Positions 1 through 64,000 of a stretch of DNA of 64,000 bases are shown piece by piece. A program made the translations under genes and the position numbers. The DNA is taken from positions 682,001 to 746,000 of the forward strand of contig NZ_JAXMIH010000006.1 of assembly GCF_034366625.1 (NCBI RefSeq), given 5' to 3'. Source of the DNA: Prosthecobacter sp. GTDB lineage: Bacteria > Verrucomicrobiota > Verrucomicrobiia > Verrucomicrobiales > Verrucomicrobiaceae. The notes beneath the pieces are model-generated. The model worked only from the letters and a program-made list of their open reading frames with translations, did not search any database and was not told the DNA's origin. The stretch's first letter is position 1; each line of letters begins with the position of its first letter.

Positions 1-1
1 G

Positions 2-1888
2 AAGCCGCGTGATCCCGGCGAACCGGCGCTCTCCACGCGCTGGCTGGACATGCAGATGTTTGAAGCACCGCCGATGAAGACGAATTTGAGCGGTCTCGGC
101 GTCGAGTATCGCATCATCCAGCTCTACAGCCGCGATGCCGGGAAGCGTGATGCCACGTTCAGCTTCGACACGGGCCAAGGCACGCAGGATCTTGGCTTCC
201 GTAATGAAGTGAGCCTGCTCTTCGACTGCAAACCGGCACGCGAGTTGAAACTGAGCATCCTGGATGAAGATGGGAAGCCCTGCTTTGCCGAACTGCTCAT
301 CAAAGATGCCGCAGGGCGTGTGTATCCCTCGCAGATCAAGCGTGTGGCACCGGATTTCTTCTTCCACCCGCAGGTGTATCGCGGCGATGGCGAGGTCTTG
401 AAGCTGCCGGATGGCGACTACGACATCACCTTCCGTCGCGGGCCAGAATCACTCGCTGAATCGCGGCAGGTGAAGGTGTCAGGCGAAAACGTGGCGCTGA
501 AGTTCCAGGTGAAGCGCTGGGTCGATCCGTCCAAGCTCGGCTGGTGGAGTGGCGATCATCACATCCACGCCGCAGGCTGCGCGCATTACTCGCAACCGAC
601 GATGGGCGTTCATGCGCCCGACATGGCGCGACATTGCATGGGCGAGGACTTGAAAGTCGGCGCGAACCTCACCTGGGGGCCGTGCTTCGATTATCAGAAG
701 CAGTTCTTCACCGGCGCGGAAGACAAGGAGTCACGCTTCCCCTTCCTGCTGCGTTACGATGTCGAGGTCAGCGGTTTCGGTTCGCACAAGAGCGGTCATC
801 TTTGCCTGCTGAAGCTCAAGGAGCAGATGTATCCCGGCGGAGACAGCACCGCGCACTGGCCCACGCTTTGTCTCAACACCTTAAAGTGGGGAAAGAAGCA
901 GGGAGCGCTCGTCGGCCCCGCGCACAGCGGCTGGGGCCTGCAACCGGTTGCGCCGGAAGAATTGCGCGCGGGTTCCAGCAAGAACGCCAAGGATTTGAAG
1001 ATCGCCACGGACGCGCTGCCGAACTACATCGTGCCGCCTTTCAACGGCATCGGCGCGTGCGAATACATCGCCGATGTCACGCACATGGTCCCCGGCCCGA
1101 ATGGCAAGCTGGTGCCTGCCGTCGATTTCCTCTCGATGGTCGATACGCCGCACACCTGGGAGCTGAACATCTGGTATCACACGCTCAACGCCGGCTTCCG
1201 CACCCGCGTCAGTGGCGAGACCGACTTCCCCTGCATCTACGGCGAACGCGTCGGCCTCGGTCGCGCCTATGTGAAGCTCGACGACAAGCTCACCTACGAC
1301 GCGTGGTGCGAAGGCATCCGCTCCGGTCGCGCGTACGTCAGTGATGGCAAGAGCCACCTCATGGAGTTCAAGGCCAACGACCTCGAACTCGGCGTCAACG
1401 GCAGTGAATTGAAGCTCGCCAAGCCCACCACGATCAAACTCACCGCCAAAGTCGCCGCACGACTCGATGAGCAGCCAATCCCCGGCATCCAGGGCCTCGC
1501 CCCCGACAAAAAACCCTTCTGGGACATTGAGCGCGCGCGCATCGGCACCAAGCGCGAAGTTCCCGTCGAAGTCATCGTCAATGGCGAGTCCGTCGCGCAG
1601 CAAATCATCGTCGCCGACGGCACCACACGCGACCTGACCTTCGACGTGCCCGTGACCAAGAGCTGCTGGGTAGCCCTCCGCATCCGTGCCAGCTCCCACA
1701 CCAACCCGATCTTCGTCATCGTCGCCGACAAACCCATCCGCGAAAAACGCAGCCTCGAATGGTGCCTCAAGGGTGTCGAGCAATGCTGGTCCCAGAAAGA
1801 AGCGCTTATTGATCCCAAGGAACATGATGATGCCGTGGCGGCGTATGAGCACGCGCGGAAGGTGTATCGGGAGAGGCTGGCGGAGTGA
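2..1888 (+). CDS. CehA/McbA family metallohydrolase, 5'-truncated by window edge
   Basis: The frame is open from base 2, so the first ATG in view (base 50) is probably internal and the true start lies upstream of the window. At least 628 residues are present. A segment near residues 180-200 reads WWSGDHHIHAAGCAHY, the metal-binding His/Asp signature of the CehA/McbA family of PHP-like metallo-hydrolases; further His and Asp residues (GPAHSGWG, DTPHTW, SGETDFPC) fit later metal-ligand motifs. The C-terminus is a beta-rich domain. Such proteins are common as secreted or periplasmic enzymes in Planctomycetes and Verrucomicrobia, but their substrates are mostly unknown, so no reaction is assigned. 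The gene is convergent with the exonuclease gene downstream; a 344-base gap with hairpins separates them. Confidence 0.8.
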   Translation, partial: KPRDPGEPALSTRWLDMQMFEAPPMKTNLSGLGVEYRIIQLYSRDAGKRDATFSFDTGQGTQDLGFRNEVSLLFDCKPARELKLSILDEDGKPCFAELLIKDAAGRVYPSQIKRVAPDFFFHPQVYRGDGEVLKLPDGDYDITFRRGPESLAESRQVKVSGENVALKFQVKRWVDPSKLGWWSGDHHIHAAGCAHYSQPTMGVHAPDMARHCMGEDLKVGANLTWGPCFDYQKQFFTGAEDKESRFPFLLRYDVEVSGFGSHKSGHLCLLKLKEQMYPGGDSTAHWPTLCLNTLKWGKKQGALVGPAHSGWGLQPVAPEELRAGSSKNAKDLKIATDALPNYIVPPFNGIGACEYIADVTHMVPGPNGKLVPAVDFLSMVDTPHTWELNIWYHTLNAGFRTRVSGETDFPCIYGERVGLGRAYVKLDDKLTYDAWCEGIRSGRAYVSDGKSHLMEFKANDLELGVNGSELKLAKPTTIKLTAKVAARLDEQPIPGIQGLAPDKKPFWDIERARIGTKREVPVEVIVNGESVAQQIIVADGTTRDLTFDVPVTKSCWVALRIRASSHTNPIFVIVADKPIREKRSLEWCLKGVEQCWSQKEALIDPKEHDDAVAAYEHARKVYRERLAE

Positions 1889-2232
1889 GGGTTATTCAAT
1901 GCGGAGGCAATCGTAGCCTCGAAACAGGTTTATCAGCGTTTGTTTGAGCCGCTCCAGCGCATCAGCGTGCAGATTGAGTCCAACTTCCGCTTCATTCACA
2001 CCTCCTAATATCTGAGCAGTGGCTACTGTGAACTCGATATGAACTGAGATTGCAGACCATCGTGGACGAGGAACGGGCGCACGGTTCTCGCATCCCTTCA
2101 GGATGCGCCTTTGAGCAAGGTTGGGGTGCTGTCATGTTTCCAGGGGCGGCGCTCGCTTCGTGAGCTTGCACCCTGGCCACCTTCTGTGATCTCTCCGGGA
2201 TCATTGCGATTTAAGTCACCGGAACTCGAACC
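1889..2232. other. Gene-free convergent gap with hairpin-rich element
   Basis: No plausible coding sequence. A short inverted repeat GAGGC/GCCTC (1904-1920) lies just after the first gene. A more elaborate structured block follows at 2089-2176, listed separately. No T-tract follows either hairpin, so neither is a clear intrinsic terminator. Confidence 0.5.
2089..2176. repeat. Structured intergenic element, possible dispersed-repeat copy
   Basis: Two stem-loops sit side by side. The first is CGCATCC/GGATGCG (2089-2095 with 2101-2107, 5-base loop). The second is nested: outer CCAGGG/CCCTGG (2140-2145 with 2171-2176) and inner GCTC/GAGC (2151-2154 with 2162-2165). Both pairs are perfect. The look of the block (hairpins separated by GC-rich filler in a convergent gap) resembles dispersed non-coding repeats of Verrucomicrobia and Planctomycetes. 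Only one copy is in this window, so the repeat status is inference. Confidence 0.35.
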
Positions 2233-2988
2233 TCACCCCACCACCAACTCCACCGGACAATGATCGCTGCCATGCACATCGTCACGGATCGTGCATGACT
2301 TGAGCGCAGGCTTCAGCTTCTCCGACGCGAGCCAGTAATCCAAACGCCAGCCGATGTTCTTGGCCCGCGCGTCCGGCGTGCGCTGGGTCCACCAGGTGTA
2401 GCGGTGCGGGCTGGGATCGAATTGGCGGAAGACATCGAGGAAGCCGGCGTCGAGATGCTTGGTGAAGCTGGCGCGTTCCGCATCGCTGAAACCGGGGTTC
2501 ATGCGATTCGATTTTGGATTCGCGAGATCGATCTCCTGATGCGCGCAGTTGAGATCGCCGCAGGCAATGACGGGCTTGGTTTTTTCGAGCTGCTTCAAAT
2601 GCGCACGGTAGGCGTCGTCCCACTGGAGGCGGTAGCTGAGGCGGGCGAGCTCCGCCTGGGAATTGGGCGTGTACACATTGACGAGATGAAAGTCGGGGAA
2701 CTCCACGGTGATGAGGCGGCCTTCACGGTCGTGCTCGTCGATGCCGAAACCGAGAGCAGAGGTCTTGAAAGGCACGCGGCTGAGGATCAGCGTGCCGGAG
2801 TAGCCTTTCTTCACGGCGCTGTTCCAGACGGCGCTATAGCCGTTGAACCAGCCGAGATCGACCTGCTCCATCTGCGCTTTCGTTTCTTGCAGGCAGATGA
2901 CATCGGCGTCGCCGGTTTCGAGATATTCGCGGAGGCCTTTGTTGAGTGAAGCACGGATGCCATTGACGTTCCAGGAGGTGAGTTTCAT
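2233..2988 (-). CDS. xth: Exodeoxyribonuclease III (AP endonuclease)
   Basis: A 251-residue protein of the EEP superfamily. It cleaves DNA 5' of abasic sites and degrades 3' ends during base-excision repair in the cytoplasm. The full catalytic set is visible: N7 (SWNVNGIRA), metal-binding E35 (ICLQETK), Y106 (VYTPNS), D145 and N147 (CGDLN), D217 (WRLDYWL) and the D242-H243 pair (GSDHCP). The frame stays open 34 codons further upstream, but the ATG at 2988 begins MKLTSWNVNGIR, the standard N-terminus, so I start there. The length matches ExoIII of the non-E. coli branch (about 250). It is divergent from the methyltransferase gene at 3089. Confidence 0.95.
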   Translation of the reverse strand: MKLTSWNVNGIRASLNKGLREYLETGDADVICLQETKAQMEQVDLGWFNGYSAVWNSAVKKGYSGTLILSRVPFKTSALGFGIDEHDREGRLITVEFPDFHLVNVYTPNSQAELARLSYRLQWDDAYRAHLKQLEKTKPVIACGDLNCAHQEIDLANPKSNRMNPGFSDAERASFTKHLDAGFLDVFRQFDPSPHRYTWWTQRTPDARAKNIGWRLDYWLASEKLKPALKSCTIRDDVHGSDHCPVELVVG

Positions 2989-3088
2989 GGGGAAAATGAG
3001 GAGTGACGAATTAGGCCGGAAAGCATCCACAGGAAAGGGAGATGTCGAAGGGGTTGCGATTCGAAGTGTTCCCGGCTTTGACTGACAC

Positions 3089-3724
3089 ATGAACTTTGAC
3101 CCGCTGGCACAGCATTATCGCTGGATGGAGGCGTTGTTTGCGGGGGAACGGCTGCAACGCTGCCGTACAGCGTTTTTGGAGGCGATTCCAGCTCCGACAA
3201 ACGTGCTGGTGTATGGCGAGGGGAACGGACGTTTTCTCGTGGAGCTGTGCCGGCGTTTTCCGACGGCAGGGGTGACGGTGGTGGATGCCAGCCCGGTGAT
3301 GATCAAGCTCGCGCGTGAACGGTTGCGGCGTGAGGGATTGAAGAACGTACCGGTGGAGTTCATTCACGCGGATGCGCTGACCTGGGAGCCGCCTGTATCA
3401 TCGTTTGATCTCATCGTGACCTGTTTCTTCCTCGACTGCTTTCGCGAGGATCAGTTGCAGCAGTTGATGCCCACCATCGCTCGTGCGGCCACGCCGAAGG
3501 CACGGTGGTTGATCGCGGATTTCAAACTGGCAGAGTCTGGCCTGCGACGGCTGCGCAGCCGACTGATCGTGGCGTTGCTGTATGCGTTCTTCCGCTGTGT
3601 GACGCGCCTTCCCGCGAGTTCACTCATCGCACCAGAGCCTTGGCTGATGGCGTCCGGTTTCACCTTGATGCGGCATGAAGAACATGATCACGGCATGCTT
3701 TACAGCGACTGGTGGGAACGCTGA
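3089..3724 (+). CDS. Class I SAM-dependent methyltransferase
   Basis: A 211-residue soluble protein with a Rossmann-type methyltransferase core. Motif I is VLVYGEGNGRFLVEL (about residues 37-51), followed by an acidic strand end (VTVVDAS) that would bind the SAM ribose, then DLIVTCFFLDCF as motif IV. The N-terminus (FDPLAQHYRWMEALFAGERLQRCR) resembles small quinone/lipid-type methyltransferases, but no substrate can be named. It starts about 100 bases from the divergent exonuclease start. A small inverted repeat CTGAGA/TCTCAG (3721-3739) overlaps its stop codon and has no T-tract. Confidence 0.8.
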   Translation: MNFDPLAQHYRWMEALFAGERLQRCRTAFLEAIPAPTNVLVYGEGNGRFLVELCRRFPTAGVTVVDASPVMIKLARERLRREGLKNVPVEFIHADALTWEPPVSSFDLIVTCFFLDCFREDQLQQLMPTIARAATPKARWLIADFKLAESGLRRLRSRLIVALLYAFFRCVTRLPASSLIAPEPWLMASGFTLMRHEEHDHGMLYSDWWER

Positions 3725-3813
3725 GAGATTGCGTCTCAGGCGCGTCGCAGAACATGTGCATTCGATGACAAGATGCGTGGATCAAAGCGAATGTGCGTGT
3801 GCTTTATCTGCAC

Positions 3814-4710
3814 ATGGACAACAAACCACACTCCCCGAATCGGTGGTTGCCTGCGCTGGGTCTTAGCGCACTGGCAGCCGTGTCACTTTCAACCGCAACC
3901 GCAGGTGCGCCCGCCGTCGAGGCCGCTGACTGGAAGGTCAACACCATCGCGCCGGTGACGAACCCGATCTTCTTCGAAGATCCGGTGATCCGCTCCGAGA
4001 TCCGCCCGATCTTCGTGTATCATACGATCGACAAAGGCTTCCTCACCGGCGGCGGTCATGCCACACTCTACGCGCTGCAGCTCCGTTACGCGCTGACGGA
4101 CCGCCTTGCGCTCATCGCGACGCAGGACGGTCATTTCGACATCGATTCCCCCGGTCTGAACGTGGATGGCTGGATGGACCTGGCCGCCGGGTTCAAATAC
4201 GCGCTGATCGACGATGCGGCGAATCAGTTCATCCTCACGCCCGGCCTCACCTTCCACATCCCCACGGGTGACAAGGAAGTCTTCCAAGGTCGTGGTGGCG
4301 GCGAGTTCAATCCATTCGTGTCATTCGCCAAAGGCTACGGCGACTTCCACATTACGGGTAATGTCGGCCTGCGCATCCCGGTCACAACCGACGAGCAGAA
4401 CCTCGTGGCTCATTACAGCCTGATGCTCGACTACTACACCTGCCGCTGGTTCATTCCTTTCTTCACGGCGAACTTCTGGACCAATCTTAACGACGGCACG
4501 AACATCCCCGGTTTGCGTGGCAACGGCTACGATGTGATCAACTTCGGTGGTGGCAACGCCAACGGTAACACGCAGGGCACCCTGGGCATCGGCTTCCGCA
4601 GCCGCATCCTTGATAACGTGGACCTCGGTTTCGCCTATGAGATCGCGGCGGTGCGGCCCTACGGGCTGACCAACAACCGCGTGACCGTGGACATGTGCAT
4701 TCGTTTCTAA
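3814..4710 (+). CDS. Putative outer-membrane beta-barrel protein (transporter-like)
   Basis: A protein of 298 residues. The start at 3814 (MDNKPHSPNRW) puts a hydrophobic stretch LPALGLSALAAVSLSTATA at residues 11-29 as a signal peptide; a GTG at 3793 would add seven residues. The mature part alternates short polar and aromatic/hydrophobic stretches (YALQLRYALTDRLALIATQDG, FKYALIDDA, FILTPGLTF), and the chain ends in an aromatic residue (VDMCIRF), the typical C-terminal strand of barrel proteins inserted by the BAM machinery. Similar proteins are annotated as transporter or outer-membrane protein without a known substrate. It is followed by a strong terminator, so it is probably monocistronic. 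Confidence 0.65.
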   Translation: MDNKPHSPNRWLPALGLSALAAVSLSTATAGAPAVEAADWKVNTIAPVTNPIFFEDPVIRSEIRPIFVYHTIDKGFLTGGGHATLYALQLRYALTDRLALIATQDGHFDIDSPGLNVDGWMDLAAGFKYALIDDAANQFILTPGLTFHIPTGDKEVFQGRGGGEFNPFVSFAKGYGDFHITGNVGLRIPVTTDEQNLVAHYSLMLDYYTCRWFIPFFTANFWTNLNDGTNIPGLRGNGYDVINFGGGNANGNTQGTLGIGFRSRILDNVDLGFAYEIAAVRPYGLTNNRVTVDMCIRF

Positions 4711-4737
4711 GTTTGGGTGATGCTGAGTCGGGCAAGA

Positions 4738-4771
4738 CGCACGGGGGCGAAAGTCCCCGTGCGTTTCTGTT
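4738..4771 (+). terminator. Rho-independent terminator
   Basis: The stem CGCACGGGGG (4738-4747) pairs with TCCCCGTGCG (4754-4763) around a CGAAAG loop and is followed by TTTCTGTT. It lies 27 bases after the beta-barrel gene and before the lipoprotein gene, so it separates the two transcription units. Confidence 0.85.
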
Positions 4772-4814
4772 GCCGGGCACGTCCGGTGACTGCATCATGG
4801 CGCCCCTGACCACC

Positions 4815-5828
4815 ATGAAACGCCACGCCCTTCTCCACGCCGCCGGCGCTCTTGCGCTCATTCTCATGCTGAACGCCTGTGGCAAAACGGAGCAGCCCGC
4901 TGCTGCAAAGCTGGCGCCACCTCCTGCTCCCGAAGCACCGCCACCGGCCAAGGTCGCGGAGAAACCGGTGGAGCCGGTGAAGCCACAAGAACCGGTGATC
5001 GCCGCCATGCCTATCGATCTGAACGGCTTCGGCAGCGACGAGCCAGCGGAACGGGCCGATGAGCCGACACGCGGCGTCATCATCATCAATCCGAAGGACA
5101 TCACGCACCTGAACCAGCAGCACTGGGATCAATACGACTGCACCAGTTTCACTGCGAAACGCTGGGGCCGCTATGAGGTGCGCCTAACCTACACGCTCAG
5201 AAACGCCACGATTGGCACGCAGTTCCGCTTCGCCCAGCAGCCGTTGAAAAAGACCCTCGTGGCCGCCAGCCAGCCGAAACGCGCCGTCTATGGCACGGTG
5301 TATGTCGAAAAGAGCACCCTGTATCCCTTTTCGCTCTATGTGGCGGCGACTGGAGCAGAGCCTGGTTTCGAAATCCATCAGGTGACCTTCGTTCCCGCTC
5401 CTGAGGGCCCCGCGCCCGTGCAGGCCGCGGATGGCAGCATCGTGCTCGAAGCGGGCAGCGCCACGACGTGGTCGGAAAACATGCGCTACGAGCCGAAGCC
5501 CGAGAAAAACTGCCTCGGCTTCTGGACGAGCGCGGACGACTTCGCCGAATGGCAGTTCGATGTCGCCAAACCCGGCCGCTACAAGGTCACCGTCGTTCAC
5601 GGCTGCGGCACCGGCGAAGAAGGCAGCGAAGTTGCCGTCAAACTCGGCGGCCAGGAGCTGAAGTTCACCGTGAAGGACACCGGCGGCTTCCAGAAGTGGT
5701 CCGAAGCGGCGGTCGGCGAGGTCGAAATCAAAAGCACCGGCAAACAGAACCTCGTCATCGATCCGGTGACCAAGGCGAAGAGCGCCGTGCTTGATGTACA
5801 CAAAGTCCTGCTCACGCCAGTGAGCTGA
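4815..5828 (+). CDS. Secreted lipoprotein with carbohydrate-binding-like C-terminal domain
   Basis: A protein of 337 residues from the ATG at 4815, chosen because it gives a clean lipoprotein signal (MKRHALLHAAGALALILML, then NAC as the lipobox). Upstream ATGs would put the terminator hairpin inside the coding region. After the Cys comes a Pro/Ala/Lys/Glu-rich linker (about residues 25-70), then two beta-rich domains. The second (DFAEWQFDVAKPGRYKV... GQELKF) has the look of the CBM6/DUF5077-type jelly-roll modules that accompany sulfatases and fucosidases in this phylum. No catalytic motif is seen. A role as an envelope carbohydrate-binding protein is inference. Confidence 0.6.
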   Translation: MKRHALLHAAGALALILMLNACGKTEQPAAAKLAPPPAPEAPPPAKVAEKPVEPVKPQEPVIAAMPIDLNGFGSDEPAERADEPTRGVIIINPKDITHLNQQHWDQYDCTSFTAKRWGRYEVRLTYTLRNATIGTQFRFAQQPLKKTLVAASQPKRAVYGTVYVEKSTLYPFSLYVAATGAEPGFEIHQVTFVPAPEGPAPVQAADGSIVLEAGSATTWSENMRYEPKPEKNCLGFWTSADDFAEWQFDVAKPGRYKVTVVHGCGTGEEGSEVAVKLGGQELKFTVKDTGGFQKWSEAAVGEVEIKSTGKQNLVIDPVTKAKSAVLDVHKVLLTPVS

Positions 5829-5838
5829 GTTCGTTCGC

Positions 5839-6450
5839 ATGGACTGCTCGCGCACGCCCACCCGCGATCCTGAGATCTGGCTCGACCTCGCGCCGGAGTT
5901 TTCGCAGGCCATGGCGCGGCAGGTGCGCGCCTGGATTCAACGCTGGGAGCCGGACCTCACCGAGTCGATCAAGTGGCACATGCTGTGTTTCAGCGGCCGG
6001 AAGCTCGTCTGCGGCCTCAGCGCGTGCCAGAAACACCTCGGCATCACGTTCTTTCGCGGCACGGAGCTGCGTGAGATCACCAACCTCTTCGAAGGCGGCG
6101 AAGCCAACACCAGCATCCAGTCCATCCGTGTCACCAAACCGGAGAAGCTCAATGCGCAGGCCTTCCGGCGTCTGCTGCATGCCGCCGTGGCCTTGGACGC
6201 CGATGCATCCGCCAAACCGCCGCCACCCAAGCAGCGCGAAGAATGGCCGATGCCGCCTGCGCTTGCGAAGGCATTGAAGAAAAACCCGGCTGCTGCGGCT
6301 GGTTTCAATTCACTTCGACCCACGTATCAGCGCGAGTACAAAGTCTGGATCAGCACCGCGAAGCAGGAGGAGACGATTCAGCGCCGCTTGAATGAAACGC
6401 TCCGTGCCCTTGCCGCTGGGAAGAAGTGGATGCAGCGGAAAGACGCCTGA
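5839..6450 (+). CDS. DUF1801 / YdeI-OmpD-associated family protein
   Basis: A 203-residue protein. The N-terminal ~120 residues match the DUF1801 pattern (ESIKWHMLCFS, CGLSACQKHLGITFFRG, LRVTKPE-like end). The C-terminal ~70 residues (WPMPPALAKALKKNPAAAAGFNSLRPTYQREY) match the YdeI/OmpD-associated C-terminal region, a helical segment with a conserved FxSLxPSxxxEY-like core. The family is small and cytosolic with ill-defined biochemistry, sometimes linked to bacteriocin or stress tolerance. It begins 10 bases after the lipoprotein stop and so may be co-transcribed. It is convergent, with a 3-base gap, to the FAD oxidoreductase. Confidence 0.75.
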   Translation: MDCSRTPTRDPEIWLDLAPEFSQAMARQVRAWIQRWEPDLTESIKWHMLCFSGRKLVCGLSACQKHLGITFFRGTELREITNLFEGGEANTSIQSIRVTKPEKLNAQAFRRLLHAAVALDADASAKPPPPKQREEWPMPPALAKALKKNPAAAAGFNSLRPTYQREYKVWISTAKQEETIQRRLNETLRALAAGKKWMQRKDA

Positions 6451-6453
6451 CGA

Positions 6454-8748
6454 TCACGGCAGGTACTCGAGGCGATCTGGCACGTTGTTGTTGTTGCTGT
6501 CAAAGGGCAGCGGGTCGTCGAAATCCTTGCGCTCATCCTCATCGTGATCGTTGTCAGGCTGGAGCCAGGAATCATCTTCGTTCAACCACTCGCCGCGTGT
6601 GCGCAGCACTTTCCAGAGCTGAATCGCCGCATCCGCACGCGTGAGCGGACGTTGCGCCACCTCTTTGGCGAGGAGACCGCGATCCGCAGGCAGCTTCAAG
6701 GCAAGCGACCAGCGATAGAGCGTGCCCCAGTCCGCCTTGTGGTCGGGATTGAAGGTTTTGTCCGTCGTCACGATGCCCCAGGAGCAAAGCGATTCGATGG
6801 CGGTGCGATCAGTGTCGTCCTGGCCGACATCCGTGAAGCGTGGAACTCCGGGCATCGGCCATTGCGGCGTGTTGGCCTGGGCACGCACCAGGCGGGCAAG
6901 CACGCGAACGAGTTCGCGGCGAGTCATGATTTGATCCGCGCCAAACGAGACGCTGTCCGCATCCGCCGGCCAGATGCCACGCACGGCGAGCATGTTCGCG
7001 GCTTCAAAGTGCAGCGCATCGGTGGGAAGATCCTGCCATGGCCACAACAACACGCCAGGACCACCATTGCCGCGCACCAGACGAAGCTGGATCTCACGCC
7101 AGTGCTTCTGCGAAGCGGCTGCTGTTCGTGGTTGCAGACCGTCACGCAAGCATATCCAGGCGAGTGTCGCGCTGGCCTGGCCGACATGCATCATCTGGCC
7201 GTGTAGCCGCAACGCGCTCTGCACCACGCTGCTGACGCCGATGTTTTTCGAGCAGCCGAGCAAGCCGTTGATTTGCACAGGAACAAGACCGCGCAGTGGA
7301 AACATCGCGCGGTCGGTGTCGGTGTGCCAGCCGCGTGAAGGTGTCTGCACATACAGCCAGGGGCCGTTGCGATCCTCGCCGATGAAGCGGCGGCGAGTGG
7401 GATGGAAGTCGATGTTGAACTGAAAACCGAACACGCCATCCGGCACCAGCACCTTCGCCCACTTCGGTTCGCGGGTTTCAGCGCGGATGTCCTGCTCGCG
7501 CAGCATGTAGAGCGCCTCGAGACGCAAGCCTTCGCGCACATACGGCTTCGGCGGCAGCAGATCGGGCGTGCCGAACTCCGTGGTGAGCTTCATGTAGCGG
7601 AACGTCTGTGGAAAATCACCCACACGGTCATGCACGGCGGTTTGCAGATGATACAGCATGCTGAGCGCGTGCTGCTTCGCGTCGTCGAAGATGATCTGCC
7701 GCTGTGCCGGCGTGAGATGGACGATGTTCTTCTTCGACGCACCCGGCGCGGTTTTTTCGAGGGCATCCACGACGCGCTGCGGCAACTGGCAAAGCGGATA
7801 ATCCTGCACCGGCCAGTTCAGGAACGTCGCTTCGGTACCAGCGGCCAGATCATTGTGCCAGCGATCCACGAGACGACGATGCGTGTAAACGCTCCAGCCG
7901 GACTGACTGTATGTGCCCGCGCTCATGTCGCTGTCCACCCACGGCGGTGTTTTGTCGAGCTGGGCAAAGGAACGCGGATCGTAGATCGCAGGTCTTGGAA
8001 TGGTGCTGTTCTTGCCAGCTTCGCGCAGCACCACGCACCAGGAGAGCGGGTTCATCTCCTGCGGGTCGGCATCGTCGTAGGTTGCGGGAGCGCTGACTTC
8101 GCCGAAGCGGGATTTCAAATCCGCACCCGCTCCGTATTTGGCGCCACTGAGGCGGATCACATCGCCCCAGTCGGAGGAATCGAGCGTGAACTTGGCGCGG
8201 ACGGTCAGCGGTGATTTGGACGGACTAAAGCCCGAACTACGAACAAAGCCGACTTCGGTCACGCGATTCTGTTCAACCCGCACTTCGGCGGCCTGCCAGC
8301 CGCGTTCGATGCGCAGCACACCAGCATCGACGTAAGGCTTCACGAGTTCCTCGAAAATCTTCGCCGCCGCCGCCGGTTCGATGGTTTCGGTACCGCAGTA
8401 GGCATTGCCGGGCGTGGGAAGGCCGTAGGTCTGTGAGTTGTGCGCACGAACGCGGTTGATCACCTCGCTGTAGATGCCGCTGCGCGGAAAATTCACGCGG
8501 CGACCGTTCACCGTGGTCCATTCATCGGGACAGCCGACTCCCTCGGCACTGAACTGACCGCCGAGCCAGTCGATGTCGTTCACCAGCACGATCTTCTTCA
8601 CGCCAAGTCGCGCGGCTTGAACAGCGGCAGCGCAGCCGGATTCATTGCCGCCGACGATGAGGAGGTCGGTTTCGAGTGTGGTTGATTCAGCGGCTTGAAG
8701 CGAAATTCCAAGGAGGCTGGTGGTGAGAACAAGTATGACAAGCTTCAT
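6454..8748 (-). CDS. Secreted FAD-dependent oxidoreductase
   Basis: A 764-residue protein with an N-terminal signal peptide (MKLVILVLTTSLLGISLQAAE). It then has an FAD-binding Rossmann motif, TDLLIVGGNESGCAAAVQAA (about residues 28-47), and a flavin-proximal segment DIDWLGGQFSAEGVG typical of the FAD_oxidored family found in Planctomycetes and Verrucomicrobia. The second half has KTVSxxGLRx-type structural segments and no second enzyme motif. The last ~35 residues are acidic and Asn/Asp-rich (DNDHDEDERKDF, DSNNNNVPDRLEY), like calcium-binding tails of exported proteins in this genome. The substrate is unknown; the family is often near glycan-utilisation genes. It is divergent from the polysaccharide-export gene. 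Confidence 0.8.
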   Translation of the reverse strand: MKLVILVLTTSLLGISLQAAESTTLETDLLIVGGNESGCAAAVQAARLGVKKIVLVNDIDWLGGQFSAEGVGCPDEWTTVNGRRVNFPRSGIYSEVINRVRAHNSQTYGLPTPGNAYCGTETIEPAAAAKIFEELVKPYVDAGVLRIERGWQAAEVRVEQNRVTEVGFVRSSGFSPSKSPLTVRAKFTLDSSDWGDVIRLSGAKYGAGADLKSRFGEVSAPATYDDADPQEMNPLSWCVVLREAGKNSTIPRPAIYDPRSFAQLDKTPPWVDSDMSAGTYSQSGWSVYTHRRLVDRWHNDLAAGTEATFLNWPVQDYPLCQLPQRVVDALEKTAPGASKKNIVHLTPAQRQIIFDDAKQHALSMLYHLQTAVHDRVGDFPQTFRYMKLTTEFGTPDLLPPKPYVREGLRLEALYMLREQDIRAETREPKWAKVLVPDGVFGFQFNIDFHPTRRRFIGEDRNGPWLYVQTPSRGWHTDTDRAMFPLRGLVPVQINGLLGCSKNIGVSSVVQSALRLHGQMMHVGQASATLAWICLRDGLQPRTAAASQKHWREIQLRLVRGNGGPGVLLWPWQDLPTDALHFEAANMLAVRGIWPADADSVSFGADQIMTRRELVRVLARLVRAQANTPQWPMPGVPRFTDVGQDDTDRTAIESLCSWGIVTTDKTFNPDHKADWGTLYRWSLALKLPADRGLLAKEVAQRPLTRADAAIQLWKVLRTRGEWLNEDDSWLQPDNDHDEDERKDFDDPLPFDSNNNNVPDRLEYLP

Positions 8749-8870
8749 GCAAAGTGGAGGTGCGTGGTTGTGGCATCGTTGAACACGATCCCGGCATCGT
8801 CCAGCAAGAGCACTGGCATCTGCCAGAATGGTCTTGCCAGACAGCCGCCGGATTGGGTAGGCTGTTCGGC

Positions 8871-9518
8871 ATGTCGGCGACTCCCATGATATTCAGCGTA
8901 GTGCTTGGTGTGCTGTTGCTGTCTTCCACAGCACGGAGCGAGGAGAAAGCGCCCATACGACCCATCAACATATTGACGAGCATGGAGGCGCTCGACAATG
9001 CCTGGCAACTGAAGCCAGAGAACACGATCAGCATTCGGATTCTGGAAGACAAGCGCGATGCGCTTCAGCAACGGGTAGCGATCACGGGTGAGATTCATGT
9101 TCCCTATCTTGGACTGATCAAAGCCGAGGGGTTGACCTGTCGTGAGCTGGCCCTAAAAATCAAAGCCGGGCTTGAGAAGGAGTTCTTCAAGATTGCCACC
9201 GTGCTGGTCACAAAGGATGAGGATGTCATTCCAAAAGTTGTGAAGTGTTTCCTTCAACCCCCAACCGTTGTGCTCTTTGGGAAGGCAAAGCGGACCGGGA
9301 TATATGACCTCCCAACCGACAGAGACCAGACAGTGAGCGGCCTCCTTGAGAAAGCTGGTGGACATACTTCCGAAGAAACAGCGCCAAAGATCCGGGTTGT
9401 CCGCAAGACTCCTTTGGGCAACAAAACAATTCTTGTTAACTCCAAAGCTGTGCTGATACAGAAACGCCCTGAGTTTGATTTGTTCCTGCGAGAAGGTGAC
9501 GTGATGTTCGTCGAATAA
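8871..9518 (+). CDS. Polysaccharide biosynthesis/export-family protein (Poly_export + SLBB)
   Basis: A protein of 215 residues from the ATG at 8871, which gives a signal peptide (MIFSVVLGVLLLSSTARS). The frame is open upstream to 8754 but that part is not protein-like. Residues ~45-115 carry a Poly_export (Wza-type) pattern (NTISIRILEDK, VPYLGLIKAEGLT, REFF-like ends), and residues ~125-210 an SLBB-like domain (GKAKRTGIYDLP, TVSGLLEKAGG, FLREGDVMFVE). It is short for a full Wza and lacks the C-terminal membrane helix, so it is a minimal family member. No other capsule genes are adjacent. It is convergent with tyrS with a 2-base gap. Confidence 0.75.
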   Translation: MSATPMIFSVVLGVLLLSSTARSEEKAPIRPINILTSMEALDNAWQLKPENTISIRILEDKRDALQQRVAITGEIHVPYLGLIKAEGLTCRELALKIKAGLEKEFFKIATVLVTKDEDVIPKVVKCFLQPPTVVLFGKAKRTGIYDLPTDRDQTVSGLLEKAGGHTSEETAPKIRVVRKTPLGNKTILVNSKAVLIQKRPEFDLFLREGDVMFVE

Positions 9519-9520
9519 TC

Positions 9521-10786
9521 TCAAACCCCAGCCACCCGCACCGTCGCATAGCTCTTCTTGCCTTTGCGCAGGATGCAGAGTCTGCCGCCGAGGAAATGAT
9601 CGGCGCTCAGCGTCGGCACGGAGCCAGCATCCACCTGCTGGTTGTTGATGTAGAAGCCGCCGCCTTTCATCAAGCGGCCTGCATCGCCTTTGGAGGTGGC
9701 GAGGCCGAGGGTGACGAGCAGATCGGCCACCTGCGGGATGTTCGCGAGATCAACCTCAGTGCTCGGTGCAGATGCGGTGGCTTCGATGAGCGTGCCGACA
9801 TCGGCGGTCGCGAGATCAGCGCCGCCAAAGAGCGCCTGGGAGGCGAGGATGACTTTTTGCAGCTCGGCTTCGCCATGCACCATGCGCGTGACTTCGGCGG
9901 CGAGACGTTTGTGACCGCTGCGCTGTCCAGGGTTGGCGTTGTGCTCGGCCTCGATGGCCTCGATCTCTTCATGCGTGAGCAGCGTGAACTGGCGCAGGAA
10001 GCGCGGCACGTCGGGGTCTTCGGAGTTCACCCAGAACTGGTAGAAGGCATACGGACTGGTCTTCGCGGGGTCCATCCAGATGGCGCCGGCCTCGGACTTG
10101 CCGAATTTCTTGCCGGAACTCGTGGTGATGAGCGGGAAGGTGACGACGAAGGTCTGCTGGCCGCGCAGTTTGCGCACGAGGTCGATGCCGGCGGTCATGT
10201 TCCCCCACTGGTCGCTGCCGCCGATTTGCACCGTGCAGCCGTGGCGCTCGTTGAGCACGACGAAGTCATACGACTGCAAAATCATGTAGGTGAACTCGGT
10301 GAACGAGATGCCGGACTCGAGACGCGCAGCGACGGATTCCTTCGCGAGCATCCACGCGATGGTGAAATGCTTGCCCACATCGCGCAGCAGCTCGACGGCG
10401 CTCAGTTTGCAAATCCACGAGGCGTTGTCTTCGATGATGGTCTTGTCGGGAATAAGGATGCTCCTGATTTGCACCTCGATGCGCTTCACAAAGGCGGCGA
10501 CGGTCTCGGGCGTGTTGAGCGTGCGCTCGTTCGCCTTGCCGCTGGGATCGCCGATCAAACCGGTGCCGCCGCCGACGATGGCGATGGCCTTGTGCCCATG
10601 CTCCTGCACGCGGCGCAGGGCCATGAGCGGCAGGAGGTTGCCGATGTGCAGGCTGTCGGCGGTGGGGTCAAAGCCGCAATAGAAGGTCTGCTGCGTCTTG
10701 AGGGCTGCTTTGAGGGCTTCGAGGTCGCTGCACTGCTTGAGCAGGCCGCGCCATTCGAGATCGGCGATCAGGTCGGTCGTGGGCAT
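9521..10786 (-). CDS. tyrS: Tyrosine--tRNA ligase
   Basis: A protein of 421 residues, the usual length for bacterial TyrRS. It charges tRNA-Tyr with tyrosine in the cytosol. The class I signature HIGN is at residues 47-50 (FDPTADSLHIGNL), the tyrosine-binding region reads QSYDF and QIGGSDQWGN, and the KMSKS-equivalent loop is KFGKS. The C-terminal ~60 residues (DAGRLMKGGGFYINN) form an S4 RNA-binding domain that recognises the tRNA. The start MPTTDLIADLEWRG is natural. The lipoprotein gene at 10799-11308 ends 12 bases upstream, so both may lie on one transcript running from the upstream ligase-like genes. Confidence 0.97.
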   Translation of the reverse strand: MPTTDLIADLEWRGLLKQCSDLEALKAALKTQQTFYCGFDPTADSLHIGNLLPLMALRRVQEHGHKAIAIVGGGTGLIGDPSGKANERTLNTPETVAAFVKRIEVQIRSILIPDKTIIEDNASWICKLSAVELLRDVGKHFTIAWMLAKESVAARLESGISFTEFTYMILQSYDFVVLNERHGCTVQIGGSDQWGNMTAGIDLVRKLRGQQTFVVTFPLITTSSGKKFGKSEAGAIWMDPAKTSPYAFYQFWVNSEDPDVPRFLRQFTLLTHEEIEAIEAEHNANPGQRSGHKRLAAEVTRMVHGEAELQKVILASQALFGGADLATADVGTLIEATASAPSTEVDLANIPQVADLLVTLGLATSKGDAGRLMKGGGFYINNQQVDAGSVPTLSADHFLGGRLCILRKGKKSYATVRVAGV

Positions 10787-10798
10787 GAAAAGATGAAA

Positions 10799-11308
10799 TT
10801 ACGGGGTCGAACCCGGTTCACTGCGCAGGAGCTGGGAGCCGTTGAAGCGCTCGTTGGGCTTGAACAGCCAGCCGGGGCTTTCATTGACGACCTCCCAGCG
10901 GCGCAGCTCAAACTCGGGCAGGACAAGATTGCTGTTCGGGTCAAACACGCGGCGGCCGGTGTAACGGCCGTAGATGCGGTATTCGGTGTTGTGATCGTCG
11001 CCGTAGGCATAACCGCCGTCGTTCGGCTGCTCGGGCAGGCGGTTGGGGATTTTCATGTAGCGCTCGTTCATGATGACGAGCTTGGAGTTGTTCCAGCTCT
11101 CGCCCGGGCGGCGCAGGTAGCCCCAGAAGTGCGTGTGATCGAGGAAGAAACGCCTGCCGATGTAAAAATCACCCCGCGGCTCCATGGCGAGCTGCCGCTG
11201 GCGGGCCGCGCTTTGTTCTCCTGCATAGGGTGAGGAAGCGGTCTCGCAGCCGGAGATGAACAGGCTGAGAAGGCAGAACAAGGTGGAGAAGACGATGCGA
11301 GCGGACAT
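10799..11308 (-). CDS. Hypothetical lipoprotein
   Basis: About 169 residues from the ATG at 11308 (an ATG at 11320 would add four). The N-terminus MSARIVFSTLFCLLSLFISGCE is a signal peptide with lipobox ISGC, so the mature protein should be lipid-anchored. The rest is polar with many Tyr/Arg residues (FYIGRRFFLDHTHFWGYLRRPG, RIYGRYTGRRVFDP, WEVVNESPGWLF). I do not recognise a family. It lies between the O-antigen-ligase-like gene upstream (67-base gap) and tyrS downstream (12-base gap), all on the minus strand. Confidence 0.6.
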   Translation of the reverse strand: MSARIVFSTLFCLLSLFISGCETASSPYAGEQSAARQRQLAMEPRGDFYIGRRFFLDHTHFWGYLRRPGESWNNSKLVIMNERYMKIPNRLPEQPNDGGYAYGDDHNTEYRIYGRYTGRRVFDPNSNLVLPEFELRRWEVVNESPGWLFKPNERFNGSQLLRSEPGSTP

Positions 11309-11375
11309 GGCGGCGCGCATTGTGAAGCGTGGGGCCGCTGCCGCAATGGGAAAGGCGCCAGCAAGCCCATGAAAG

Positions 11376-12704
11376 TCACGCACTCTCTGCGAGGGTGCTC
11401 GCGTGTGATTTGCCGCCGCGAACGAGGGCCACCATCAGCGGCAACCAGAACAGGAGCCCTTCAAAGCGTGGCGCTGTGGCGAGCGAGGTGAGGGATTCGC
11501 CATCGAAGAGCAGACCGCCGCAGCCGAAGGCGAGCAGGGCGATCCAGGTGGCATCACCATGAACGGAGATGCGCCAGGCGCGACGAACAGCGCACATGAG
11601 CAGGCCAAGCAGCAGAACGGCTCCGATGACGCCGCCATGCACGAAGGTGGCGAAGAAGGCGCTGTGCAGATGCGACATCAGGGTGTCGTCGCTGGCCTGC
11701 AGCTCACACTGCCAGACCTCGCGCACGCCCCACTGGCCGGTGCCGAGCCAGGGGTTGTCGATGGCGTTCCAACCGGCGCGGTAGATGTCGAGGCGGCCGT
11801 TGTCGCCACGCTCCACGGCCTGCTGGAGATGGTGGGTTATGCCTGGCTGATGGGCGGCCAGTTCCGCTGATTCAACCCGCCAGCGGTCGAGTTTTGCCAG
11901 CAAGGGGGCGCTGGTGAAGTAAATCGCACCTGTGACGATGAAAACACAGGCTGCTGCCGCGCCACGCCGCCACCCGCGGGCGATGAGCAACGCCGCATGA
12001 CCGCAGAGCAGCGCCAGCATGGCACCACGACTGGCGGAAAGAAACGCCGCGAGATGCAGAAAGGCGATGGCTGCCCACATGAACCGGCGCGGCAAAGGGG
12101 TGGTCTCGTTTTCCATCAACGCCGCCAGCCAGACAGCGGCGAAACCAAAGGTGAGGCCGGTGCAGACCGGATTGAGACCCCCATGCACGAGCAGATTCGT
12201 GAGCCGTTCGCCTGCGTGATGATCCGGCAGCACAAAATACGACAGCACGATGCTGATCAGAGCGGAGAAAGCCGCAATCATGCCCGCCACCCAGCCAACA
12301 GCGTGCAAGGCCTCGGTTTTTTGCGCCTGCTGCCAGGCGAGCGTGCAGAAGAGCACGAGCAGCATCGTGCCGAGAAGACCACGAGTGATTTCTGCCGAAG
12401 CGTCGCCGTGCATGAATGCTTCGCTGAAGCAGGAGCGTGCTGTCATCCACAGCAGGAAAGCCGTTGTCAGCACGCCGCCCGGATCCACAGACCAACGCGT
12501 GAGGTTTGGCCTCCAGTCCGACCACGCGATGGCAAAGAATCCAGCAACCAGCAGCCAGCCGAGGTGCAGCCATTCATTCGGCAGGCAGGCATGCCCGGCG
12601 ATGAAGCCTGTGACGGCGGTTTGCAGCGCCACCGGTCCGGTCACGTGCTGGCGCAACGCCTGCGTCGCGAACTCGTTCGTGACTGCGGGTGCGAGAGTTC
12701 TCAT
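11376..12704 (-). CDS. O-antigen ligase / Wzy polymerase-like membrane protein
   Basis: About 442 residues when started at the ATG at 12704, which overlaps the upstream gene's stop by four bases (ATGA, 12701-12704), so the two are probably translationally coupled. It is a polytopic membrane protein with about ten hydrophobic segments and one large exported loop (about residues 285-355) holding GDNGRLDIYRAGWNAI and PWLGTGQWGV. These resemble the R..xY.xxW...PxxGxG signature of the Wzy_C/O-antigen ligase family, which transfers or polymerises glycan chains on undecaprenyl carriers at the periplasmic face. No glycan cluster surrounds it, so the exact glycan is unknown. Confidence 0.75.
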   Translation of the reverse strand: MRTLAPAVTNEFATQALRQHVTGPVALQTAVTGFIAGHACLPNEWLHLGWLLVAGFFAIAWSDWRPNLTRWSVDPGGVLTTAFLLWMTARSCFSEAFMHGDASAEITRGLLGTMLLVLFCTLAWQQAQKTEALHAVGWVAGMIAAFSALISIVLSYFVLPDHHAGERLTNLLVHGGLNPVCTGLTFGFAAVWLAALMENETTPLPRRFMWAAIAFLHLAAFLSASRGAMLALLCGHAALLIARGWRRGAAAACVFIVTGAIYFTSAPLLAKLDRWRVESAELAAHQPGITHHLQQAVERGDNGRLDIYRAGWNAIDNPWLGTGQWGVREVWQCELQASDDTLMSHLHSAFFATFVHGGVIGAVLLLGLLMCAVRRAWRISVHGDATWIALLAFGCGGLLFDGESLTSLATAPRFEGLLFWLPLMVALVRGGKSHASTLAESA

Positions 12705-13201
12705 GCCAGCCAAAGCCCGGCTGCCAGCATGACGAGCAACAGCGCGCAGGTGAGCGCCCCCGTCGCCGACTTGTGCCATGACAGTGGCTGCACCACCGCC
12801 TCGGCCGGATTGCGAGGATGGTAATACACGGGCACTTCCGCCCCCTGCCTGATGCAGGTGATGAATTGAGCGGTCAGGCTGGCTGCGTTGCGCACCGTCT
12901 GATGTGCGAAGCGGTTGCCTTCAAAGGTGCGCCCCCCCACCGTGTAGGAATAACTCAGCACCGGATCATACAGCAGGCAGCCGTCCGTGGTTTTGGTCTT
13001 TCCACGGCGCATCTCCGCCGTGAGCACACGGCCCTGGGTGCGCCGCCATCCGCGCATCGACCATGCGGCGCCAAAACGGCGCAAGAACCCAATGAAGGCG
13101 AACAGCGCGATCACCGTGCCCAGCAGCAAGACCTGCATGAGCGGCCTGGTGGTGACAGCGGCAAACCATGAGGAGAAGGAGAGAAGGACGGTGCTGGTCA
13201 T
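12701..13201 (-). CDS. DUF3592 membrane protein
   Basis: A 166-residue protein with a hydrophobic segment at residues ~20-45 (MQVLLLGTVIALFAFIGFL) and a second at the C-terminus (TGALTCALLLVMLAAGLWLA). Between them is a small soluble beta domain with the DUF3592 pattern: TQGRVLTAEM, YDPVLSYSYTVGGRTFEGNRF and VPVYYHPRNPAEAVV. The family's role is unknown. It shares a 4-base ATGA overlap with the O-antigen-ligase-like gene downstream, which suggests joint function at the envelope. Confidence 0.8.
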   Translation of the reverse strand: MTSTVLLSFSSWFAAVTTRPLMQVLLLGTVIALFAFIGFLRRFGAAWSMRGWRRTQGRVLTAEMRRGKTKTTDGCLLYDPVLSYSYTVGGRTFEGNRFAHQTVRNAASLTAQFITCIRQGAEVPVYYHPRNPAEAVVQPLSWHKSATGALTCALLLVMLAAGLWLA

Positions 13202-13231
13202 TGCGGAGTTGGTTGCGGACGGATTGCCGCG

Positions 13232-13855
13232 TCAGGACTGTTTTCGTCCAATGAAGATGCCGTAGCTCCACACACCACCGTAGGCGGAGAAGCGTTCATC
13301 GAGCAGGGGCATGAACCGTCGGCCCAGATACGGCCACAGGTGGCTTTCCATGCGCACGTGGTTCACACCCATCCAGCGGCGAAACCACGAGAAACGCGAA
13401 TGCGAAAAATCCACGACGGCGATGAGGCCGCCCTCGTCCAGATCATCCCACGCGGCGTCGATCGCCTGCTCCCAGCCCGGATTGAACATGGAGAGGGCGT
13501 ACGAGAAGAGCGCGAGATCGAAACCTGTGTGCCCGATGTGAACAGGAGCCGAGTAGGAGCGGCGCAGCAGGGTGATTTGATCATCGCGCACCTTTTGCGC
13601 GGCGATGGTGAGCATCTGCTCGGACAGATCCACGCCTGTGATGCGCGCTGCTTTGAAACGCTTCCTCAGGCCGGCCAGATTGCGTCCGGTGCCGCAACCG
13701 ACTTCAAGAATGCGTCGCGGGGAGGCCACACATTCGACGCGGCGCAGGATTTCCTCGCGCCCAAACAGGAAGCTCCAACGCGTGGCGTCGTAGATGCGCG
13801 AATGGAACTGGTAGTAGCGCTCCAGCGCGGTGTTTGGAGCCGCCGCCGCATTCAT
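13232..13855 (-). CDS. btaB: BtaB-like N-methyltransferase of betaine-lipid (DGTS) synthesis
   Basis: A protein of 207 residues from the ATG at 13855, which forms an ATGA overlap with the end of the btaA-like gene. The N-terminus YYQFHSRIYDATRWSFLFGRE is characteristic of BtaB. Then comes SAM motif I, ILEVGCGTGRNLAGL, and the acidic strand end ITGVDLSEQML. In Rhodobacter-type bacteria BtaB methylates diacylglyceryl-homoserine three times to give DGTS. Length and gene order match the known btaAB pair (BtaB about 200 residues, just downstream of BtaA). The assignment rests on sequence recall and context; a generic ubiE-like methyltransferase is the alternative if seen alone. Confidence 0.82.
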   Translation of the reverse strand: MNAAAAPNTALERYYQFHSRIYDATRWSFLFGREEILRRVECVASPRRILEVGCGTGRNLAGLRKRFKAARITGVDLSEQMLTIAAQKVRDDQITLLRRSYSAPVHIGHTGFDLALFSYALSMFNPGWEQAIDAAWDDLDEGGLIAVVDFSHSRFSWFRRWMGVNHVRMESHLWPYLGRRFMPLLDERFSAYGGVWSYGIFIGRKQS

Positions 13856-15066
13856 CCAAGCACCTCCGCAAAGTGCAGACTGCCGTAGGTGCCGACGCGG
13901 TCGAGCTGATGCAGCGCCTCGGTGCGTTCCGGGAAGAAGCGCAACCGGGCGCGCACAGACTGTGGCACAAAGCTGAGATCGAGACCGGCCGAACGCATCA
14001 GTATTTTGGCTCCTGAGGCGCTGTTGGCGAGGATCAGCTCCCATTCGTCCAGCAGGGCCGCCGTGTCATGTGCGGCGAGCCAGTCTTGATGATCCAGCAG
14101 CACAAAGTGCGTGTAGCTGCCGGGATGCTCACGCAGGAAATTCGACACGGTGGTGGTATGGCTCTTCAAACGATCCACACGTGCTTGAAGCGCAGGAAGG
14201 TTCTCCTGCTTGAGGTAATTCGGGCAGCAGCCCAGCGTGTAGGAACCGGTCATGTACACGCGCCAGAAGTAGTTGTCGGCGACGGGCAGCTCGGTGAACA
14301 CATGGCGCAGCTTATCCTTCACATAAGACGTCAGACCGCCGGGGTAGGAGTCCTGGATCAGCTTGATCTGCGGGCGCGGCACGCCGAGCAGCGTCATGAG
14401 CGTGGGCTGGCGCAGCAGCCAGTTGCTGAACGGTCCCCAAATCTCGCGCTCGAAGAGCTCATACGCCTCGCGTTGTTCCTGAAGCGAGCGGGCATCCAGC
14501 AAGCAGGCGGCGAAGTTTTTCACGTTCGGGCGCAGCTTGAAGAGCGCATTGCCCATCACATACGCGGCGATGCCTGAGGTGCCGTGGTAATAGAATGACT
14601 TCTTCAAGCTGGCGGGGTCGAAGAAGCCGATGCGCTTGTCCCAGAGCTTTTTCGCCTGGCCGGAGAGTGTTTTACGCACGCTGGCATACACGGCGGCGTA
14701 TTCGGGATGCGAGCCGAAACCAAACATTTCAAACAGTTCGTCGAAGCTGCCTTTGCGAATGAGCGCCTGCTTGAACTCCAGCAGCGCGTTTTGCCGGTAG
14801 TTCATGTCCACCGCGTGAATCTCCGCCGGATCATCGAGCAGATAATCGAGCGCGTTGCAGCCGGCGCTGGTGATCATCACCACGCGGCTGTCGCGGTCCA
14901 GTTTCATCAACTGCCGGTCGAGCCGCGGGTCCTCCCACGCCGTGTTGTAGATGAGGTTGGAGTTGTGAACATGGCGGAAGACCATGTCATGGGCCGATTT
15001 CAGGAGGCGCACCGGCCTGGGGCGCGTGGGTTTATGCAGCGTGGGCATGCGCCGCATGTGTTCCAT
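13852..15066 (-). CDS. btaA: BtaA-like DUF3419 protein: SAM:diacylglycerol 3-amino-3-carboxypropyltransferase
   Basis: A 404-residue protein of the DUF3419/BtaA family. BtaA moves the 3-amino-3-carboxypropyl group of SAM onto diacylglycerol, making diacylglyceryl-homoserine, the first step of betaine-lipid synthesis at the membrane. Recognisable segments are IYNTAWEDPRLD (about 40-51), a SAM-site-like VVMITSAGCNALDYLLDDPAEIHAVDMN split over residues 62-89, and the C-terminal FVLLDHQDWLAAHD. The length is close to characterised BtaA proteins (~400). Alternative starts MRRM and MPTL lie 3 and 6 codons in. An inverted repeat (15073-15117) lies just upstream. DGTS replaces phospholipids when phosphate is scarce, so phosphate control is expected, but I see no clear PHO box. 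Confidence 0.85.
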   Translation of the reverse strand: MEHMRRMPTLHKPTRPRPVRLLKSAHDMVFRHVHNSNLIYNTAWEDPRLDRQLMKLDRDSRVVMITSAGCNALDYLLDDPAEIHAVDMNYRQNALLEFKQALIRKGSFDELFEMFGFGSHPEYAAVYASVRKTLSGQAKKLWDKRIGFFDPASLKKSFYYHGTSGIAAYVMGNALFKLRPNVKNFAACLLDARSLQEQREAYELFEREIWGPFSNWLLRQPTLMTLLGVPRPQIKLIQDSYPGGLTSYVKDKLRHVFTELPVADNYFWRVYMTGSYTLGCCPNYLKQENLPALQARVDRLKSHTTTVSNFLREHPGSYTHFVLLDHQDWLAAHDTAALLDEWELILANSASGAKILMRSAGLDLSFVPQSVRARLRFFPERTEALHQLDRVGTYGSLHFAEVLG

Positions 15067-15072
15067 GCGTCG

Positions 15073-15117
15073 CGTCTGTGGCGAGCAAAGGAGTGTGCAT
15101 GTTTCGTCACACAGACG
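15073..15117. promoter_or_regulatory. Inverted repeat upstream of btaA
   Basis: CGTCTGTG (15073-15080) is perfectly mirrored by CACAGACG (15110-15117) with 29 bases between, in the 81-base gap between btaA and the next upstream minus-strand gene. It begins 7 bases before the btaA start. It could be an operator or a leader/terminator hairpin for the upstream gene; no T-tract supports the latter. Confidence 0.35.
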
Positions 15118-15147
15118 AACGCGTCACGATTCCGTCAGGGACACGGC

Positions 15148-15570
15148 TTAATAAAGCAGGAAGCCGATCTCGCTGTCGGTGAACTGGGTGGTGTCTTCCA
15201 CGGCCAGCAGCGCCTCAGTTTGATAAGCGGTCTCCCAAGGCGTTTCCGCCGCAGGCAGCAGCGGCACTTCCGGCGCGGGAATCGTAATCGTCTGCTCAAC
15301 GATCTGCGGGGCCACTTCCGGCTGCGTCTGTAGCACGGCAAAGGTCAGCGCGATGGCAGCGGCAGCCCCGGCAGCAAGCGCCCAGCGGCCAGCGGCGGGC
15401 GCATACGAGACATCTTCCCACCACGCGCGAACAGCGGCCAGCCAGCCACGATCCTGCGGGGTCTGGCGGGCCGCGCGCACCACGTTCTGGCTGAAATTGG
15501 AACGCGCCTCGATCTTGCGGGCTTGGGCCAGCAGCTTCGTGAGAGGGTCTTGGGGCGAGAACGGTTCCAT
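15148..15570 (-). CDS. Hypothetical single-pass membrane protein
   Basis: A protein of 140 residues from the ATG at 15570 (MEPFSPQDPLTKLLAQARKI). The 20 codons upstream in frame are not protein-like and the chosen start leaves a 44-base gap to the HIT gene. One transmembrane helix lies at about residues 77-95 (WALAAGAAAAIALTFAVL), with a cytosolic N-terminus and a Pro-rich C-terminal tail. The layout (helical head, one helix, short tail) is like small anti-sigma-type or FecR-like membrane proteins, but no sigma gene is adjacent and no motif proves it. It is likely co-transcribed with nrdR and the HIT gene. Confidence 0.55.
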   Translation of the reverse strand: MEPFSPQDPLTKLLAQARKIEARSNFSQNVVRAARQTPQDRGWLAAVRAWWEDVSYAPAAGRWALAAGAAAAIALTFAVLQTQPEVAPQIVEQTITIPAPEVPLLPAAETPWETAYQTEALLAVEDTTQFTDSEIGFLLY

Positions 15571-15614
15571 GATGACAAAAAAACAGCCGGGGCGGTCCAA
15601 AGTTGCAAAATTTC

Positions 15615-15968
15615 TCAGCCTGGAGGCCATTCCAGGCTGCGACCGGCCAAAAGATGCACATGCAGGTGCGGCACGGACTCGCCCGCGTCCTTGCCGTGAT
15701 TGATCACGAGGCGGAAACCCTTGCTGCGGTCCTTGATGCCGAGTTTGTCGGCGATTTTGCCCGCCGCGAGCAGCAAAGCTCCCAGCGTGGCCTGATCTTC
15801 GGCCACAGCCTCGCCCACGCGGGGAATGAGCTTCTTCGGCACGATCAAAACGTGCGTCGGAGCCTGCGGATTGACATCATTGAAGGCCGCGACCAGCTCG
15901 TCCTCATAAACAAGCGGGGCCGGGATTTCGCGGTCGATGATTTTTTGGAAGATGGTCTTTTCGGACAT
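15615..15968 (-). CDS. HIT family (HINT-like) nucleotide-binding hydrolase
   Basis: A 117-residue protein with the histidine triad H101-L-H103-V-H105-LL near the C-terminus and the HINT-typical N-terminus TIFQKIIDREIPAPLVYEDE. Family members hydrolyse purine nucleoside phosphoramidates and act as homodimers in the cytosol. Length and motif order match bacterial HinT. It starts 6 bases after the nrdR stop, so nrdR and this gene form an operon. Confidence 0.93.
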   Translation of the reverse strand: MSEKTIFQKIIDREIPAPLVYEDELVAAFNDVNPQAPTHVLIVPKKLIPRVGEAVAEDQATLGALLLAAGKIADKLGIKDRSKGFRLVINHGKDAGESVPHLHVHLLAGRSLEWPPG

Positions 15969-15974
15969 GGTGGA

Positions 15975-16463
15975 TTAGCGGAAAAGCTCGGGCTGCCGCC
16001 CATCGCGCGGGCGGCGTTCGCCGAGGCTCTTGATTTCGTCGATGAACTCGCCCACGTCCTCAAACTGGCGGTACACCGAGGCGTAGCGGACGTAGGCCAC
16101 ATGGTCGATGGCCTCCAGGCGGCGCATGACCTTTGCGCCGATCACGGTCGATGGAATTTCGCGGTAGCCTTCCTCTTCGAGCTCGTTGGCGATGTCATCC
16201 ACGAGTTGTTCGAGCTGCTCCATTTTGACGGGGCGCTTTTCGCAGGATTTGCGCACGCCGCCCAGCAGCTTGTCGCGGTTGAAGCTCTCGCGGGCGCCGT
16301 TGCGCTTCACCACGCGCAGTTCCTCGCGCTCGACGATCTCGTAGGTCGTGAAGCGGAAATCACACTTCATGCACTCGCGGCGTCGGCGGATGGCATGACC
16401 TTCCCGCGCCTCGCGTGAGTCGATCACTTTATCCTGGGAGCTTCCGCATTTGGGGCAGCGCAT
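15975..16463 (-). CDS. nrdR: Transcriptional repressor NrdR
   Basis: A protein of 162 residues. The N-terminal zinc ribbon is complete: C3 and C6 (MRCPKCGSSQ) with C31 and C34 (ECMKCDFRFTTYE). It is followed by the ATP-cone domain (VVKRNGARESFNRDKLLGGV, residues ~50-140) that senses ATP/dATP. NrdR represses ribonucleotide-reductase genes by binding NrdR boxes. No nrd gene or paired NrdR box is visible in this window. It is divergent from the coaC-type gene across a 137-base gap. Confidence 0.96.
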   Translation of the reverse strand: MRCPKCGSSQDKVIDSREAREGHAIRRRRECMKCDFRFTTYEIVEREELRVVKRNGARESFNRDKLLGGVRKSCEKRPVKMEQLEQLVDDIANELEEEGYREIPSTVIGAKVMRRLEAIDHVAYVRYASVYRQFEDVGEFIDEIKSLGERRPRDGRQPELFR

Positions 16464-16600
16464 TCAGTCGGGGGTTGGGGCGCGGAATGTGCTTTCTCGC
16501 AGGCACTAAGGCAAGTCCCTTCGTAGTTCGGCTCGGCCTTCGTCGCCTTGGCGAAGAAGGAGCTTTGCGGGCTCATTTTCGCGTTTATCGTCACCTCAAC

Positions 16601-17143
16601 ATGTCCCGCATCATTCTCGGCGTCACCGGTTCCATCGCAGCCTACAAGGCGGCGGATCTCGCCAGCCAGCTAACCATGGCGGGTCATGTGGTGACATGCG
16701 TTTTGACCAAAGCCGCGCTAGAATTCGTCACGCCGCTCACGCTGGGCACGCTGTCGAAGAATCCGGTCATCACCGACCTGTTTGCTGAAAAAGAAGGCTG
16801 GCAGCCCGGTCACATTCAGCTCGCCGATGAAGCCGATCTGCTCCTCATCGCCCCTGCCACCGCGAATATTCTGGCCGCCATGGCCCACGGCTTCGCCAAC
16901 GACGCCCTCACCGCCATCGCGCTCGCCACGCGTGCCCCCATTTTGATCGCCCCGGCCATGAACGGCAAAATGTGGCAGCATCCGGCCACGCTGAAGAACG
17001 TCGAAACCCTGCGCGGCTTCGGCGCGCAATTCGTCGAACCCGCCGAAGGCATGCTCGCCTGCGGCTACGAAGGCTTCGGACGGCTGGCGGAGGTCGAAAC
17101 GATCCTCCAGGCCGTCGAAGCGGTGCTCGGCGCGAAGCGATGA
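16601..17143 (+). CDS. coaC: Phosphopantothenoylcysteine decarboxylase (CoaC-type flavoprotein)
   Basis: A protein of 180 residues from the ATG at 16601 (MSRIILGVTGSIAAYKAAD), the standard N-terminus of this FMN flavoprotein family; the in-frame extension upstream is not protein-like. Key features are the catalytic His of GH71IQL, the PAMN motif at 118-121 (APAMNGKMW) that holds the substrate and FMN, and C154 in LACGYEGFGRL on the substrate-recognition clamp. The enzyme decarboxylates 4'-phospho-N-pantothenoylcysteine in coenzyme A synthesis. It lacks the CoaB synthetase half of the usual bacterial fusion, so CoaB must be encoded elsewhere. Confidence 0.88.
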   Translation: MSRIILGVTGSIAAYKAADLASQLTMAGHVVTCVLTKAALEFVTPLTLGTLSKNPVITDLFAEKEGWQPGHIQLADEADLLLIAPATANILAAMAHGFANDALTAIALATRAPILIAPAMNGKMWQHPATLKNVETLRGFGAQFVEPAEGMLACGYEGFGRLAEVETILQAVEAVLGAKR

Positions 17144-17151
17144 GTTCGGGG

Positions 17152-17193
17152 CGGCGGTTTGCAACCGCCGTACCTGGCGATTGCAAATCGCCA
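17152..17193. repeat. Paired hairpins (REP/BIME-like) between convergent genes
   Basis: Two adjacent perfect palindromes. CGGCGGTT-TGC-AACCGCCG spans 17152-17170 and TGGCGATT-GCA-AATCGCCA spans 17175-17193, only 4 bases apart. Both have 8-base stems, 3-base loops and the same GGCG(G/A)TT arm sequence. They fill nearly the whole gap between coaC and the esterase gene. They may act as a bidirectional terminator, although no T-tracts follow. Their paired form resembles REP doublets. Confidence 0.6.
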
Positions 17194-17198
17194 CCCCA

Positions 17199-18038
17199 TC
17201 AATGCGCCGCAGTGACCCGCTTCAACCACTCGCGGGTCTTGTCGCGAGCAGGGCTCGAGCGTAGTGTCCAAGCATCGTTGTGATTGCGGAAGCCGGTGCT
17301 CAGGAAGGTCAGATCGGCGTTGGGGAGCAGCGGGCGGAGGTAGGCTTCGGTTTCCTGGGCGTTGGAACCTTCACCGCAGATGAATTGCGGCCGGTTGCCG
17401 AGGCGCTGGAGGCGTGCGAGGGCCGATTCGCGGTCCGAACCGGGATACGGCCACTTTTTGACACCGTCATAGTGGCTGTAGGCGAAGAAGGCGCACCAGA
17501 GCTTCGCGGTTTCGTCGTCGTGAAGGCCGAGGTAGTTGCAGGCGATGGCGCCGCGTGAGAATCCGGCGAGCACAACCTTCGATTCATCGCCGCTAAAGTC
17601 GCGACAGACACTTTTCACGGTCTCGCGCAGGTTTTTGAGCGTCGGCTGCGGATCGTAGGCGGGCGCATCGCCCCACCACTTGATGGCGATTTGATCACCC
17701 TTCGCGTTCAAATACGGCACACAGAGCCAGATGAAGCCGCGACCGGCGGAGAGGCCGTAGCCGAGGTTGCTGCCTTCGGGCAGGCCGGTGCTGACATCGC
17801 CATATTTGTTCGTGTAGCCGCCGTTTCCGGCGAGTTCGACGATCACGGGCCACTTCGCGTCCGCTTTCCAGTCGGTGGGCAGGTAAAGCACGCTCAGTCC
17901 GTGGCGGACGCGTTTTCCAGCGACGGGTGGTTCGCTCAAAGCTGGGACGACGAGATCCGCAGGCACGCTGCGGATGTCTGGCAGCTCGGCGGCGGGGAGC
18001 AGCGTAGGCAGGAACAGAATGAGGATAACGGATTTCAT
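17199..18038 (-). CDS. Secreted alpha/beta-hydrolase (esterase-like)
   Basis: A protein of 279 residues from the ATG at 18038, which overlaps the SMP-30 stop as ATGA. The N-terminus MKSVILILFLPTLLPAAE is a signal peptide. The hydrolase nucleophile elbow is GFSRGA (GxSxG), preceded by KVVLA. The candidate acid/His region near the C-terminus reads FRNHNDAW. The segment WPVIVELAGNGGYTNKYGD sits where the oxyanion strand is expected. The family resembles PHB-depolymerase/feruloyl-esterase-like secreted hydrolases; the substrate is unknown. Translational coupling with the SMP-30 protein suggests joint action in sugar-ester or lactone catabolism. Confidence 0.7.
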   Translation of the reverse strand: MKSVILILFLPTLLPAAELPDIRSVPADLVVPALSEPPVAGKRVRHGLSVLYLPTDWKADAKWPVIVELAGNGGYTNKYGDVSTGLPEGSNLGYGLSAGRGFIWLCVPYLNAKGDQIAIKWWGDAPAYDPQPTLKNLRETVKSVCRDFSGDESKVVLAGFSRGAIACNYLGLHDDETAKLWCAFFAYSHYDGVKKWPYPGSDRESALARLQRLGNRPQFICGEGSNAQETEAYLRPLLPNADLTFLSTGFRNHNDAWTLRSSPARDKTREWLKRVTAAH

Positions 18039-19015
18039 TTCAGCGGCACGCTCCACAGATGACCGCCGGAGGTGATGAAGAGCGTTTTGCCGTCCTTGCC
18101 GCCAAAGGCGCAGTTGCAGCACTCGTCGGGCGCGGTGGGGATGAAGTCGATGAGACGACCGGAAGGCGACAGGATGTAGCAGCCGGCCTTGAAGCGCGTT
18201 GTCTCGAACTCCGTGGCTTTGTTGGCGCCTGCGGCGACGTAGATGCGGCCTGCGTCATCCATTTTCATGCCATCGGGTCCGCGACCGTCTTTCCAGTCGA
18301 AGATAACCTTCCCCTTCCCAGAGACATCGCCGTTTTTGTCCAGTTCGTAGCGTAGCAGCTTCCGTGAGCCGCCGTGGGTGTTGTTATTGTTGTCCGCGAT
18401 GTAGAGAAAGCGGTCGTCTGGCGTGATGAGGATGCCGTTAGGGCGTTCAAGGGCAGAGTATTTGGACGCGGACAGCACGAGCGTCACCCGATTAGGACCA
18501 TCGATGCGATAGACATTTTCGACGGGTGTTTTTCCATGAACGGTTCCAGTCGGGCTACATGCACTGGACGAGGCCATGATCTCCATCCCCTCCCTTGATC
18601 CATACCTCGGATCGGTGAAGTAAATCCGACCCTTCGAGTCCATGCAGAGGTCGTTGGGCGTGTTGAAGCGCTTTCCTTCGAAACGATCTGCCAGCACGGT
18701 GATACGACCATCTTTCTCGGTGCGCGTGACGCGACGCAGGCCGGATTCGCAGGCGACGAGGCGGCCTTCGCGGTCGAAGAGCAGGCCGTTGGAGGCGTTG
18801 TGACGAAACACGCTCGTTTTGCCATCCGGCCCCATGCGGTTGATGTGCTTGCCGTCGGTGAAGTAGAGAGAGCCATCTTTCCAAGCCGGTCCTTCGCCTG
18901 CGCCGATGGGTCCGTGATCTTTTGGCACCGCGCCGGGCACGATGGGCGAGCGCAGGGACGAGCAGGAGGCCAGAACGAGAATGGCGGCGAGGCTGGAGAG
19001 TGAGCGTAGGTGCAT
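18035..19015 (-). CDS. SMP-30/gluconolactonase-family lipoprotein
   Basis: A protein of about 326 residues from the ATG at 19015 (19024 is also possible). The signal MHLRSLSSLAAILVLASC carries a lipobox LASC. The six-bladed propeller pattern of the SMP-30/LRE family is clear: GPAWKDGSLYFTD, NGLLFDREGRLVACE, NTPNDLCMDSKGRIYFTDP and RPNGILITPDDRFLYIADN. These blades hold the Glu, Asn and Asp metal ligands of lactonases. It likely hydrolyses sugar lactones in the periplasm. The 4-base overlap with the esterase gene makes them one unit; it is divergent from the GHL10 gene across 72 bases. Confidence 0.85.
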   Translation of the reverse strand: MHLRSLSSLAAILVLASCSSLRSPIVPGAVPKDHGPIGAGEGPAWKDGSLYFTDGKHINRMGPDGKTSVFRHNASNGLLFDREGRLVACESGLRRVTRTEKDGRITVLADRFEGKRFNTPNDLCMDSKGRIYFTDPRYGSREGMEIMASSSACSPTGTVHGKTPVENVYRIDGPNRVTLVLSASKYSALERPNGILITPDDRFLYIADNNNNTHGGSRKLLRYELDKNGDVSGKGKVIFDWKDGRGPDGMKMDDAGRIYVAAGANKATEFETTRFKAGCYILSPSGRLIDFIPTAPDECCNCAFGGKDGKTLFITSGGHLWSVPLK

Positions 19016-19087
19016 GAAGCGCATGAATACGACGTGGGATGGAAAATTTCAGCGACACATCGCACCCGCCGCGTTTTCTTGCCGCAC

Positions 19088-20560
19088 ATGCGCCTGAAAC
19101 TCCTGCTTTCGATCTCCTGGCTGTTCGTCGTCACGCTGCATGCTCAAACGAGCGTGCCGCCGCCGGCGCGGGAGCTGCGCGGGTCGTGGATCGCGACGGT
19201 GCGAAACATCAACTGGCCTTCGGAGCCAGGGTTGCCGGTGGCGAAGCAGCAGCAGCAGTTGCTCACGCTGATCGAATCCGCGGCGAACGTGGGGCTGAAT
19301 GCACTCATCTTCCAAGTCCGTCCGGCGGGCGATGCGATGTATGCCTCGGAGATTGAGCCGTGGTCGCCGTTTTTGACCGGAGAGATGGGCAAATCGCCAG
19401 GCTGGGACCCGCTGGAGTTCGCGGTGACGGAGGCGCACAAGCGCGGGATGGAGCTGCACGCGTGGTTCAACCCTTACCGGGCCTTGGCGGGTGAAAAACA
19501 CGCGCCGAGCGCGACGCACATGCGCCGGGCGCACCCGGAGTGGACGATGAAGTACAGCATCGACTGGTGGATGGACCCCGGTGTGACCGAAGTGCGGCAG
19601 CAGGCCGTGGCGGTGATGCTGGACGTGACACGTCGCTACGATGTGGATGGCATTCACATCGACGATTACTTCTATCCGTATCCGATCACCGACTTGGCGA
19701 AGAAGAAGATCGAGTTTCCCGACAGTGACACTTATGCGCGCTACAAGGTCGCCGGTGGTACGCTGGAGCTCACCGCATGGCGCAGGCAAAACGTGGACCA
19801 GACCGTGCAGGCCACCTACGAGGGCATCAAGGCGATCAAACGGCATGTGAAGTTCGGCATCAGCCCGTTTGGCCTGTGGCGGCCGAACTATCCAGAGGGC
19901 ACCGGCGGTGGACTCGATCCGTATGAGGATCTGGGCGCGGACTCGAAGAAGTGGCTCCAGCAGGGCTGGGTGGATTACTTCACGCCGCAGCTCTATTGGA
20001 CGATTGACCGGCCGAAGCTCGGCTTCATCACCTACTACGACTGGTGGCTGGAGCAGAACACGCAGGGCCGCCACATCTGGCCCGGCATGAACACGTCAAA
20101 AATCGGCGATGATCGCAACGCAGGCGAAATTCTGCGTGAGATGAGCGTGCTGCGTGAACGCGGGCTGAAGATGACGCCGGGACACTTCCATTGGAACTTT
20201 GGCGCGCTGCACAAGGACCTCGGCAAGATCGGCACTTACACGAAGGAGCGGGCGTACACGACGCATGCGATTCCGCCCGCGTCGCCGTGGCTCAGTCAAT
20301 CGACGCTGCCAGCTCCGGTGGTGGGCAAAATCGTGCCCGGTGGCAAACTCACTGTGGCATGGCAGCACAGCGATGTGCGCTGGATGTCGCAAACGCGCTG
20401 GTGGGTGATGCAGGCGCAGATCAACGGCAAGTGGATCACCTGGGAGACTTATTTCAAAGACCAACTCAGTGACGAGTGGCCGGACAACGCCACCGCAGTG
20501 GCGATTCGGGCCGCAGGATTCGGCTGGGAGGTGGGCGAGGCGGGTGTGGTGGTGAGGTAA
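19088..20560 (+). CDS. GHL10 family glycosyl hydrolase-like protein (YngK-type)
   Basis: A protein of 490 residues from the ATG at 19088, giving the signal MRLKLLLSISWLFVVTLHAQ. Residues ~30-345 match the GHL10 (former DUF187) TIM-barrel: RELRGSWIATVRNINWPS, LNALIFQVRPAGDAMY, ELHAWFNPYRAL, YDVDGIHIDDYFYPYP and KFGISPFGLWRPNYP. Asp and Glu residues at the barrel strand ends are candidate catalysts. The C-terminal ~110 residues form a beta domain. Some members act on peptidoglycan or glucan, but the substrate here is unknown. Confidence 0.85.
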   Translation: MRLKLLLSISWLFVVTLHAQTSVPPPARELRGSWIATVRNINWPSEPGLPVAKQQQQLLTLIESAANVGLNALIFQVRPAGDAMYASEIEPWSPFLTGEMGKSPGWDPLEFAVTEAHKRGMELHAWFNPYRALAGEKHAPSATHMRRAHPEWTMKYSIDWWMDPGVTEVRQQAVAVMLDVTRRYDVDGIHIDDYFYPYPITDLAKKKIEFPDSDTYARYKVAGGTLELTAWRRQNVDQTVQATYEGIKAIKRHVKFGISPFGLWRPNYPEGTGGGLDPYEDLGADSKKWLQQGWVDYFTPQLYWTIDRPKLGFITYYDWWLEQNTQGRHIWPGMNTSKIGDDRNAGEILREMSVLRERGLKMTPGHFHWNFGALHKDLGKIGTYTKERAYTTHAIPPASPWLSQSTLPAPVVGKIVPGGKLTVAWQHSDVRWMSQTRWWVMQAQINGKWITWETYFKDQLSDEWPDNATAVAIRAAGFGWEVGEAGVVVR

Positions 20561-20603
20561 TCACCTCCTTGTCACAGCTTACAAAGAACAGCATGTTGCC
20601 ACC

Positions 20604-20891
20604 ATGAGACCGAGGACATTTGAAATCCGGGGATGGCCCGCGCTGTTGATGCTGGGAGTGTTCGCGGTCGTCGCTGTCGTGGTCATCACGCTGGTGCTCA
20701 TGGTCGGTGCGGCGGTGGCTGTCGCGGCGCTGGCGCTTTCGGCTGTGGCGGCGCTGTATTACGCGGTGCGGCGTAAATTGACTCAAAGTACGAAGCCGGC
20801 GGATTGGATGGTCGAGAATCCGGCATCAGAGCAGACTTCGCTCGAAGTGCGGGAAATTGAAGTTGAGGTGCTGCCGCAGGAAAAGCGTTGA
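20604..20891 (+). CDS. Small hypothetical membrane protein
   Basis: A protein of 95 residues. It has a long hydrophobic stretch at about 12-54, long enough for two helices (LLMLGVFAVVAVVVITLVL and AAVAVAALALSAVAALYYAV), followed by a polar, acidic C-terminal tail (LEVREIEVEVLPQEKR). No family is recognised. It starts 43 bases after the GHL10 stop and ends 10 bases from the convergent beta-lactamase-like gene. The coding potential is supported by the clean hydrophobic-to-charged design. Confidence 0.55.
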   Translation: MRPRTFEIRGWPALLMLGVFAVVAVVVITLVLMVGAAVAVAALALSAVAALYYAVRRKLTQSTKPADWMVENPASEQTSLEVREIEVEVLPQEKR

Positions 20892-20901
20892 GAGTGCCGC
20901 T

Positions 20902-21774
20902 TCAGGCGCAGTAATCCCTGAACAGGCCGCCCATCATGCACCCGAGCTGGTTTCCTGGAGCGAAGTGGCCGCGCGTGTAGAGGATGATCGCGTAGGGAGT
21001 GTTGCGGTGGTAGAAGAACAGGGATTCGTGATCCCATTCGCCGTAGTTGCCGGTCTTGCCGCCGATGTAGGTGATGCTGGCGGGCATGACCCAACGGCCG
21101 AGACCGTATTGATCGCGGCGCATGGCTTCGAGCAGCAGCTCGCAGCCGTGGTCGAGGCGGTAGTTCACGCAACGGTCGTAGAACTCGGCGTAGAAGCGTG
21201 GTGACTGCCAGTTGTTGATGATCTGCACGTCGGGCAGATTGTATTTTCGCTCGAAGTATTGCTCATCCGCCGGTGTGATGCGCGCGAGGAGATAAAACCA
21301 TGAAGCATTAAGGCTCTGGTCGCAGGCATAGACGATGTTTTGGAACTCCTCGCGCGTGAGGTTGCCGCGGCGTTTTTCCAGCAGCACCGCAGCGACGGCG
21401 GGTTTGGGCATGGAACAGCCAAAGAAAAGCTGGTCTGCCTGGAATTCGGCCAAGTAGCGGCCAGTGGCGAGATTCTTCACGGCATAACCCACGCGTGGAT
21501 CACGGCGATACGCACGGTAAGTCTGTTCCATTCCGGAAGTCCACGGCCTGCCATGTGCGCTGTGCGAACGGAAGCGCAAACGAGCGCCGGAGGCGAGGAA
21601 GCGGTTGTGATACTCCCATTGCGCACGGGCCTTGCGCGCGGAGAAACCGAGCATGGAAGATGCAGGAGCCGCGCAGCCGACGAGCAGCGATGGCGACGCG
21701 GCCAAGGCACGGCGCAACCACTGGCGACGTGTTTCCGCGGGCGATGAAGGCGCAGGTTCAAGCATGATCGGCAA
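20902..21774 (-). CDS. Class A beta-lactamase-like serine hydrolase, lipoprotein
   Basis: A 290-residue protein. The N-terminus has twin arginines and a hydrophobic stretch ending in a Cys (RRQWLRRALAASPSLLVGC, Cys34), like a Tat-type or lipoprotein signal. Three motifs of the penicillin-recognising fold are in order and well spaced: S121-M-P-K124 (SxxK), S154-L-N156 (SxN, in DQSLNASWF) and K240-T-G242 (KTG, in YIGGKTGNYGEWDH). It may be a peptidoglycan-acting serine enzyme or a beta-lactamase relative. I see no clear Glu166-type omega loop, so beta-lactam resistance should not be assumed. Convergent with the small membrane-protein gene. Confidence 0.7.
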   Translation of the reverse strand: MPIMLEPAPSSPAETRRQWLRRALAASPSLLVGCAAPASSMLGFSARKARAQWEYHNRFLASGARLRFRSHSAHGRPWTSGMEQTYRAYRRDPRVGYAVKNLATGRYLAEFQADQLFFGCSMPKPAVAAVLLEKRRGNLTREEFQNIVYACDQSLNASWFYLLARITPADEQYFERKYNLPDVQIINNWQSPRFYAEFYDRCVNYRLDHGCELLLEAMRRDQYGLGRWVMPASITYIGGKTGNYGEWDHESLFFYHRNTPYAIILYTRGHFAPGNQLGCMMGGLFRDYCA

Positions 21775-21914
21775 AAGTGTTCTTCTTCGGGGCCTGCTGC
21801 CAGAGAGAAAGTGTCAGAAGATTGTGTGCGGCGATAGACGTGTGCGATCCGGGTCGCCATACACACGCGGGCGCTGAATTTGCAGGCCTTGCTGCAGGAA
21901 GCTTGAGCAGGGAG

Positions 21915-23177
21915 TTACTTCACCTGCTGGACTCTGACGTTGCGAATTTCGATGGCTTCGTCGGGGCGCAGCTTGAAGCAGACATAGCCCGTCAGTTGAC
22001 CCTGCACGTTGCTGACTTGGGGTGCGATGGGGGTTTCTCCAAGCTTGGCGGCAAACTGTCCCATTCTGCGGCTCAACATCACCGTGCGCCATTGATCGTC
22101 CTGCGGCAGCCCCAGACAGGAAATGCGTCTGTCGTGGCCATCGGCGGCTTGCAGGTCGAAGGATTCGATTTGACCGCGATAGTCCGCCAAGGCGGCAAAA
22201 TCTCCGCCCAAAAGAGCACGGTGATAGACCAGAATGGCGCGCGGCCAGTTGCTGTTCGTGGTGTTCCGAACTGACAGCACGCCGTTTTGGATTTTGACTG
22301 TCATCTTCTCCAGCGGGTGCTCGATCCACCGCTTGTCCTTCTTCGACCAGCACCAGACGCGCCAATCAGAGGGGTTGATGCCCGTCGTTGCTGCGGGAAG
22401 CGGTGGAACCACGGCGACGGGGTTTGCCGCCGGACGTAGCTCCCGGATCTTGAGATTGCGGAAAGCGACTTCTTCGCCGTGATCTTGCAAAGCGATCGCT
22501 GTGGCGATTTTTGTCCCAAAGCCGGGGTAGCCCTTGAATTTGCTGCTGGCAATGATGCGTTGCAGCGCGGGGCTGGCCAGTTCGGTTTCCGCCACCTTGC
22601 TGCCATTGAGCCAGTGCTCGATGTGATTGCCATTCACAATGATGCCGGCCTGATTGAACTCACGCACGGGCCGCAGGGACTTGCGAGTCGCAGCGACCAA
22701 GGAGTAAATGGAAGCGGCCAGACGATCCGCTGAGCTCTTCGCATGGGCGGCATCATCGAGCACCTGATACTCAAAGCCCAGCGGGCTGTCCCCTTGGTCG
22801 CCAGGATAAAACGGAGTCGTTCGTTTCGCGCCTTCAGTAAACAGATACTCCACCCCGCTGTTGCCGCCCGGCCCGATGCGCCATTCGAATTGAAACTCGA
22901 AATTCGTGAAGGTGGAGTTCGTGACGAGATCCCCGCCGCTGCCGTTTGGACGACCGTTGCTCTGGGGATTCACGAGGCAACCCTGCTCGACACGCCAGCC
23001 TTTGGTGGGAAACGAGTTTGTCCCATAGCGGTGCCAGCCCGAGGTGGTGGCGCCGTCGAAGAGCAGCTTCCAACCTGCCGCTACCTCCTGCGGAGTCAGC
23101 GTGTTGGGTGCGGCGGTCATTACCTGGCCGACAGGGAGCCACAGAGCGGCGAGGATGAAGAGTGTGGTGCGTTTCAT
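21915..23177 (-). CDS. Secreted DUF1080 (3-keto-disaccharide hydrolase-like) protein
   Basis: A protein of 420 residues from the ATG at 23177 (MKRTTLFILAALWLPVGQVMTA, a signal peptide). Residues ~30-235 are a DUF1080 domain: AAGWKLLFDGATTSGWHRYG, FEFQFEWRIGPGGNSGVEYLF, LGFEYQVLDD, FNQAGIIVNGNHIEHWLNG and EVAFRNLKIREL. This is a concanavalin-like beta-sandwich whose characterised members hydrolyse 3-keto-glycosides. The C-terminal ~170 residues are a second, weaker beta domain (FDLQAADGHDRRISCLGL). No 3-keto oxidoreductase gene is adjacent. The gene lies downstream of the rpsA terminator and has its own start region. Confidence 0.82.
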   Translation of the reverse strand: MKRTTLFILAALWLPVGQVMTAAPNTLTPQEVAAGWKLLFDGATTSGWHRYGTNSFPTKGWRVEQGCLVNPQSNGRPNGSGGDLVTNSTFTNFEFQFEWRIGPGGNSGVEYLFTEGAKRTTPFYPGDQGDSPLGFEYQVLDDAAHAKSSADRLAASIYSLVAATRKSLRPVREFNQAGIIVNGNHIEHWLNGSKVAETELASPALQRIIASSKFKGYPGFGTKIATAIALQDHGEEVAFRNLKIRELRPAANPVAVVPPLPAATTGINPSDWRVWCWSKKDKRWIEHPLEKMTVKIQNGVLSVRNTTNSNWPRAILVYHRALLGGDFAALADYRGQIESFDLQAADGHDRRISCLGLPQDDQWRTVMLSRRMGQFAAKLGETPIAPQVSNVQGQLTGYVCFKLRPDEAIEIRNVRVQQVK

Positions 23178-23221
23178 GACCACTCGGGAAAGGACGCGCG
23201 TGTTTGAATCAAACGATGCAA

Positions 23222-23242
23222 GCGCAGAACGTGTTTCTGCGC
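23222..23242. promoter_or_regulatory. Inverted repeat between rpsA terminator and DUF1080 gene
   Basis: GCGCAGAA (23222-23229) and TTCTGCGC (23235-23242) form a perfect 8-base stem with a 5-base loop, 8 bases beyond the T-tract of the rpsA terminator on the minus strand. It may be a second terminator hairpin or an operator for the DUF1080 gene, whose start is 45 bases away. Confidence 0.35.
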
Positions 23243-23250
23243 ATCCAATC

Positions 23251-23282
23251 AAAAAAGAAGGGACGCCTCGCGGCGTCCCTTC
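23251..23282 (-). terminator. Rho-independent terminator of rpsA
   Basis: On the minus strand an 11-base perfect stem GAAGGGACGCC / GGCGTCCCTTC (23272-23282 with 23257-23267) has a 4-base GCGA loop and runs into six T residues (23251-23256). It lies 34 bases after the rpsA stop. Confidence 0.95.
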
Positions 23283-23316
23283 GTGGTTGATCGTGTTGTG
23301 AGGCTTGGATCGCCGA

Positions 23317-24996
23317 TTACTGGCCGCCGGGGCGCCATTCTTCGGTGGCGAACTTGAAGGCCTGCTCCAAACCGACGAGGTCGGTGCTGGGGCGAAGGGC
23401 TTCGAAGGCCTGGCTTTCCTTCTGGATGTCGGCTTCGCTGTAGTTCATGGCCTTGATGGAAAGGCCGATGCGGCGCTCCACCTTGTCCACTTTGATGACG
23501 CGTGCTTCCACTTCGTCGCCCACGTTGAGCTTGTCCTTGACCTTCTCGATGCGGTCTTCGCTGATCTGCGAGATGTGCACGAGGCCGTCGATGTCGTCCT
23601 CGAGCTCCACGAAGGCGCCAAAGCTGGCGATCTTCGCGACGCGGCCCTTGACGATGTCGCCCACCTTGAAGCGGGTGTCGATGATGGACCATGGGTCGGT
23701 GTCGAGCTGCTTCATGCCCAGGCTGATGCGCTGGTTGGCCTTGTCGATGCCGAGCACGACTGCGTCCACTTCCTGGCCCTTCTTGAGCAGTTCGGACGGG
23801 TGGTTGATCTTGCGTGTCCAACTGAGGTCGGAGACGTGGATCATGCCGTCGATGCCTTCTTCCAGCTCCACAAACGCACCGTAGGCGGTGAGGTTGCGGA
23901 CGGCGCGCTTCATCTGCGTGCCGATCGGATAACGGGTGTCGATGTCGTCCCATGGGTTGGCATCGAGCTGGCGGACGCCAAGGCTGATCTTGCGCTCTTC
24001 CTTGTTGATGCCCAGCACGACGGCGCTGATTTCCTGACCGACGGTGAGAACATCCGAAGGACGGGCGATGCGCTTCGTCCAGGAGAGTTCGGAGACGTGG
24101 ATGAGGCCTTCGACGCCTTCTTCCACTTCCACAAACGCGCCGTAGGCGACGAGCTTGGTGACCTTGCCCCGGACATTCTGGCCCACAGGGTAGCGGCCTT
24201 CGATGTTTTCCCACGGGTTGTTCTGAAGCTGCTTGAGACCGAGGGAGACGCGCTCTTTCTCGCGGTTGACCTCAAGGATCTGCACTTCGATTTTCTGGCC
24301 GATGCCAAGAAGCTCGGAAGGATGGTTGAGGCGGCCCCAGGACATGTCCGTGATGTGGAGCAGTCCGTCCATGCCGTTGAGATCGACGAACGCACCGAAG
24401 TCGGTGATGTTCTTGACGATGCCGATGACCTTGTCGCCAGGAGTGACGCCGTCGAGGAACTTCTGGCGCTGTTCAGCGCGCTCGGCCTCGATGACTTCGC
24501 GGCGGGAGAGCACGATGTTTTTGCGCTCGTCGTTGATCTTGACGATCTTGAACTCGAACACCTTGCCGACGTACTCGTTGAGATCCTTCGGCGGGATGAT
24601 GTCGATCTGGCTGCCGGGCAGGAAGGCTTCGACGCCCACGTTGACCATGAGGCCGCCTTTGACGACGCTCTTGACCTTGCCCTTGACGAGACCGCCGTCC
24701 TTGAACACGGCGTAAATTTTCTCCCAGTTCTGACGGTGGGCGGCCTTCTCCTTGGAGAGCACGACCATGCCTTCGTCATTTTCGAGGCGTTCGAGGAGGA
24801 CTTCCACCTCATCGCCGACCTGGATGTCTTCATCTTCGAACTCGTTGGAGGGGATGGCCCCTTCGGACTTGTAGCCGATGTCCACGAGGATGACCTGCGG
24901 TTTGATTTCGAGGATCTTGCCTTTGACGATGGATCCTTCGGAAAGCTCGCGGAAAGAACCTGCGATCAGGTCTGCGAGCGTGGCTGTTGCGTTCAT
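23317..24996 (-). CDS. rpsA: 30S ribosomal protein S1
   Basis: A protein of 559 residues with six S1 (OB-fold) RNA-binding repeats at roughly residues 18-88, 104-172, 190-260, 275-347, 362-434 and 449-521. Repeats 3-6 show the typical FGAFV(D/E)L...GLxHxSxxSW...SLGxxQL pattern. S1 helps mRNA bind the 30S subunit. I start at the ATG at 24996 (MNATATLADLIAGSF); the frame is open 48 codons upstream but that part contains the leader hairpin. The leader next to the start is AT-rich with no Shine-Dalgarno sequence, as is usual for rpsA, which is often autoregulated. The gene is monocistronic and ends in a strong terminator. Confidence 0.95.
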   Translation of the reverse strand: MNATATLADLIAGSFRELSEGSIVKGKILEIKPQVILVDIGYKSEGAIPSNEFEDEDIQVGDEVEVLLERLENDEGMVVLSKEKAAHRQNWEKIYAVFKDGGLVKGKVKSVVKGGLMVNVGVEAFLPGSQIDIIPPKDLNEYVGKVFEFKIVKINDERKNIVLSRREVIEAERAEQRQKFLDGVTPGDKVIGIVKNITDFGAFVDLNGMDGLLHITDMSWGRLNHPSELLGIGQKIEVQILEVNREKERVSLGLKQLQNNPWENIEGRYPVGQNVRGKVTKLVAYGAFVEVEEGVEGLIHVSELSWTKRIARPSDVLTVGQEISAVVLGINKEERKISLGVRQLDANPWDDIDTRYPIGTQMKRAVRNLTAYGAFVELEEGIDGMIHVSDLSWTRKINHPSELLKKGQEVDAVVLGIDKANQRISLGMKQLDTDPWSIIDTRFKVGDIVKGRVAKIASFGAFVELEDDIDGLVHISQISEDRIEKVKDKLNVGDEVEARVIKVDKVERRIGLSIKAMNYSEADIQKESQAFEALRPSTDLVGLEQAFKFATEEWRPGGQ

Positions 24997-25061
24997 TATC
25001 TGTTTTACGGGTTGCGAGTGTTTGGAGGGAACCGCACGCACACCTCCACTCCTGAGGCGCG

Positions 25062-25082
25062 CTGCGGGCTTTTGTCCCGCAG
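25062..25082 (-). promoter_or_regulatory. Hairpin in the probable rpsA leader
   Basis: CTGCGGG and CCCGCAG (25076-25082 with 25062-25068) form a 7-base perfect stem with a 7-base A-rich loop on the minus strand, 65 bases upstream of the rpsA start. It may belong to a 5'-UTR structure, or be the weak end of the upstream gene's transcript. Confidence 0.35.
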
Positions 25083-25224
25083 AACCAAGGGCTCCCGGAC
25101 AAGAGGGCCGCCATAGTCGGGAAAGTACGCGGTTTGGCAAGGGGGAACTTAGCCGCCGAGCGTCACGGTGATGATGCGAACCTCAAACGTGGGTTCGTCC
25201 ATTTGAAGCTGGTGGCGGTTTTCT

Positions 25225-26211
25225 TTAAGGAGCCGCAGGCCGCCGTGTCTTGATGGACTGCACGGTGACCTCGGAGCCAAAGGCCTGGATGGAGATTGGC
25301 CGGTTGATGGTGGAGTAATCGCCTTTGTGCTCAAACCGCTGTTTGCCGTCCACGGAGATGATTTGCCGGTCCTTGGCCACATGCCAGCGGATCACCACGA
25401 ACTTTCTCTTTGGGATTTCTCCTTGCATGGGGGTGTAGATTTGGCTGGCCGGCCCGCCGTCGATCCGCAGCTCGTCCGGCCTCCTTTCCCAGTTAAAAAT
25501 TAACTGGTCGGCTGCATAGCCGAGGCGGAGATCCAGATCTTCAATTTTTACCACCATTTCGATTTCGACCGGAGGGCTGAAACTCGCCTCTGTACTGATG
25601 ATCTCGCGCCTTTTGAGAACGATGGGTGCGTTCTTGGGCTTCGGGGTGACTTTTTGAGTGTGATCCTCCCAGTCTCCTTCGAGGGTGCCCGGTTGTTCCG
25701 CATAGCTTTTGGCAAGCTGCTTGGCCTCCAGAGCTGCATCGGCTTTGCCCGAGCGGGCCAGTTTGACTGTCAGGGCGTCGAGCTGTCTCGCCAGTTCCTT
25801 CCGGAGCGGCTCAAGATTGCGCTGCATGCCCGTGCGCAGCGCCTGCACCGCGTCCAAATATTTCCGCCGCAGAGAAGGAAGCTCCCGCAGCCCGGGATCG
25901 AGTGTCGGCAGATCCTTCGCCGGATTTGCCGCCACGGCTTCTTTTTCCGCTTTTAGGGCCATCGCTTCCTCCAGTCTTCCCCTCAGCGTGGTTTCTTGCT
26001 GAGCCCGGTCCAACGCCTTGATGTAGTTTTGGCTCAGATCCTCGCGTGCCTTGGCAAACGGCGCTTCCACGTCGGTCGAAACCTTGGTCTTATAGGCGAG
26101 CAGCAGGGCGCTCAGCTCCGGCTCCGATGGTGCGGCTTGCGCGATCAAGCTTCCGGATGTCAGCGCGAGGACGGCGGCGATGACTGAAAACTTTTGAAAA
26201 GTGGAACTCAT
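25225..26211 (-). CDS. Hypothetical secreted coiled-coil protein
   Basis: A protein of 328 residues from the ATG at 26211, which yields the signal MSSTFQKFSVIAAVLALTSGSLIAQA. Residues ~30-175 are charged and helix-rich (EAPFAKAREDLSQNYIKALD, RGRLEEAMALKAEKEAV, LRKELARQLDALTVKLA) and should form a coiled coil. The C-terminal ~130 residues form a beta domain with a LamG/DUF1080-like feel (ERRPDELRIDGGPASQIY, RKFVVIRWHVAKDRQIISVDG). Secreted proteins with this coiled-coil plus beta-sandwich layout are frequent in Verrucomicrobia; the function is unknown. Confidence 0.65.
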   Translation of the reverse strand: MSSTFQKFSVIAAVLALTSGSLIAQAAPSEPELSALLLAYKTKVSTDVEAPFAKAREDLSQNYIKALDRAQQETTLRGRLEEAMALKAEKEAVAANPAKDLPTLDPGLRELPSLRRKYLDAVQALRTGMQRNLEPLRKELARQLDALTVKLARSGKADAALEAKQLAKSYAEQPGTLEGDWEDHTQKVTPKPKNAPIVLKRREIISTEASFSPPVEIEMVVKIEDLDLRLGYAADQLIFNWERRPDELRIDGGPASQIYTPMQGEIPKRKFVVIRWHVAKDRQIISVDGKQRFEHKGDYSTINRPISIQAFGSEVTVQSIKTRRPAAP

Positions 26212-26390
26212 GGCTGCACGGAGGCTTGTTGGAGCGATGCCATTGACCGGTGATGGATGGAATGCGGATTCTTCACTAACCCCTTGTTTCAATCATCCGT
26301 GAGGACGAGTCAGGCAAAAGGATTGGGTGAATTGGTGAAATGATATGAGGAAGGACGACTTCGAGTCAAGCCAAGCGAGCAGGTGGGATC

Positions 26391-27986
26391 TTACGCGGCA
26401 TTGGTCCGATTGAGGCAGACCTCGAAGATGGTTTCATCCTCCCGTGAACTGACCAGCCGCAGCTCGGCACCGTTGGCGCGGGCGAGTTCGGTGGCGATGT
26501 TGAGGCCGAGGCCGAAGCCGTCGGTCTGGCGGTTGTGGGCTTTGTCGCCGCGGAAGAATCGCTCGAAGAGGCGTGATTGATTCTCAACGGGAATCGCCGG
26601 GCCGGTGTTGGTGACGGTGAAGGCGATCTGGGAGTCCTGACGCGTGAGTTGCAGCGCCACGCGACCGGCGGGGCGGTTGTATTTGATGGCGTTGCTGAGC
26701 AGGTTTTGAAACACCTGACGTAGCAAAGCACGATCGGCATGCACATTGATTCCGGGCTCGATTTGGTGTTCCAGCGTGAGTCCGGCCTGCTCACAGAGGA
26801 TTTCGGCGTCTTCGAGAAGGCGTGAGAGGTCGGCGCTGAGGTCGTAGGTGTCGGGATGCGTGGGCAGTCGGCCTGCATCGGCCTGGGAGAGGAGCAGGAG
26901 GCTTTGAGTGATTTGTTTGAGCCGTGAGGCCTCTTCAAACAAGGAAATGAAGCGCTCGTGCTCCGTGCTGCCGGGTGTGGTGTGGCGCACGGCGTCGTCC
27001 AGCGTGGCGAGCATGATGGCGAGCGGCGTTTTGAGTTCGTGCGAGGCGTCAGCGGTGAAGCGCACGGCTTGCTGGAAGCTTCCTTCGAGGCGTTGCATCA
27101 TGTCGTTGAGCACGTCGATGAGTTGGGCGAATTCGCGGTCGTCATCCCGGCTAAGGTGGATGCGCTCGGCGAGATCGCTGGCGGTGAGACGCTGGGCGGT
27201 GCTGACGACGCGTTCCAGCGGACGCATGGCGCGTTTGGAGGTCCACATCGCGCCGAGACCTGCGAAGGCAAGGCCGATGACACCCGCGCCGACGTACCAC
27301 CAGGCCATGCGATTGATCTCCGCATAAAAGTCCGTGAGCGAGAGGCCAATGAAGATGGTGTAGCTAGGGCTGCTGAAGGCACCGAAGCGCCAGTCGATCC
27401 CGCCGGAGCGGGCGGTGAAGGTGGTCGGCTCGCGCACCATCGGCATCTGCGGGCGGAAGGGGAGATCGCGCTCGGCGGCAGGCTCTGGCGGGGAAAAATC
27501 GGGCAGCGTGCCGAGCAGATCGTCGAAGTCCGTGTTCCGGCGTGGCGGCGGCCCATGGCGGCGGCCGGGGGGTGAGCCCGGCCCCGACTCAGGCATTGGC
27601 GGCACGTGGCTGAGTTCATCCGCAGTGGGGAAGCAACTGCGGAAATACACGTCGAGATCCTTGGGTGCGTTGGGCGTGGCGAAGATGGTCTTGCCCTGGC
27701 GGTGATCCTGCACCACCAGCACTGCGTTGGTGGCATTACGGTCCGGGGAGGTGCCAAACACGAGATCGGCGATCATCTTGAACTGCTCATCGGTCGTGTA
27801 GGGATCGATCCGGCTCCAGACCCGCTGGGCGGGAGCGATGATGCGGTCATCGACACTGCGTTCGAGCGTCTGGCTGGCATACCACCAAGCGACGGCACCA
27901 AACACGGCCACAAGCGCCCCTGCGACGAGCATCGTCTGCAGGGCCAGACGGATGCGGAAGCTGCGTGTGTTGGCCGGGGCGCTCAT
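26391..27986 (-). CDS. Sensor histidine kinase (EnvZ/PhoR type), orphan
   Basis: A 531-residue membrane kinase. TM helix 1 is at 14-36 and TM helix 2 at 228-248, enclosing a ~190-residue sensor domain with a Pro/Gly/Arg-rich insertion (PESGPGSPPGRRHGPPPRR). HAMP follows (~250-305), then HisKA with phospho-acceptor H316 (FTADASHELKTPLA), the N box NLLSNAIKYN, and G boxes ending in GFGLGLN of the HATPase domain. It should autophosphorylate and signal through a response regulator, but none is adjacent on either side. It is divergent from the sigma-factor gene across 135 bases. Confidence 0.93.
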   Translation of the reverse strand: MSAPANTRSFRIRLALQTMLVAGALVAVFGAVAWWYASQTLERSVDDRIIAPAQRVWSRIDPYTTDEQFKMIADLVFGTSPDRNATNAVLVVQDHRQGKTIFATPNAPKDLDVYFRSCFPTADELSHVPPMPESGPGSPPGRRHGPPPRRNTDFDDLLGTLPDFSPPEPAAERDLPFRPQMPMVREPTTFTARSGGIDWRFGAFSSPSYTIFIGLSLTDFYAEINRMAWWYVGAGVIGLAFAGLGAMWTSKRAMRPLERVVSTAQRLTASDLAERIHLSRDDDREFAQLIDVLNDMMQRLEGSFQQAVRFTADASHELKTPLAIMLATLDDAVRHTTPGSTEHERFISLFEEASRLKQITQSLLLLSQADAGRLPTHPDTYDLSADLSRLLEDAEILCEQAGLTLEHQIEPGINVHADRALLRQVFQNLLSNAIKYNRPAGRVALQLTRQDSQIAFTVTNTGPAIPVENQSRLFERFFRGDKAHNRQTDGFGLGLNIATELARANGAELRLVSSREDETIFEVCLNRTNAA

Positions 27987-28121
27987 GCAATGAGAGGAAC
28001 GCAGTGAATCTCACGCGGAGAGCGGCGGCACGCACGAAGATAAATCGCAATTAATGCTGCGCCACAAGCGGGCGTCATGCGCGGCGGCTCCAATACCTGC
28101 ATCAACAACCCACCAGCCGCC

Positions 28122-28769
28122 ATGCACCTCGGAGAAGACTACGCCGCCAGTTACACCACCGATTCATCCACCCAGGCCGATGCCTCGGCCCTCTACCGCC
28201 GCCACTGGCATGCGCTGTGCGCCTTTGCCCGAGCCCGAGGCTGTGAGGCTCACGATGCCGAGGACGCCGTGCAGGAACTGTTCGCCAAACTCGTGGCGCA
28301 GGGCCAGCACGAACGTGCGGCAGCCATCCTCGACCATGGCGAGCAGGCGGCGTTCCTCTTTGCACGGATGCGCACCCATCTCATCAAGCGCTGGCAGCAC
28401 CGCATGCGGCAGCGGCGAGGTGGTGGCGTGGTTTGTTTCTCCCTGAGCGATGAAAATGGCGTGGACATCGACATCGCCGACGTCCATGCGGCCCCGGACT
28501 GCGAACTCGACCGCGGCTGGGCCCGAGGCGTGATCGACCGTGCCTTGAACTGCATGAGCGTGGAACTGCATGCGCAGGGGCGGGGCGATGTCTGGGGCTG
28601 TCTGGAGGAGAACATGATCGAAGGAACACGTACCAGACGCCCGCAAAGCGGGGCGCTACGCACGGCGCTGCATCGTGCGAGAAAGCGGCTGCGGGTCATT
28701 CTCAGCGAGCAGTTGCGCGGGATTCGCGAGGAAGATGCCCGCTCCACCCTGCATCTGGCCCTGACGTGA
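28122..28769 (+). CDS. ECF-like RNA polymerase sigma factor with divergent region 4
   Basis: A protein of 215 residues from the ATG at 28122 (MHLGEDYAASY). Region 2 is recognisable at about residues 28-60 (YRRHWHALCAFARARG, then EDAVQELFAKLV, the usual DAEDxxQE core-binding motif). The C-terminal half, where region 4 should bind the -35 element, is unusually degenerate (GALRTALHRARKRLRVILSEQL keeps only the end of the helix-turn-helix). An insertion separates the two parts. This fits the loose ECF sigma families common in Planctomycetes and Verrucomicrobia. The large exoprotein gene follows 106 bases downstream on the same strand. Confidence 0.72.
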   Translation: MHLGEDYAASYTTDSSTQADASALYRRHWHALCAFARARGCEAHDAEDAVQELFAKLVAQGQHERAAAILDHGEQAAFLFARMRTHLIKRWQHRMRQRRGGGVVCFSLSDENGVDIDIADVHAAPDCELDRGWARGVIDRALNCMSVELHAQGRGDVWGCLEENMIEGTRTRRPQSGALRTALHRARKRLRVILSEQLRGIREEDARSTLHLALT

Positions 28770-28875
28770 ACGAAATGCACGGGGAAGTGTCTCTGAAAGG
28801 GCCTTCAAACAGATACTTTCAGAATTGACGCCTGTTTGCTGGCTCTGGTAGTCTAGCCGCCCCGTTTGCCCCATC

Positions 28876-31800
28876 ATGGTTTTGTGCTCCTTCCGCCTTT
28901 CAGGCCTACATCTCTTCATCGCCAGCCTGTTTGCCATGGCCACGGCTGCGTTTGCGGCACCGCCCGCTGCCCCGACAAATTTCGCCGCCTCGATGACCTA
29001 CAAAACCTCCGCCACGATGGCTTGGAGGTTTAGTTGGACAGACAACTCCACGGATGAGGATGGTTTTCGACTTTTCTACCGCTATGGCGGGCCGTCTGGA
29101 GTTCAGGGTGTTTATGGCGATCTGCCCGTGTCAGCCGACATCAAGGCGGCGACAGGCCCGCTCTCGATCACGGTGGATTTTCCCTCAAACGGTTTTGGCA
29201 CGGGCTGGTACGTCGAGTGGTATGTTGCAGCTTACAAATCCTCCCCCGCAGAACAGAGCAGCACCTCAAACTCGGCGACCTACAGCTCCTGGCCTGGCCC
29301 GCAGGCACCCACGCTGACCGCCCCGAGCAATCTTGCTGCGACGGCCATTGGTGACGGGGTGTTTCGCATCACTTACAACGACAATTCCAACAGCGAGCAG
29401 TACTTCCAGCTCGATTATAAAAAGACCGCTGACAGCACCTGGCTTTCGACCGCCATCGACTTCAACCTAACGACCCAGGATGTCGGGGGCTACCAGGCAC
29501 GCACCGTCAGCACAGACATGTTCCTGCCAAATTTCATCCCAGGCACCTCCTATAACTTCCGACTGCGTGCCGTGGACTGGTCCAACAATGTCAGCGCGTA
29601 CACAAGCACTGTGACGGCAGCGACGCAGGCGTTCAAGGCACCGACGGGCCTGTCGGCCACACGGGTGGGCGAGAACACCTTCAACCTGGCATTCACCAAC
29701 AATTCCACGGCGGAGTCCGGCTACGAGTTCCAGTTTCGCGCGGTGGGATCAGGGACATGGACGACGCTGGGCAATGTGGACGATCCTTTCTTCAACACGA
29801 TCAACTCAGGCCAGTTGGAGGCCGGCATCAATTATGAGTTCCAGGTGCGTGCCTACATCCGCAGCACGAACGTCGTAACGGACACACCAACGACCTATTC
29901 ATCCTTCGCCGGACCGGCCACGGGAACAACTCTCTTCAACCCGCCGACGAATCTGGTCGCCACCTCACCCAGCGAGGGGAAGGTGAATCTCACCTGGACG
30001 GACAACTCCTCCATCGAAGGCAATTACGAAGTGCAGTGGCGTGTGCTGGGCGCACCCACCTTTGAGGTCTATGGCTACTATGCGGCCAACACCGCCAGCC
30101 TGTCGAACCAGTTGATCGCCCCCGGCAAAACGCTGGAGTTTCGCGTGCGTGCCACACGGGGATCACAGGCAGAGATCACTTCCGCCTTCACCAGTACGGC
30201 GGAAGTCACCACAGCGTTCAATGCGCCAACCAATCTGGTCGCCACGGCTTCGACGACCACGCCCTACCTGATCAGCTTCACCTGGACGGACAACTCGGCG
30301 GTGGAGACGGATTACGAGCTGCAGTTCCGCAAGCAGGGCGGCACCTTCGAGACCCGCAAGATCATCTTCGCCAACTCTGGCACGGCACCGAACAGCATGA
30401 GTCTGGCGAATCTGCCGGAGTTCGATCCTGGCAGCATTTACGAATTTCAACTCCGTGCCAATTACACGCTTCTCAATGGCACCGTCTTCGCGACCTCCGC
30501 CTTTACCAGCATCTCGACGACCACGACAAAAAACGGCTTCAGCAGCAAGCCGTATGCGCCGATCACACAGGGGGTGCCGTTTTCCTACCAGATGGCAACA
30601 CTGAGCCAGCAGAGCCGGACCGACTGGACGGTCGGCACGCTGCCCGCAGGCCTGGATTTCAACAGTACCACCGGGGTCATCTCAGGAACACCGACCGTGG
30701 CGGGCGCTTTCTCGGTACCCATGACGGCCAACTTCACCGGCGGCACCTCGCATGTGCTGAATCTGGATCTGCGCATTCTGCGTCCGCCAGCAGCGCCACA
30801 GATTGCCCAGGCCATCGACCCACAAACCATCGCGGCGAGTTCGAACGCGTCGATTGATCTGGCCACGAAGTTCTCGGATCTGGACACGGATGCCGCCGTG
30901 CGCATGGCCACGTCGAAGGGCAACATCGACATCATTCTCTATTCTTCGCTCACACCCGGCACCGTCACCAATTTCCTGGCCTACGACTATGCGGACACGC
31001 TGTTCCACCGTGCACCGGCGAATTTTGTGGTCCAGGGCGGCGGCTATCGAAGTTTCGATTCGCCTGACGTCTTTGAGTCCATCACACGGCAGTCCCCGAT
31101 CACCAACGAGCCGGGTGTCACCAACACGGTCGGCACCGTGGCGATGGCAAAGACCGGCGACGATCCCAACAGCGCCACCAGCGAATTCTTTTTCAGCCTG
31201 GGTGACAACAGCGCCAATCTCGACAACCAGAACGGCGGGTTCACCGTGTTTGGACGTGTATCAACACCCTCGCTGAGCGGCGCTCTCACCGCGCTGGCGA
31301 ACATTCCCACCAGCAGCTACAACGTGAAGCTGCGTGAAGGCGGGGTCACGCCCACCTCGACGAATTTCTCATTTACCAACATTCCCATCGATCAGACGCC
31401 GGTTCCTGCCAGCATCGACCAGACGAAGTTGATGAAAGTCACTTCGGTCACCAGCCTGCCCGTGCTGACCTACGCCATCACCAACGCGCCAAACAGTGCC
31501 GTTGCCACGGCCACTTTGAACGGCACCAGCCTGCAAATCACCGCTGTCGCACCCGGTACGACTTCGCTGGTGGTCGCAGCAACGGACGTGGATGGCAACA
31601 GCACCCCGCAGACGGTGAACATTACGGTTCCCAAATTCGCCGCCACCGTGACGCTGGCCGGTCTGGCGCAGACTTACGATGGTACGCCGCTCTCCGCCAC
31701 GGCAACCACGAATCCCACCGGCCTCGCGGTCAGCTTCACCTATGACGGTTCCAGCACCGCACCGACGAACGCCGGCAGCTACGCCGTCGTCGGCACCATT

Positions 31801-32667
31801 GATGATGCCATCTATGAAGGCACGAACGGCGGCACGCTGGTCATTGCCAAAGCCGCTGCCACGGTCACTCCCGGCAATCTCGCACAAGCTTATGACGGCA
31901 GTCCGAAGCCGGCCTCGGCGACCACAAATCCCTCCGGCCTCACGGTCAATTTCACGTACGATGGATCGGCCACCGCGCCCACGAACGTGGGCAGTTATGC
32001 CGTGGTCGGCACGATCAGCGACACCAATTACACCGGATCGGGCAACGGCACCCTGGTCATTGCCAAGGGTACCGCCACCATCACGCTCGGCAGTCTGGCT
32101 CAGGCCTACGATGGCAGTCCAAAGCCAGCTTCAGCCACCACCACGCCCGCAGGCCTCACGGTGGACCTCACGTATGACGGCTCCGCCACCGCACCAAGCG
32201 CCTATGGCAGCTATGTGGTCGCTGCCACCATCAGTGACGCGAACTACAACGGCACGGCGGGGGGAACCCTGACTATCAGCGGCCAAACCGCCAGCAACTG
32301 GCGCTCCGAGCATTTCTCACCCGCCGAAATCACCGCAGGTCTGGCCGCTGATGATGCCGACCCTGATGGCGACGGCCTCAAAAACCTGGTTGAGTACGCC
32401 CTCGGCATGGATCCCCTGAGCCGAACGCCGGCACTAACACCGACCCTTGATGCCAATGGCCTGACCCTGACCTTTACCCGTCCCAAAGCGCTCCCTGGCG
32501 TGACTTATGCCGCCGAATCCAGCGATGGGCTGGGCGTCTGGTTTCCCGTGACCCTGGTTCTCGTCAATGATGGCGCAGTGCAGACCCTGCGCGCCAGCGA
32601 TCCGCTGAGCAGCGGCAATCTCAGCCGCCGCTTCATCCGTCTGGTCTTCACTCCGATCGCACCGTAG
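28876..32667 (+). CDS. Secreted multidomain protein: FN3 repeats, cyclophilin domain, MBG repeats
   Basis: A 1263-residue protein. A signal peptide (residues 1-27) is followed by about five fibronectin-III domains (30-550), each with a WxDNSxxExxYExQ(F/W)R-like core. Next is a putative-Ig domain (~556-635), then a cyclophilin-type peptidyl-prolyl isomerase domain at ~673-822 (SKGNIDIILYS, LFHRAPANFVVQGGGY, GTVAMAKTGDDPNSATSEFFFSLGDN). Three 72-residue MBG-type repeats follow (922-1137). The end has a DxDGDGLxNLxEYALG calcium-binding-like motif and the beta module shared with other exoproteins here. Likely surface-exposed or extracellular; adhesion or matrix roles are inference. Confidence 0.85.
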   Translation: MVLCSFRLSGLHLFIASLFAMATAAFAAPPAAPTNFAASMTYKTSATMAWRFSWTDNSTDEDGFRLFYRYGGPSGVQGVYGDLPVSADIKAATGPLSITVDFPSNGFGTGWYVEWYVAAYKSSPAEQSSTSNSATYSSWPGPQAPTLTAPSNLAATAIGDGVFRITYNDNSNSEQYFQLDYKKTADSTWLSTAIDFNLTTQDVGGYQARTVSTDMFLPNFIPGTSYNFRLRAVDWSNNVSAYTSTVTAATQAFKAPTGLSATRVGENTFNLAFTNNSTAESGYEFQFRAVGSGTWTTLGNVDDPFFNTINSGQLEAGINYEFQVRAYIRSTNVVTDTPTTYSSFAGPATGTTLFNPPTNLVATSPSEGKVNLTWTDNSSIEGNYEVQWRVLGAPTFEVYGYYAANTASLSNQLIAPGKTLEFRVRATRGSQAEITSAFTSTAEVTTAFNAPTNLVATASTTTPYLISFTWTDNSAVETDYELQFRKQGGTFETRKIIFANSGTAPNSMSLANLPEFDPGSIYEFQLRANYTLLNGTVFATSAFTSISTTTTKNGFSSKPYAPITQGVPFSYQMATLSQQSRTDWTVGTLPAGLDFNSTTGVISGTPTVAGAFSVPMTANFTGGTSHVLNLDLRILRPPAAPQIAQAIDPQTIAASSNASIDLATKFSDLDTDAAVRMATSKGNIDIILYSSLTPGTVTNFLAYDYADTLFHRAPANFVVQGGGYRSFDSPDVFESITRQSPITNEPGVTNTVGTVAMAKTGDDPNSATSEFFFSLGDNSANLDNQNGGFTVFGRVSTPSLSGALTALANIPTSSYNVKLREGGVTPTSTNFSFTNIPIDQTPVPASIDQTKLMKVTSVTSLPVLTYAITNAPNSAVATATLNGTSLQITAVAPGTTSLVVAATDVDGNSTPQTVNITVPKFAATVTLAGLAQTYDGTPLSATATTNPTGLAVSFTYDGSSTAPTNAGSYAVVGTIDDAIYEGTNGGTLVIAKAAATVTPGNLAQAYDGSPKPASATTNPSGLTVNFTYDGSATAPTNVGSYAVVGTISDTNYTGSGNGTLVIAKGTATITLGSLAQAYDGSPKPASATTTPAGLTVDLTYDGSATAPSAYGSYVVAATISDANYNGTAGGTLTISGQTASNWRSEHFSPAEITAGLAADDADPDGDGLKNLVEYALGMDPLSRTPALTPTLDANGLTLTFTRPKALPGVTYAAESSDGLGVWFPVTLVLVNDGAVQTLRASDPLSSGNLSRRFIRLVFTPIAP
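31639..32286 (+). repeat. Three in-frame 216-bp tandem repeats (MBG domains)
   Basis: Three units of exactly 216 bases (72 codons) start at 31639, 31855 and 32071. Each encodes A-T-(V/I)-T...AQ(T/A)YDG(T/S)P and ends in GTL-type strands. Units 2 and 3 are closer to each other than to unit 1 at both DNA and protein level. The perfect phase and high similarity suggest recent duplication or ongoing homogenisation. Confidence 0.9.
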
Positions 32668-32836
32668 TCCGCATTTTCCACACCACTGGCGAAGCGAACG
32701 GGTGGGATTTTGCAAGACGATGCCGTGACTGAGCATTGCTGGAATACGGTCACGATCACAAGATGCTGCCCCTCTGACTAGGAGTGTGTGAAAGGCATCG
32801 AGCAGGTGCTCCAAGAGGTCGGCAGGAACCAAGCAC

Positions 32837-32870
32837 AAAAAAACCGTGTCACGGATGACACGGCTTTTGA
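32837..32870 (-). terminator. Rho-independent terminator of the PEP-CTERM gene
   Basis: On the minus strand CCGTGTCA/TGACACGG (32856-32863 with 32844-32851) forms a perfect stem with a 4-base loop, followed by seven T residues (32837-32843). It is 25 bases after the stop codon of the PEP-CTERM gene. Confidence 0.92.
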
Positions 32871-32888
32871 GAAGGGATTCCTTGGAAC

Positions 32889-33503
32889 TCAAGCGCGGCG
32901 ACGGCGAAATAGAAGGCCCGTCAGGCCGATCAGGCCGAGCATGGCGCGTGAGGGTTCCGGCACCACACTGAAGGTTGCCTCGAAATTGGCAGCACCAGCG
33001 TTGTTGAACTCCGGATTGCCGGTGTTGACCCCGTTAGTGTTGATCTGCGAGAACACCTCCAGCGTATAGTTTCCGTTCGCGAGGCCGGAAAGCAGGTTGC
33101 CCGGCGTGTAGAAGGCGGTGCCGTTCGAGCCAGCCACGTCTGATCCCCACTGCTGGTCACCACCGCCGCCGATGTTGAGCTGAAAGGCGTAGCTGAACGG
33201 AGTGAACGCTCCTGACTCTGTGCCCTGCCAGATGCGATACTGCAACTGCATCCCCGTCACGTCTGAACTGTTGTTTTTGAAGCTCTTGCCCTGGCCGCCG
33301 AGACTCAGCGTGCTTCCGGTGCCGGGGTTGAATGTCCCAAGATCGCTGCCTTGGAAGTCAGGATTCCCGGTGGACGCACCGATGTCGTAATAGGTCTGGG
33401 AGCCGGTGTTGATGATGACGAATTGATCAAATAATCCGGTCGCTGCAAAGCCGGAAAAGGGCAGCGAGAGAGCAGCAAACAAAAAGAGTTGGGCGGACTT
33501 CAT
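32889..33503 (-). CDS. PEP-CTERM sorting domain protein
   Basis: A protein of 204 residues with a signal peptide (MKSAQLFLFAALSLPFSGFA) and a typical PEP-CTERM tail: VPEPSRAMLG, a short hydrophobic helix (LIGLTGLL) and a basic end FRRRRA. Such tails are cut by exosortase (EpsH/XrtA-type) during export in biofilm/EPS-forming bacteria; no exosortase gene is in the window. The mature part is Gly/Asn/Ser-rich, low in charge and beta-prone. It has its own promoter (33534-33562) and terminator, so it is monocistronic. Confidence 0.92.
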   Translation of the reverse strand: MKSAQLFLFAALSLPFSGFAATGLFDQFVIINTGSQTYYDIGASTGNPDFQGSDLGTFNPGTGSTLSLGGQGKSFKNNSSDVTGMQLQYRIWQGTESGAFTPFSYAFQLNIGGGGDQQWGSDVAGSNGTAFYTPGNLLSGLANGNYTLEVFSQINTNGVNTGNPEFNNAGAANFEATFSVVPEPSRAMLGLIGLTGLLFRRRRA

Positions 33504-33533
33504 GACTGAATTAACGGTTGGAATTTCGGGCGG

Positions 33534-33562
33534 ATTATGAGGATTTCTCGTTTCCGAGTCAA
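33534..33562 (-). promoter_or_regulatory. Sigma-70-type promoter of the PEP-CTERM gene
   Basis: On the minus strand TTGACT (33562-33557) and CATAAT (33539-33534) are separated by 17 bases, each one base off consensus. The expected start site is near 33527, about 24 bases before the ATG at 33503. A direct repeat of AGTCAATT (33557-33572) duplicates the -35 region. Confidence 0.7.
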
Positions 33563-33606
33563 TTAGTCAATTGGCTAGCAGACCGGTCGGGCAGGATTCA
33601 GGCGTT

Positions 33607-36600
33607 TCACGGGAGGCTGTTCGCCGTCACCCGCGCTTGATAGAATTTTTGGGTTCCGGAGGGATTTTGATCGGTAAAAGTCAGGCTGCCGCCCGTTCCA
33701 GGGCGGTTTTTGGCCTCCGTTTCGTTTTCCAGCGTCCAGGAAACGAGGTCGGGGCTGGAGTAGACATGATAAAATCGTCCCAACACCGTGGGGAAGGCCA
33801 GGATGACCGTGTTTTCAGATTGAGTGGCGCTGGTGATGGCGAAGGTGGACGTGCGATCCAGCGGGCTGGTGCCGGCGGTGGACTCGTTTTCGTTGCTCAT
33901 GCCATCACCATCGTGATCCCCCGTGGGTGAGAGGAGCAAAACGGGTGTGGTCTGGCTGGAAGGGTTGGGGTTGCCGCTGTCGGATGAACTTGGAGCAGAA
34001 CTCACCTCCGCGCTGCTGACGGCCGAGAGCGTGGCGTAGTAGGTGGTGCCGGTGGTGCCGGTGAAGGTGTAGCTGGTGGTGCTTCCGGTTACGCTGGCGT
34101 TGTTCACGACGTTGCTCCCGCCAGGCGTATTGCCGATGCTGATGCGCCACTCGGTAATGTTGTCATGCGCACTGGCATTGCTGGTCCAGGTGAAGGCGCC
34201 CTGCGTGCCGATCTGATAATAGGTGGCGTTTGGTGCGCTCGCGGGCGGCGGTGTGACATCGACGACCTTCAAATACTGCGCCAGTTCGCCGTCATTGGTG
34301 ATGGCATTGCTTGTGCCGCCGTCGAGGCTGACGAAGACCCCGTTGCTGTAAATATCGGCTCCGCTGCGAGGAGAAGCCCAGATGTTCGCGCCTGCATTGC
34401 TGCTGGCGAGATTGCGGATGTTGTACTGCCGTGCGGCCGAGTTTTGCAGGCCCAGCAGCGACCAGAGTGGATCGCCGACACCCCCACACAGATCAAAAGT
34501 GTCAGACGCCACACCATGCGCCGCTCCGTGGACGAACAAGTTCGCAAAACAGATCACCACGTCTTTGAACGCGGGGGAAGCACCGGCCTGCTCGTATTTG
34601 GCGATGGCAAAGACGTTGTTGTTTGGCGTCGTGCCATTCGGCCGTTTGTCGAGGTAGTATTGGTTGATGCTCTTGATTGCCGGACTGTTGAGCCGCGCCC
34701 AGTTCACCCGTCCATACCACTGCGCCATGCCGGTGTTGTTCGGCGGCGGCAGCGTCCAAAACTGCGCGCGATTCCACTTTTTGAAGTGCGGAATGCGTTT
34801 GCCGAAGTTCAGCTCGTGATCCGTCTCAAAGCCGTCGTAGTGAAAGGTGCCGCCGTTGGTGTTGTAGTTTTGAATGCCCTGCTCCTGGCCGTAAAAAGTC
34901 ATCGGCAGGCCCGGAACGGCCGCCAGGGCGGCATAACGCGTGGCATTCAGCCAGGCGTCGTTATCAGGCAGGACTTCATCGTGGCCGGTGATGTTCAGCA
35001 GGATGGCTCCGGTGCGGTAGTTGCTGCGGCGGGACTCCAGGGCGCTCTGGATCACCCCTTCCTCATTCACATGGCTGGCGGTGAAGTTGAAAACGAGGCT
35101 TTCATTGAGGATGTCGAATACGCGGTTGCTGCGGTAGCCCGGCTGTTCGCCATCCAGCGTCTCCGCCATGAAAACAAAATTCCACTTTGCGCTGCGGGTG
35201 CGGTTGATGATGTATTCCCACAGTGGATTCGGCAGCCCTTGGCCAAAGTCGCAGCGCAGCGAGTCGATGCCCTTGTTGTCGGCGGCAAGGCGTGCGGCGT
35301 AGCTGCCAGTGGTGGAATTGGCAAGCGAGTGTCCCGTCTGCTGCAGCCAGTAGATCGGGTAGTGGCCGAGATAGCGCCATAGTTTGATCACCTCGGGACT
35401 CAGGCTGTTCCAGTCCATGACATCGTCCTCATTTTTATGCGGCTCGGAACCGGCGGTGTAGGTGTCGAAGCGCCACTGCGCGGAGTAGCGGCCGTAGTAA
35501 AGCTCGGTGACATCACTCCACTTGCCAAAGTCGTTGCGATCGGGCGCGACGGCCTTGTCCTTGTCGCTCAAACTCGTGAAGTAGGTTGCCGGCTGGCCGT
35601 AATCGCCCGTGCGCGAGTACCAGTTCACTGGAATCGCATTCGTCGTGCTGCCGGTGAAACCGAGATCGACTCCGCCTTGCCCGTAAACCGCATCCCAGGC
35701 TGTGTGATTCGCCACAAAGTCGAGCATGACATTGATCGTTCCCACGCTGCCACCGTAGTCGTCCGCCTTCGTCACGAACGACTGAAACTCACTCATCGCC
35801 GAGGCCTCCGTGCCCGCAGTGCCGAGGTAGGGGCTCACGGCGAAGAAATTTTTCGTCGCATACGGACTTCCCGGCGAATACGGCGAGGACGTGGCCGGAT
35901 CGTTCTCCACACCGAGACCGCCCGTCGGATGGATCGGCTGGAACCACAGGCAGTTCGCTTGAATCGTATTGAAGTAATCGAGGTTCACCGGATCGATGCC
36001 GTCGGAGTCGCCATCCGCTGCACCGAGCATGTCGAGGAAAGTGCTGCGTCCGGCCTCACTCGCGGCGGTGGCTTCGATCGTGAGCGGATTGACCTCATAG
36101 AGCGTCATTTCGAGTGTCTTCTTCGGACTGACGACCACGGCATGATCACGGTCGCCATAGTAGAACCACGGGCCGGTGGGCGCGAAGCGGTAGCGCACGG
36201 TGGCACGATACGCGCCGGTCTTCGTCACCGGAATCGCGGCATTCCAGGTGCTGCCGCTGCTGTTCGTCATCGCATGGGCCTTGTAGTAGTGTGTTTCATT
36301 CTGCCCGCAGAGATCACGCGGCGGCGACAGGATGCCATCCGGCACGCCATCGCTGTTGTTGTCCTGCTCGGCCTTGTCACGGCGGTTCAAATTCGTCACC
36401 ACTTCCACTTCCGTCGGCGGAGTTCCGGCGTTGAAGGTGGCACTGACATTCAGCGGGAAGGTCTCGCCTGCGATTTCGTCGATGAAAAACTTCGTCGTCT
36501 GATACGGCCCGCTGGTGTTGTTCACGCTGAAGTCTGTCATGCGGTTCACGCCGCTGATGGTGTAGTTGGCACCGGCATTGTTGTTCCAGGCAAGCGACAG

Positions 36601-37275
36601 CGCATCCGTGGCGAACCCGCTGTGAAACTTGTCCGGCGTCGCGGTGCTGGTGAGCACATACCAGGCGTAGTTTTTCCCGTCCTTGATGTCCGGGATCGTC
36701 GCTGTGGCCGTGTTGCCCGCCACGGTGGCCTGAATGACCTGCGAGTAGGTCCAGCCCGAGTCCGTGTAGCGCACATAGACTTTCTCTTCGACCGCAGGCG
36801 TGCCGCTGAGGTTGATGGTGATCAATCCGCTCGTTGCATTCCGTGACACGCCGGTGATGGCGACCGGCGCGGCGCTCAGTTCCATCACGCTGATGAAGGT
36901 ATTCGCCAAACCGGGGTCTTTGACCGTGAAAACGTACCGTTTGCCATTCGTCACACCGCCGGAGAGCTTCGCCGCGCTGTCGCCGACCGGCTGGTAATAC
37001 AGGATGGCGAGTTCATTCTTCGGGAAGATCAGATTGCCGCCGTAATCCTGATCCCAGTTGTTCCCAGTGACCATTTTGAAGTTGTAGTCGCTGATGGCGG
37101 TGCCGGCGGTCCATTGAAAGCGGAACCATTCCGTGCTGCCATCCGGCCCGGTAAATTTCGTCGAATCAGTCGTGCCGAGATCCCATCCTTGCCCGTCACC
37201 CGGAAAATCCACCTCGTTGGCATTCCAGGCGAACGCGGAGGTGGCAAACAAGAGAACTGGAAGAATTCTCTTCAT
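33607..37275 (-). CDS. Secreted GH13 alpha-amylase-family glycoside hydrolase
   Basis: A 1222-residue protein with a signal peptide (residues 1-16, ending FAWNA). N-terminal beta domains (to ~395) precede a GH13 barrel whose four conserved regions are visible: I DFVANH (519-524), II GIDSLRCDFGQG with nucleophile D676, III FMAETLDG with acid/base E705, and IV NITGHDE with D766. An FN3 domain (~1010-1095), a calcium-binding-like DHDGDGMSNENE motif and the shared C-terminal module follow. It should hydrolyse alpha-1,4-glucans outside the cytoplasm. It is the last gene of a three-gene operon; its ATG overlaps the stop of the 2784-residue gene (ATGA, 37272-37275). Confidence 0.9.
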   Translation of the reverse strand: MKRILPVLLFATSAFAWNANEVDFPGDGQGWDLGTTDSTKFTGPDGSTEWFRFQWTAGTAISDYNFKMVTGNNWDQDYGGNLIFPKNELAILYYQPVGDSAAKLSGGVTNGKRYVFTVKDPGLANTFISVMELSAAPVAITGVSRNATSGLITINLSGTPAVEEKVYVRYTDSGWTYSQVIQATVAGNTATATIPDIKDGKNYAWYVLTSTATPDKFHSGFATDALSLAWNNNAGANYTISGVNRMTDFSVNNTSGPYQTTKFFIDEIAGETFPLNVSATFNAGTPPTEVEVVTNLNRRDKAEQDNNSDGVPDGILSPPRDLCGQNETHYYKAHAMTNSSGSTWNAAIPVTKTGAYRATVRYRFAPTGPWFYYGDRDHAVVVSPKKTLEMTLYEVNPLTIEATAASEAGRSTFLDMLGAADGDSDGIDPVNLDYFNTIQANCLWFQPIHPTGGLGVENDPATSSPYSPGSPYATKNFFAVSPYLGTAGTEASAMSEFQSFVTKADDYGGSVGTINVMLDFVANHTAWDAVYGQGGVDLGFTGSTTNAIPVNWYSRTGDYGQPATYFTSLSDKDKAVAPDRNDFGKWSDVTELYYGRYSAQWRFDTYTAGSEPHKNEDDVMDWNSLSPEVIKLWRYLGHYPIYWLQQTGHSLANSTTGSYAARLAADNKGIDSLRCDFGQGLPNPLWEYIINRTRSAKWNFVFMAETLDGEQPGYRSNRVFDILNESLVFNFTASHVNEEGVIQSALESRRSNYRTGAILLNITGHDEVLPDNDAWLNATRYAALAAVPGLPMTFYGQEQGIQNYNTNGGTFHYDGFETDHELNFGKRIPHFKKWNRAQFWTLPPPNNTGMAQWYGRVNWARLNSPAIKSINQYYLDKRPNGTTPNNNVFAIAKYEQAGASPAFKDVVICFANLFVHGAAHGVASDTFDLCGGVGDPLWSLLGLQNSAARQYNIRNLASSNAGANIWASPRSGADIYSNGVFVSLDGGTSNAITNDGELAQYLKVVDVTPPPASAPNATYYQIGTQGAFTWTSNASAHDNITEWRISIGNTPGGSNVVNNASVTGSTTSYTFTGTTGTTYYATLSAVSSAEVSSAPSSSDSGNPNPSSQTTPVLLLSPTGDHDGDGMSNENESTAGTSPLDRTSTFAITSATQSENTVILAFPTVLGRFYHVYSSPDLVSWTLENETEAKNRPGTGGSLTFTDQNPSGTQKFYQARVTANSLP

Positions 37276-40200
37276 GGGTTCACAAGACGCACTTCGACGC
37301 GGTAGAAGCGGGAGGCGGGAGGCGTGGGGTCGGTGATCGTGATGGGTGAGCCGGTGCCGAGGAGGTCGGCGGTCAGCGGGTTCCAGGACGTGAGGTTGTC
37401 GGAATAGAACACGCGGTAGAGGCGGTCGGGAATAGTGGTGAAGGTCAGTTCGAAGCCGCCGACGACTTTGGCGGGCACGGGCTGGTAGCGGTCTCCGGCG
37501 CGGGGATTGTTACCGAGGATGAACTCCTGCAGGTTGGTGTAGGCGTCGCCGTCGGGATTGCCGCTGTCGCCGTTGATACCGCCGGAGTCGCCGGCATTGA
37601 GGTTGTTGGCGGTTTCCCAGGCATCGGGGAGGGCGTCGCCATCGGTGGACTCGCTGAGCGTGGGGCCGGTTTCGAGACCGAACTCGAACACGTCGCCGTC
37701 GGTGATGGTGAGCTCGATCTGCTGCGTCTGCGCCTGATTGCGCATGTTGAGCGTGTCGAAGGTGATGACGGGATCGTCATCAATGGCATCGCCGTTGTAG
37801 GTGGCGCTTGGCCAACTGGGGATGCTGGTGCGGATGTAGGCGCGCACGACGGCATCGGGCGCGTTGTTGGTGAGGCTGACGATGCCACCGAGGCTGGAGA
37901 CGCTGCCGAGATAGGTCTGGCCGCTGGTGAGCAGATTGGCAAGATGCGGGCTGAGGCCGTGGCGTTGATACAAGGTGGTCACGCCGCCGGTGAGAGCGAA
38001 TACGGCACGCAGACTGTTGCCACGCGCCGCGAGCGTGATGGTTTTGGCGATCTTGCCGTCGCTGCTGGTGAAGGTGAAGCCGTTTGTCGCGGTGGTCACG
38101 CTGTAGAGATTGTTGACGTAAGCGAGTGCGTCAGGCACGCCGGTGGCGAACCAGTCCTTGAAGCCGCTGGTGCGGTAGCTGCCGGGTTGCGTGCCGCTGA
38201 CATTCACGTTGCCTTCCTCCTCGGTTTCAAAGCCGGCGTAGCTGTGCGGATTGCCCACGACCTGCATCACCTTGCCATTGACGAGATCGCGCACGAACGC
38301 GCAGGTCATGCGGCCGCCGATGCGCTCGAACATGGCAAACACGCGGTCGTTAAAGAGCAGATACTCGTCCTCGCCATCGAGATCGGCATCCTCGGCGGCG
38401 GTGCTGACGCTGTTCGCGAGTGTGGCCGCGCTGGCGGCCCACTGGCTGACACGCTGATACACCTTGGCCCAGCGGAACTGGCTCTGCGCGGCCTTGGAGA
38501 AGCCGGCGAGGTTGTTGAAGCTGGTATCGGGATAGATGTAGTCGCCGGTGCTGAACTTGGCGAGGTTGGCGCTGGGTTGATCGTGAAATGCCGTGAGCCA
38601 CATGGCGCTGTGGAAGGCACCGCGGGCCAGACGGCCAAACGACGGATCGCTGATGCCGAGCGTGGTGGCGGCGGTCCAGGCCGTGTCCACGAGGCCGGAC
38701 ACGCCGACCTGGCCGAAGGCTGCGGGCAGCGGCACGCCGGGCCGGATGTTGAAAATCTTGCCGTTCAGGCTCTCCTCGCGCCCCGCCTGGCCGAAGTACC
38801 AGTTGTCATAGTTTTCCTGCGTGGCGAAGTGAACGAAGTCCTTCGACACGATGGGCAGCGTGGGCGCGTTGCGCTCGACGAAGGGCCACACATCCGGCGT
38901 GCCGTTGCGATTCGAGTCCACCTCACCGGCGGCGATGGCCTCCGGCGTGGTGATTTGAATCCACGGCCGGCTGGCCATCCACGCGATGTTCACGTCGTAG
39001 CCGTCCGCGCTCGTCTTGGTGGTGAAATCGCTCCAATCGCTGCCGAGGATGACGACCTGATCCTGCGTGGCGCTGCGCGCCTTGCGGTTCAACAGCTCGC
39101 GCAGGGAGGTGTTGAGGCCGCCATCGGTGTTCTGGAAGCGGAACTGGCTGGGCTGGTCGCTGATGGCGAAAACCTTGACGCCGTGGATGCGGTTGAGGCG
39201 GTAGCCATCGTTGCCTAGAGCGCTGCTGCGGCCAAACCACTTCTCGAAATGCCGCGCCTGCTCGGCGTAGCTGAAGCTGAAGCCAGAGGCGGCGAAATCG
39301 CTGTAGGTTTCGTCTCGCAGCACTTGTTCCGGTGGATACACCGTGACGGGCGTGGCGTGGTAAAGATCTGCCATCGGCGTGTTGGCATCGGTGAAATTTG
39401 TTTGCGTGTAACTGAGCGGGAAGTAGGAGGCGATGTGATCGCCATAGGTGGTGCCAACGAAATGCACAACGCCGCCGCCGACGAGCGCGTCGAGACGCGC
39501 ATTGAAAGCAGGGCCATCACGCCACGGTTTGCTCACGGCGGGATCGACCTTGGCCCACTGAATGGCACTGCCGAGCGTCGGCGTGAGATGCAGGGCCATG
39601 GGGACGCCGTAGGCCTCATGCACATCGAGCGGCCGATACCACCCTGCCCCGGCACCGTTGTTGATGAGCGCCTGAACTTCGCTGCCGGCGAGCAGCGGAC
39701 GTGATTCGTGAATGAGGCTGGCGACTTTGACACGCTTGAAGCGATCATTGCTGCCACCGGGGCCAAACCAGGCCTTCAACACGCTGCCCGCACCGGCGAG
39801 GGTGCTTTGATCGCGCCAGTAGTCGCTGGCAATGTTGTCATCGTAGATGCTGTCACGGATGTCACCGCGCCCGGCGATGTCGCTGCCGTCTTTGGTGGTA
39901 TAGACCTGGAAGTTGAGCGTGGAGGCATCACCGAGCCAGCCGGCATCCATGAGAGCCTGGCGGCTGATGCTGAACTCGACGGCGTCGAGCTTGCTGTTGA
40001 ACCAGGATTTTTTGAAGCCGTTCGCATCCGCCTGCGTGCGGCGCACGACGCCGAAGTCGGTGGGGTTCTCGTCGAAGGCGGTCGAATGGCCCGACAACGG
40101 CGTGTCCACATACACCGCACCGCTGTCCGTGGCGTAACAGGCCACCACGGCCTCCCATTTCATGTTGGTACGTGTGTCGATGCCATCCGGCAGCGCGGAC

Positions 40201-43200
40201 TCGCCGTTGGCAGGGCTGTTGAAGTCGATCACGACGTAGATGTCGAGATTGGCATCCTCCGCGAAGGCGGCGAGATCCTGCACATCGACGCGGAAGTAGA
40301 AGTTGCCGTCACCACCGGCTCCGGTGCTGCCGCCATCGTGCGCGTAGAAGGCCACGAGGTCGCGGCTGCTGTCAAAGCCGTCGTAAGCGCGATACAAGTC
40401 GCTGCCCTGGTTGTTGGTGCCGTCGCCGTTGTATTCGTCGAGGGCGATGAGATCGCCGATGGCCCAGTCGGTGAATTCGCGGTTGTTGCTCACACCACCG
40501 GCCACCACCGGCGTCTGCGGGCCGATGACGATCTGTCCCGGCGGCGGTGGCGTCACGATGTTGTTCTCGCGCGGACTCGTGCCGTTGGTGATCTCCTGCA
40601 AATTGGAGAAGCCATCGAGATCGGGATCGCCATTGGGGCCGTTCACGGCGAGCGCCGTGACGCCGCGAAAGCTCAGCGTGCCGTTGTCGAGCGGATCGAG
40701 GTTGTAGCGGGCTTCCCAGCCGTCCGTGAGGCCGTCGGCATCGGTGTCGGCCTTGAGCGGATCGCTTTCGCTCCATTCTTCGGGTGATTCCCAGATGCGG
40801 TTGGTGTTGGTGTCGCCAGCGATGCTGCCGTTGAAGTCCTTGTCCTCGCCGTTGCCATCCACCGCGCCATCGCCGTCGGTGTCGGCGTTGTTGGGATCGG
40901 TTTCGGTCCAGATTTCGCCGGGATTGCGGACGCCATCAGGCCAGGTGCGTGCCAGCGAAGGATTGGCGTTCGTGGCGAGCGATTCACCATCGCCCTGCAA
41001 CCAGCCATCGCGGTTTGCATCTTCGACACCGTCTTTGATGCCGTCATTGTCGGTGTCAGGATCATCGGGACTGGTGACGCTGCCGCGCAGTTGTTTCGCC
41101 CGATCACCGCCTTCGCTCAGCGTGTTGACGCCGGGCACGTTGTTGAGGTTGTCGATGGTGTTGTAGAACGGCGGATCTAGGTCGCCGATGAAGTTTAAGA
41201 TGCCGTCGCCATTCGTGTCCACGCCGGGAATGGTGCCGAAGTCGTATTTGAGATCGAGATCGGCATCGGTCCAGGTTTCGCTGGCTTCACCCGCATCATG
41301 CACGCCGTTGTTGTTCGTGTCCGTCCAGTCGAAGAGACCGTTTCCGGCTCCGATGACGGTGGGGGAACCGTAACCAGTGTCAGAAAAGGTCTCACCGATG
41401 ATGGTCGGGCCGCGCCAGCCGACTTCGAGCGCATCGGGCAGGCCGTCGCCATCGGAGTCGGGGTTGTGGGGATCACTTTTGCCGAAGGCGTGGTAGATGT
41501 GGATTTCGCCATTGGTCCAGGTCTCAGGATTCGGCTTCGGCGAGACCAGATAACCATTCGGCAGCGGCGTGGCGGTGGCTTCATCGCCATCGAGCAGGCC
41601 GTCGTCATCGTCATCGGGATCGGTCGCGCTGGCGGGTGTCACTTGCCGAAAAAAAACGCGCGCGTTGCGGGTATCGTGATTTTCGCCGCCGGGAGCGAAG
41701 ACGGTGGCGGTGAAGCGGAACTCGCCCTGCGTCATGTTTTGCCAGGTGAAGTCCCAGAACTTGGTGTTGCCCTCCGTGGTGACCACCGACTCACCGGCGA
41801 TGTCCATGGGGCCGTTGTTGATGGTGAGCGTGACGCTGGTGGCATCCGCTGCGGTGGCGACGCGGATGGTGTAGCGGCGCTGATCAGCCGTGGGCGCGGC
41901 GACATCCGGCAGGATGATGTCAAACGGCTTACCATCGCTGTCGAGATCCGGCGGCGTGTCGATGCTGATGCGCGGGACCTGCGACGGCATGAAGCGCACC
42001 AGGCGTGTGGTGGAGATGTCGGGCGTGGGTGTCGGACGGTCGTGCGTGACTTCGATCTTGTGCAGGTAGTCGGGCTGATCGTTGTAGAGATTCGGCAGCG
42101 TGAAGGCGAGGGCGTGGCAGTCGTCCGTTTCGTTGAGGTTGATGGTGTAAGCATCACGCGAATAGGCGGTGAGCACGCCGCCGTCGTCATTGGAACCAAT
42201 GCGGATGGTGAAGCGGTCGCGGAGCTGCGTGGTGGTGAGGCCGTCGGCCAGCGACTTGGTGAAATAGACTTTCATCACATAACCGTCGCCCACGAGGTCA
42301 CCATGATTCTGCGGGTAGGCGATGAACATGCGGATGTCCGGCCCGGCGGTGGTCACGGTGCGCTGCAACGTGGTGAAATGACCGGCGACGTCGCTGAGCG
42401 CGAAGTCCTTGTAGGCGGCGCTGCTGAGTTCACGCAGGCGCACCTGGATCGTGGCGCTGCCGGTGGCGGGAATGTTGGTGTAGTTGAGCCGCCATTCCTT
42501 TTGGTAGACCGGATTGAGCGCCTGGAAGCTGAGCGAGGGCGTGACTTCGGTGGCCTTGACCCAGGAGGTGGCCAGCGTGGCATCCCAGGTGCCGTCTTCG
42601 TCCAAATCGACAAAGGCTTCCCCGGCATCGCGTACGCCATCACGGTCGCTGTCGGTGAACGGTTCATAGCCGCCACCGTTGCCGCTCAAAGAACGCGTGA
42701 TGCCGTCGTCGTTGGTCGCATCGCCGTCGGTGATGTTGTACCAGACTTCGGTGACGCTGGAGTCGGTGCGGACGACGCCACCGTACTCGCTGCCGCCCAC
42801 CGTGTCGCCGTTGGTCTCTGGAAAACGGATTTCACCGAGCGGGCGCTGCGCATCGAAGTAGAACGACTGCGTGAAGGTGTTGTAGATGCTGGCCTGGCCG
42901 CCGCGATTGAGGAAAGCCCGCGCACGGATGACGTGCATGCCTTCGCTCAGGCCGGTCTGCTCCGCGCCATAGTCCGCATGCGGGCGGATCACGGTGGTGG
43001 TGAGATCACGCACGCTGGTTTCAAAGGTGGTCAGCATCTTCTGCTTCCGCGTGACGGCGTCCGCATTGCCGGGCCACCAGGAGGGAGCGGCGTCTTTGTA
43101 GATGCCGATTTTGTATTTGGATGTGGTGTTGAAATCGACCGGCAAAGGCACGGCGCTCCACCAGTCGCTCGCGCCGCCGTCGTCGTTGTGCCGGTAAATC

Positions 43201-45626
43201 ATCTCGGCGACCTTCGTGGTGCCATAAGCCCTGCCGCCAGCGCCCTCGGGATTGCTGCCGTCGTTGGTGTAATAGAGGAACATCTTGTAGCCGGCTCCAA
43301 CGCTGTTGGCCTTCGCCCACATCTCGTTGTTGGCGGCGTCGTATTGATTGCGTGCCGGGGTGATGTTGCCGACCGGCGCCGCAGGATCGTGGTAGAGGAA
43401 GGCGGCGGTGTCGGCGTCGATGAACTTGGCGGTGGTGCCATTCACAACGGTGCTGGTGGTGAAGGTTTCCGCGCCTGCGGAGCCGGTGGCGTTGCGTGCG
43501 GTATCTTTGGCAGCGAACAGCTCGGGATGAATGCGGCTGACGAATGCTGGCTGCTCGTAGCCATGAAAGGTGTCCGTGCTCACCGCCGGCGGATTGTCGC
43601 GTGAATCGCCGCCCGCGTGATTGATCGCGTTCAAATTGATGCCGCCGTCGAGTTTGAGCAGGATGTTTGCCGCCGAGCCGTCTGTGCGGGCGATGAAGCG
43701 CACGGCGGTGCCGTCGGTGATGCGCGGAATTTCCGCGCTGTAAGTGTAGTCGGTCAGATTCGTGTCTGGGAGCAGCACGGGACGCGAGGCTTCGGGCAGC
43801 GTGCCGCCGCTGAAGGCTTTGTCGCCATTCGAGCCGTCTTTGCGATTCACGGTGACGGTGACGGCGGTCACACCGTTTTGCGTGATGGTGATGGGACGAC
43901 CACCGAAGTTTTTCCACAGCTCGGACGGGTCGGGATTCTTCCAGGAGAAAAGGAAGTAGCCACCGGCGGGCACCACCGTGCCACCCAGCTCCTCCTTGAA
44001 CTTGTAGAAGCCGCCGCCATACCACGAGTAGTTGTACAAATAGGCTCCGGCGGGAAAGGCGCTGCCAAGACTGCCGCGCGCCTGACCGCTGGCATAGTTG
44101 TCATTGAGCATGACGAGCAGCGTGACACCGTTCTCATCGCTCATGGAAGGGTTCTCGCGCTTGTCGATGCGCTCCCACGCAACAAAGTCGCCATCGCTCC
44201 AGCGACCAACTTGATAACCGCGCGCGAACTGATCATGCACATAGAGCAGGTTGGGCACACGGCCATCGGCCCATTGGCCAAGGAAGGAAGTGTTGGCATG
44301 CCGTGGGAAGGCGCCGCCGCTTTCACCGAGAGTTTCGGCCTGATAGTTGCCATCGGTGTAAAGCAGGCCGAGGCCCTGGCGCAGGAAGTAGAAGGCGTGC
44401 TGCAACTCGCGACGTGCGGCGTAATCGTTGTCATGGCTCTGCGCGTGCATCACGCCCACATCCGCGCCGAAACCGCCGGAACCGGGCGCATCGAAGCCTT
44501 CGAGACCGCTGGAGGGATTGCCGAGTTTGCCGTTGAGCTGCTCGCGCAACACGTTGTCCACCAAACGCATGCCGGAGTCGATGTAAGGGCCGTAGGCGGG
44601 CGGTTCGCCGAGATGTTCGCCAAACAGCATGGCATCATCGCGGCCCGTTTCGGTGTTGAAGACGCTGTCGCGATGATTCGTGTCGCTGAAGCCGCGCGAG
44701 ATGTTGAACTGGCGCTGCACCTGACCGGTGTAGCCGTAATCGCTCGAATCTTTGTCCGCACCGAAGGTCGCGCCGAAAAAATCGGAGCGCACATGCTTCA
44801 CGGCGTCGAGCCGCAGACCGTCGCCTTTCGTGCGGTCGATGAGCCAGCGCGCGGCGCGGTTGAGGTAGTCTTCCACACGCTCGGAGTAGAAGGACGGATT
44901 CGCCTGGAGCAGCTCGGTGGTGATGCCGTTGCCGGGACCAAAGCCGACATACGTGCCGTTGGGCAGGTAGCAGTAGTGTTCCGGCCGCGCCAGATCGCGG
45001 ATGAACTTGATCTTGAGCGCCGTGCTGCCTTCGCTGCTGCCGAAATTCTGATTCGTGTCCCCCGGCTCCTGCGCGATGTCGATGAGATCGGCGAGACCGA
45101 GGTTCTGCACCTGCCAGGCATCATTCCACGAGCGCGTGTTGTCCCACTTGCGGTAGAAGCCGTCCTGCGTCTTGCGCAGATGAAAATCTTCCGGCACGAG
45201 GCCTGGATACAGATCCACCGGCGTCGTTTCATTGTAGCCCGGCACGTCGAACGCGCGGTGGTTCATGATGTTGTCGAAGTAGATGCGGATGCCGAAGCGG
45301 TGCGCGGTTTCGACGAGGCGAATCAGCTCCGCCTCCGTGCCGTAACGCGTTTTGATCGAGCCGCGCTGGTTTTTGGAACCCAGATCGAACGGATCCCACA
45401 TGTCATAGCCGACGGAGAGGCCGCCCGAGCCTTTGGTCGGCGGCGGCAGCCACAGCGCGGAGTAACCCGCCTCGGCCAGCTCGGGCATCTTGTTGGTGAT
45501 CTCCACCCAGCTCGTGTTGAAGTACTGCAGCATCGTTTCCGCGCGCAGCGACGGCGTCAGCACGCACAGCAGCGCCAGGAACCGGCAGAAACGATGGAGA
45601 GAGATGATCATGGTGGAAAGCTTCAT
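37272..45626 (-). CDS. Giant secreted GH13 alpha-glucanase with possible second GH57-like domain
   Basis: A 2784-residue protein, signal peptide 1-29. The N-terminal GH13 barrel has all four regions: YFDNIMNH (116-123), GLRLDAVKH with D274, LFGEHLGE with E337 and AQSHDND with D399. The middle (~600-1450) is beta-sandwich and TSP3-like, with many DxDxDGxxD calcium-binding-like motifs (DTDNDGIKDG, DTDGDGAVDGNG, DTDADGLTDG). At ~1500-1700 a CBM9/DOMON-like sandwich (DLIALDEYNGDG, LDIYVVIDFN) precedes a region (~1965-2500) resembling GH57 in order: MALHLTPTL near 2010, GGGVVHFVGTTYGDHI, then YPPEQVLRDE near 2098. The C-terminus has the shared module. The GH57 reading is inference. Overlaps both neighbours by 4 bases. 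Confidence 0.85.
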   Translation of the reverse strand: MKLSTMIISLHRFCRFLALLCVLTPSLRAETMLQYFNTSWVEITNKMPELAEAGYSALWLPPPTKGSGGLSVGYDMWDPFDLGSKNQRGSIKTRYGTEAELIRLVETAHRFGIRIYFDNIMNHRAFDVPGYNETTPVDLYPGLVPEDFHLRKTQDGFYRKWDNTRSWNDAWQVQNLGLADLIDIAQEPGDTNQNFGSSEGSTALKIKFIRDLARPEHYCYLPNGTYVGFGPGNGITTELLQANPSFYSERVEDYLNRAARWLIDRTKGDGLRLDAVKHVRSDFFGATFGADKDSSDYGYTGQVQRQFNISRGFSDTNHRDSVFNTETGRDDAMLFGEHLGEPPAYGPYIDSGMRLVDNVLREQLNGKLGNPSSGLEGFDAPGSGGFGADVGVMHAQSHDNDYAARRELQHAFYFLRQGLGLLYTDGNYQAETLGESGGAFPRHANTSFLGQWADGRVPNLLYVHDQFARGYQVGRWSDGDFVAWERIDKRENPSMSDENGVTLLVMLNDNYASGQARGSLGSAFPAGAYLYNYSWYGGGFYKFKEELGGTVVPAGGYFLFSWKNPDPSELWKNFGGRPITITQNGVTAVTVTVNRKDGSNGDKAFSGGTLPEASRPVLLPDTNLTDYTYSAEIPRITDGTAVRFIARTDGSAANILLKLDGGINLNAINHAGGDSRDNPPAVSTDTFHGYEQPAFVSRIHPELFAAKDTARNATGSAGAETFTTSTVVNGTTAKFIDADTAAFLYHDPAAPVGNITPARNQYDAANNEMWAKANSVGAGYKMFLYYTNDGSNPEGAGGRAYGTTKVAEMIYRHNDDGGASDWWSAVPLPVDFNTTSKYKIGIYKDAAPSWWPGNADAVTRKQKMLTTFETSVRDLTTTVIRPHADYGAEQTGLSEGMHVIRARAFLNRGGQASIYNTFTQSFYFDAQRPLGEIRFPETNGDTVGGSEYGGVVRTDSSVTEVWYNITDGDATNDDGITRSLSGNGGGYEPFTDSDRDGVRDAGEAFVDLDEDGTWDATLATSWVKATEVTPSLSFQALNPVYQKEWRLNYTNIPATGSATIQVRLRELSSAAYKDFALSDVAGHFTTLQRTVTTAGPDIRMFIAYPQNHGDLVGDGYVMKVYFTKSLADGLTTTQLRDRFTIRIGSNDDGGVLTAYSRDAYTINLNETDDCHALAFTLPNLYNDQPDYLHKIEVTHDRPTPTPDISTTRLVRFMPSQVPRISIDTPPDLDSDGKPFDIILPDVAAPTADQRRYTIRVATAADATSVTLTINNGPMDIAGESVVTTEGNTKFWDFTWQNMTQGEFRFTATVFAPGGENHDTRNARVFFRQVTPASATDPDDDDDGLLDGDEATATPLPNGYLVSPKPNPETWTNGEIHIYHAFGKSDPHNPDSDGDGLPDALEVGWRGPTIIGETFSDTGYGSPTVIGAGNGLFDWTDTNNNGVHDAGEASETWTDADLDLKYDFGTIPGVDTNGDGILNFIGDLDPPFYNTIDNLNNVPGVNTLSEGGDRAKQLRGSVTSPDDPDTDNDGIKDGVEDANRDGWLQGDGESLATNANPSLARTWPDGVRNPGEIWTETDPNNADTDGDGAVDGNGEDKDFNGSIAGDTNTNRIWESPEEWSESDPLKADTDADGLTDGWEARYNLDPLDNGTLSFRGVTALAVNGPNGDPDLDGFSNLQEITNGTSPRENNIVTPPPPGQIVIGPQTPVVAGGVSNNREFTDWAIGDLIALDEYNGDGTNNQGSDLYRAYDGFDSSRDLVAFYAHDGGSTGAGGDGNFYFRVDVQDLAAFAEDANLDIYVVIDFNSPANGESALPDGIDTRTNMKWEAVVACYATDSGAVYVDTPLSGHSTAFDENPTDFGVVRRTQADANGFKKSWFNSKLDAVEFSISRQALMDAGWLGDASTLNFQVYTTKDGSDIAGRGDIRDSIYDDNIASDYWRDQSTLAGAGSVLKAWFGPGGSNDRFKRVKVASLIHESRPLLAGSEVQALINNGAGAGWYRPLDVHEAYGVPMALHLTPTLGSAIQWAKVDPAVSKPWRDGPAFNARLDALVGGGVVHFVGTTYGDHIASYFPLSYTQTNFTDANTPMADLYHATPVTVYPPEQVLRDETYSDFAASGFSFSYAEQARHFEKWFGRSSALGNDGYRLNRIHGVKVFAISDQPSQFRFQNTDGGLNTSLRELLNRKARSATQDQVVILGSDWSDFTTKTSADGYDVNIAWMASRPWIQITTPEAIAAGEVDSNRNGTPDVWPFVERNAPTLPIVSKDFVHFATQENYDNWYFGQAGREESLNGKIFNIRPGVPLPAAFGQVGVSGLVDTAWTAATTLGISDPSFGRLARGAFHSAMWLTAFHDQPSANLAKFSTGDYIYPDTSFNNLAGFSKAAQSQFRWAKVYQRVSQWAASAATLANSVSTAAEDADLDGEDEYLLFNDRVFAMFERIGGRMTCAFVRDLVNGKVMQVVGNPHSYAGFETEEEGNVNVSGTQPGSYRTSGFKDWFATGVPDALAYVNNLYSVTTATNGFTFTSSDGKIAKTITLAARGNSLRAVFALTGGVTTLYQRHGLSPHLANLLTSGQTYLGSVSSLGGIVSLTNNAPDAVVRAYIRTSIPSWPSATYNGDAIDDDPVITFDTLNMRNQAQTQQIELTITDGDVFEFGLETGPTLSESTDGDALPDAWETANNLNAGDSGGINGDSGNPDGDAYTNLQEFILGNNPRAGDRYQPVPAKVVGGFELTFTTIPDRLYRVFYSDNLTSWNPLTADLLGTGSPITITDPTPPASRFYRVEVRLVNP

Positions 45627-48600
45627 GGCCGCACGACGCGAACACGTACGAAGCGGCGCGGTTCGCCCGGTGTGAGCGTGATGGTGGCGCGCATGGGCTG
45701 GAGCTGGCCGTTGGCGGCCCCATCGACAGCAGTGGTGATGCCGGTGGTGCTCCAGGTGTTGCCTTGCAGGTCGGTGCTGGATTCGACGATGAACTGAACA
45801 TCCAGGGCGCCGGTGTAGGTCTGATAGTTGAGGATCATTTGCGTGGGGGTGACTTGATTCAAGAGAGTGGGGCTGGTGTTGGTGCCCTTGGGTGCGGTGC
45901 CGAGGGCGTATTCGAGCAGGTTGGGCAGACCATCGCCGTCGAAGTCGGCAGTTTCGCCGCTGAGGGCGGGATTGGCCTGCTCGGCAGGGGTGAACTGGCT
46001 GGTGAACCAGGTGTCGTACGGCACGATGCTGGTGGCGAAGGCGTGGTGCGTGGGCGCGGATCGTTCGCTGGTCGTGGTGCCGCTGCTGTCCTGGTGGCGG
46101 GCACGGAGCTGATAAGCGGTGCTGCCGAGGAGCGTGGTGCGGGCCGCGTGGCTGTTTTCAAAAGCTCCGTCAGCGAGCGTGAGGTCGAGACGTTGCGCGC
46201 CGGTGCGATTGAGCGCGCTCCACACACGCTCGATGGTGCCGGTGGTGGTCCAGATTTCCCAATCGGTGGCGGCATGCGTTTGTGCGGAGTCGAGATCGAC
46301 AAAGGCACCGGTTTGCAGCGCCAAAGTGGCGGGGCTGACGAGTCCGGCACCGGTGGGCAGCGTGATGTCCGGCGTGCGCGGGCGGCGATTCGAGCCAAGC
46401 AGCGGCGCATAGAGCCGGGAGGCGGGAATGAGCTGCTCAACGCGGCTGGCGCTGCTCCAGAGCAGTTTCGCGACAGCATCGCCGCCGAGTTCGAGGAAGT
46501 GGACTTCGATGTCGTAGAACTGACCGGCGTTGAGGGTGATGGTGCCGGTGGTCTGGCCGGTGAAGGCACCGAAGTTGTCGATGATGAGCTGGCCGTTGAC
46601 GAACACGCGCGTGCCGTCATCGCTGTCGGTCTTGAAGGTGTAGGTCTCGGTGAACTCAGGTTTCACGCGGCCACGCCAGCGCGCGCAGAAGTTGTCGGTG
46701 CTGATCGCGCCATCGGGGCTGCCGCCGCCCCAGGAGAAATTGATGTCGTAGTCGGTGCGCGTGAAGGGCGTGGTGCCCTGGAAGGTCTGCGTGTTCGAGT
46801 AATACTCTGCCGCGAGGCCGTGCGCGGCGTCCATCGGGCTGGCGACGAAGTATTTCCAGTCGCTCCACGCGCTCCACTCGCTGTTTGCATCGGCGCTGCT
46901 GTCCTTGTGGCGGATGCGGATGCGGTACTTGGTGTCGTTGATGAGCGTGGTGCGGCCGGAGTGGCTGTTTTCAAAGGTGCCGGCGCTGAGCGTGACGTTG
47001 GTGAGCTGAGCACCGCTGCGATTCAGCGCGCTCCAGGCGCGCACGGAGCTGTCTTCATCCGTCCAGATTTCCCAATCGGTGCCGGCATGCGTGTGACCGG
47101 CGTCTTCGTCTTCAAAGGCACCGCCGAGCATCGGCACGGCGGAACTGCTCTGCGGTGCGCCGTTGGTGGAAGGCGTGATGAGCGCGGGCACACGCGGACG
47201 GTGATTGGCTCCGGGTGCGATGGCATACAGGCGCAGCGCGGGAACGACCTGCTCGGCCTGGCTGGCGCTGGACCACATGAGCTTCGCCATAGCGCCGAAG
47301 GCTCCTTCAAAGTACTGCATTTCGAGATCGTAATACTGACCGGCGATCAAGGTGATGGTGCCGCTGTGACGGGTGGGGCCTTGGAACTGCCATTTGTCGA
47401 TGAGAAGCTGGCCGTTCACCCACAAACGTGCGCCATCGTCGGTCTCGCTGGTGAAGGTGTAGGTCTCGGTGAACTGCGGTTTCACGCGCGCACGCCAGCG
47501 CACGCAGAAATTGTCCGCGCCCACGCCGCTGAACGGCTCGCCGCCGCCGTAGTTGAAGTCGATGTTCGTGTCCGTGCGTGAGAGCGGCGTGCCGGTGAGG
47601 CGGAAGGTGGCGTTGTTCGGATAATACTCGCCGAGAACGCCGCGCGGATCATCCGGCGGTGTGGTGGTGAAGCTGCGCACGGCCTGCGGGCTCCATTCCG
47701 TGGCGGCATCGGCGCTGCTGTCCCGATGACGCACGCGGAGCTGATAGGTCGTGTCATTGGCGAGCTGCGTCTGGCCGGTGAGCACGCCTTCAAAGGTGCC
47801 GCCGGGGAGCTGACGATAAAGCAAGGCGCCGCCGGTTTGATTCAGCGCACTCCACACACGCTCGATGGTGCCGGTGGTGCTCCAGATTTCCCAATCGGTG
47901 GCGGCATGTGTCTGCGCGGCATCCACATCCTGGAAGGCGGCGGTTTGCATCACCATCGTGATCGGATCGACGAGTTCGCCATCATTGGCGGGAATAATGA
48001 TGTCCGGCTGGCGCGGGCGATGATTGGCACCGGCGGTGGGATTGAACAGGCGATCACCAGGCACGAGTTCCTCCGGCTGACTGGCGCTGGACCACGACAG
48101 GCGTGCCACGGCGGCACCAAAGCCCTCAAAGTAGTTCATCTCGATGTCATAAACCTGTCCGGCGGTCAGCGTGATGGTGCCGGTGTAGGCGGGATTGGCG
48201 CCTTGATTGACCCAGCGGTCGATGACGAGCTGGCCGTTGATCCACAGGCGTGTACCGTCATCGGTGGCCGTCTTGAAGGTGTAAACTTCGCTGTACTGCG
48301 GCTTGATGCGTCCGCGCCAGCGGGCGCTGAACAAATCATTCGGAATACCGGTCATGGGAGCGCCGCCAGCCCAGTCGAACTGGATGTTGGCGTCGTTGCG
48401 TGTCACCGGCGTGCCGCTCATCGCCAGATTCGGCCAGTATTCGGCGCTGAGGCCCAGCGGACCATCAGGACTGACGGTGATTTGATTGAAGGAGCTGAAA
48501 CCGACCGCGCCCGTGCTGTCGGTGGCCTTGGCCATGACCTGATGCACGCCGGTAGGCACGCTGTTCCAGGTGAAGGCAAACGGCTCGGTGAAATCTTCGC

Positions 48601-51600
48601 CCACTTCGGTGAAGCCATCGAAGAACTCGACCTTGGTGATCGTCGCTCCGCCGTTCGTCGTGAAGGCAGTGGCGGTGAATTCAACGGTGCTGTTGAGGTA
48701 GTTCGTCGATTGATGCAGCGGCGCGGTCATGGCAACGCTCACCGCACCCTGCACGCCAGTGATGTCGATGTAGCAGAGCTTCGTGTTGGTTCCGCCCGCG
48801 CCTTGCGCGAGTGACAGTGTGCCATCGCTGATGGTGACAGTGCTGGTGGCTTCGATGTAGCGGCTGGTGGTGCTCGGCGTGCCGGTGAGGATCACATTGC
48901 CTTCGGCGGTGACGACATGGTTGCTGTCAGTCGTGGTCGGATCACCGGCGACGAGATGGACGCTGTAAGTGCCGTTGGGCAGCTCGATCTGCCACGAACG
49001 CGGCGCGGGCGCATCCGTGTGCTTCATGTGATTGAGTGTGTCGTAGCGCTGATCGGGAGAGGCGGCGTTGTTGCGGTCGCGGGCGAAGGCGGTGTTATCG
49101 ACATCCCAGCCGTAGCTGAAGCCGTTGTCGCGCAGGCCGTAAATCGAGCCGGTGTCGGCGATGTAACCTTCCGGCACCGGTGCGGAGGCGGTTTGGAAGT
49201 TCACATGCAATTCGAGGGGCAGGCCGTTGGCGAGCACGCTGACGTTGTCGAACAAGGCGGTGGCGGTCTGCGCATTGTTGTGCGCTGAAAGGGCGAGGCC
49301 GATGTAGATGCTCTGATTCATCGGCAGCACGATGGAACCGACCTGCTGCCACGCGCCATTGCTCGCGGCGATGAAGCCGGTGATCACATCACCCTGACGA
49401 CGGATGCGCACGAAGTAGGGCGCGAACTCGTTCGGCCCGTCCGTGTGCGCGGTCGCGCCATCGGTGGCGGTGCGGTATTGCAACTGCGAACCCTGGCCGC
49501 TGGTGAGCAGCATGAGCGCGTTTTTGGCACCGGCACCGAGGCTGTCGCGAATCATCACACCTGCCTTCGTGTAAGGATCGGTCGGCGTGATGGATTGCAC
49601 ACGCGCGATGATCTCGCCGTCGCCGTTGAGCGTTTGATACGCGAAGTGGAAGGCGTCGGCGTTGTTCCAGATGTCATCACCGCTGCCGGACATGATGAAG
49701 GTGTCGTTCAGCGTCGCGTAAGTGGCATCACCGGCGAAGCCAACACTGCCGACATCGGCGTGAAGCCACGGCGACGGCAGCGGATCGGCCGGCGGCTGCG
49801 AAACTTCGGCGATCCACTGCTCCAGCATGGCGATGGCGTCTTGATCGACGACATTTTTGGCCAGCGGCGGCATTTTGAAGTGCTCGGTGGCGGTGGCCAT
49901 GCGCAGGTACATGATCGAACGCTCCACGCTCTGCGGCGCGATGACCTTGGCGTTGTTCACGCCGAGATTTTGCTGCACGATGCCGTTCACGATGCTGGCG
50001 GAGCCGAGCGGCGTTTCGTAGCGCGCATCCCAGAACGCATGCACGCCGCCGGGGCGATGGCAGTGCGAGCAGTTGGAGTCGAGGTAGCCGCGCATGCGCT
50101 GCTCGGCCGAAGCGGTGTTGTCGGAGAGCGCGGCGAACTTGTCGTAGTTCGGGATGTCGCCTTCCACGAGCGGCGTGGTGAAGTAACCGGCGTGGTTCAT
50201 GGCCCGGAGCTGGTTGTCCGTGATGCCGCTGGCGAGGTAGTGGTAGTTGCTGTTGGATTGAGGGGTGTTCATGCCCAGCACGCCGCCTGAAACCTGCGTG
50301 TGGCAGGCGAGACAGTCCTGGCGGCCCGGGAAATACCACGGCTGCGTGCGGTTGATGTTGAAGTGGAAGCGCGCGGTCGAGGTGGCGGCGTTGCTGTGAC
50401 CGGTGACGGCCATGCCGAAGTAAACCGTGCCCGGCAGTGCCAGCGTGTGCGTGGCGTAGAGCGTCCAGTTCTTGCCGTCTTTCGCATGCCAGGCGGTGAA
50501 GACATCGCCCTGACGCTTCAGGCGCAGCCACGCATTCGGGTAGCGCACTTGCGGCTGCGGTGTGGCGGGATAGATCGCCGCAGAGCCACCGCCGGTCGTG
50601 TCACGATACTGGAACTCGTAGCCACCGGTGTTGTTGTTGCGCGCTTCATTGGTGGGGAACATCAGCGCCATGACATTGCGTGAGTTCGCGGCGAGGGATT
50701 CGCGCACCATGAGGCCGGCCTTGGTATAAAGATCAACGCGGTCGAGCGATTCCATGCGCGTGGCGATGTCGAAGTCGCCGGTCTTTTGCGAATGCACGAA
50801 GCGAAACTGGTCGCTGACGCCAAAGATGTCCGCGCCGCCACCGGAGACAGCGTAACCGCCATTGAACGGCGTGGTACTGCCCGCCACGCCGGGACTGCCG
50901 ATGTCCGTGCTGCTCAGCGTGCCGAGATCGACGCTGCCGATGATCGGAATGTCCTCCGTGATGCCGCTGGTGATCAAATCCGCGTCGGAATTGTCCGGCC
51001 GCCACTTGTAGGTCATGCCATAGACGTAACCGGCGTTGTCACGCACGAGGACGCGTGTTTCGAGGCGTTGTGCGACGGCAGGGTCGTTGTCATTGGTCGG
51101 CAGATCGAAGTGTTTGATGAACACCGAGCCTTCCGGGAAGCTCCACTCGCCTGCGGGCGTGAAATTGATCGTCTGCCCGGTGGGAATGCCGAACCAGCGG
51201 TACTTGTAAGCGCGGTCGCTCCACAACGGATTCACCGTTTTGAACTCGTTGTAGCCGGTGACGGGCTGGAGCGGGTTGTTGTTGCCGAAACTCGCTGGCG
51301 AGAGCAAGCCGGTCGCGGAAAGCGTCTGCGGCAGCGACGGCGGCGGTGCGCCGGTGCGCTGGAGTTTGTAGATGCGGCCGCTGTTCACGTCGCTGGACAT
51401 CTGCGTCATGTACAGCTCGCCATCCGCATCCACGCCGAAGCTGGAGACGCCGACGTAGTTGCCGCCGGAGACCGGGCCGACGCCGTTCGGAAACGTGGTC
51501 AAACCGACCTTGCCGGGCGGCATGGTGCTTTCATCGAGATACCAGATCGAGCCGCTGACGTTGTCGGCGAAGATATACTTGCCGCCGAGGTCGCTGGCGA

Positions 51601-52738
51601 ACTCGCTGCCGCGATACACATTGCCGCCGATGACCGCACCGCCTTCCGCGTGCGAGTAGTGGATGATGGGCCGCTTGTTGGTGCCGATGTAGGGCTGCGT
51701 GAGATCGCCCTGCAGGCCTTCGATCTTGTCCCACTGGAAATTCAGCGCGGATTCGTTCGGCTCAATGACATCAATCTCCTCCCAGTTGCCCAAACCCACG
51801 TCACCGATGAAGATGCGCTTGGAGACGGGGTCGATCGTCATGCGGTGCGGACTGCGCAGTCCGATGCAGAAGAATTCTTCGAGCGCATTGGCTTGCCCGA
51901 CGAACGGGTTGTCGAGCGGGATGTAGTAGTTCTGCGTCACCGTGCCCGCCGGCTGCGGTGTGCGGGTGATCGGCTTGCTGATGGCACCGCCGCGCTGATC
52001 CACATCAATGCGCAGCACGCCGCTGAACAGACCGCGGTCGATGCGCTGCGTGTTCAGCGTCGATTGCGCGTCGTCGCCATTCGTGAGGTAGAGGAAACCG
52101 TTGTCCGGGTGGAAAAACAGGCCGCTGCCGTTGTGCCACACACTGCCGGCCACCTGGTCGATGAGGATCGTTTCGCTCGCTGGATCAATCGTGCCATCCA
52201 CATTCACCGTGAAGCGCGCGAGGCGGTCGCGGCAGGGTTTGAAGGTGTTCGGGCGTGTCGTGGGACTGCCGGTGACGGTGCCCGGCGTGACCCAGGTGTA
52301 GTAAAGGAAGACGTAGCGGTTGTTCGAGGGCTCCGAGCCGAAGTTCGGATGAAACGCGATGTTCATCAGCCCGGAATCGTCCCAGCCCTGGCATTGATTC
52401 GAGATGTCGAGCATCAGCACCTTCTGCGCGTTGGTGGCCGCCGCATCCTTCGGGAACGAATAGATCTTCCCCTCACGCTCCCACGCGACGAGGCGGCGTT
52501 GATTGGACGCTTGCCCCGGCAGTTCGCAAACGCCGAGGGCGTTGTAGAGCGTCACATTTGGAAACGCCGGCGTGACGGACCAGTTACCGGAGAAGGTCGG
52601 CGCATTGGTGGGCAGCGCGCCGTTGTTGAACGCCGTGAACGACGGACGCGAAGGGATGCCGTATTGAGCAAAGGAGGTGCCAGTCAGAAGAATGGCGGGC
52701 ACGAGCAGCCGGAGCCATTTCAAGAAATACAAAATCAC
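45623..52738 (-). CDS. Giant secreted PQQ-type sugar dehydrogenase / cytochrome c / PA14 protein
   Basis: A 2371-residue protein, signal peptide ~1-24. Residues ~50-480 are a glucose/sorbosone-dehydrogenase-type propeller (WDDSGLMNIAFHPNF, HNGSGLFFHPDNGFLYLTNGD, GLRSPHRMTIDP). At ~600-790 and ~1000-1180 are two similar beta domains (TKAGLMVRESL, TKAGVMIRDSL). Between them lies a cytochrome c-like part with two heme sites, CLACH (~809) and CSHCH (~892). A malectin-like domain, a bacterial Ig domain and three PA14 domains (~1430, ~1698, ~1973) follow, then the shared C-terminal module. It should oxidise sugars and pass electrons to c heme. It is the first gene of the operon and overlaps the next by ATGA. 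Confidence 0.85.
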   Translation of the reverse strand: MILYFLKWLRLLVPAILLTGTSFAQYGIPSRPSFTAFNNGALPTNAPTFSGNWSVTPAFPNVTLYNALGVCELPGQASNQRRLVAWEREGKIYSFPKDAAATNAQKVLMLDISNQCQGWDDSGLMNIAFHPNFGSEPSNNRYVFLYYTWVTPGTVTGSPTTRPNTFKPCRDRLARFTVNVDGTIDPASETILIDQVAGSVWHNGSGLFFHPDNGFLYLTNGDDAQSTLNTQRIDRGLFSGVLRIDVDQRGGAISKPITRTPQPAGTVTQNYYIPLDNPFVGQANALEEFFCIGLRSPHRMTIDPVSKRIFIGDVGLGNWEEIDVIEPNESALNFQWDKIEGLQGDLTQPYIGTNKRPIIHYSHAEGGAVIGGNVYRGSEFASDLGGKYIFADNVSGSIWYLDESTMPPGKVGLTTFPNGVGPVSGGNYVGVSSFGVDADGELYMTQMSSDVNSGRIYKLQRTGAPPPSLPQTLSATGLLSPASFGNNNPLQPVTGYNEFKTVNPLWSDRAYKYRWFGIPTGQTINFTPAGEWSFPEGSVFIKHFDLPTNDNDPAVAQRLETRVLVRDNAGYVYGMTYKWRPDNSDADLITSGITEDIPIIGSVDLGTLSSTDIGSPGVAGSTTPFNGGYAVSGGGADIFGVSDQFRFVHSQKTGDFDIATRMESLDRVDLYTKAGLMVRESLAANSRNVMALMFPTNEARNNNTGGYEFQYRDTTGGGSAAIYPATPQPQVRYPNAWLRLKRQGDVFTAWHAKDGKNWTLYATHTLALPGTVYFGMAVTGHSNAATSTARFHFNINRTQPWYFPGRQDCLACHTQVSGGVLGMNTPQSNSNYHYLASGITDNQLRAMNHAGYFTTPLVEGDIPNYDKFAALSDNTASAEQRMRGYLDSNCSHCHRPGGVHAFWDARYETPLGSASIVNGIVQQNLGVNNAKVIAPQSVERSIMYLRMATATEHFKMPPLAKNVVDQDAIAMLEQWIAEVSQPPADPLPSPWLHADVGSVGFAGDATYATLNDTFIMSGSGDDIWNNADAFHFAYQTLNGDGEIIARVQSITPTDPYTKAGVMIRDSLGAGAKNALMLLTSGQGSQLQYRTATDGATAHTDGPNEFAPYFVRIRRQGDVITGFIAASNGAWQQVGSIVLPMNQSIYIGLALSAHNNAQTATALFDNVSVLANGLPLELHVNFQTASAPVPEGYIADTGSIYGLRDNGFSYGWDVDNTAFARDRNNAASPDQRYDTLNHMKHTDAPAPRSWQIELPNGTYSVHLVAGDPTTTDSNHVVTAEGNVILTGTPSTTSRYIEATSTVTISDGTLSLAQGAGGTNTKLCYIDITGVQGAVSVAMTAPLHQSTNYLNSTVEFTATAFTTNGGATITKVEFFDGFTEVGEDFTEPFAFTWNSVPTGVHQVMAKATDSTGAVGFSSFNQITVSPDGPLGLSAEYWPNLAMSGTPVTRNDANIQFDWAGGAPMTGIPNDLFSARWRGRIKPQYSEVYTFKTATDDGTRLWINGQLVIDRWVNQGANPAYTGTITLTAGQVYDIEMNYFEGFGAAVARLSWSSASQPEELVPGDRLFNPTAGANHRPRQPDIIIPANDGELVDPITMVMQTAAFQDVDAAQTHAATDWEIWSTTGTIERVWSALNQTGGALLYRQLPGGTFEGVLTGQTQLANDTTYQLRVRHRDSSADAATEWSPQAVRSFTTTPPDDPRGVLGEYYPNNATFRLTGTPLSRTDTNIDFNYGGGEPFSGVGADNFCVRWRARVKPQFTETYTFTSETDDGARLWVNGQLLIDKWQFQGPTRHSGTITLIAGQYYDLEMQYFEGAFGAMAKLMWSSASQAEQVVPALRLYAIAPGANHRPRVPALITPSTNGAPQSSSAVPMLGGAFEDEDAGHTHAGTDWEIWTDEDSSVRAWSALNRSGAQLTNVTLSAGTFENSHSGRTTLINDTKYRIRIRHKDSSADANSEWSAWSDWKYFVASPMDAAHGLAAEYYSNTQTFQGTTPFTRTDYDINFSWGGGSPDGAISTDNFCARWRGRVKPEFTETYTFKTDSDDGTRVFVNGQLIIDNFGAFTGQTTGTITLNAGQFYDIEVHFLELGGDAVAKLLWSSASRVEQLIPASRLYAPLLGSNRRPRTPDITLPTGAGLVSPATLALQTGAFVDLDSAQTHAATDWEIWTTTGTIERVWSALNRTGAQRLDLTLADGAFENSHAARTTLLGSTAYQLRARHQDSSGTTTSERSAPTHHAFATSIVPYDTWFTSQFTPAEQANPALSGETADFDGDGLPNLLEYALGTAPKGTNTSPTLLNQVTPTQMILNYQTYTGALDVQFIVESSTDLQGNTWSTTGITTAVDGAANGQLQPMRATITLTPGEPRRFVRVRVVRP
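45990..48450 (-). repeat. Three PA14-plus-spacer repeats within the sugar dehydrogenase gene
   Basis: Three tandem units of roughly 800-830 bases each encode a PA14 domain (starting with (A/G)EY(W/Y)PN or AEYYSN and containing DDGTRLWINGQL, DDGARLWVNGQL or DDGTRVFVNGQL) plus a ~120-residue spacer with TDWEIW and ALNxTGxxL. The spacers are also alike (RVWSALN occurs in all but one, which has RAWSALN). Boundaries are approximate. Confidence 0.8.
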
Positions 52739-52898
52739 GGTCCGAAATACGGTTGGGGTTTAGGGCGGTCAGGAGGCTCCCAAAAAACTGCCTTCGAAGC
52801 AAGCTTTTACCTGGGTGGAGGCGGGGCGAGATCATGCCCTCCCGCAGAACGGAAGTCATTTAGTCAAATGAACATTTCGCAGCCCGGCCGGGACAGGT
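52739..52898. promoter_or_regulatory. Divergent control region between the glucan operon and the two-component system
   Basis: A 160-base non-coding gap is the only space between the start of the three-gene exoenzyme operon (minus) and the kinase-regulator pair (plus). Promoters for both must lie here. I could not identify convincing -35/-10 pairs or a regulator repeat. Its position makes it the expected target of the adjacent LuxR-type regulator. Confidence 0.5.
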
Positions 52899-54962
52899 AT
52901 GATGGAGCGCATGTTCAACGGGCTGAGACTCTCTCTGGCGCTGGCGTTTGCAGGCCTGCCCTTCGTCATGGCCGCGGAGCCGCTGGCAACCGTGGGGGAG
53001 GTGCGCAGGCTGGCGCCGGAAACGGCGGAGCGCAGACCACCCGTGCGCGTGGAAGCAGTGGTGACCTGCTACCACAAGGACTGGGGCGTGCTCTTCGTAC
53101 ACGACGGTAAAGATGGCATCTGCGTCGGCATCGCCGAGCAGGACCGCCCGGCGCAGCCGTATGCACCCGGCATGCGGCTGAGTATTGAGGGAGTCGCCGG
53201 GCCGGGTGAATTCCTGCCGGTGATCCTGCCGTCACGGATCGACGTGAGCGGCAGCGGTGCGTTGCCGGAGTTTGAAAAGGTGACTGCGGAGAGGCTTTTC
53301 CTGCCCGGGCTGGACTGCCATCCGGTGGAGGTGGCGGCGGTCGTAAAGGGCACTTGGTTTGGCGATCAAAGCCTGGTGGTGGAGCTGCAGATCCAGGGCT
53401 GGTCGGTCAAAGCGGTGCTGCCACAGCATCAACCGCAGTCGCAACTGCCCTGGCAGCTCGTGGAACGCCGGGTGCGGGTGCGCGGCATCGCGGGCACGCA
53501 TTTCAACGACCAGCGGCAGATGTCCGGGCGCCTGCTGTTCGTGCAGGGGCTCGAATCCTTTGTGCTCGATGAAGCGGCAGAGTCGGTGGCGGAAGCACCG
53601 CTGATGCCGGTGGACGGGCTGTTGCGCGTGGATTCGCCGCTGCGCCAGCGGGTGCGGGTGCGAGGCGTCGTCACGCATGGCGTGGCCGGACGCGGCCTGT
53701 ACCTGCGAGGCGAAGGCGGCGGTTTGTTTGTGCAGACGGCGCAGCCGGTCTCCATTCAGACCGGGGATGAAGTGGAGGCGGAGGGCTATGCCGCCGTCAC
53801 GGCATTTCGACCGAGCCTGAGTGCGATCAATGTGACAAAGACCGGCACGGCGGCGGCCTTGCCCGAACCGGTGATTTTTCATGCGGCGAACACCCGCCAT
53901 AGCCGCGAGCAGTGTGAACTGGTGACGCTGGAGGCGAACTACTTGGAAACGATGCATGGCCGTGAAGGCATCAGCCTGATGTGCAGTGCGGACGGGCAGG
54001 TGTTTGAAGCGCTGCTGGCGGCGACAGACCCGCTGGCGGAGGCACTGCTGCCCGGCATGAAACTGCGACTCACGGGCATTTGTGAATTCAGCTCCACACG
54101 CCCGCTGGTCATTCCCCGCAACGCCACCGGCTTCCGCATCCAGCTTCGTTCGCCGGCGGATGTGGTGGTTCTTGCCCGGCCGCCGTGGTGGGATGGGCGC
54201 CGTGCGTTGTGGGCGCTCGGGATTCTGGCCGTCGTGGCGTTGGTGATCGGTGCCTGGGCGGTGGTGTTGCAGATGCTGGTGCGCAAGCAATCCTCCGTGA
54301 TCCGGCAGCAGGCCCAGCAGCAGGCCACGCTGGAGGAGCGCCAGCGCATCGCCCGTGATCTGCATGACACGCTGGAGCAGGAACTCGTGGGCGTGACGAT
54401 GCTGCTGGACAGCACCGCGATGAAGCTCAACGGCAGCCATCCGCAGGCCAGCGAACCGCTCGGGCTCGCCCGCCGGCTGCTGCGGCGTGTGCGTGAGGAA
54501 TCACGCAGCACGATTCGTGAAATGCGCAGCGTGACGCTGGAGCAGCGCGGCTTGCACGCCGCCCTCGATGAACTGCTGCGCCCGCTGGCGACGGTGAGCG
54601 GCGCTGCCTTCAACGTCGAAGTCGTCGGCCAGCCGGTCCGGCTTTCGGGAACGCTGGAAACGCATCTTCTCCGCCTGGCCCAGGAGGCCGTGGCGAACGC
54701 CGCACATCATGCGGCGGCCCAAAAAATCGACCTCCGGCTCGAATACGCCGACGGGCAGGTGCATTTGGCGGTGCGGGATGATGGCAGGGGGTTTGAACCG
54801 TCCAGCGCCGCGGCGGCGGCCGGGCACTTCGGCCTCAGCGGCATGCGGGAACGTGCGGAAAAAATCGCCGGGCAGTTGCGCATCGTCAGCCAGCCCGGCG
54901 CAGGCACCACCGTTTCAGTTCAGGCCCCCGTCGTGGCCTTCCAGTCCTCCTCCCCGGCATGA
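52899..54962 (+). CDS. NarL-type sensor histidine kinase with repeated beta-domain sensor
   Basis: A 687-residue protein. A signal/anchor (GLRLSLALAFAGLPFVMA) is followed by a ~400-residue exported part. This part seems to hold about four similar OB-like beta modules, each with VRVxxVVT...G.xLxVxDGxxGIxV-type strands (VEAVVTCYHKDWGVLFVHDG, VRGVVTHGVAGRGLYLRG). One TM helix lies at ~436-458, then the HisKA_3 dimer domain with H489 (RIARDLHDTLEQEL) and a HATPase with RDDGRGFEP and GHFGLSGMRERA. It phosphorylates the LuxR-type regulator, whose gene overlaps it by 4 bases. Starts at 52902 or 52911 are also possible. Confidence 0.9.
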   Translation: MMERMFNGLRLSLALAFAGLPFVMAAEPLATVGEVRRLAPETAERRPPVRVEAVVTCYHKDWGVLFVHDGKDGICVGIAEQDRPAQPYAPGMRLSIEGVAGPGEFLPVILPSRIDVSGSGALPEFEKVTAERLFLPGLDCHPVEVAAVVKGTWFGDQSLVVELQIQGWSVKAVLPQHQPQSQLPWQLVERRVRVRGIAGTHFNDQRQMSGRLLFVQGLESFVLDEAAESVAEAPLMPVDGLLRVDSPLRQRVRVRGVVTHGVAGRGLYLRGEGGGLFVQTAQPVSIQTGDEVEAEGYAAVTAFRPSLSAINVTKTGTAAALPEPVIFHAANTRHSREQCELVTLEANYLETMHGREGISLMCSADGQVFEALLAATDPLAEALLPGMKLRLTGICEFSSTRPLVIPRNATGFRIQLRSPADVVVLARPPWWDGRRALWALGILAVVALVIGAWAVVLQMLVRKQSSVIRQQAQQQATLEERQRIARDLHDTLEQELVGVTMLLDSTAMKLNGSHPQASEPLGLARRLLRRVREESRSTIREMRSVTLEQRGLHAALDELLRPLATVSGAAFNVEVVGQPVRLSGTLETHLLRLAQEAVANAAHHAAAQKIDLRLEYADGQVHLAVRDDGRGFEPSSAAAAAGHFGLSGMRERAEKIAGQLRIVSQPGAGTTVSVQAPVVAFQSSSPA

Positions 54963-55594
54963 GCGCAAGCCCTCCCATCCGTGTTCTCATTGTGGACGAC
55001 CATTTCGCCACCCGGCTCGGTCTGGCGGTGCCGATCAACAGCGAAGCAGGCATGACCGTCGTCGCCGAGGCCAGCACCGGGGCGCGAGCCATCGAACTCT
55101 ACCGCGAGCACCGCCCGGATGTGCTGCTCATGGACTACCGGCTGCCCGATCAGACCGGGGTGACGACGCTGGAGGCCCTGCGTGTCGAGTTTCCGCACAT
55201 CCGGGCCTTGATCCTGTCCGTGTTCGACGGTGAGGAGGACATTTACCGCGCCGTGCAGGCCGGGGCCAGAGGCTACCTCACCAAAGCCGCCGAATGCGAG
55301 GAGGTGCTGCGCGCCATCCGCTGCATCGCCGCTGGAGAAACGTATTTCCCCGCCGAGATCGCCGCCAAACTGCATGCGCGTGAGCAGCGCAAGCCGCTGA
55401 CGCCGCGTGAGCTGGAAATCCTCAAACTGCTCGTCAAAGGCCACTCCACCAAGGAGATCGTCGATCTGCTCCACATGAGCATGGGCACCATCCGCCTGCA
55501 CATCAGCCTCATTTTGGAGAAGCTGGAGGCCTTCGACCGCACCCGCGCCGTCGCCATCGCCATCGAGCGCGGCATCGTCCACGTTGGGGAATAG
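54959..55594 (+). CDS. LuxR/NarL-family response regulator
   Basis: A protein of 211 residues. The receiver domain shows the acidic pair D13-D14 (LIVDDHF), phospho-acceptor D59 (LLMDYRLPDQTG) and the conserved Lys in YLTKAA. The C-terminal LuxR helix-turn-helix is LTPRELEILKLLVKGHSTKEIV followed by GTIRLHISLILEKL, in two continuous helices that contact DNA. The start codon overlaps the kinase stop (ATGA, 54959-54962). The pair lies back-to-back with the alpha-glucan operon, so activation of that operon is the likely job, by inference from position. Confidence 0.93.
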   Translation: MSASPPIRVLIVDDHFATRLGLAVPINSEAGMTVVAEASTGARAIELYREHRPDVLLMDYRLPDQTGVTTLEALRVEFPHIRALILSVFDGEEDIYRAVQAGARGYLTKAAECEEVLRAIRCIAAGETYFPAEIAAKLHAREQRKPLTPRELEILKLLVKGHSTKEIVDLLHMSMGTIRLHISLILEKLEAFDRTRAVAIAIERGIVHVGE

Positions 55595-55989
55595 GTCGAT
55601 GCTGGATGCGAGGGGTGGGTCAGAGGATGCCCCCGTCAACACAGCGCCGATGCTGCCACAGCACGCCGCGTTGCCAAGTCGGAAACCAGGCTGCTTGCGT
55701 TCTGCTCGATTTGAGAACATGAGGAGCGTGACATCATCAGATCAGTCGCATGCCTACCAAAGTTGTTTCCGAAGCCGGTCAGCACACGCGTACGCCGGTG
55801 TCTCGGAAGAGTGATCAGGGACAAGTGCTCCGAGGCGGGCAAGGCATTGGCATGTTGAGTTAGAGTAGGTTTTCTTTTCTCCGTCAACCGCATGGTTCGT
55901 GCGGCGAGCGAAGGCAGTCTCCAGTGTGGAAACGCGGACTGCCAGGCCTTGCCTTGTGGCTTTGCCAAGGAGGGTTCGGGACCGAGATG

Positions 55990-56055
55990 CTGGCCTGGTT
56001 TCATTTTCTCAAATGGGTTGGCACGGCCAATGCCATTGGTTTGGCTTGTACGTCT
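55990..56055. repeat. Repeat copy A, downstream of the Rhs remnant
   Basis: About 65 bases starting CTGGCCTGGTTTCA that match copy B (56981-57038) at roughly two thirds of positions by eye, with shared blocks TGGCACG, CA, ATTGG and TTGGCTTG. Copy A contains the palindrome CCAATGCCATTGG. It begins directly past the end of the Rhs-homologous part (56062) on the minus strand. Confidence 0.6.
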
Positions 56056-56061
56056 CATTCT

Positions 56062-56844
56062 GGCGGTTGAGGTTGGGGGCAGGATGCCCCCACTCCTTGA
56101 AGTTTCGATGCGGCGGGTGCGATAATCGTAGTCGTAGCTGTGCTCGCTGCCGTCGGGCATGGTGACAGCGGTGAGGCGGTCCTGCGCATCCCAGGAATAC
56201 TCCGTGTTTAAAGTTTCAGGTTGAGAGTTTAAAGTTGTGACGTTTTGGGCGATGCGGTTGCCAGCATCGTCGTAGGTCAGTGTGGCTTCACGGAACGTCG
56301 TGCCGCTCGGGTAGTCGCTGTGCGTCCAGCCGATGAGCTGGTTGGCGCTGTTGTAGGTGTAGGCCCAGTGGCCCACGTCGTTCTCCCCGGCCTCGGTGCT
56401 GCTGGCAGCAGCGGCGAGACGCGTCACCGTCTTGGTGGCCCGGTTGTTGGCGGTGTCGTAGCTGTATTCCGTCCGGCTCTGCTCCACGGCGGGCGCGCTG
56501 TCCGTGGTGCGCGTGAAGATCGCCTCGCCGGTGAGCCGGTTGTTGCCGTCGTAGCTCATCACCGTGCTGCGGATGCCGCCTTGGCGCGTGACTTCCCCCG
56601 GCCACAGTTCGTGCTGCTGCGTCACGTTGCCCAGCAGGTCGTGCTCCCAGCCGAACTCCGCCAGCACGTCGGCCTCGCTCATCGTCTGCGTGCGGAACAA
56701 CGTGCGGTTCTTCAGCCGGCCCAGCGCGTCGTAGCTGTTGTTGCTCACCTGGCCGTTGCCAGCGACGAGCACCACGGCGCGTCCGCCCAGGTCGTAGCCG
56801 TAACGCGTCACCCGTCCGCCCTCCACGATGGCCTCGGGCCGGTT
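56062..56844 (-). repeat. Diverged duplicate of the Rhs core end
   Basis: This block encodes the same ordered YD-repeat segments as 58549-59262 in the intact Rhs gene, from NRP to STA. Differences are small in-frame insertions (for example after VTRLA and TTLNSQPETLN) and many substitutions. It marks where a second Rhs end once lay. Confidence 0.85.
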
Positions 56845-56911
56845 GCCACGGGCCATGACGTGGTAATAAGCCCCGGCGGATTGAATGCGGATGCTGCGTG
56901 GCATGCCGCGC

Positions 56912-56940
56912 TTTTAACCCTGAGACAGCTATTTTGTCAA
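56912..56940 (-). promoter_or_regulatory. Possible promoter of the RAYT-Rhs chimera
   Basis: On the minus strand a perfect -35 TTGACA (56940-56935) and a weak -10 TTAAAA (56917-56912) are 17 bases apart. They lie 8 bases before the ATG at 56904, so the transcript would be nearly leaderless. It may be the original transposase promoter. Confidence 0.4.
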
Positions 56941-56980
56941 CTTTTTGCACACTGACCCCGTTTTCCGACGTAGGAGGAAC

Positions 56981-57038
56981 CTGGCCTGATTTCAAATCTT
57001 TAAATATACTGGCACGATCAGTTCTATTGGTTGGCTTG
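56981..57038. repeat. Repeat copy B, downstream of the candidate immunity gene
   Basis: About 58 bases starting CTGGCCTGATTTCA, related to copy A (55990-56055). It has lost the palindrome of copy A. It ends about 20 bases beyond the stop of the small gene next to the Rhs tip. The two copies bracket the chimeric remnant. Confidence 0.6.
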
Positions 57039-57058
57039 CGGGTTCTTTTGGCGTGGGT

Positions 57059-57364
57059 TCATTTTTCTTCTTTTCGCGGCTTCATGTGTGCGAATATCCA
57101 AAGATCCTTGTTGATCCTCTCCTGCAACTCATCGGCGGTCACAAACCACTTTGGCATCGTGAATATCTGAATGCAGCCCGGATGCTTGAAAAGTGCTTCC
57201 TTTTGCTCAGTCTCATTTGGAACGGTCTTGTAGCGAGACACCCCGACAACTTCACCGTCACTGTTGAACTGGAGAAGCCCATGTTGTGGAGCAAAACGCC
57301 GATGTGCTTCCTTGTAGTCAAGGTTTGTAATAAGTTCGAACGCTTGATTAATTGTCATAATCAT
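57059..57364 (-). CDS. Small protein overlapping the Rhs gene, candidate immunity protein
   Basis: A 101-residue soluble protein (MTINQAFELITNLDYKEAHRR, HGLLQFNSDGEVVGVSRY, KWFVTADELQERINKDLWIF). Its ATG overlaps the Rhs stop codon (ATGA, 57361-57364); a second ATG six bases in is possible. I recognise no family. The size, the position directly behind the Rhs tip and the lower GC than the Rhs core all fit an immunity protein that neutralises the tip toxin. That role is inference from gene order and composition. Confidence 0.65.
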   Translation of the reverse strand: MIMTINQAFELITNLDYKEAHRRFAPQHGLLQFNSDGEVVGVSRYKTVPNETEQKEALFKHPGCIQIFTMPKWFVTADELQERINKDLWIFAHMKPRKEEK

Positions 57365-60300
57365 TTAAATCCGAGTTCCGCTTTGCTGACTTGATCAGTT
57401 TTGGAACGGATACGCTCAACATTTTTGACCAGCTCCTTTTCCATTCGTGACCATTGCCCTGTACCAGGGGCGAGAGCTTTTGGAATATCATCCATCACTT
57501 GAATGATACTGTCTGCTTTTCTCATTTCTCCATAAATATGCTTATAAAGTTCCTTTCCGCGCAAAGGAGTGTCGATCACCCTGGCACCAACCTTCTGCGC
57601 TATTGGGCGAAGCACTTCAGGAACTCCTCGTCCTAACAAAAGAACGTCTTTAGCAGGGCCGTTTGCCGCTACTTGCAGCGGAGCACGGGCACGACTCAAT
57701 CCGCCGGTCATCATCATCGCCGAAAGCTCAATTGACCACCGAGCTGCTGTGCCTGCCGCCTGAACTGTCGGATGATTAGCAGCATCTCCCCACGCGCTCA
57801 TGTGATCCTGTGGGTTCCATCTTTCGTTTTTGACAAAGTTCTCCCTTGCCGTCGAGGTGGGCTGGGTAATTCCGTACTTCCCGGCAGGTTCCCAACCGCT
57901 GCTGTTAGGTTTGCCCTGAGGGCCGTTGAACCATGAGAACTTATCATCACCCCAGTCGGTGTAATGATTCGCCAGAACTTCGGTCTTCCCATTCGCACCT
58001 GTCCTGGTCAGAGGCTCGCCTTTCTCATCTGCCTCTAGCCTGGTAACTCCCCTCTCACCCTTTTTGGGGTAGTAGCCCTTCTTTTCGGCCAATCCATCCG
58101 GATCAAACGCCGTCCAAGGGTTCTGTTTCACATAGGCATACAGATTGGGGCCATCCACAAAACCCGCCGGATCACGGCTGAGCCACACGCCCGTCTCGAT
58201 GTCGCGGTAGCGGAACCCTTCATTCAACAACCCCGTCGGGTCTTCGTCCTTCGAGTTCGCACGCTGCTTGTCCTGGTTGGTGCCGGTTTCCTTCGTGCGC
58301 TTGCCGTAGGCTTCGTAGCTGGCGGTCCAGGTGAGCGTGGCGGCTTGATCGGCCTGCGCGACGATGTCGCCTCGGCCATTGCTCAATGAATACTTCGTCG
58401 TGCCACCTCGGAGCGAGTAGAGCATGCCGCCCACGCCGCCGCCCATGTCGGGACCGCGCGTGTATTCCACCGTCGGAGAGTTCGCAGTGCTCGGCGTGCT
58501 GCTGGCGCTGTCCCATTCCGCGAGGCTCAGGCCACCGGCGAACAAGATGGCGGTTGAACTTGGGGGTGAGACACCCCCGCTCCTTGTGGTGCTGAGCCTG
58601 CGCGTGCGGTAGTCGTACTTGTAGGCGTGAACCGCGCCGTCCGGCATGGTGACGGACGCGAGACGATCTTGGGCATCCCAAGCGTAGAGCGTGGACTGTG
58701 CGTTGCCGTTCTCGCTGACGCTTTGCGCGATGCGGTTGCCGGCGGCGTCGTAGGTCAAGGCGGCGGTCTTCACGGGGCTGTTGGCCACGAGCTTCTCCCA
58801 GTTCGTGAGCTGGTTGGCGGCGTTGTAGGCGTAGCTCCACACTCCCGGTTCCGTGCCGCCGGTGACTTGTTTCGTGCTGCGGTTGTTGGCGTTGTCGTAG
58901 GCATAGGCCGTCGCGGTCACTCCGACGGTCGGATCATCGATCGTTTCGTTCGTCAGACGGTTGTTCGCGTCGTAGGCCATGCTGGTGGTGCGCACTCCGG
59001 GGCGAGTCACCTCGCCGGGCCATGTCTCGCTCTGACTCATCACATTGCCAAGCAAATCGTGCGTCCAGGCAAACTGCGCGAGCTCATCCCCCGCTGCCAT
59101 CGCCTCGGTGCGGAACAGCGTGCGCTGCTTGAGCCTGCCGAGTTCATCATACGTGTTGCGGCTGGTCTGGCCGTTGCCTGCTTTCAGGATCACCGCACGT
59201 CCGCCGAGATCGTAGCCGTAGCTCGTGCTGCGGCCGCCTTCGTTGATCGTCATGGGGCGGTTGAAGGCATCGTAAGTCGTCGTCACCATGCGGCCGGTGC
59301 CGTAGCTGGCGCTGACACGATTCCCCACGATGTCATAGCTGTAAGTGTGCGTGATGCCGCGTGAGGTCTCGCTGAGCACGCGGCCCAGTTCGTCGTAGGT
59401 GTAGGTGACGTTCGCGGTGGGGTTGGCCGGTTCGGTGACGCCGAGCAGCCGGCCCGACACGTCGTACTGATGCTGGCGGGTGAGGCCGGGCGCGTTGGTG
59501 GCTGTCACACGGTCGCGATTGTCATAGGTGTAGGTCGTGGTGATGCCGCGCGGCGAGGTTTGCGAGAGCTTCTGCACCGCGTTGTAAGTGAACGTCGTCG
59601 TGTCGCCGTTGGCGAAGGTTTGCGACTTGAGCCGGTTGAACCCGTCGTACACAAACGTCGTCTCCTGATTGAGGCCGTCCTTCACGCTGGTGCGGTTCCC
59701 CGCCTCATCATACACGAAGGTGTTCGTGATGCCGAAGGCGTCGGTGGTGGTGATGAGGCGACCGAGAATGTTGTAGGTGTTGGTCACGGTCTGGCCGAGC
59801 GGGTTGGTCACGCTCAAGGCGAGACCGCCCGCGTCGAACTTCGTGACCGTCGTCGGCCGCACAGAGGACTGTGCGGACCACACTGCTGGCGCTTCGACCA
59901 GCCAGTTTCGTCCGGCGCGGTCGTAGTGCTTCGTCGTCACGTTGCCTTGTGGATCGGTGACCGTGAGCACCTGGCCGAGCGCATCATACGTCGTCTGCGT
60001 GCTGGGCCGCACGGTGGCTCCGGCCAGCGCATCCCACACTGGCGGCGCATAGGCGGCCACCGCGCGGTTGCGCTCATCATACTGCGTGTCCGTCACGCGG
60101 CCCAGCGGGTCGGTCACGCGCACGGCGTTGCCCGCCGCGTCGTACTGCATCTGCGTGATGGCGCTCACGCCATTGACCGGCGGCGCGATGGTCCGCACCG
60201 CTCTCCCCGCCGCATCAAACTCCGTCTGCGTCAGGTTCCCCGCCTCATCCACCACCTTCCACGGCTTGCCATGATGCGTGTAATCCGTGCTCACCTGCGT

Positions 60301-63300
60301 GCCGTCCGGGTGCGTCACCCGCTGCACCTGCCCGAACACATCGTACACCGTCAGCGTGTGCCGCCCCAGCGCATCGGTCACCCGCGTGGGCCGACCTGCC
60401 GCATCGTAGAGCGTGCTCGTCGTCGCCGTGATGCCGCCCGCGCTCACCGTCTGCGCCGTGGTGCGGTACATCTTGTCGTAGGTCAGCGTGGTGATCACGT
60501 TGCGCGGCGCGGTGATCTGCGTCGGCTTGAACCCGCTGCTGTCAAACACGCTGCCGCCGGAGTTAGGACCGGAGTAGTCAAAACTGGTCAGGAGGTTCCC
60601 GTCAAGCGTCGCGGTCAAGCGTCCCGCCGGATCATACGTGTGCGTCGTGACCTTCCCGCGCGCATCCGTCTGCGTGACCACCTGCCCGCGCAGGTTGTAG
60701 GTCGTGGTGCTGACGATGTCACCGTTGTAGCTCACGCTGCTGCCGTTGACACTGGCGTTGGTATAGCCCGCATTGGCAGTGCCGTTGTCATTGAGATCGA
60801 CGGTCGTCTTCACGCGACGGTTCATCGCGTCGTATTCGTGGAAGGTGCGCACGTTGTTCTCGTTCGTCTCGCGGATCAGATTGCCATGCGCGTCATAGGC
60901 CAGGTCTTTGTGCGAATTGCCAGGATGAGTCACGCGGGTCAGGCGGTGGTGCGCGTCATAGCTGAACAGGGTCAGGTTGCCACGCGGGTCCGTCACGCTG
61001 GCCTTGCCACCGGCCAGATTGCTCACCGTGACGGTGCTGGCCAGACCGGCGGCGGTCTGCACCGTCTCCGTCACCTCCAACCAGCCGTTGAGCCCCCCTA
61101 CTTCATAAGTCGTCACCGTCGGTGGCGCGGTGTCATTCGCCGAGGCATCCACGGTGGCCTTCGTCATGAAGCCTTTGAAGGTGGCATCGTTGTACTCAAA
61201 GGTGGACTGCCGTTCGATGACGCCGCCCGCGCCACGCACCGTCTCGGCCAGTTTGAGGCCGGTGAGGGGCTGGAGGGTGTACTCTGTGATCACCCCGGTC
61301 TGGTCGGTCATGGAGCTCATCACCCGCGTGCCAGGGTCATACGTAAAATCCTTGAAGTTCCCCAGCGCGTCGGTTTCACGGATCGGATCGTCCAGATTGG
61401 CCGTGTCGTAGGTGAAGGAGGTGGTGTTCCCGCTCACATCCTTGGCAGAGGCCAGTGCCATGCCCGCCGCCGGGCTGAAGGTGTAGGTCTCCGTGCCGGC
61501 CGCGGCGGTGATGTCCATGCGCGTGAAGCTCAGCGTGCTGTCCCGGTAAAACGCCGGAACGTTCTCGGGCGGGTCGATGAACTGCACAAACGGCTCGGTG
61601 AAGTGGTAGAGCGTCTGCCCCGCCGGGCTGTTCACCGTGGTCAGGGAGTAGGGCGTGCCGGTCATGAACCGCTGGATGGTGGCCTCGCGCACGATGTCAA
61701 TCTGCGTCACCCCGCCGTCCGGCAGCGTGACGGTGGCCACCAGGCGCGGCTGGCCGCCACGAACGAACACGGTTTCAATATCATCTTTGATTTGCACATA
61801 CTTCACCAGCTCGTTGCTGCGGTAGGTAAAGGCATACGCACGGCCCAGCTCGTCGGTGATGCGGTTCACCGCCGCATGCCACGCCGCCGAACCGGGGTAG
61901 TCACGTTCCAGGCTGTAGCCGTAGCCCACCGCCGTGCCCGTGCCTCCGCCAGGGGCCACGCGGGTGACGGCGCTGAGCACCGGCAAGTCCGCCAGTCCAT
62001 TCTCCCCGCCCATCAGCGTGTAGCTGTAGCGGATCACGTCCCCGCCAGGACCGGCGACCTCGGTGATCCGGTTATGCGTGGTGTCCTGCAGGATGTTCAC
62101 CTCACGGCCCGGCCTGGCGGGATCGTAAATGCGGTCAGGAATGAGTTTCTGCTGGCCGGGGTATGAATAAAGCAGTTGGTTCTCCAGCCGGTCAGTGACC
62201 TGGGTGAGCCGGAAATACTGCGTCAGGTCTTGAGCACCGGCCCCGGCCTTCGTCACGCAGTAATCGTAGCGGCAGCGGGTGCCAAAGGTCTTGATGTAAA
62301 TGAAGGTACCGCCAAAACGTGGATCAGCGCCCTGGTAGTACAACTGGTTCCAGCGGGACTTGATGTCCCCCGTGGCGCTTGCGGAGGCGCGCCAGTAGGA
62401 GCCGAGGCCGACCTTGACCAGATCAAAGGAGTGTGAAGCGCCCTGCTCATCCGTCACGGTGGCACGGGTGCCATTGCTTTCCAGTTTCAGCGTGGCGCAC
62501 AGGTTGGTGGTCCAGCCCGCGCCGAACGGCCGGTCCATGCGCCGTCGGAAATTCTCCGCAAAAGTGCCGGTCGTTTCGTAGAAAGTGTCATCCGTGCAGT
62601 CGCGGCGCACCAGCAGCGGCAGCAGAGAGCTGTCCACGCTGGCGTACACATCGGAGACGCCGTGGCGCAGCTCACCGGTATAGGCGTCAATGTAGGTCTC
62701 CTCCGGCACCTCGCCGCTTTCATCCTTCGCCTGGGGCTTGCCATCCGACAGCGGGCTGCCGTTAAGGCCGACTTTGCGGTAACGCGATCCCGCGCCGTCG
62801 GTCGTGTTCACCTCATGGAATTCATCCTCTTCCGTGGTGGGCTGGCCCGGACCGGTGGGCCTGTCATTTTCATCAGAGTTGCCTGTCTCTGGATCATCTG
62901 GCATCGGGGCCACTCTAATGCTCACCGTCACAGGCTTGCTGGCCACTGCGGTCTCCGAGTCAGTCAAAACCACATGGCCGGTGAAATGGAGAGTTTCTGC
63001 GTCGGGGTCATCACTGTCAGTCCAGGTCAGCACGGTTTGCGACCCTTCCGCAGGCTGCAAGGTGGCTGTGGGTTGTTTGCCGGATTCGTGCTCGTCCCAG
63101 AGGACGCTCCAATGATAGCCACCCGCCCCGCCGCTGGCGGAATACTCCCCCACGATTTCCAAGGGCGGCGGCGGCGGCGGCTTCACCACCAAGGTCAGCG
63201 CAGCACTGGCGTTCGCCGGTGGCTCGGCGTGGTCCTGCACGCTGACAGACACGGTGTAAGTGCCTGGCTCGGCAGGCAGCGTGCCGCTGAGCGTGCCGTC

Positions 63301-63999
63301 CATGTTGACCACCAGCCCCGCCCCGCCAACGGAGAATTGATAGGGCTGCACACCGTTGGCCGCGCCCACGACAGCCTCATAAGGTGCGTAGTCAGTACCT
63401 GCCACGCCTTCGGGCAAGGAGAGGGTCGTGATCGTCAGGGGCGGCGGTGGTGGCGGCGCTTCCAGCACGAGGCTGAGCTGTTTCTCCGCCGTTTGCCCCG
63501 CATCATCGGTCACCTCCACCGTGAAGGTGTACATGCCGCCCGTCGGCAAAAGGCCGGACGGCAGCAGGGTGACGCCACCGACGAAGGTCAGCATCCCGTT
63601 GCCCTGCAAGACGTAGCCGGCGGGAAGGCCGGAATCCCCCTCGCGTTCGACCACGCCGAAAGCGTAGGGCACGGTGCCGTTCCGGGCGGTGATGACCGCG
63701 CTGTAAGGCGTGCCTGACACCCCACCCAGAGGCAGCGTCTCGGTGACGATCTCCAGTTCGGTGAACGTCACGCTGAACGTCCCCGTCGTGCTTTGAAACA
63801 TGCTGTCGGTGGCCTGCACGGCAAGCGTGTGGCTGCCTGCGGTCACCGGCGTGCCGCTGAGAACTCCGGTGGCAGAGTCCAGGCCCAGCCCCGCAGGCAA
63901 TCCTGCCTGGCCGGAGGCCATGCTGTACGTATAAGGGCCGGTGCCCCCGCTGGCCGTGAACGTCGCCGTGTACTCCACGCCCACCTTGCCCTCAGGCAC
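57361..63999 (-). CDS. Large Rhs/YD-repeat protein with polymorphic toxin-like tip, 5'-truncated
   Basis: 2212 residues are in the window and the frame is open at the right edge, so the N-terminus lies outside. In order: three putative-Ig (cadherin-like) domains with Pro-rich linkers (1-285), a DUF6531-like start of the Rhs shell (~395-545, DAYTGELRHGVSDVY), then about 1400 residues of YD repeats (e.g. YDAAGNAVRVTD, TYDALGQVLTVTD). The core closes with RYRDIETGVWLSRDPAGF and DPDGL at ~1966-1970. After it come ~242 residues of unrecognised tip (KDVLLLGRGVPEVLRP, GKELYKHIYGEMRKADSIIQ), markedly less GC-rich. Rhs shells encase such tips, which usually are contact or secreted toxins. No secretion genes are adjacent. 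Confidence 0.88.
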   Translation of the reverse strand: MPEGKVGVEYTATFTASGGTGPYTYSMASGQAGLPAGLGLDSATGVLSGTPVTAGSHTLAVQATDSMFQSTTGTFSVTFTELEIVTETLPLGGVSGTPYSAVITARNGTVPYAFGVVEREGDSGLPAGYVLQGNGMLTFVGGVTLLPSGLLPTGGMYTFTVEVTDDAGQTAEKQLSLVLEAPPPPPPLTITTLSLPEGVAGTDYAPYEAVVGAANGVQPYQFSVGGAGLVVNMDGTLSGTLPAEPGTYTVSVSVQDHAEPPANASAALTLVVKPPPPPPLEIVGEYSASGGAGGYHWSVLWDEHESGKQPTATLQPAEGSQTVLTWTDSDDPDAETLHFTGHVVLTDSETAVASKPVTVSIRVAPMPDDPETGNSDENDRPTGPGQPTTEEDEFHEVNTTDGAGSRYRKVGLNGSPLSDGKPQAKDESGEVPEETYIDAYTGELRHGVSDVYASVDSSLLPLLVRRDCTDDTFYETTGTFAENFRRRMDRPFGAGWTTNLCATLKLESNGTRATVTDEQGASHSFDLVKVGLGSYWRASASATGDIKSRWNQLYYQGADPRFGGTFIYIKTFGTRCRYDYCVTKAGAGAQDLTQYFRLTQVTDRLENQLLYSYPGQQKLIPDRIYDPARPGREVNILQDTTHNRITEVAGPGGDVIRYSYTLMGGENGLADLPVLSAVTRVAPGGGTGTAVGYGYSLERDYPGSAAWHAAVNRITDELGRAYAFTYRSNELVKYVQIKDDIETVFVRGGQPRLVATVTLPDGGVTQIDIVREATIQRFMTGTPYSLTTVNSPAGQTLYHFTEPFVQFIDPPENVPAFYRDSTLSFTRMDITAAAGTETYTFSPAAGMALASAKDVSGNTTSFTYDTANLDDPIRETDALGNFKDFTYDPGTRVMSSMTDQTGVITEYTLQPLTGLKLAETVRGAGGVIERQSTFEYNDATFKGFMTKATVDASANDTAPPTVTTYEVGGLNGWLEVTETVQTAAGLASTVTVSNLAGGKASVTDPRGNLTLFSYDAHHRLTRVTHPGNSHKDLAYDAHGNLIRETNENNVRTFHEYDAMNRRVKTTVDLNDNGTANAGYTNASVNGSSVSYNGDIVSTTTYNLRGQVVTQTDARGKVTTHTYDPAGRLTATLDGNLLTSFDYSGPNSGGSVFDSSGFKPTQITAPRNVITTLTYDKMYRTTAQTVSAGGITATTSTLYDAAGRPTRVTDALGRHTLTVYDVFGQVQRVTHPDGTQVSTDYTHHGKPWKVVDEAGNLTQTEFDAAGRAVRTIAPPVNGVSAITQMQYDAAGNAVRVTDPLGRVTDTQYDERNRAVAAYAPPVWDALAGATVRPSTQTTYDALGQVLTVTDPQGNVTTKHYDRAGRNWLVEAPAVWSAQSSVRPTTVTKFDAGGLALSVTNPLGQTVTNTYNILGRLITTTDAFGITNTFVYDEAGNRTSVKDGLNQETTFVYDGFNRLKSQTFANGDTTTFTYNAVQKLSQTSPRGITTTYTYDNRDRVTATNAPGLTRQHQYDVSGRLLGVTEPANPTANVTYTYDELGRVLSETSRGITHTYSYDIVGNRVSASYGTGRMVTTTYDAFNRPMTINEGGRSTSYGYDLGGRAVILKAGNGQTSRNTYDELGRLKQRTLFRTEAMAAGDELAQFAWTHDLLGNVMSQSETWPGEVTRPGVRTTSMAYDANNRLTNETIDDPTVGVTATAYAYDNANNRSTKQVTGGTEPGVWSYAYNAANQLTNWEKLVANSPVKTAALTYDAAGNRIAQSVSENGNAQSTLYAWDAQDRLASVTMPDGAVHAYKYDYRTRRLSTTRSGGVSPPSSTAILFAGGLSLAEWDSASSTPSTANSPTVEYTRGPDMGGGVGGMLYSLRGGTTKYSLSNGRGDIVAQADQAATLTWTASYEAYGKRTKETGTNQDKQRANSKDEDPTGLLNEGFRYRDIETGVWLSRDPAGFVDGPNLYAYVKQNPWTAFDPDGLAEKKGYYPKKGERGVTRLEADEKGEPLTRTGANGKTEVLANHYTDWGDDKFSWFNGPQGKPNSSGWEPAGKYGITQPTSTARENFVKNERWNPQDHMSAWGDAANHPTVQAAGTAARWSIELSAMMMTGGLSRARAPLQVAANGPAKDVLLLGRGVPEVLRPIAQKVGARVIDTPLRGKELYKHIYGEMRKADSIIQVMDDIPKALAPGTGQWSRMEKELVKNVERIRSKTDQVSKAELGFK
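58549..59262 (-). repeat. Rhs core end duplicated in the neighbouring chimeric remnant
   Basis: The NRP-to-STA segment of the intact Rhs gene, paired with the copy at 56062-56844. The intact copy continues with ILFAGGLSLAEWDS toward the core end and the tip, where the other copy breaks off. Confidence 0.85.
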
Positions 64000-64000
64000 A

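Follow-up and report, generated by a model that had tools for sequence, protein, structure and literature searches.

A 19-kb operon of a Verrucomicrobiaceae bacterium encodes three very large, apparently exported proteins, all on the minus strand of the window, the 64,000-nucleotide stretch of DNA that was analyzed. A two-component pair is encoded in the opposite direction, and a gene for a small PEP-CTERM protein follows gene 3. The genes and the control gap are as follows.

32889-33503, minus strand: small PEP-CTERM protein (P0008), downstream of gene 3
33607-37275, minus strand: gene 3 (P0003), ORF of 1222 aa, second apparently exported GH13 enzyme
37272-45626, minus strand: gene 2 (P0002), ORF of 2784 aa, giant with GH13 and GH57-like domains
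45623-52738, minus strand: gene 1 (P0001), ORF of 2371 aa
52739-52898, no strand: shared divergent control gap of 160 bp between gene 1 and the kinase gene
52899-54962, plus strand: ORF, sensor histidine kinase (HisKA_3, HATPase_c)
54959-55594, plus strand: ORF, NarL/LuxR-type response regulator

Both junctions of genes 1-3 read ATGA on the minus strand (45623-45626 and 37272-37275), and a four-base overlap likewise joins the kinase and regulator frames. The coordinates, the ATGA overlaps and the divergent pair 160 bp away had been described in an earlier, sequence-only reading of this DNA and were all borne out on recheck; the GH57-like domain, the regulatory motif, the downstream PEP-CTERM gene and the finding that the three-gene layout is not the conserved unit go beyond it. 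These are not chance ORFs, as long relatives of genes 2 and 3 are present in other genomes. Judged by eye, the N-termini of the three giant proteins look like signal peptides.

Gene 2 carries two alpha-glucan enzyme folds in one chain, an N-terminal GH13 domain and a GH57-like domain, separated by approximately 1400 residues. Its parts, in order along the protein, are the following.

43947-45539, minus strand: GH13 alpha-amylase domain, residues ~30-560 (Pfam)
41637-43949, minus strand: tandem Ig-like beta-sandwich domains, residues 560-1330 (model of residues 545-1345)
40557-41624, minus strand: Asp-rich calcium-type (TSP3-like) stretch, residues 1335-1690 (by eye; weak, sub-cut-off profile matches)
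39750-40541, minus strand: CBM74-like module, in fold also like the C-terminal part of glucodextranase, residues 1696-1959 (fold comparison)
37665-39740, minus strand: GH57-like domain (barrel, helices, beta C-domain), residues 1963-2654 (AlphaFold model, profile)

The Pfam Alpha-amylase profile scored 41.9 bits against gene 2 and 31.8 bits against gene 3 (cut-off 22). From the known motif positions we take the GH13 catalytic residues of gene 2 to be D274, E337 and D399, which are conserved in 48/48, 50/50 and 50/50 aligned rows, respectively, of a 63-row alignment that includes the window protein and is gapped at these positions in 15, 13 and 13 rows. The domain resembles the GH13 alpha-amylases of the PRK09441 / 1mwo type in sequence match and in its full catalytic set. 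In contrast to these enzymes it is one domain of a multi-domain giant, and its best score of 120 bits stands against an equivalog cut-off of 382 bits. In gene 3, the GH13 residues D519, D676, E705 and D766 are retained in 25/25 aligned rows (26 rows, one gapped). The alpha-glucan breakdown proposed from the sequence is thus supported, with GH13 domains in genes 2 and 3 and conserved catalytic residues, and a GH57-like domain and a CBM74-like fold are now added to it.

A fold search with the model of gene 2 residues 545-1345 returned generic Ig-like matches only, all of them weak (best Z 9.5). The module that precedes the GH57-like domain resembles in fold a starch-binding CBM74, that of Sas6 from Ruminococcus bromii (7uwv), with Z 14.8 and an rmsd of 3.7 over 212 residues, but with only 13% identity, and the C-terminal part of glucodextranase (1ug9) matches it equally well (Z 15.1).

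The AlphaFold model of the GH57-like domain (pLDDT 87.5) exhibits the GH57 layout on fold comparison: a (beta/alpha)7 barrel, helices and a beta C-domain of the 4-alpha-glucanotransferase type. Against the Thermococcus litoralis 4-alpha-glucanotransferase (1k1w), with which it shares the barrel, the helical part and the mutarotase-like C-domain, the model gave Z 21.8 over 502 residues with an rmsd of 9.1 over the whole chain; against the Aquifex GH57 amylopullulanase the values were Z 19 and rmsd 3.5 over 344 residues. Unlike 1k1w, to which it is 13% identical, the domain follows a GH13 domain within an apparently exported protein of 2784 aa, and its presumed proton donor varies among relatives. 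PF03065 matched 9/9 gene 2 orthologues at E values up to 1 (best 3.2e-9). The window protein scored 15.7 bits, under the cut-off of 21.2, and the domain is therefore named GH57-like. Among 62 relatives of gene 2, a sample gathered with two peptide patterns from the CBM74-like module and so limited to proteins with that module, the GH13 and GH57-like parts are both present in 50, in one open frame in 45; in the remaining 12 the contig is cut inside gene 2 (ten start and two end there).

Residue E2100 sits in a YPPE/R-type motif and would be the nucleophile Glu of CSR-3 on strand 4. D2197, with which a predicted strand of the window protein ends, we infer to occupy the proton-donor Asp position of CSR-4 on strand 7. 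An A1 profile sequence search of the PDB found no GH57 chains, only three CutA hits with E values of 0.83-1.6, and the proton donor was therefore placed by the predicted strand and by eye. As this position is variable, with Asp in 25/59 aligned rows, the GH57-like domain may be non-catalytic in many relatives. The same variability is an argument for regarding the domain as a non-catalytic, alpha-glucan-binding relic, which would effectively reduce gene 2 to a giant GH13 amylase equipped with binding modules. We consider this quite possible, though on balance not what we expect, given that E2100 is conserved in 61/61 aligned rows, that the barrel and C-domain fold are retained in a domain found in every relative whose contig reaches it, and that the window protein itself keeps Asp at position 2197.

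Gene 2 is present in 13 of 68 genomes of the family. Genes 2 and 3 lie within ~1 kb of each other in eight of the 13 (G000, G009, G019, G024, G032, G040, G041 and G050), are 8.4 kb apart in G026 and are not together in G002, G003 and G004, where in G004 they are on different contigs; the locus of G037, the last of the 13, ends at a contig edge. Of 42 loci long enough to show it, 21 carry gene 3 within ~4 kb after gene 2. One locus with genes 2 and 3 (L085) is that of Brevifollis gellanilyticus NBRC 108608. A kinase orthologue with at least 55% identity occurs in 12/13 gene-2 genomes and in 0/55 others, which include two genomes with decayed loci (G053 and G054). The three-gene operon as a unit was found in the window only, among the 13 gene-2 genomes of the 68. 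The three-gene unit of the sequence-only reading is thus present in the window but is not what is conserved: the conserved core comprises genes 2 and 3 and the regulator, and the dehydrogenase-cytochrome gene is variable.

That variable gene, gene 1, encodes a GSDH-type domain, a diheme cytochrome c domain, three PA14 domains and a shared C-terminal domain. The mapped parts are the following.

51710-52498, minus strand: GSDH (PQQ dehydrogenase-type) domain, residues 81-343 (PF07995)
50942-51331, minus strand: diheme cytochrome, first part, residues 470-599 (TIGR03806 profile positions 2-123)
50402-50800, minus strand: DUF1349, residues 647-779, nested in the cytochrome domain (halves of TIGR03806 on both flanks)
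49805-50347, minus strand: diheme cytochrome, second part, residues 798-978 (TIGR03806 profile positions 132-313)

PF07995 scored 57.7 bits against the GSDH domain (cut-off 25). TIGR03806 scored 190.1 bits, under its cut-off of 313.3; gene 1 is nevertheless like the SO2930-type diheme cytochromes c found next to GSDH in its profile match and in having two CxxCH haem motifs, both of which (809 and 890) are in the second cytochrome part. The cytochrome domain is split by DUF1349 in gene 1, whereas it is continuous in the GSDH genes upstream of gene 2 in G041 and G026, the two examined. No paper was found in a literature search on sorbosone dehydrogenase and cytochrome c in Verrucomicrobi.

Released sugar had been proposed to be oxidized by this system, and here the evidence is less favorable. 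The nearest solved relative of gene 1 by sequence is the hedgehog-interacting protein (HHIP; E 2.2e-11), with sugar dehydrogenases weaker, and no PqqE scored above the family cut-off in the genome, a search whose 14 control genomes gave no positive control (0/14 above the cut-off). Apart from those of G000 and G002, the gene 1 orthologues are located away from gene 2 where seen. These observations are what would be expected if gene 1 were metabolically unlinked to the amylases, having merely joined a regulated promoter, with its dehydrogenase-like domain serving as an HHIP-like binding module, an explanation with an appreciable chance of being correct, though not an even one. A functional link is favored by two observations. 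GSDH-cytochrome genes of two types, whose GSDH parts are ~31-34% identical, immediately precede gene 2 in 7/13 gene-2 genomes, a count that leaves out the upstream side of gene 2 in G004 and in which the upstream gene of G040, represented by its last codons on the contig only, was identified by eye from G041. Also, the distant gene 1 orthologues of G003 and G004 bear the regulatory motif described below, with one mismatch each. Retention of both haem motifs likewise argues against an unlinked gene. Gene 1 is probably an accessory oxidoreductase that joined the operon in some lineages, oxidizing a sugar-type substrate and passing the electrons to its haems. Two further GSDH genes were not counted as linked to gene 2: that of G024 is downstream of gene 3 and convergent, and that of G019 is ~13 kb upstream of gene 2.

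A motif of ~30 bp in the shared gap recurs before unlinked members of the gene set in several genomes. Two copies are seen in the window.

52853-52882, plus strand: motif and candidate regulator site in the shared gap, core 52861-52874
33556-33585, minus strand: second, weaker motif copy between gene 3 and the PEP-CTERM gene, core 33564-33577

The exact pattern occurs once in the 6.6-Mb genome, in the gap; of its ten exact matches at the system, eight had served to draw the pattern. A model built from 12 non-window sites (R1) gave the gap as the only match in G000 (E 0.013) and 14 matches at E < 0.02 across the 68 genomes, all at this system, 12 of the 14 being the training sites. Treating the R1 match in G054 as background was rejected: a 176-bp remnant of gene 3, with 88% identity to that of G024, adjoins it, with what appears by eye to be a PEP-CTERM tail beside the remnant, and the match is therefore assigned to a decayed operon. 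A further matrix was derived from seven sites that are kinase-side or divergent. With it, six unlinked sites of gene 1, gene 2 or PEP-CTERM genes, first located by the motif pattern, outscored all 3175 null windows, which are half-overlapping and remained after removal of 19 windows with known sites; two distinct maxima, of 16.8 and 21.3 bits, remain in this null set.

The second site of the window (33556) scored 11.9 bits with the kinase-side matrix, a value equaled or exceeded by 12/3175 null windows; it is the window's second best with a matrix that excludes the window and was not reported by R1. The PEP-CTERM homologue beside gene 3 in G002 has the exact motif upstream, and the small PEP-CTERM gene is a probable further member of the regulon. 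Six other places, in loci L016, L022, L029, L070, L179 and L096, scored 14.6-18.4 bits with the matrix of all 13 sites, and none was taken as a promoter of the system; the place in L016 falls within gene 3 of G019 and the one in L022 within gene 2 of G009.

Outside the window, 11 unlinked promoter regions of gene 1, gene 2, GSDH or PEP-CTERM genes were tested, and a strong motif is missing from five: those of gene 2 in G003 and in G032, of the GSDH gene that lies upstream in G041, and of the gene 1 orthologues of G019 and G037. It is also missing from five kinase promoters (G002, G009, G019 and G032, and G041, where the motif is weak). The DNA signature common to the operon and the neighboring sensor genes points to joint activation of the set.

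The kinase-regulator pair has HisKA_3, HATPase_c, Response_reg and GerE domains above cut-off, and by eye the large N-terminal part of the kinase is probably extracytoplasmic. Control by the LuxR-type regulator, as earlier proposed, gains from the co-occurrence of the kinase and from the recurrence of the gap motif before unlinked members; the link with the pair is supported, and the regulator is the candidate to bind the motif. The motif could instead be real but bound by another factor, such as an alternative sigma factor or a separate transcription factor, with the kinase pair as one more target. The kinase copies of G002, G009 and G019 would fit this, as they have no strong motif where the gene 1 or gene 2 promoter has one, and in the window only 24 bp separate the end of the motif core from the start codon of the kinase. 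The tight association of kinase and gene 2, down to the absence of an orthologue from the genomes with decayed loci, makes another factor unlikely. To our knowledge, few regulator binding sites are known in the verrucomicrobial phylum; the motif defines a concrete, falsifiable regulon and makes the regulation hypothesis testable.

Taken together, gene architecture, domain content, catalytic-residue conservation, co-occurrence and a shared cis motif make it fairly probable that the locus is an operon for utilization of alpha-glucan (starch/glycogen) by exported proteins under a dedicated two-component system. The kinase would sense a glucan-derived or envelope signal and phosphorylate the regulator, which would bind the gap motif and activate its own genes, the exoenzyme operon and the downstream PEP-CTERM gene. 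The gene 2 protein would act outside the cytoplasm, its CBM74-like module holding the polymer while the GH13 domain cuts alpha-1,4 bonds and the GH57-like domain rearranges or trims chains in the manner of a 4-alpha-glucanotransferase. Gene 3 would act on the products as a second GH13 enzyme, and the gene 1 oxidoreductase would be an accessory. A more ambitious version is doubtful: a surface machine running from starch to electrons, in which a GH13 hydrolase and an active GH57-type glucanotransferase on one secreted polypeptide work in series on bound alpha-glucan, an extracellular dehydrogenase-cytochrome under the same control, which different sources would have supplied at least twice, oxidizes the released ends, and the motif regulon unites scattered genes.

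The SusCD-type starch loci of Bacteroidota are likewise clusters of regulated genes for exported alpha-glucan enzymes. In contrast to these, no SusC-type gene is found above the curated cut-off anywhere in this genome, in agreement with what had been noted for the locus: the best whole-genome profile score for a SusC-type TonB receptor was 54.5 bits against a cut-off of 368, which one of 14 control genomes exceeded. GH13 and GH57 are independent solutions to alpha-glucan chemistry. Here a single apparently exported protein, with relatives from several verrucomicrobial lineages, joins both folds and has a fold resembling a starch module between them. The pairing allows a direct test of how, in a genome without SusC above cut-off, extracellular hydrolysis is combined with chain rearrangement.

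Taken singly, GH13 enzymes, exported giants and control by a two-component system are all common features. An ordinary starch locus of no special novelty is nonetheless improbable, even with GH13 and GH57 among the families over-represented in some freshwater verrucomicrobial genomes according to the available portion of PMC5615132, in that no description of GH13 and GH57 in a single chain was noticed within the literature searched, mostly by listing, including the available portions of PMC11046441, PMC10647339, PMC5615132 and PMC6037648.

Another giant gene comes after the kinase pair in G040, G041, G019 and G032, and control by the pair may therefore extend beyond the glucan enzymes. The giant gene of G040 has weak, sub-cut-off metalloprotease matches.

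The sequence-only reading placed five genes, with ATGA overlaps between the three giants and a short gap before a divergent kinase-regulator pair. All five positions agree with the open reading frames found, ATGA is read at 45623-45626 and 37272-37275, and the gap between operon and kinase is 160 bp. The kinase and regulator frames also overlap by four bases. The best account of this locus is an exported alpha-glucan system in which genes 2 and 3 form the core together with a two-component pair of their own, and to which a dehydrogenase-cytochrome gene is recurrently recruited.

Of the 68 family genomes, 13 have gene 2 (E up to 1e-30). Gene 3 is likewise counted in 13 genomes (E up to 1e-20), among them G053 with fragments only, and G003 and G004 with 44 and 43% identity. 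Twelve of the 13 gene-2 genomes have the kinase at 55% identity or more, and no genome of the remaining 55 does, their closest matches being at 45% or less. The one gene-2 genome in which the kinase was missing, G037 (assembly 87% complete), has gene 2, and gene 3 was not found there. By the same thresholds, neither gene 2 nor the kinase was detected in G053 or in G054, which holds a gene 3 scrap. The kinase adjoins the operon in four genomes (the window's, G024, G026 and G050) and lies among other genes in eight. In G040, G041, G019 and G032, where the pair does not adjoin the glucan operon, it is followed by a giant gene of another kind; the one in G040 (L068, 8809-17595) carries Calx-beta and PKD domains, with weak, sub-cut-off metalloprotease matches.

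A GH13 domain at the start is the sole Pfam match over gene 2, and its residues D274, E337 and D399 are invariant where aligned (48/48, 50/50 and 50/50). Residues 545-1345 form Ig-like domains. Residues 1981-2660 are 56-81% conserved per 60-residue block among nine family orthologues, the window's included. PF03065 (GH57) matched the C-terminal half of all nine at E ≤ 1 (best 3.2e-9), the window's own gene 2 scoring 15.7 bits, under the cut-off of 21.2. A model of residues 1690-2665 (56 sequences, pLDDT 87.5, pTM 0.88) matched the T. litoralis 4-alpha-glucanotransferase at Z 21.8 over 502 residues (rmsd 9.1) and the Aquifex GH57 amylopullulanase at Z 19 over 344 residues (rmsd 3.5). For residues 1696-1959, the C-terminal part of a glucodextranase (Z 15.1, rmsd 2.9) tied with the R. 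bromii Sas6 CBM74 (Z 14.8, rmsd 3.7). E2100 of the GH57-like domain is retained in 61/61 aligned rows; D2197, at the inferred proton-donor position, is Asp in 25/59. A binding role for this domain is a conceivable alternative to catalysis, because GH57 'like' groups without catalytic residues are described (PMC6037648). The GH57-like motifs of some close relatives look eroded, as if the domain were losing activity: His at 1973 and Asp at 2197 are both replaced in G026 (L094), and Asp at 2197 in loci L084 and L092.

Across the genomes of 84,980 species, a scan seeded with two peptide patterns in the CBM74-like module and thus covering only proteins with that module, placed the GH57-like half at 62 loci (38-72% identity) titled Verrucomicrobiaceae, Akkermansiaceae, Chthoniobacterales/Spartobacteria, Opitutae, Kiritimatiellae and Lentisphaerae, among others. 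The GH13 and GH57-like parts occur together in 50 of the 62, in a single open frame in 45; in the other 12 the contig starts (ten) or stops (two) within the gene. Gene 3 encodes a second GH13 enzyme, with four tested acidic residues kept in 25/25 aligned rows (26 rows). Of the 42 phylum loci with room for it, 21 have a gene 3 homologue after gene 2, within ~4 kb and on its strand (34-85% identity), three have it elsewhere in the locus, and in 18 it was not found. A stop codon interrupts gene 2 in G024 and G050, and gene 3 in G024.

Side-by-side comparison of upstream regions revealed a common sequence near YTAGNYANATGAAYA. The exact 14-mer pattern has a single match in the 6.6-Mb genome of the window, at 52861 in the gap, and 20 matches in the 68 genomes versus 13 for a reversed control. 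Ten exact matches, in eight gene-2 genomes (G000, the window's, and G002, G003, G004, G009, G024, G026 and G050), all lie at the system; the pattern was drawn from eight of these ten, the independent two being the site in G050 and the one at gene 3/PEP-CTERM in G002. Of the other five gene-2 genomes, G019 has a single exact match, elsewhere (C15), and four lack the pattern; one match each occurs in nine genomes that have no gene 2, G054 included. Allowing up to two mismatches adds copies before the unlinked gene 1 of G003 and of G004, before gene 2 of G019 and at 33564 of the window, between gene 3 and the small PEP-CTERM gene; weak copies occur at the kinase of G040 and G041 and at the GSDH gene of G041.

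A sequence model built from 12 non-window sites and run on the 68 genomes with stricter filters gave 14 matches under E 0.02, twelve being the training sites. The window's gap was one of the other two (E 0.013), and the sole match in its genome at E up to 10; the second lies on G054:C87, next to a gene 3 scrap of 176 bp and what looks by eye like a PEP-CTERM tail. The next match, G019:C18 (E 0.07), is away from the system. The G054 site (L178, 4417-4950) is a decayed operon of motif, gene 3 scrap and PEP-CTERM tail, and the gene after these remnants is one that in G040/G041 comes behind the PEP-CTERM gene of the operon. This assembly, 74% complete, yielded neither gene 2 nor the kinase. When seven kinase-side or divergent sites were used to train a matrix, six unlinked sites of gene 1, gene 2 or PEP-CTERM genes reached 22.5-33.1 bits, versus a maximum of 21.3 in 3175 null windows. 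With a matrix that leaves the window out, the gap ranked first (27.2) and the gene 3/PEP-CTERM gap second (18.9) in the 64 kb. Among 11 unlinked gene 1, gene 2, GSDH or PEP-CTERM promoters tested in genomes other than the window's, five lacked a strong motif: those of gene 2 in G003 and in G032, of the GSDH gene in G041 and of the gene 1 orthologues in G019 and G037. None of five kinase promoters tested had a strong copy, and the one in G041 is weak. From co-occurrence and position, we infer a link between regulator and motif. Each domain alone is known in kind; what is new is the dual-enzyme protein (GH13 plus GH57-like) and the motif.

In gene 1, Pfam marks a GSDH domain above its cut-off, a DUF1349 domain and three PA14 domains. 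Its TIGR03806-related diheme cytochrome domain is split by DUF1349 (residues 470-599 and 798-978), with CxxCH motifs at 809 and 890; the domain is continuous in the other GSDH type (G041, G026). The nearest solved relative by sequence is hedgehog-interacting protein (E 2.2e-11), solved sugar dehydrogenases matching at E 5e-5 and weaker. The best PqqE match in the window's genome reached 83.5 bits versus a cut-off of 381, and control genomes also all fell under it. Gene 1 is thus likely an oxidoreductase, and the oxidation of released sugar first proposed for it is unproven. The side upstream of gene 2, read in all gene-2 genomes but G004, holds a GSDH-cytochrome gene directly before gene 2 and on its strand in 7 of the 13: that of G000 and G002 is of the gene 1 type, and that of G026, G037, G040, G041 and G050 is of the other type. 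In G002, gene 1 overlaps gene 2 by four bases, and gene 3 is absent beside them. No such gene was directly upstream in G003, G009, G019, G024 or G032. Elsewhere in the window's genome (C8, 226001-260000; L077, L078) lie a paralogue of gene 1 (51%) and a different giant of GSDH type (32% to gene 1), together with two kinase-regulator pairs related to the window's own (31% and 44% to its kinase), which suggests that such kinases have paired with GSDH-cytochrome giants more than once.

Genes 1-3 and a cyclophilin-containing giant share a C-terminal domain of ~100 residues (DxDGDGLxNLxEYALGTxP ... YxVESSxDLxxW ... RRFxRVxV):
45626-46000, minus strand, shared domain of gene 1
37275-37661, minus strand, shared domain of gene 2
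33610-33960, minus strand, shared domain of gene 3
32320-32664, plus strand, shared domain of the cyclophilin-containing giant

A genome search gave 36 copies (E up to 0.001), and the longest open frame that holds one has 11,247 codons; in 20 of the 32 outside the window the match ends within 12 residues of the stop. Nothing in Pfam or NCBIfam scored over a cut-off. The domain is a candidate for the sorting or anchoring of giant exported proteins in Verrucomicrobia. Two further frames carry RHS repeats:
57361-63999, minus strand, large RHS-repeat protein
55636-56904, minus strand, shorter open reading frame with RHS repeats

The start of the shorter frame resembles, by eye, a REP-associated transposase, with RHS repeats after it, and the whole is like a broken RHS copy.
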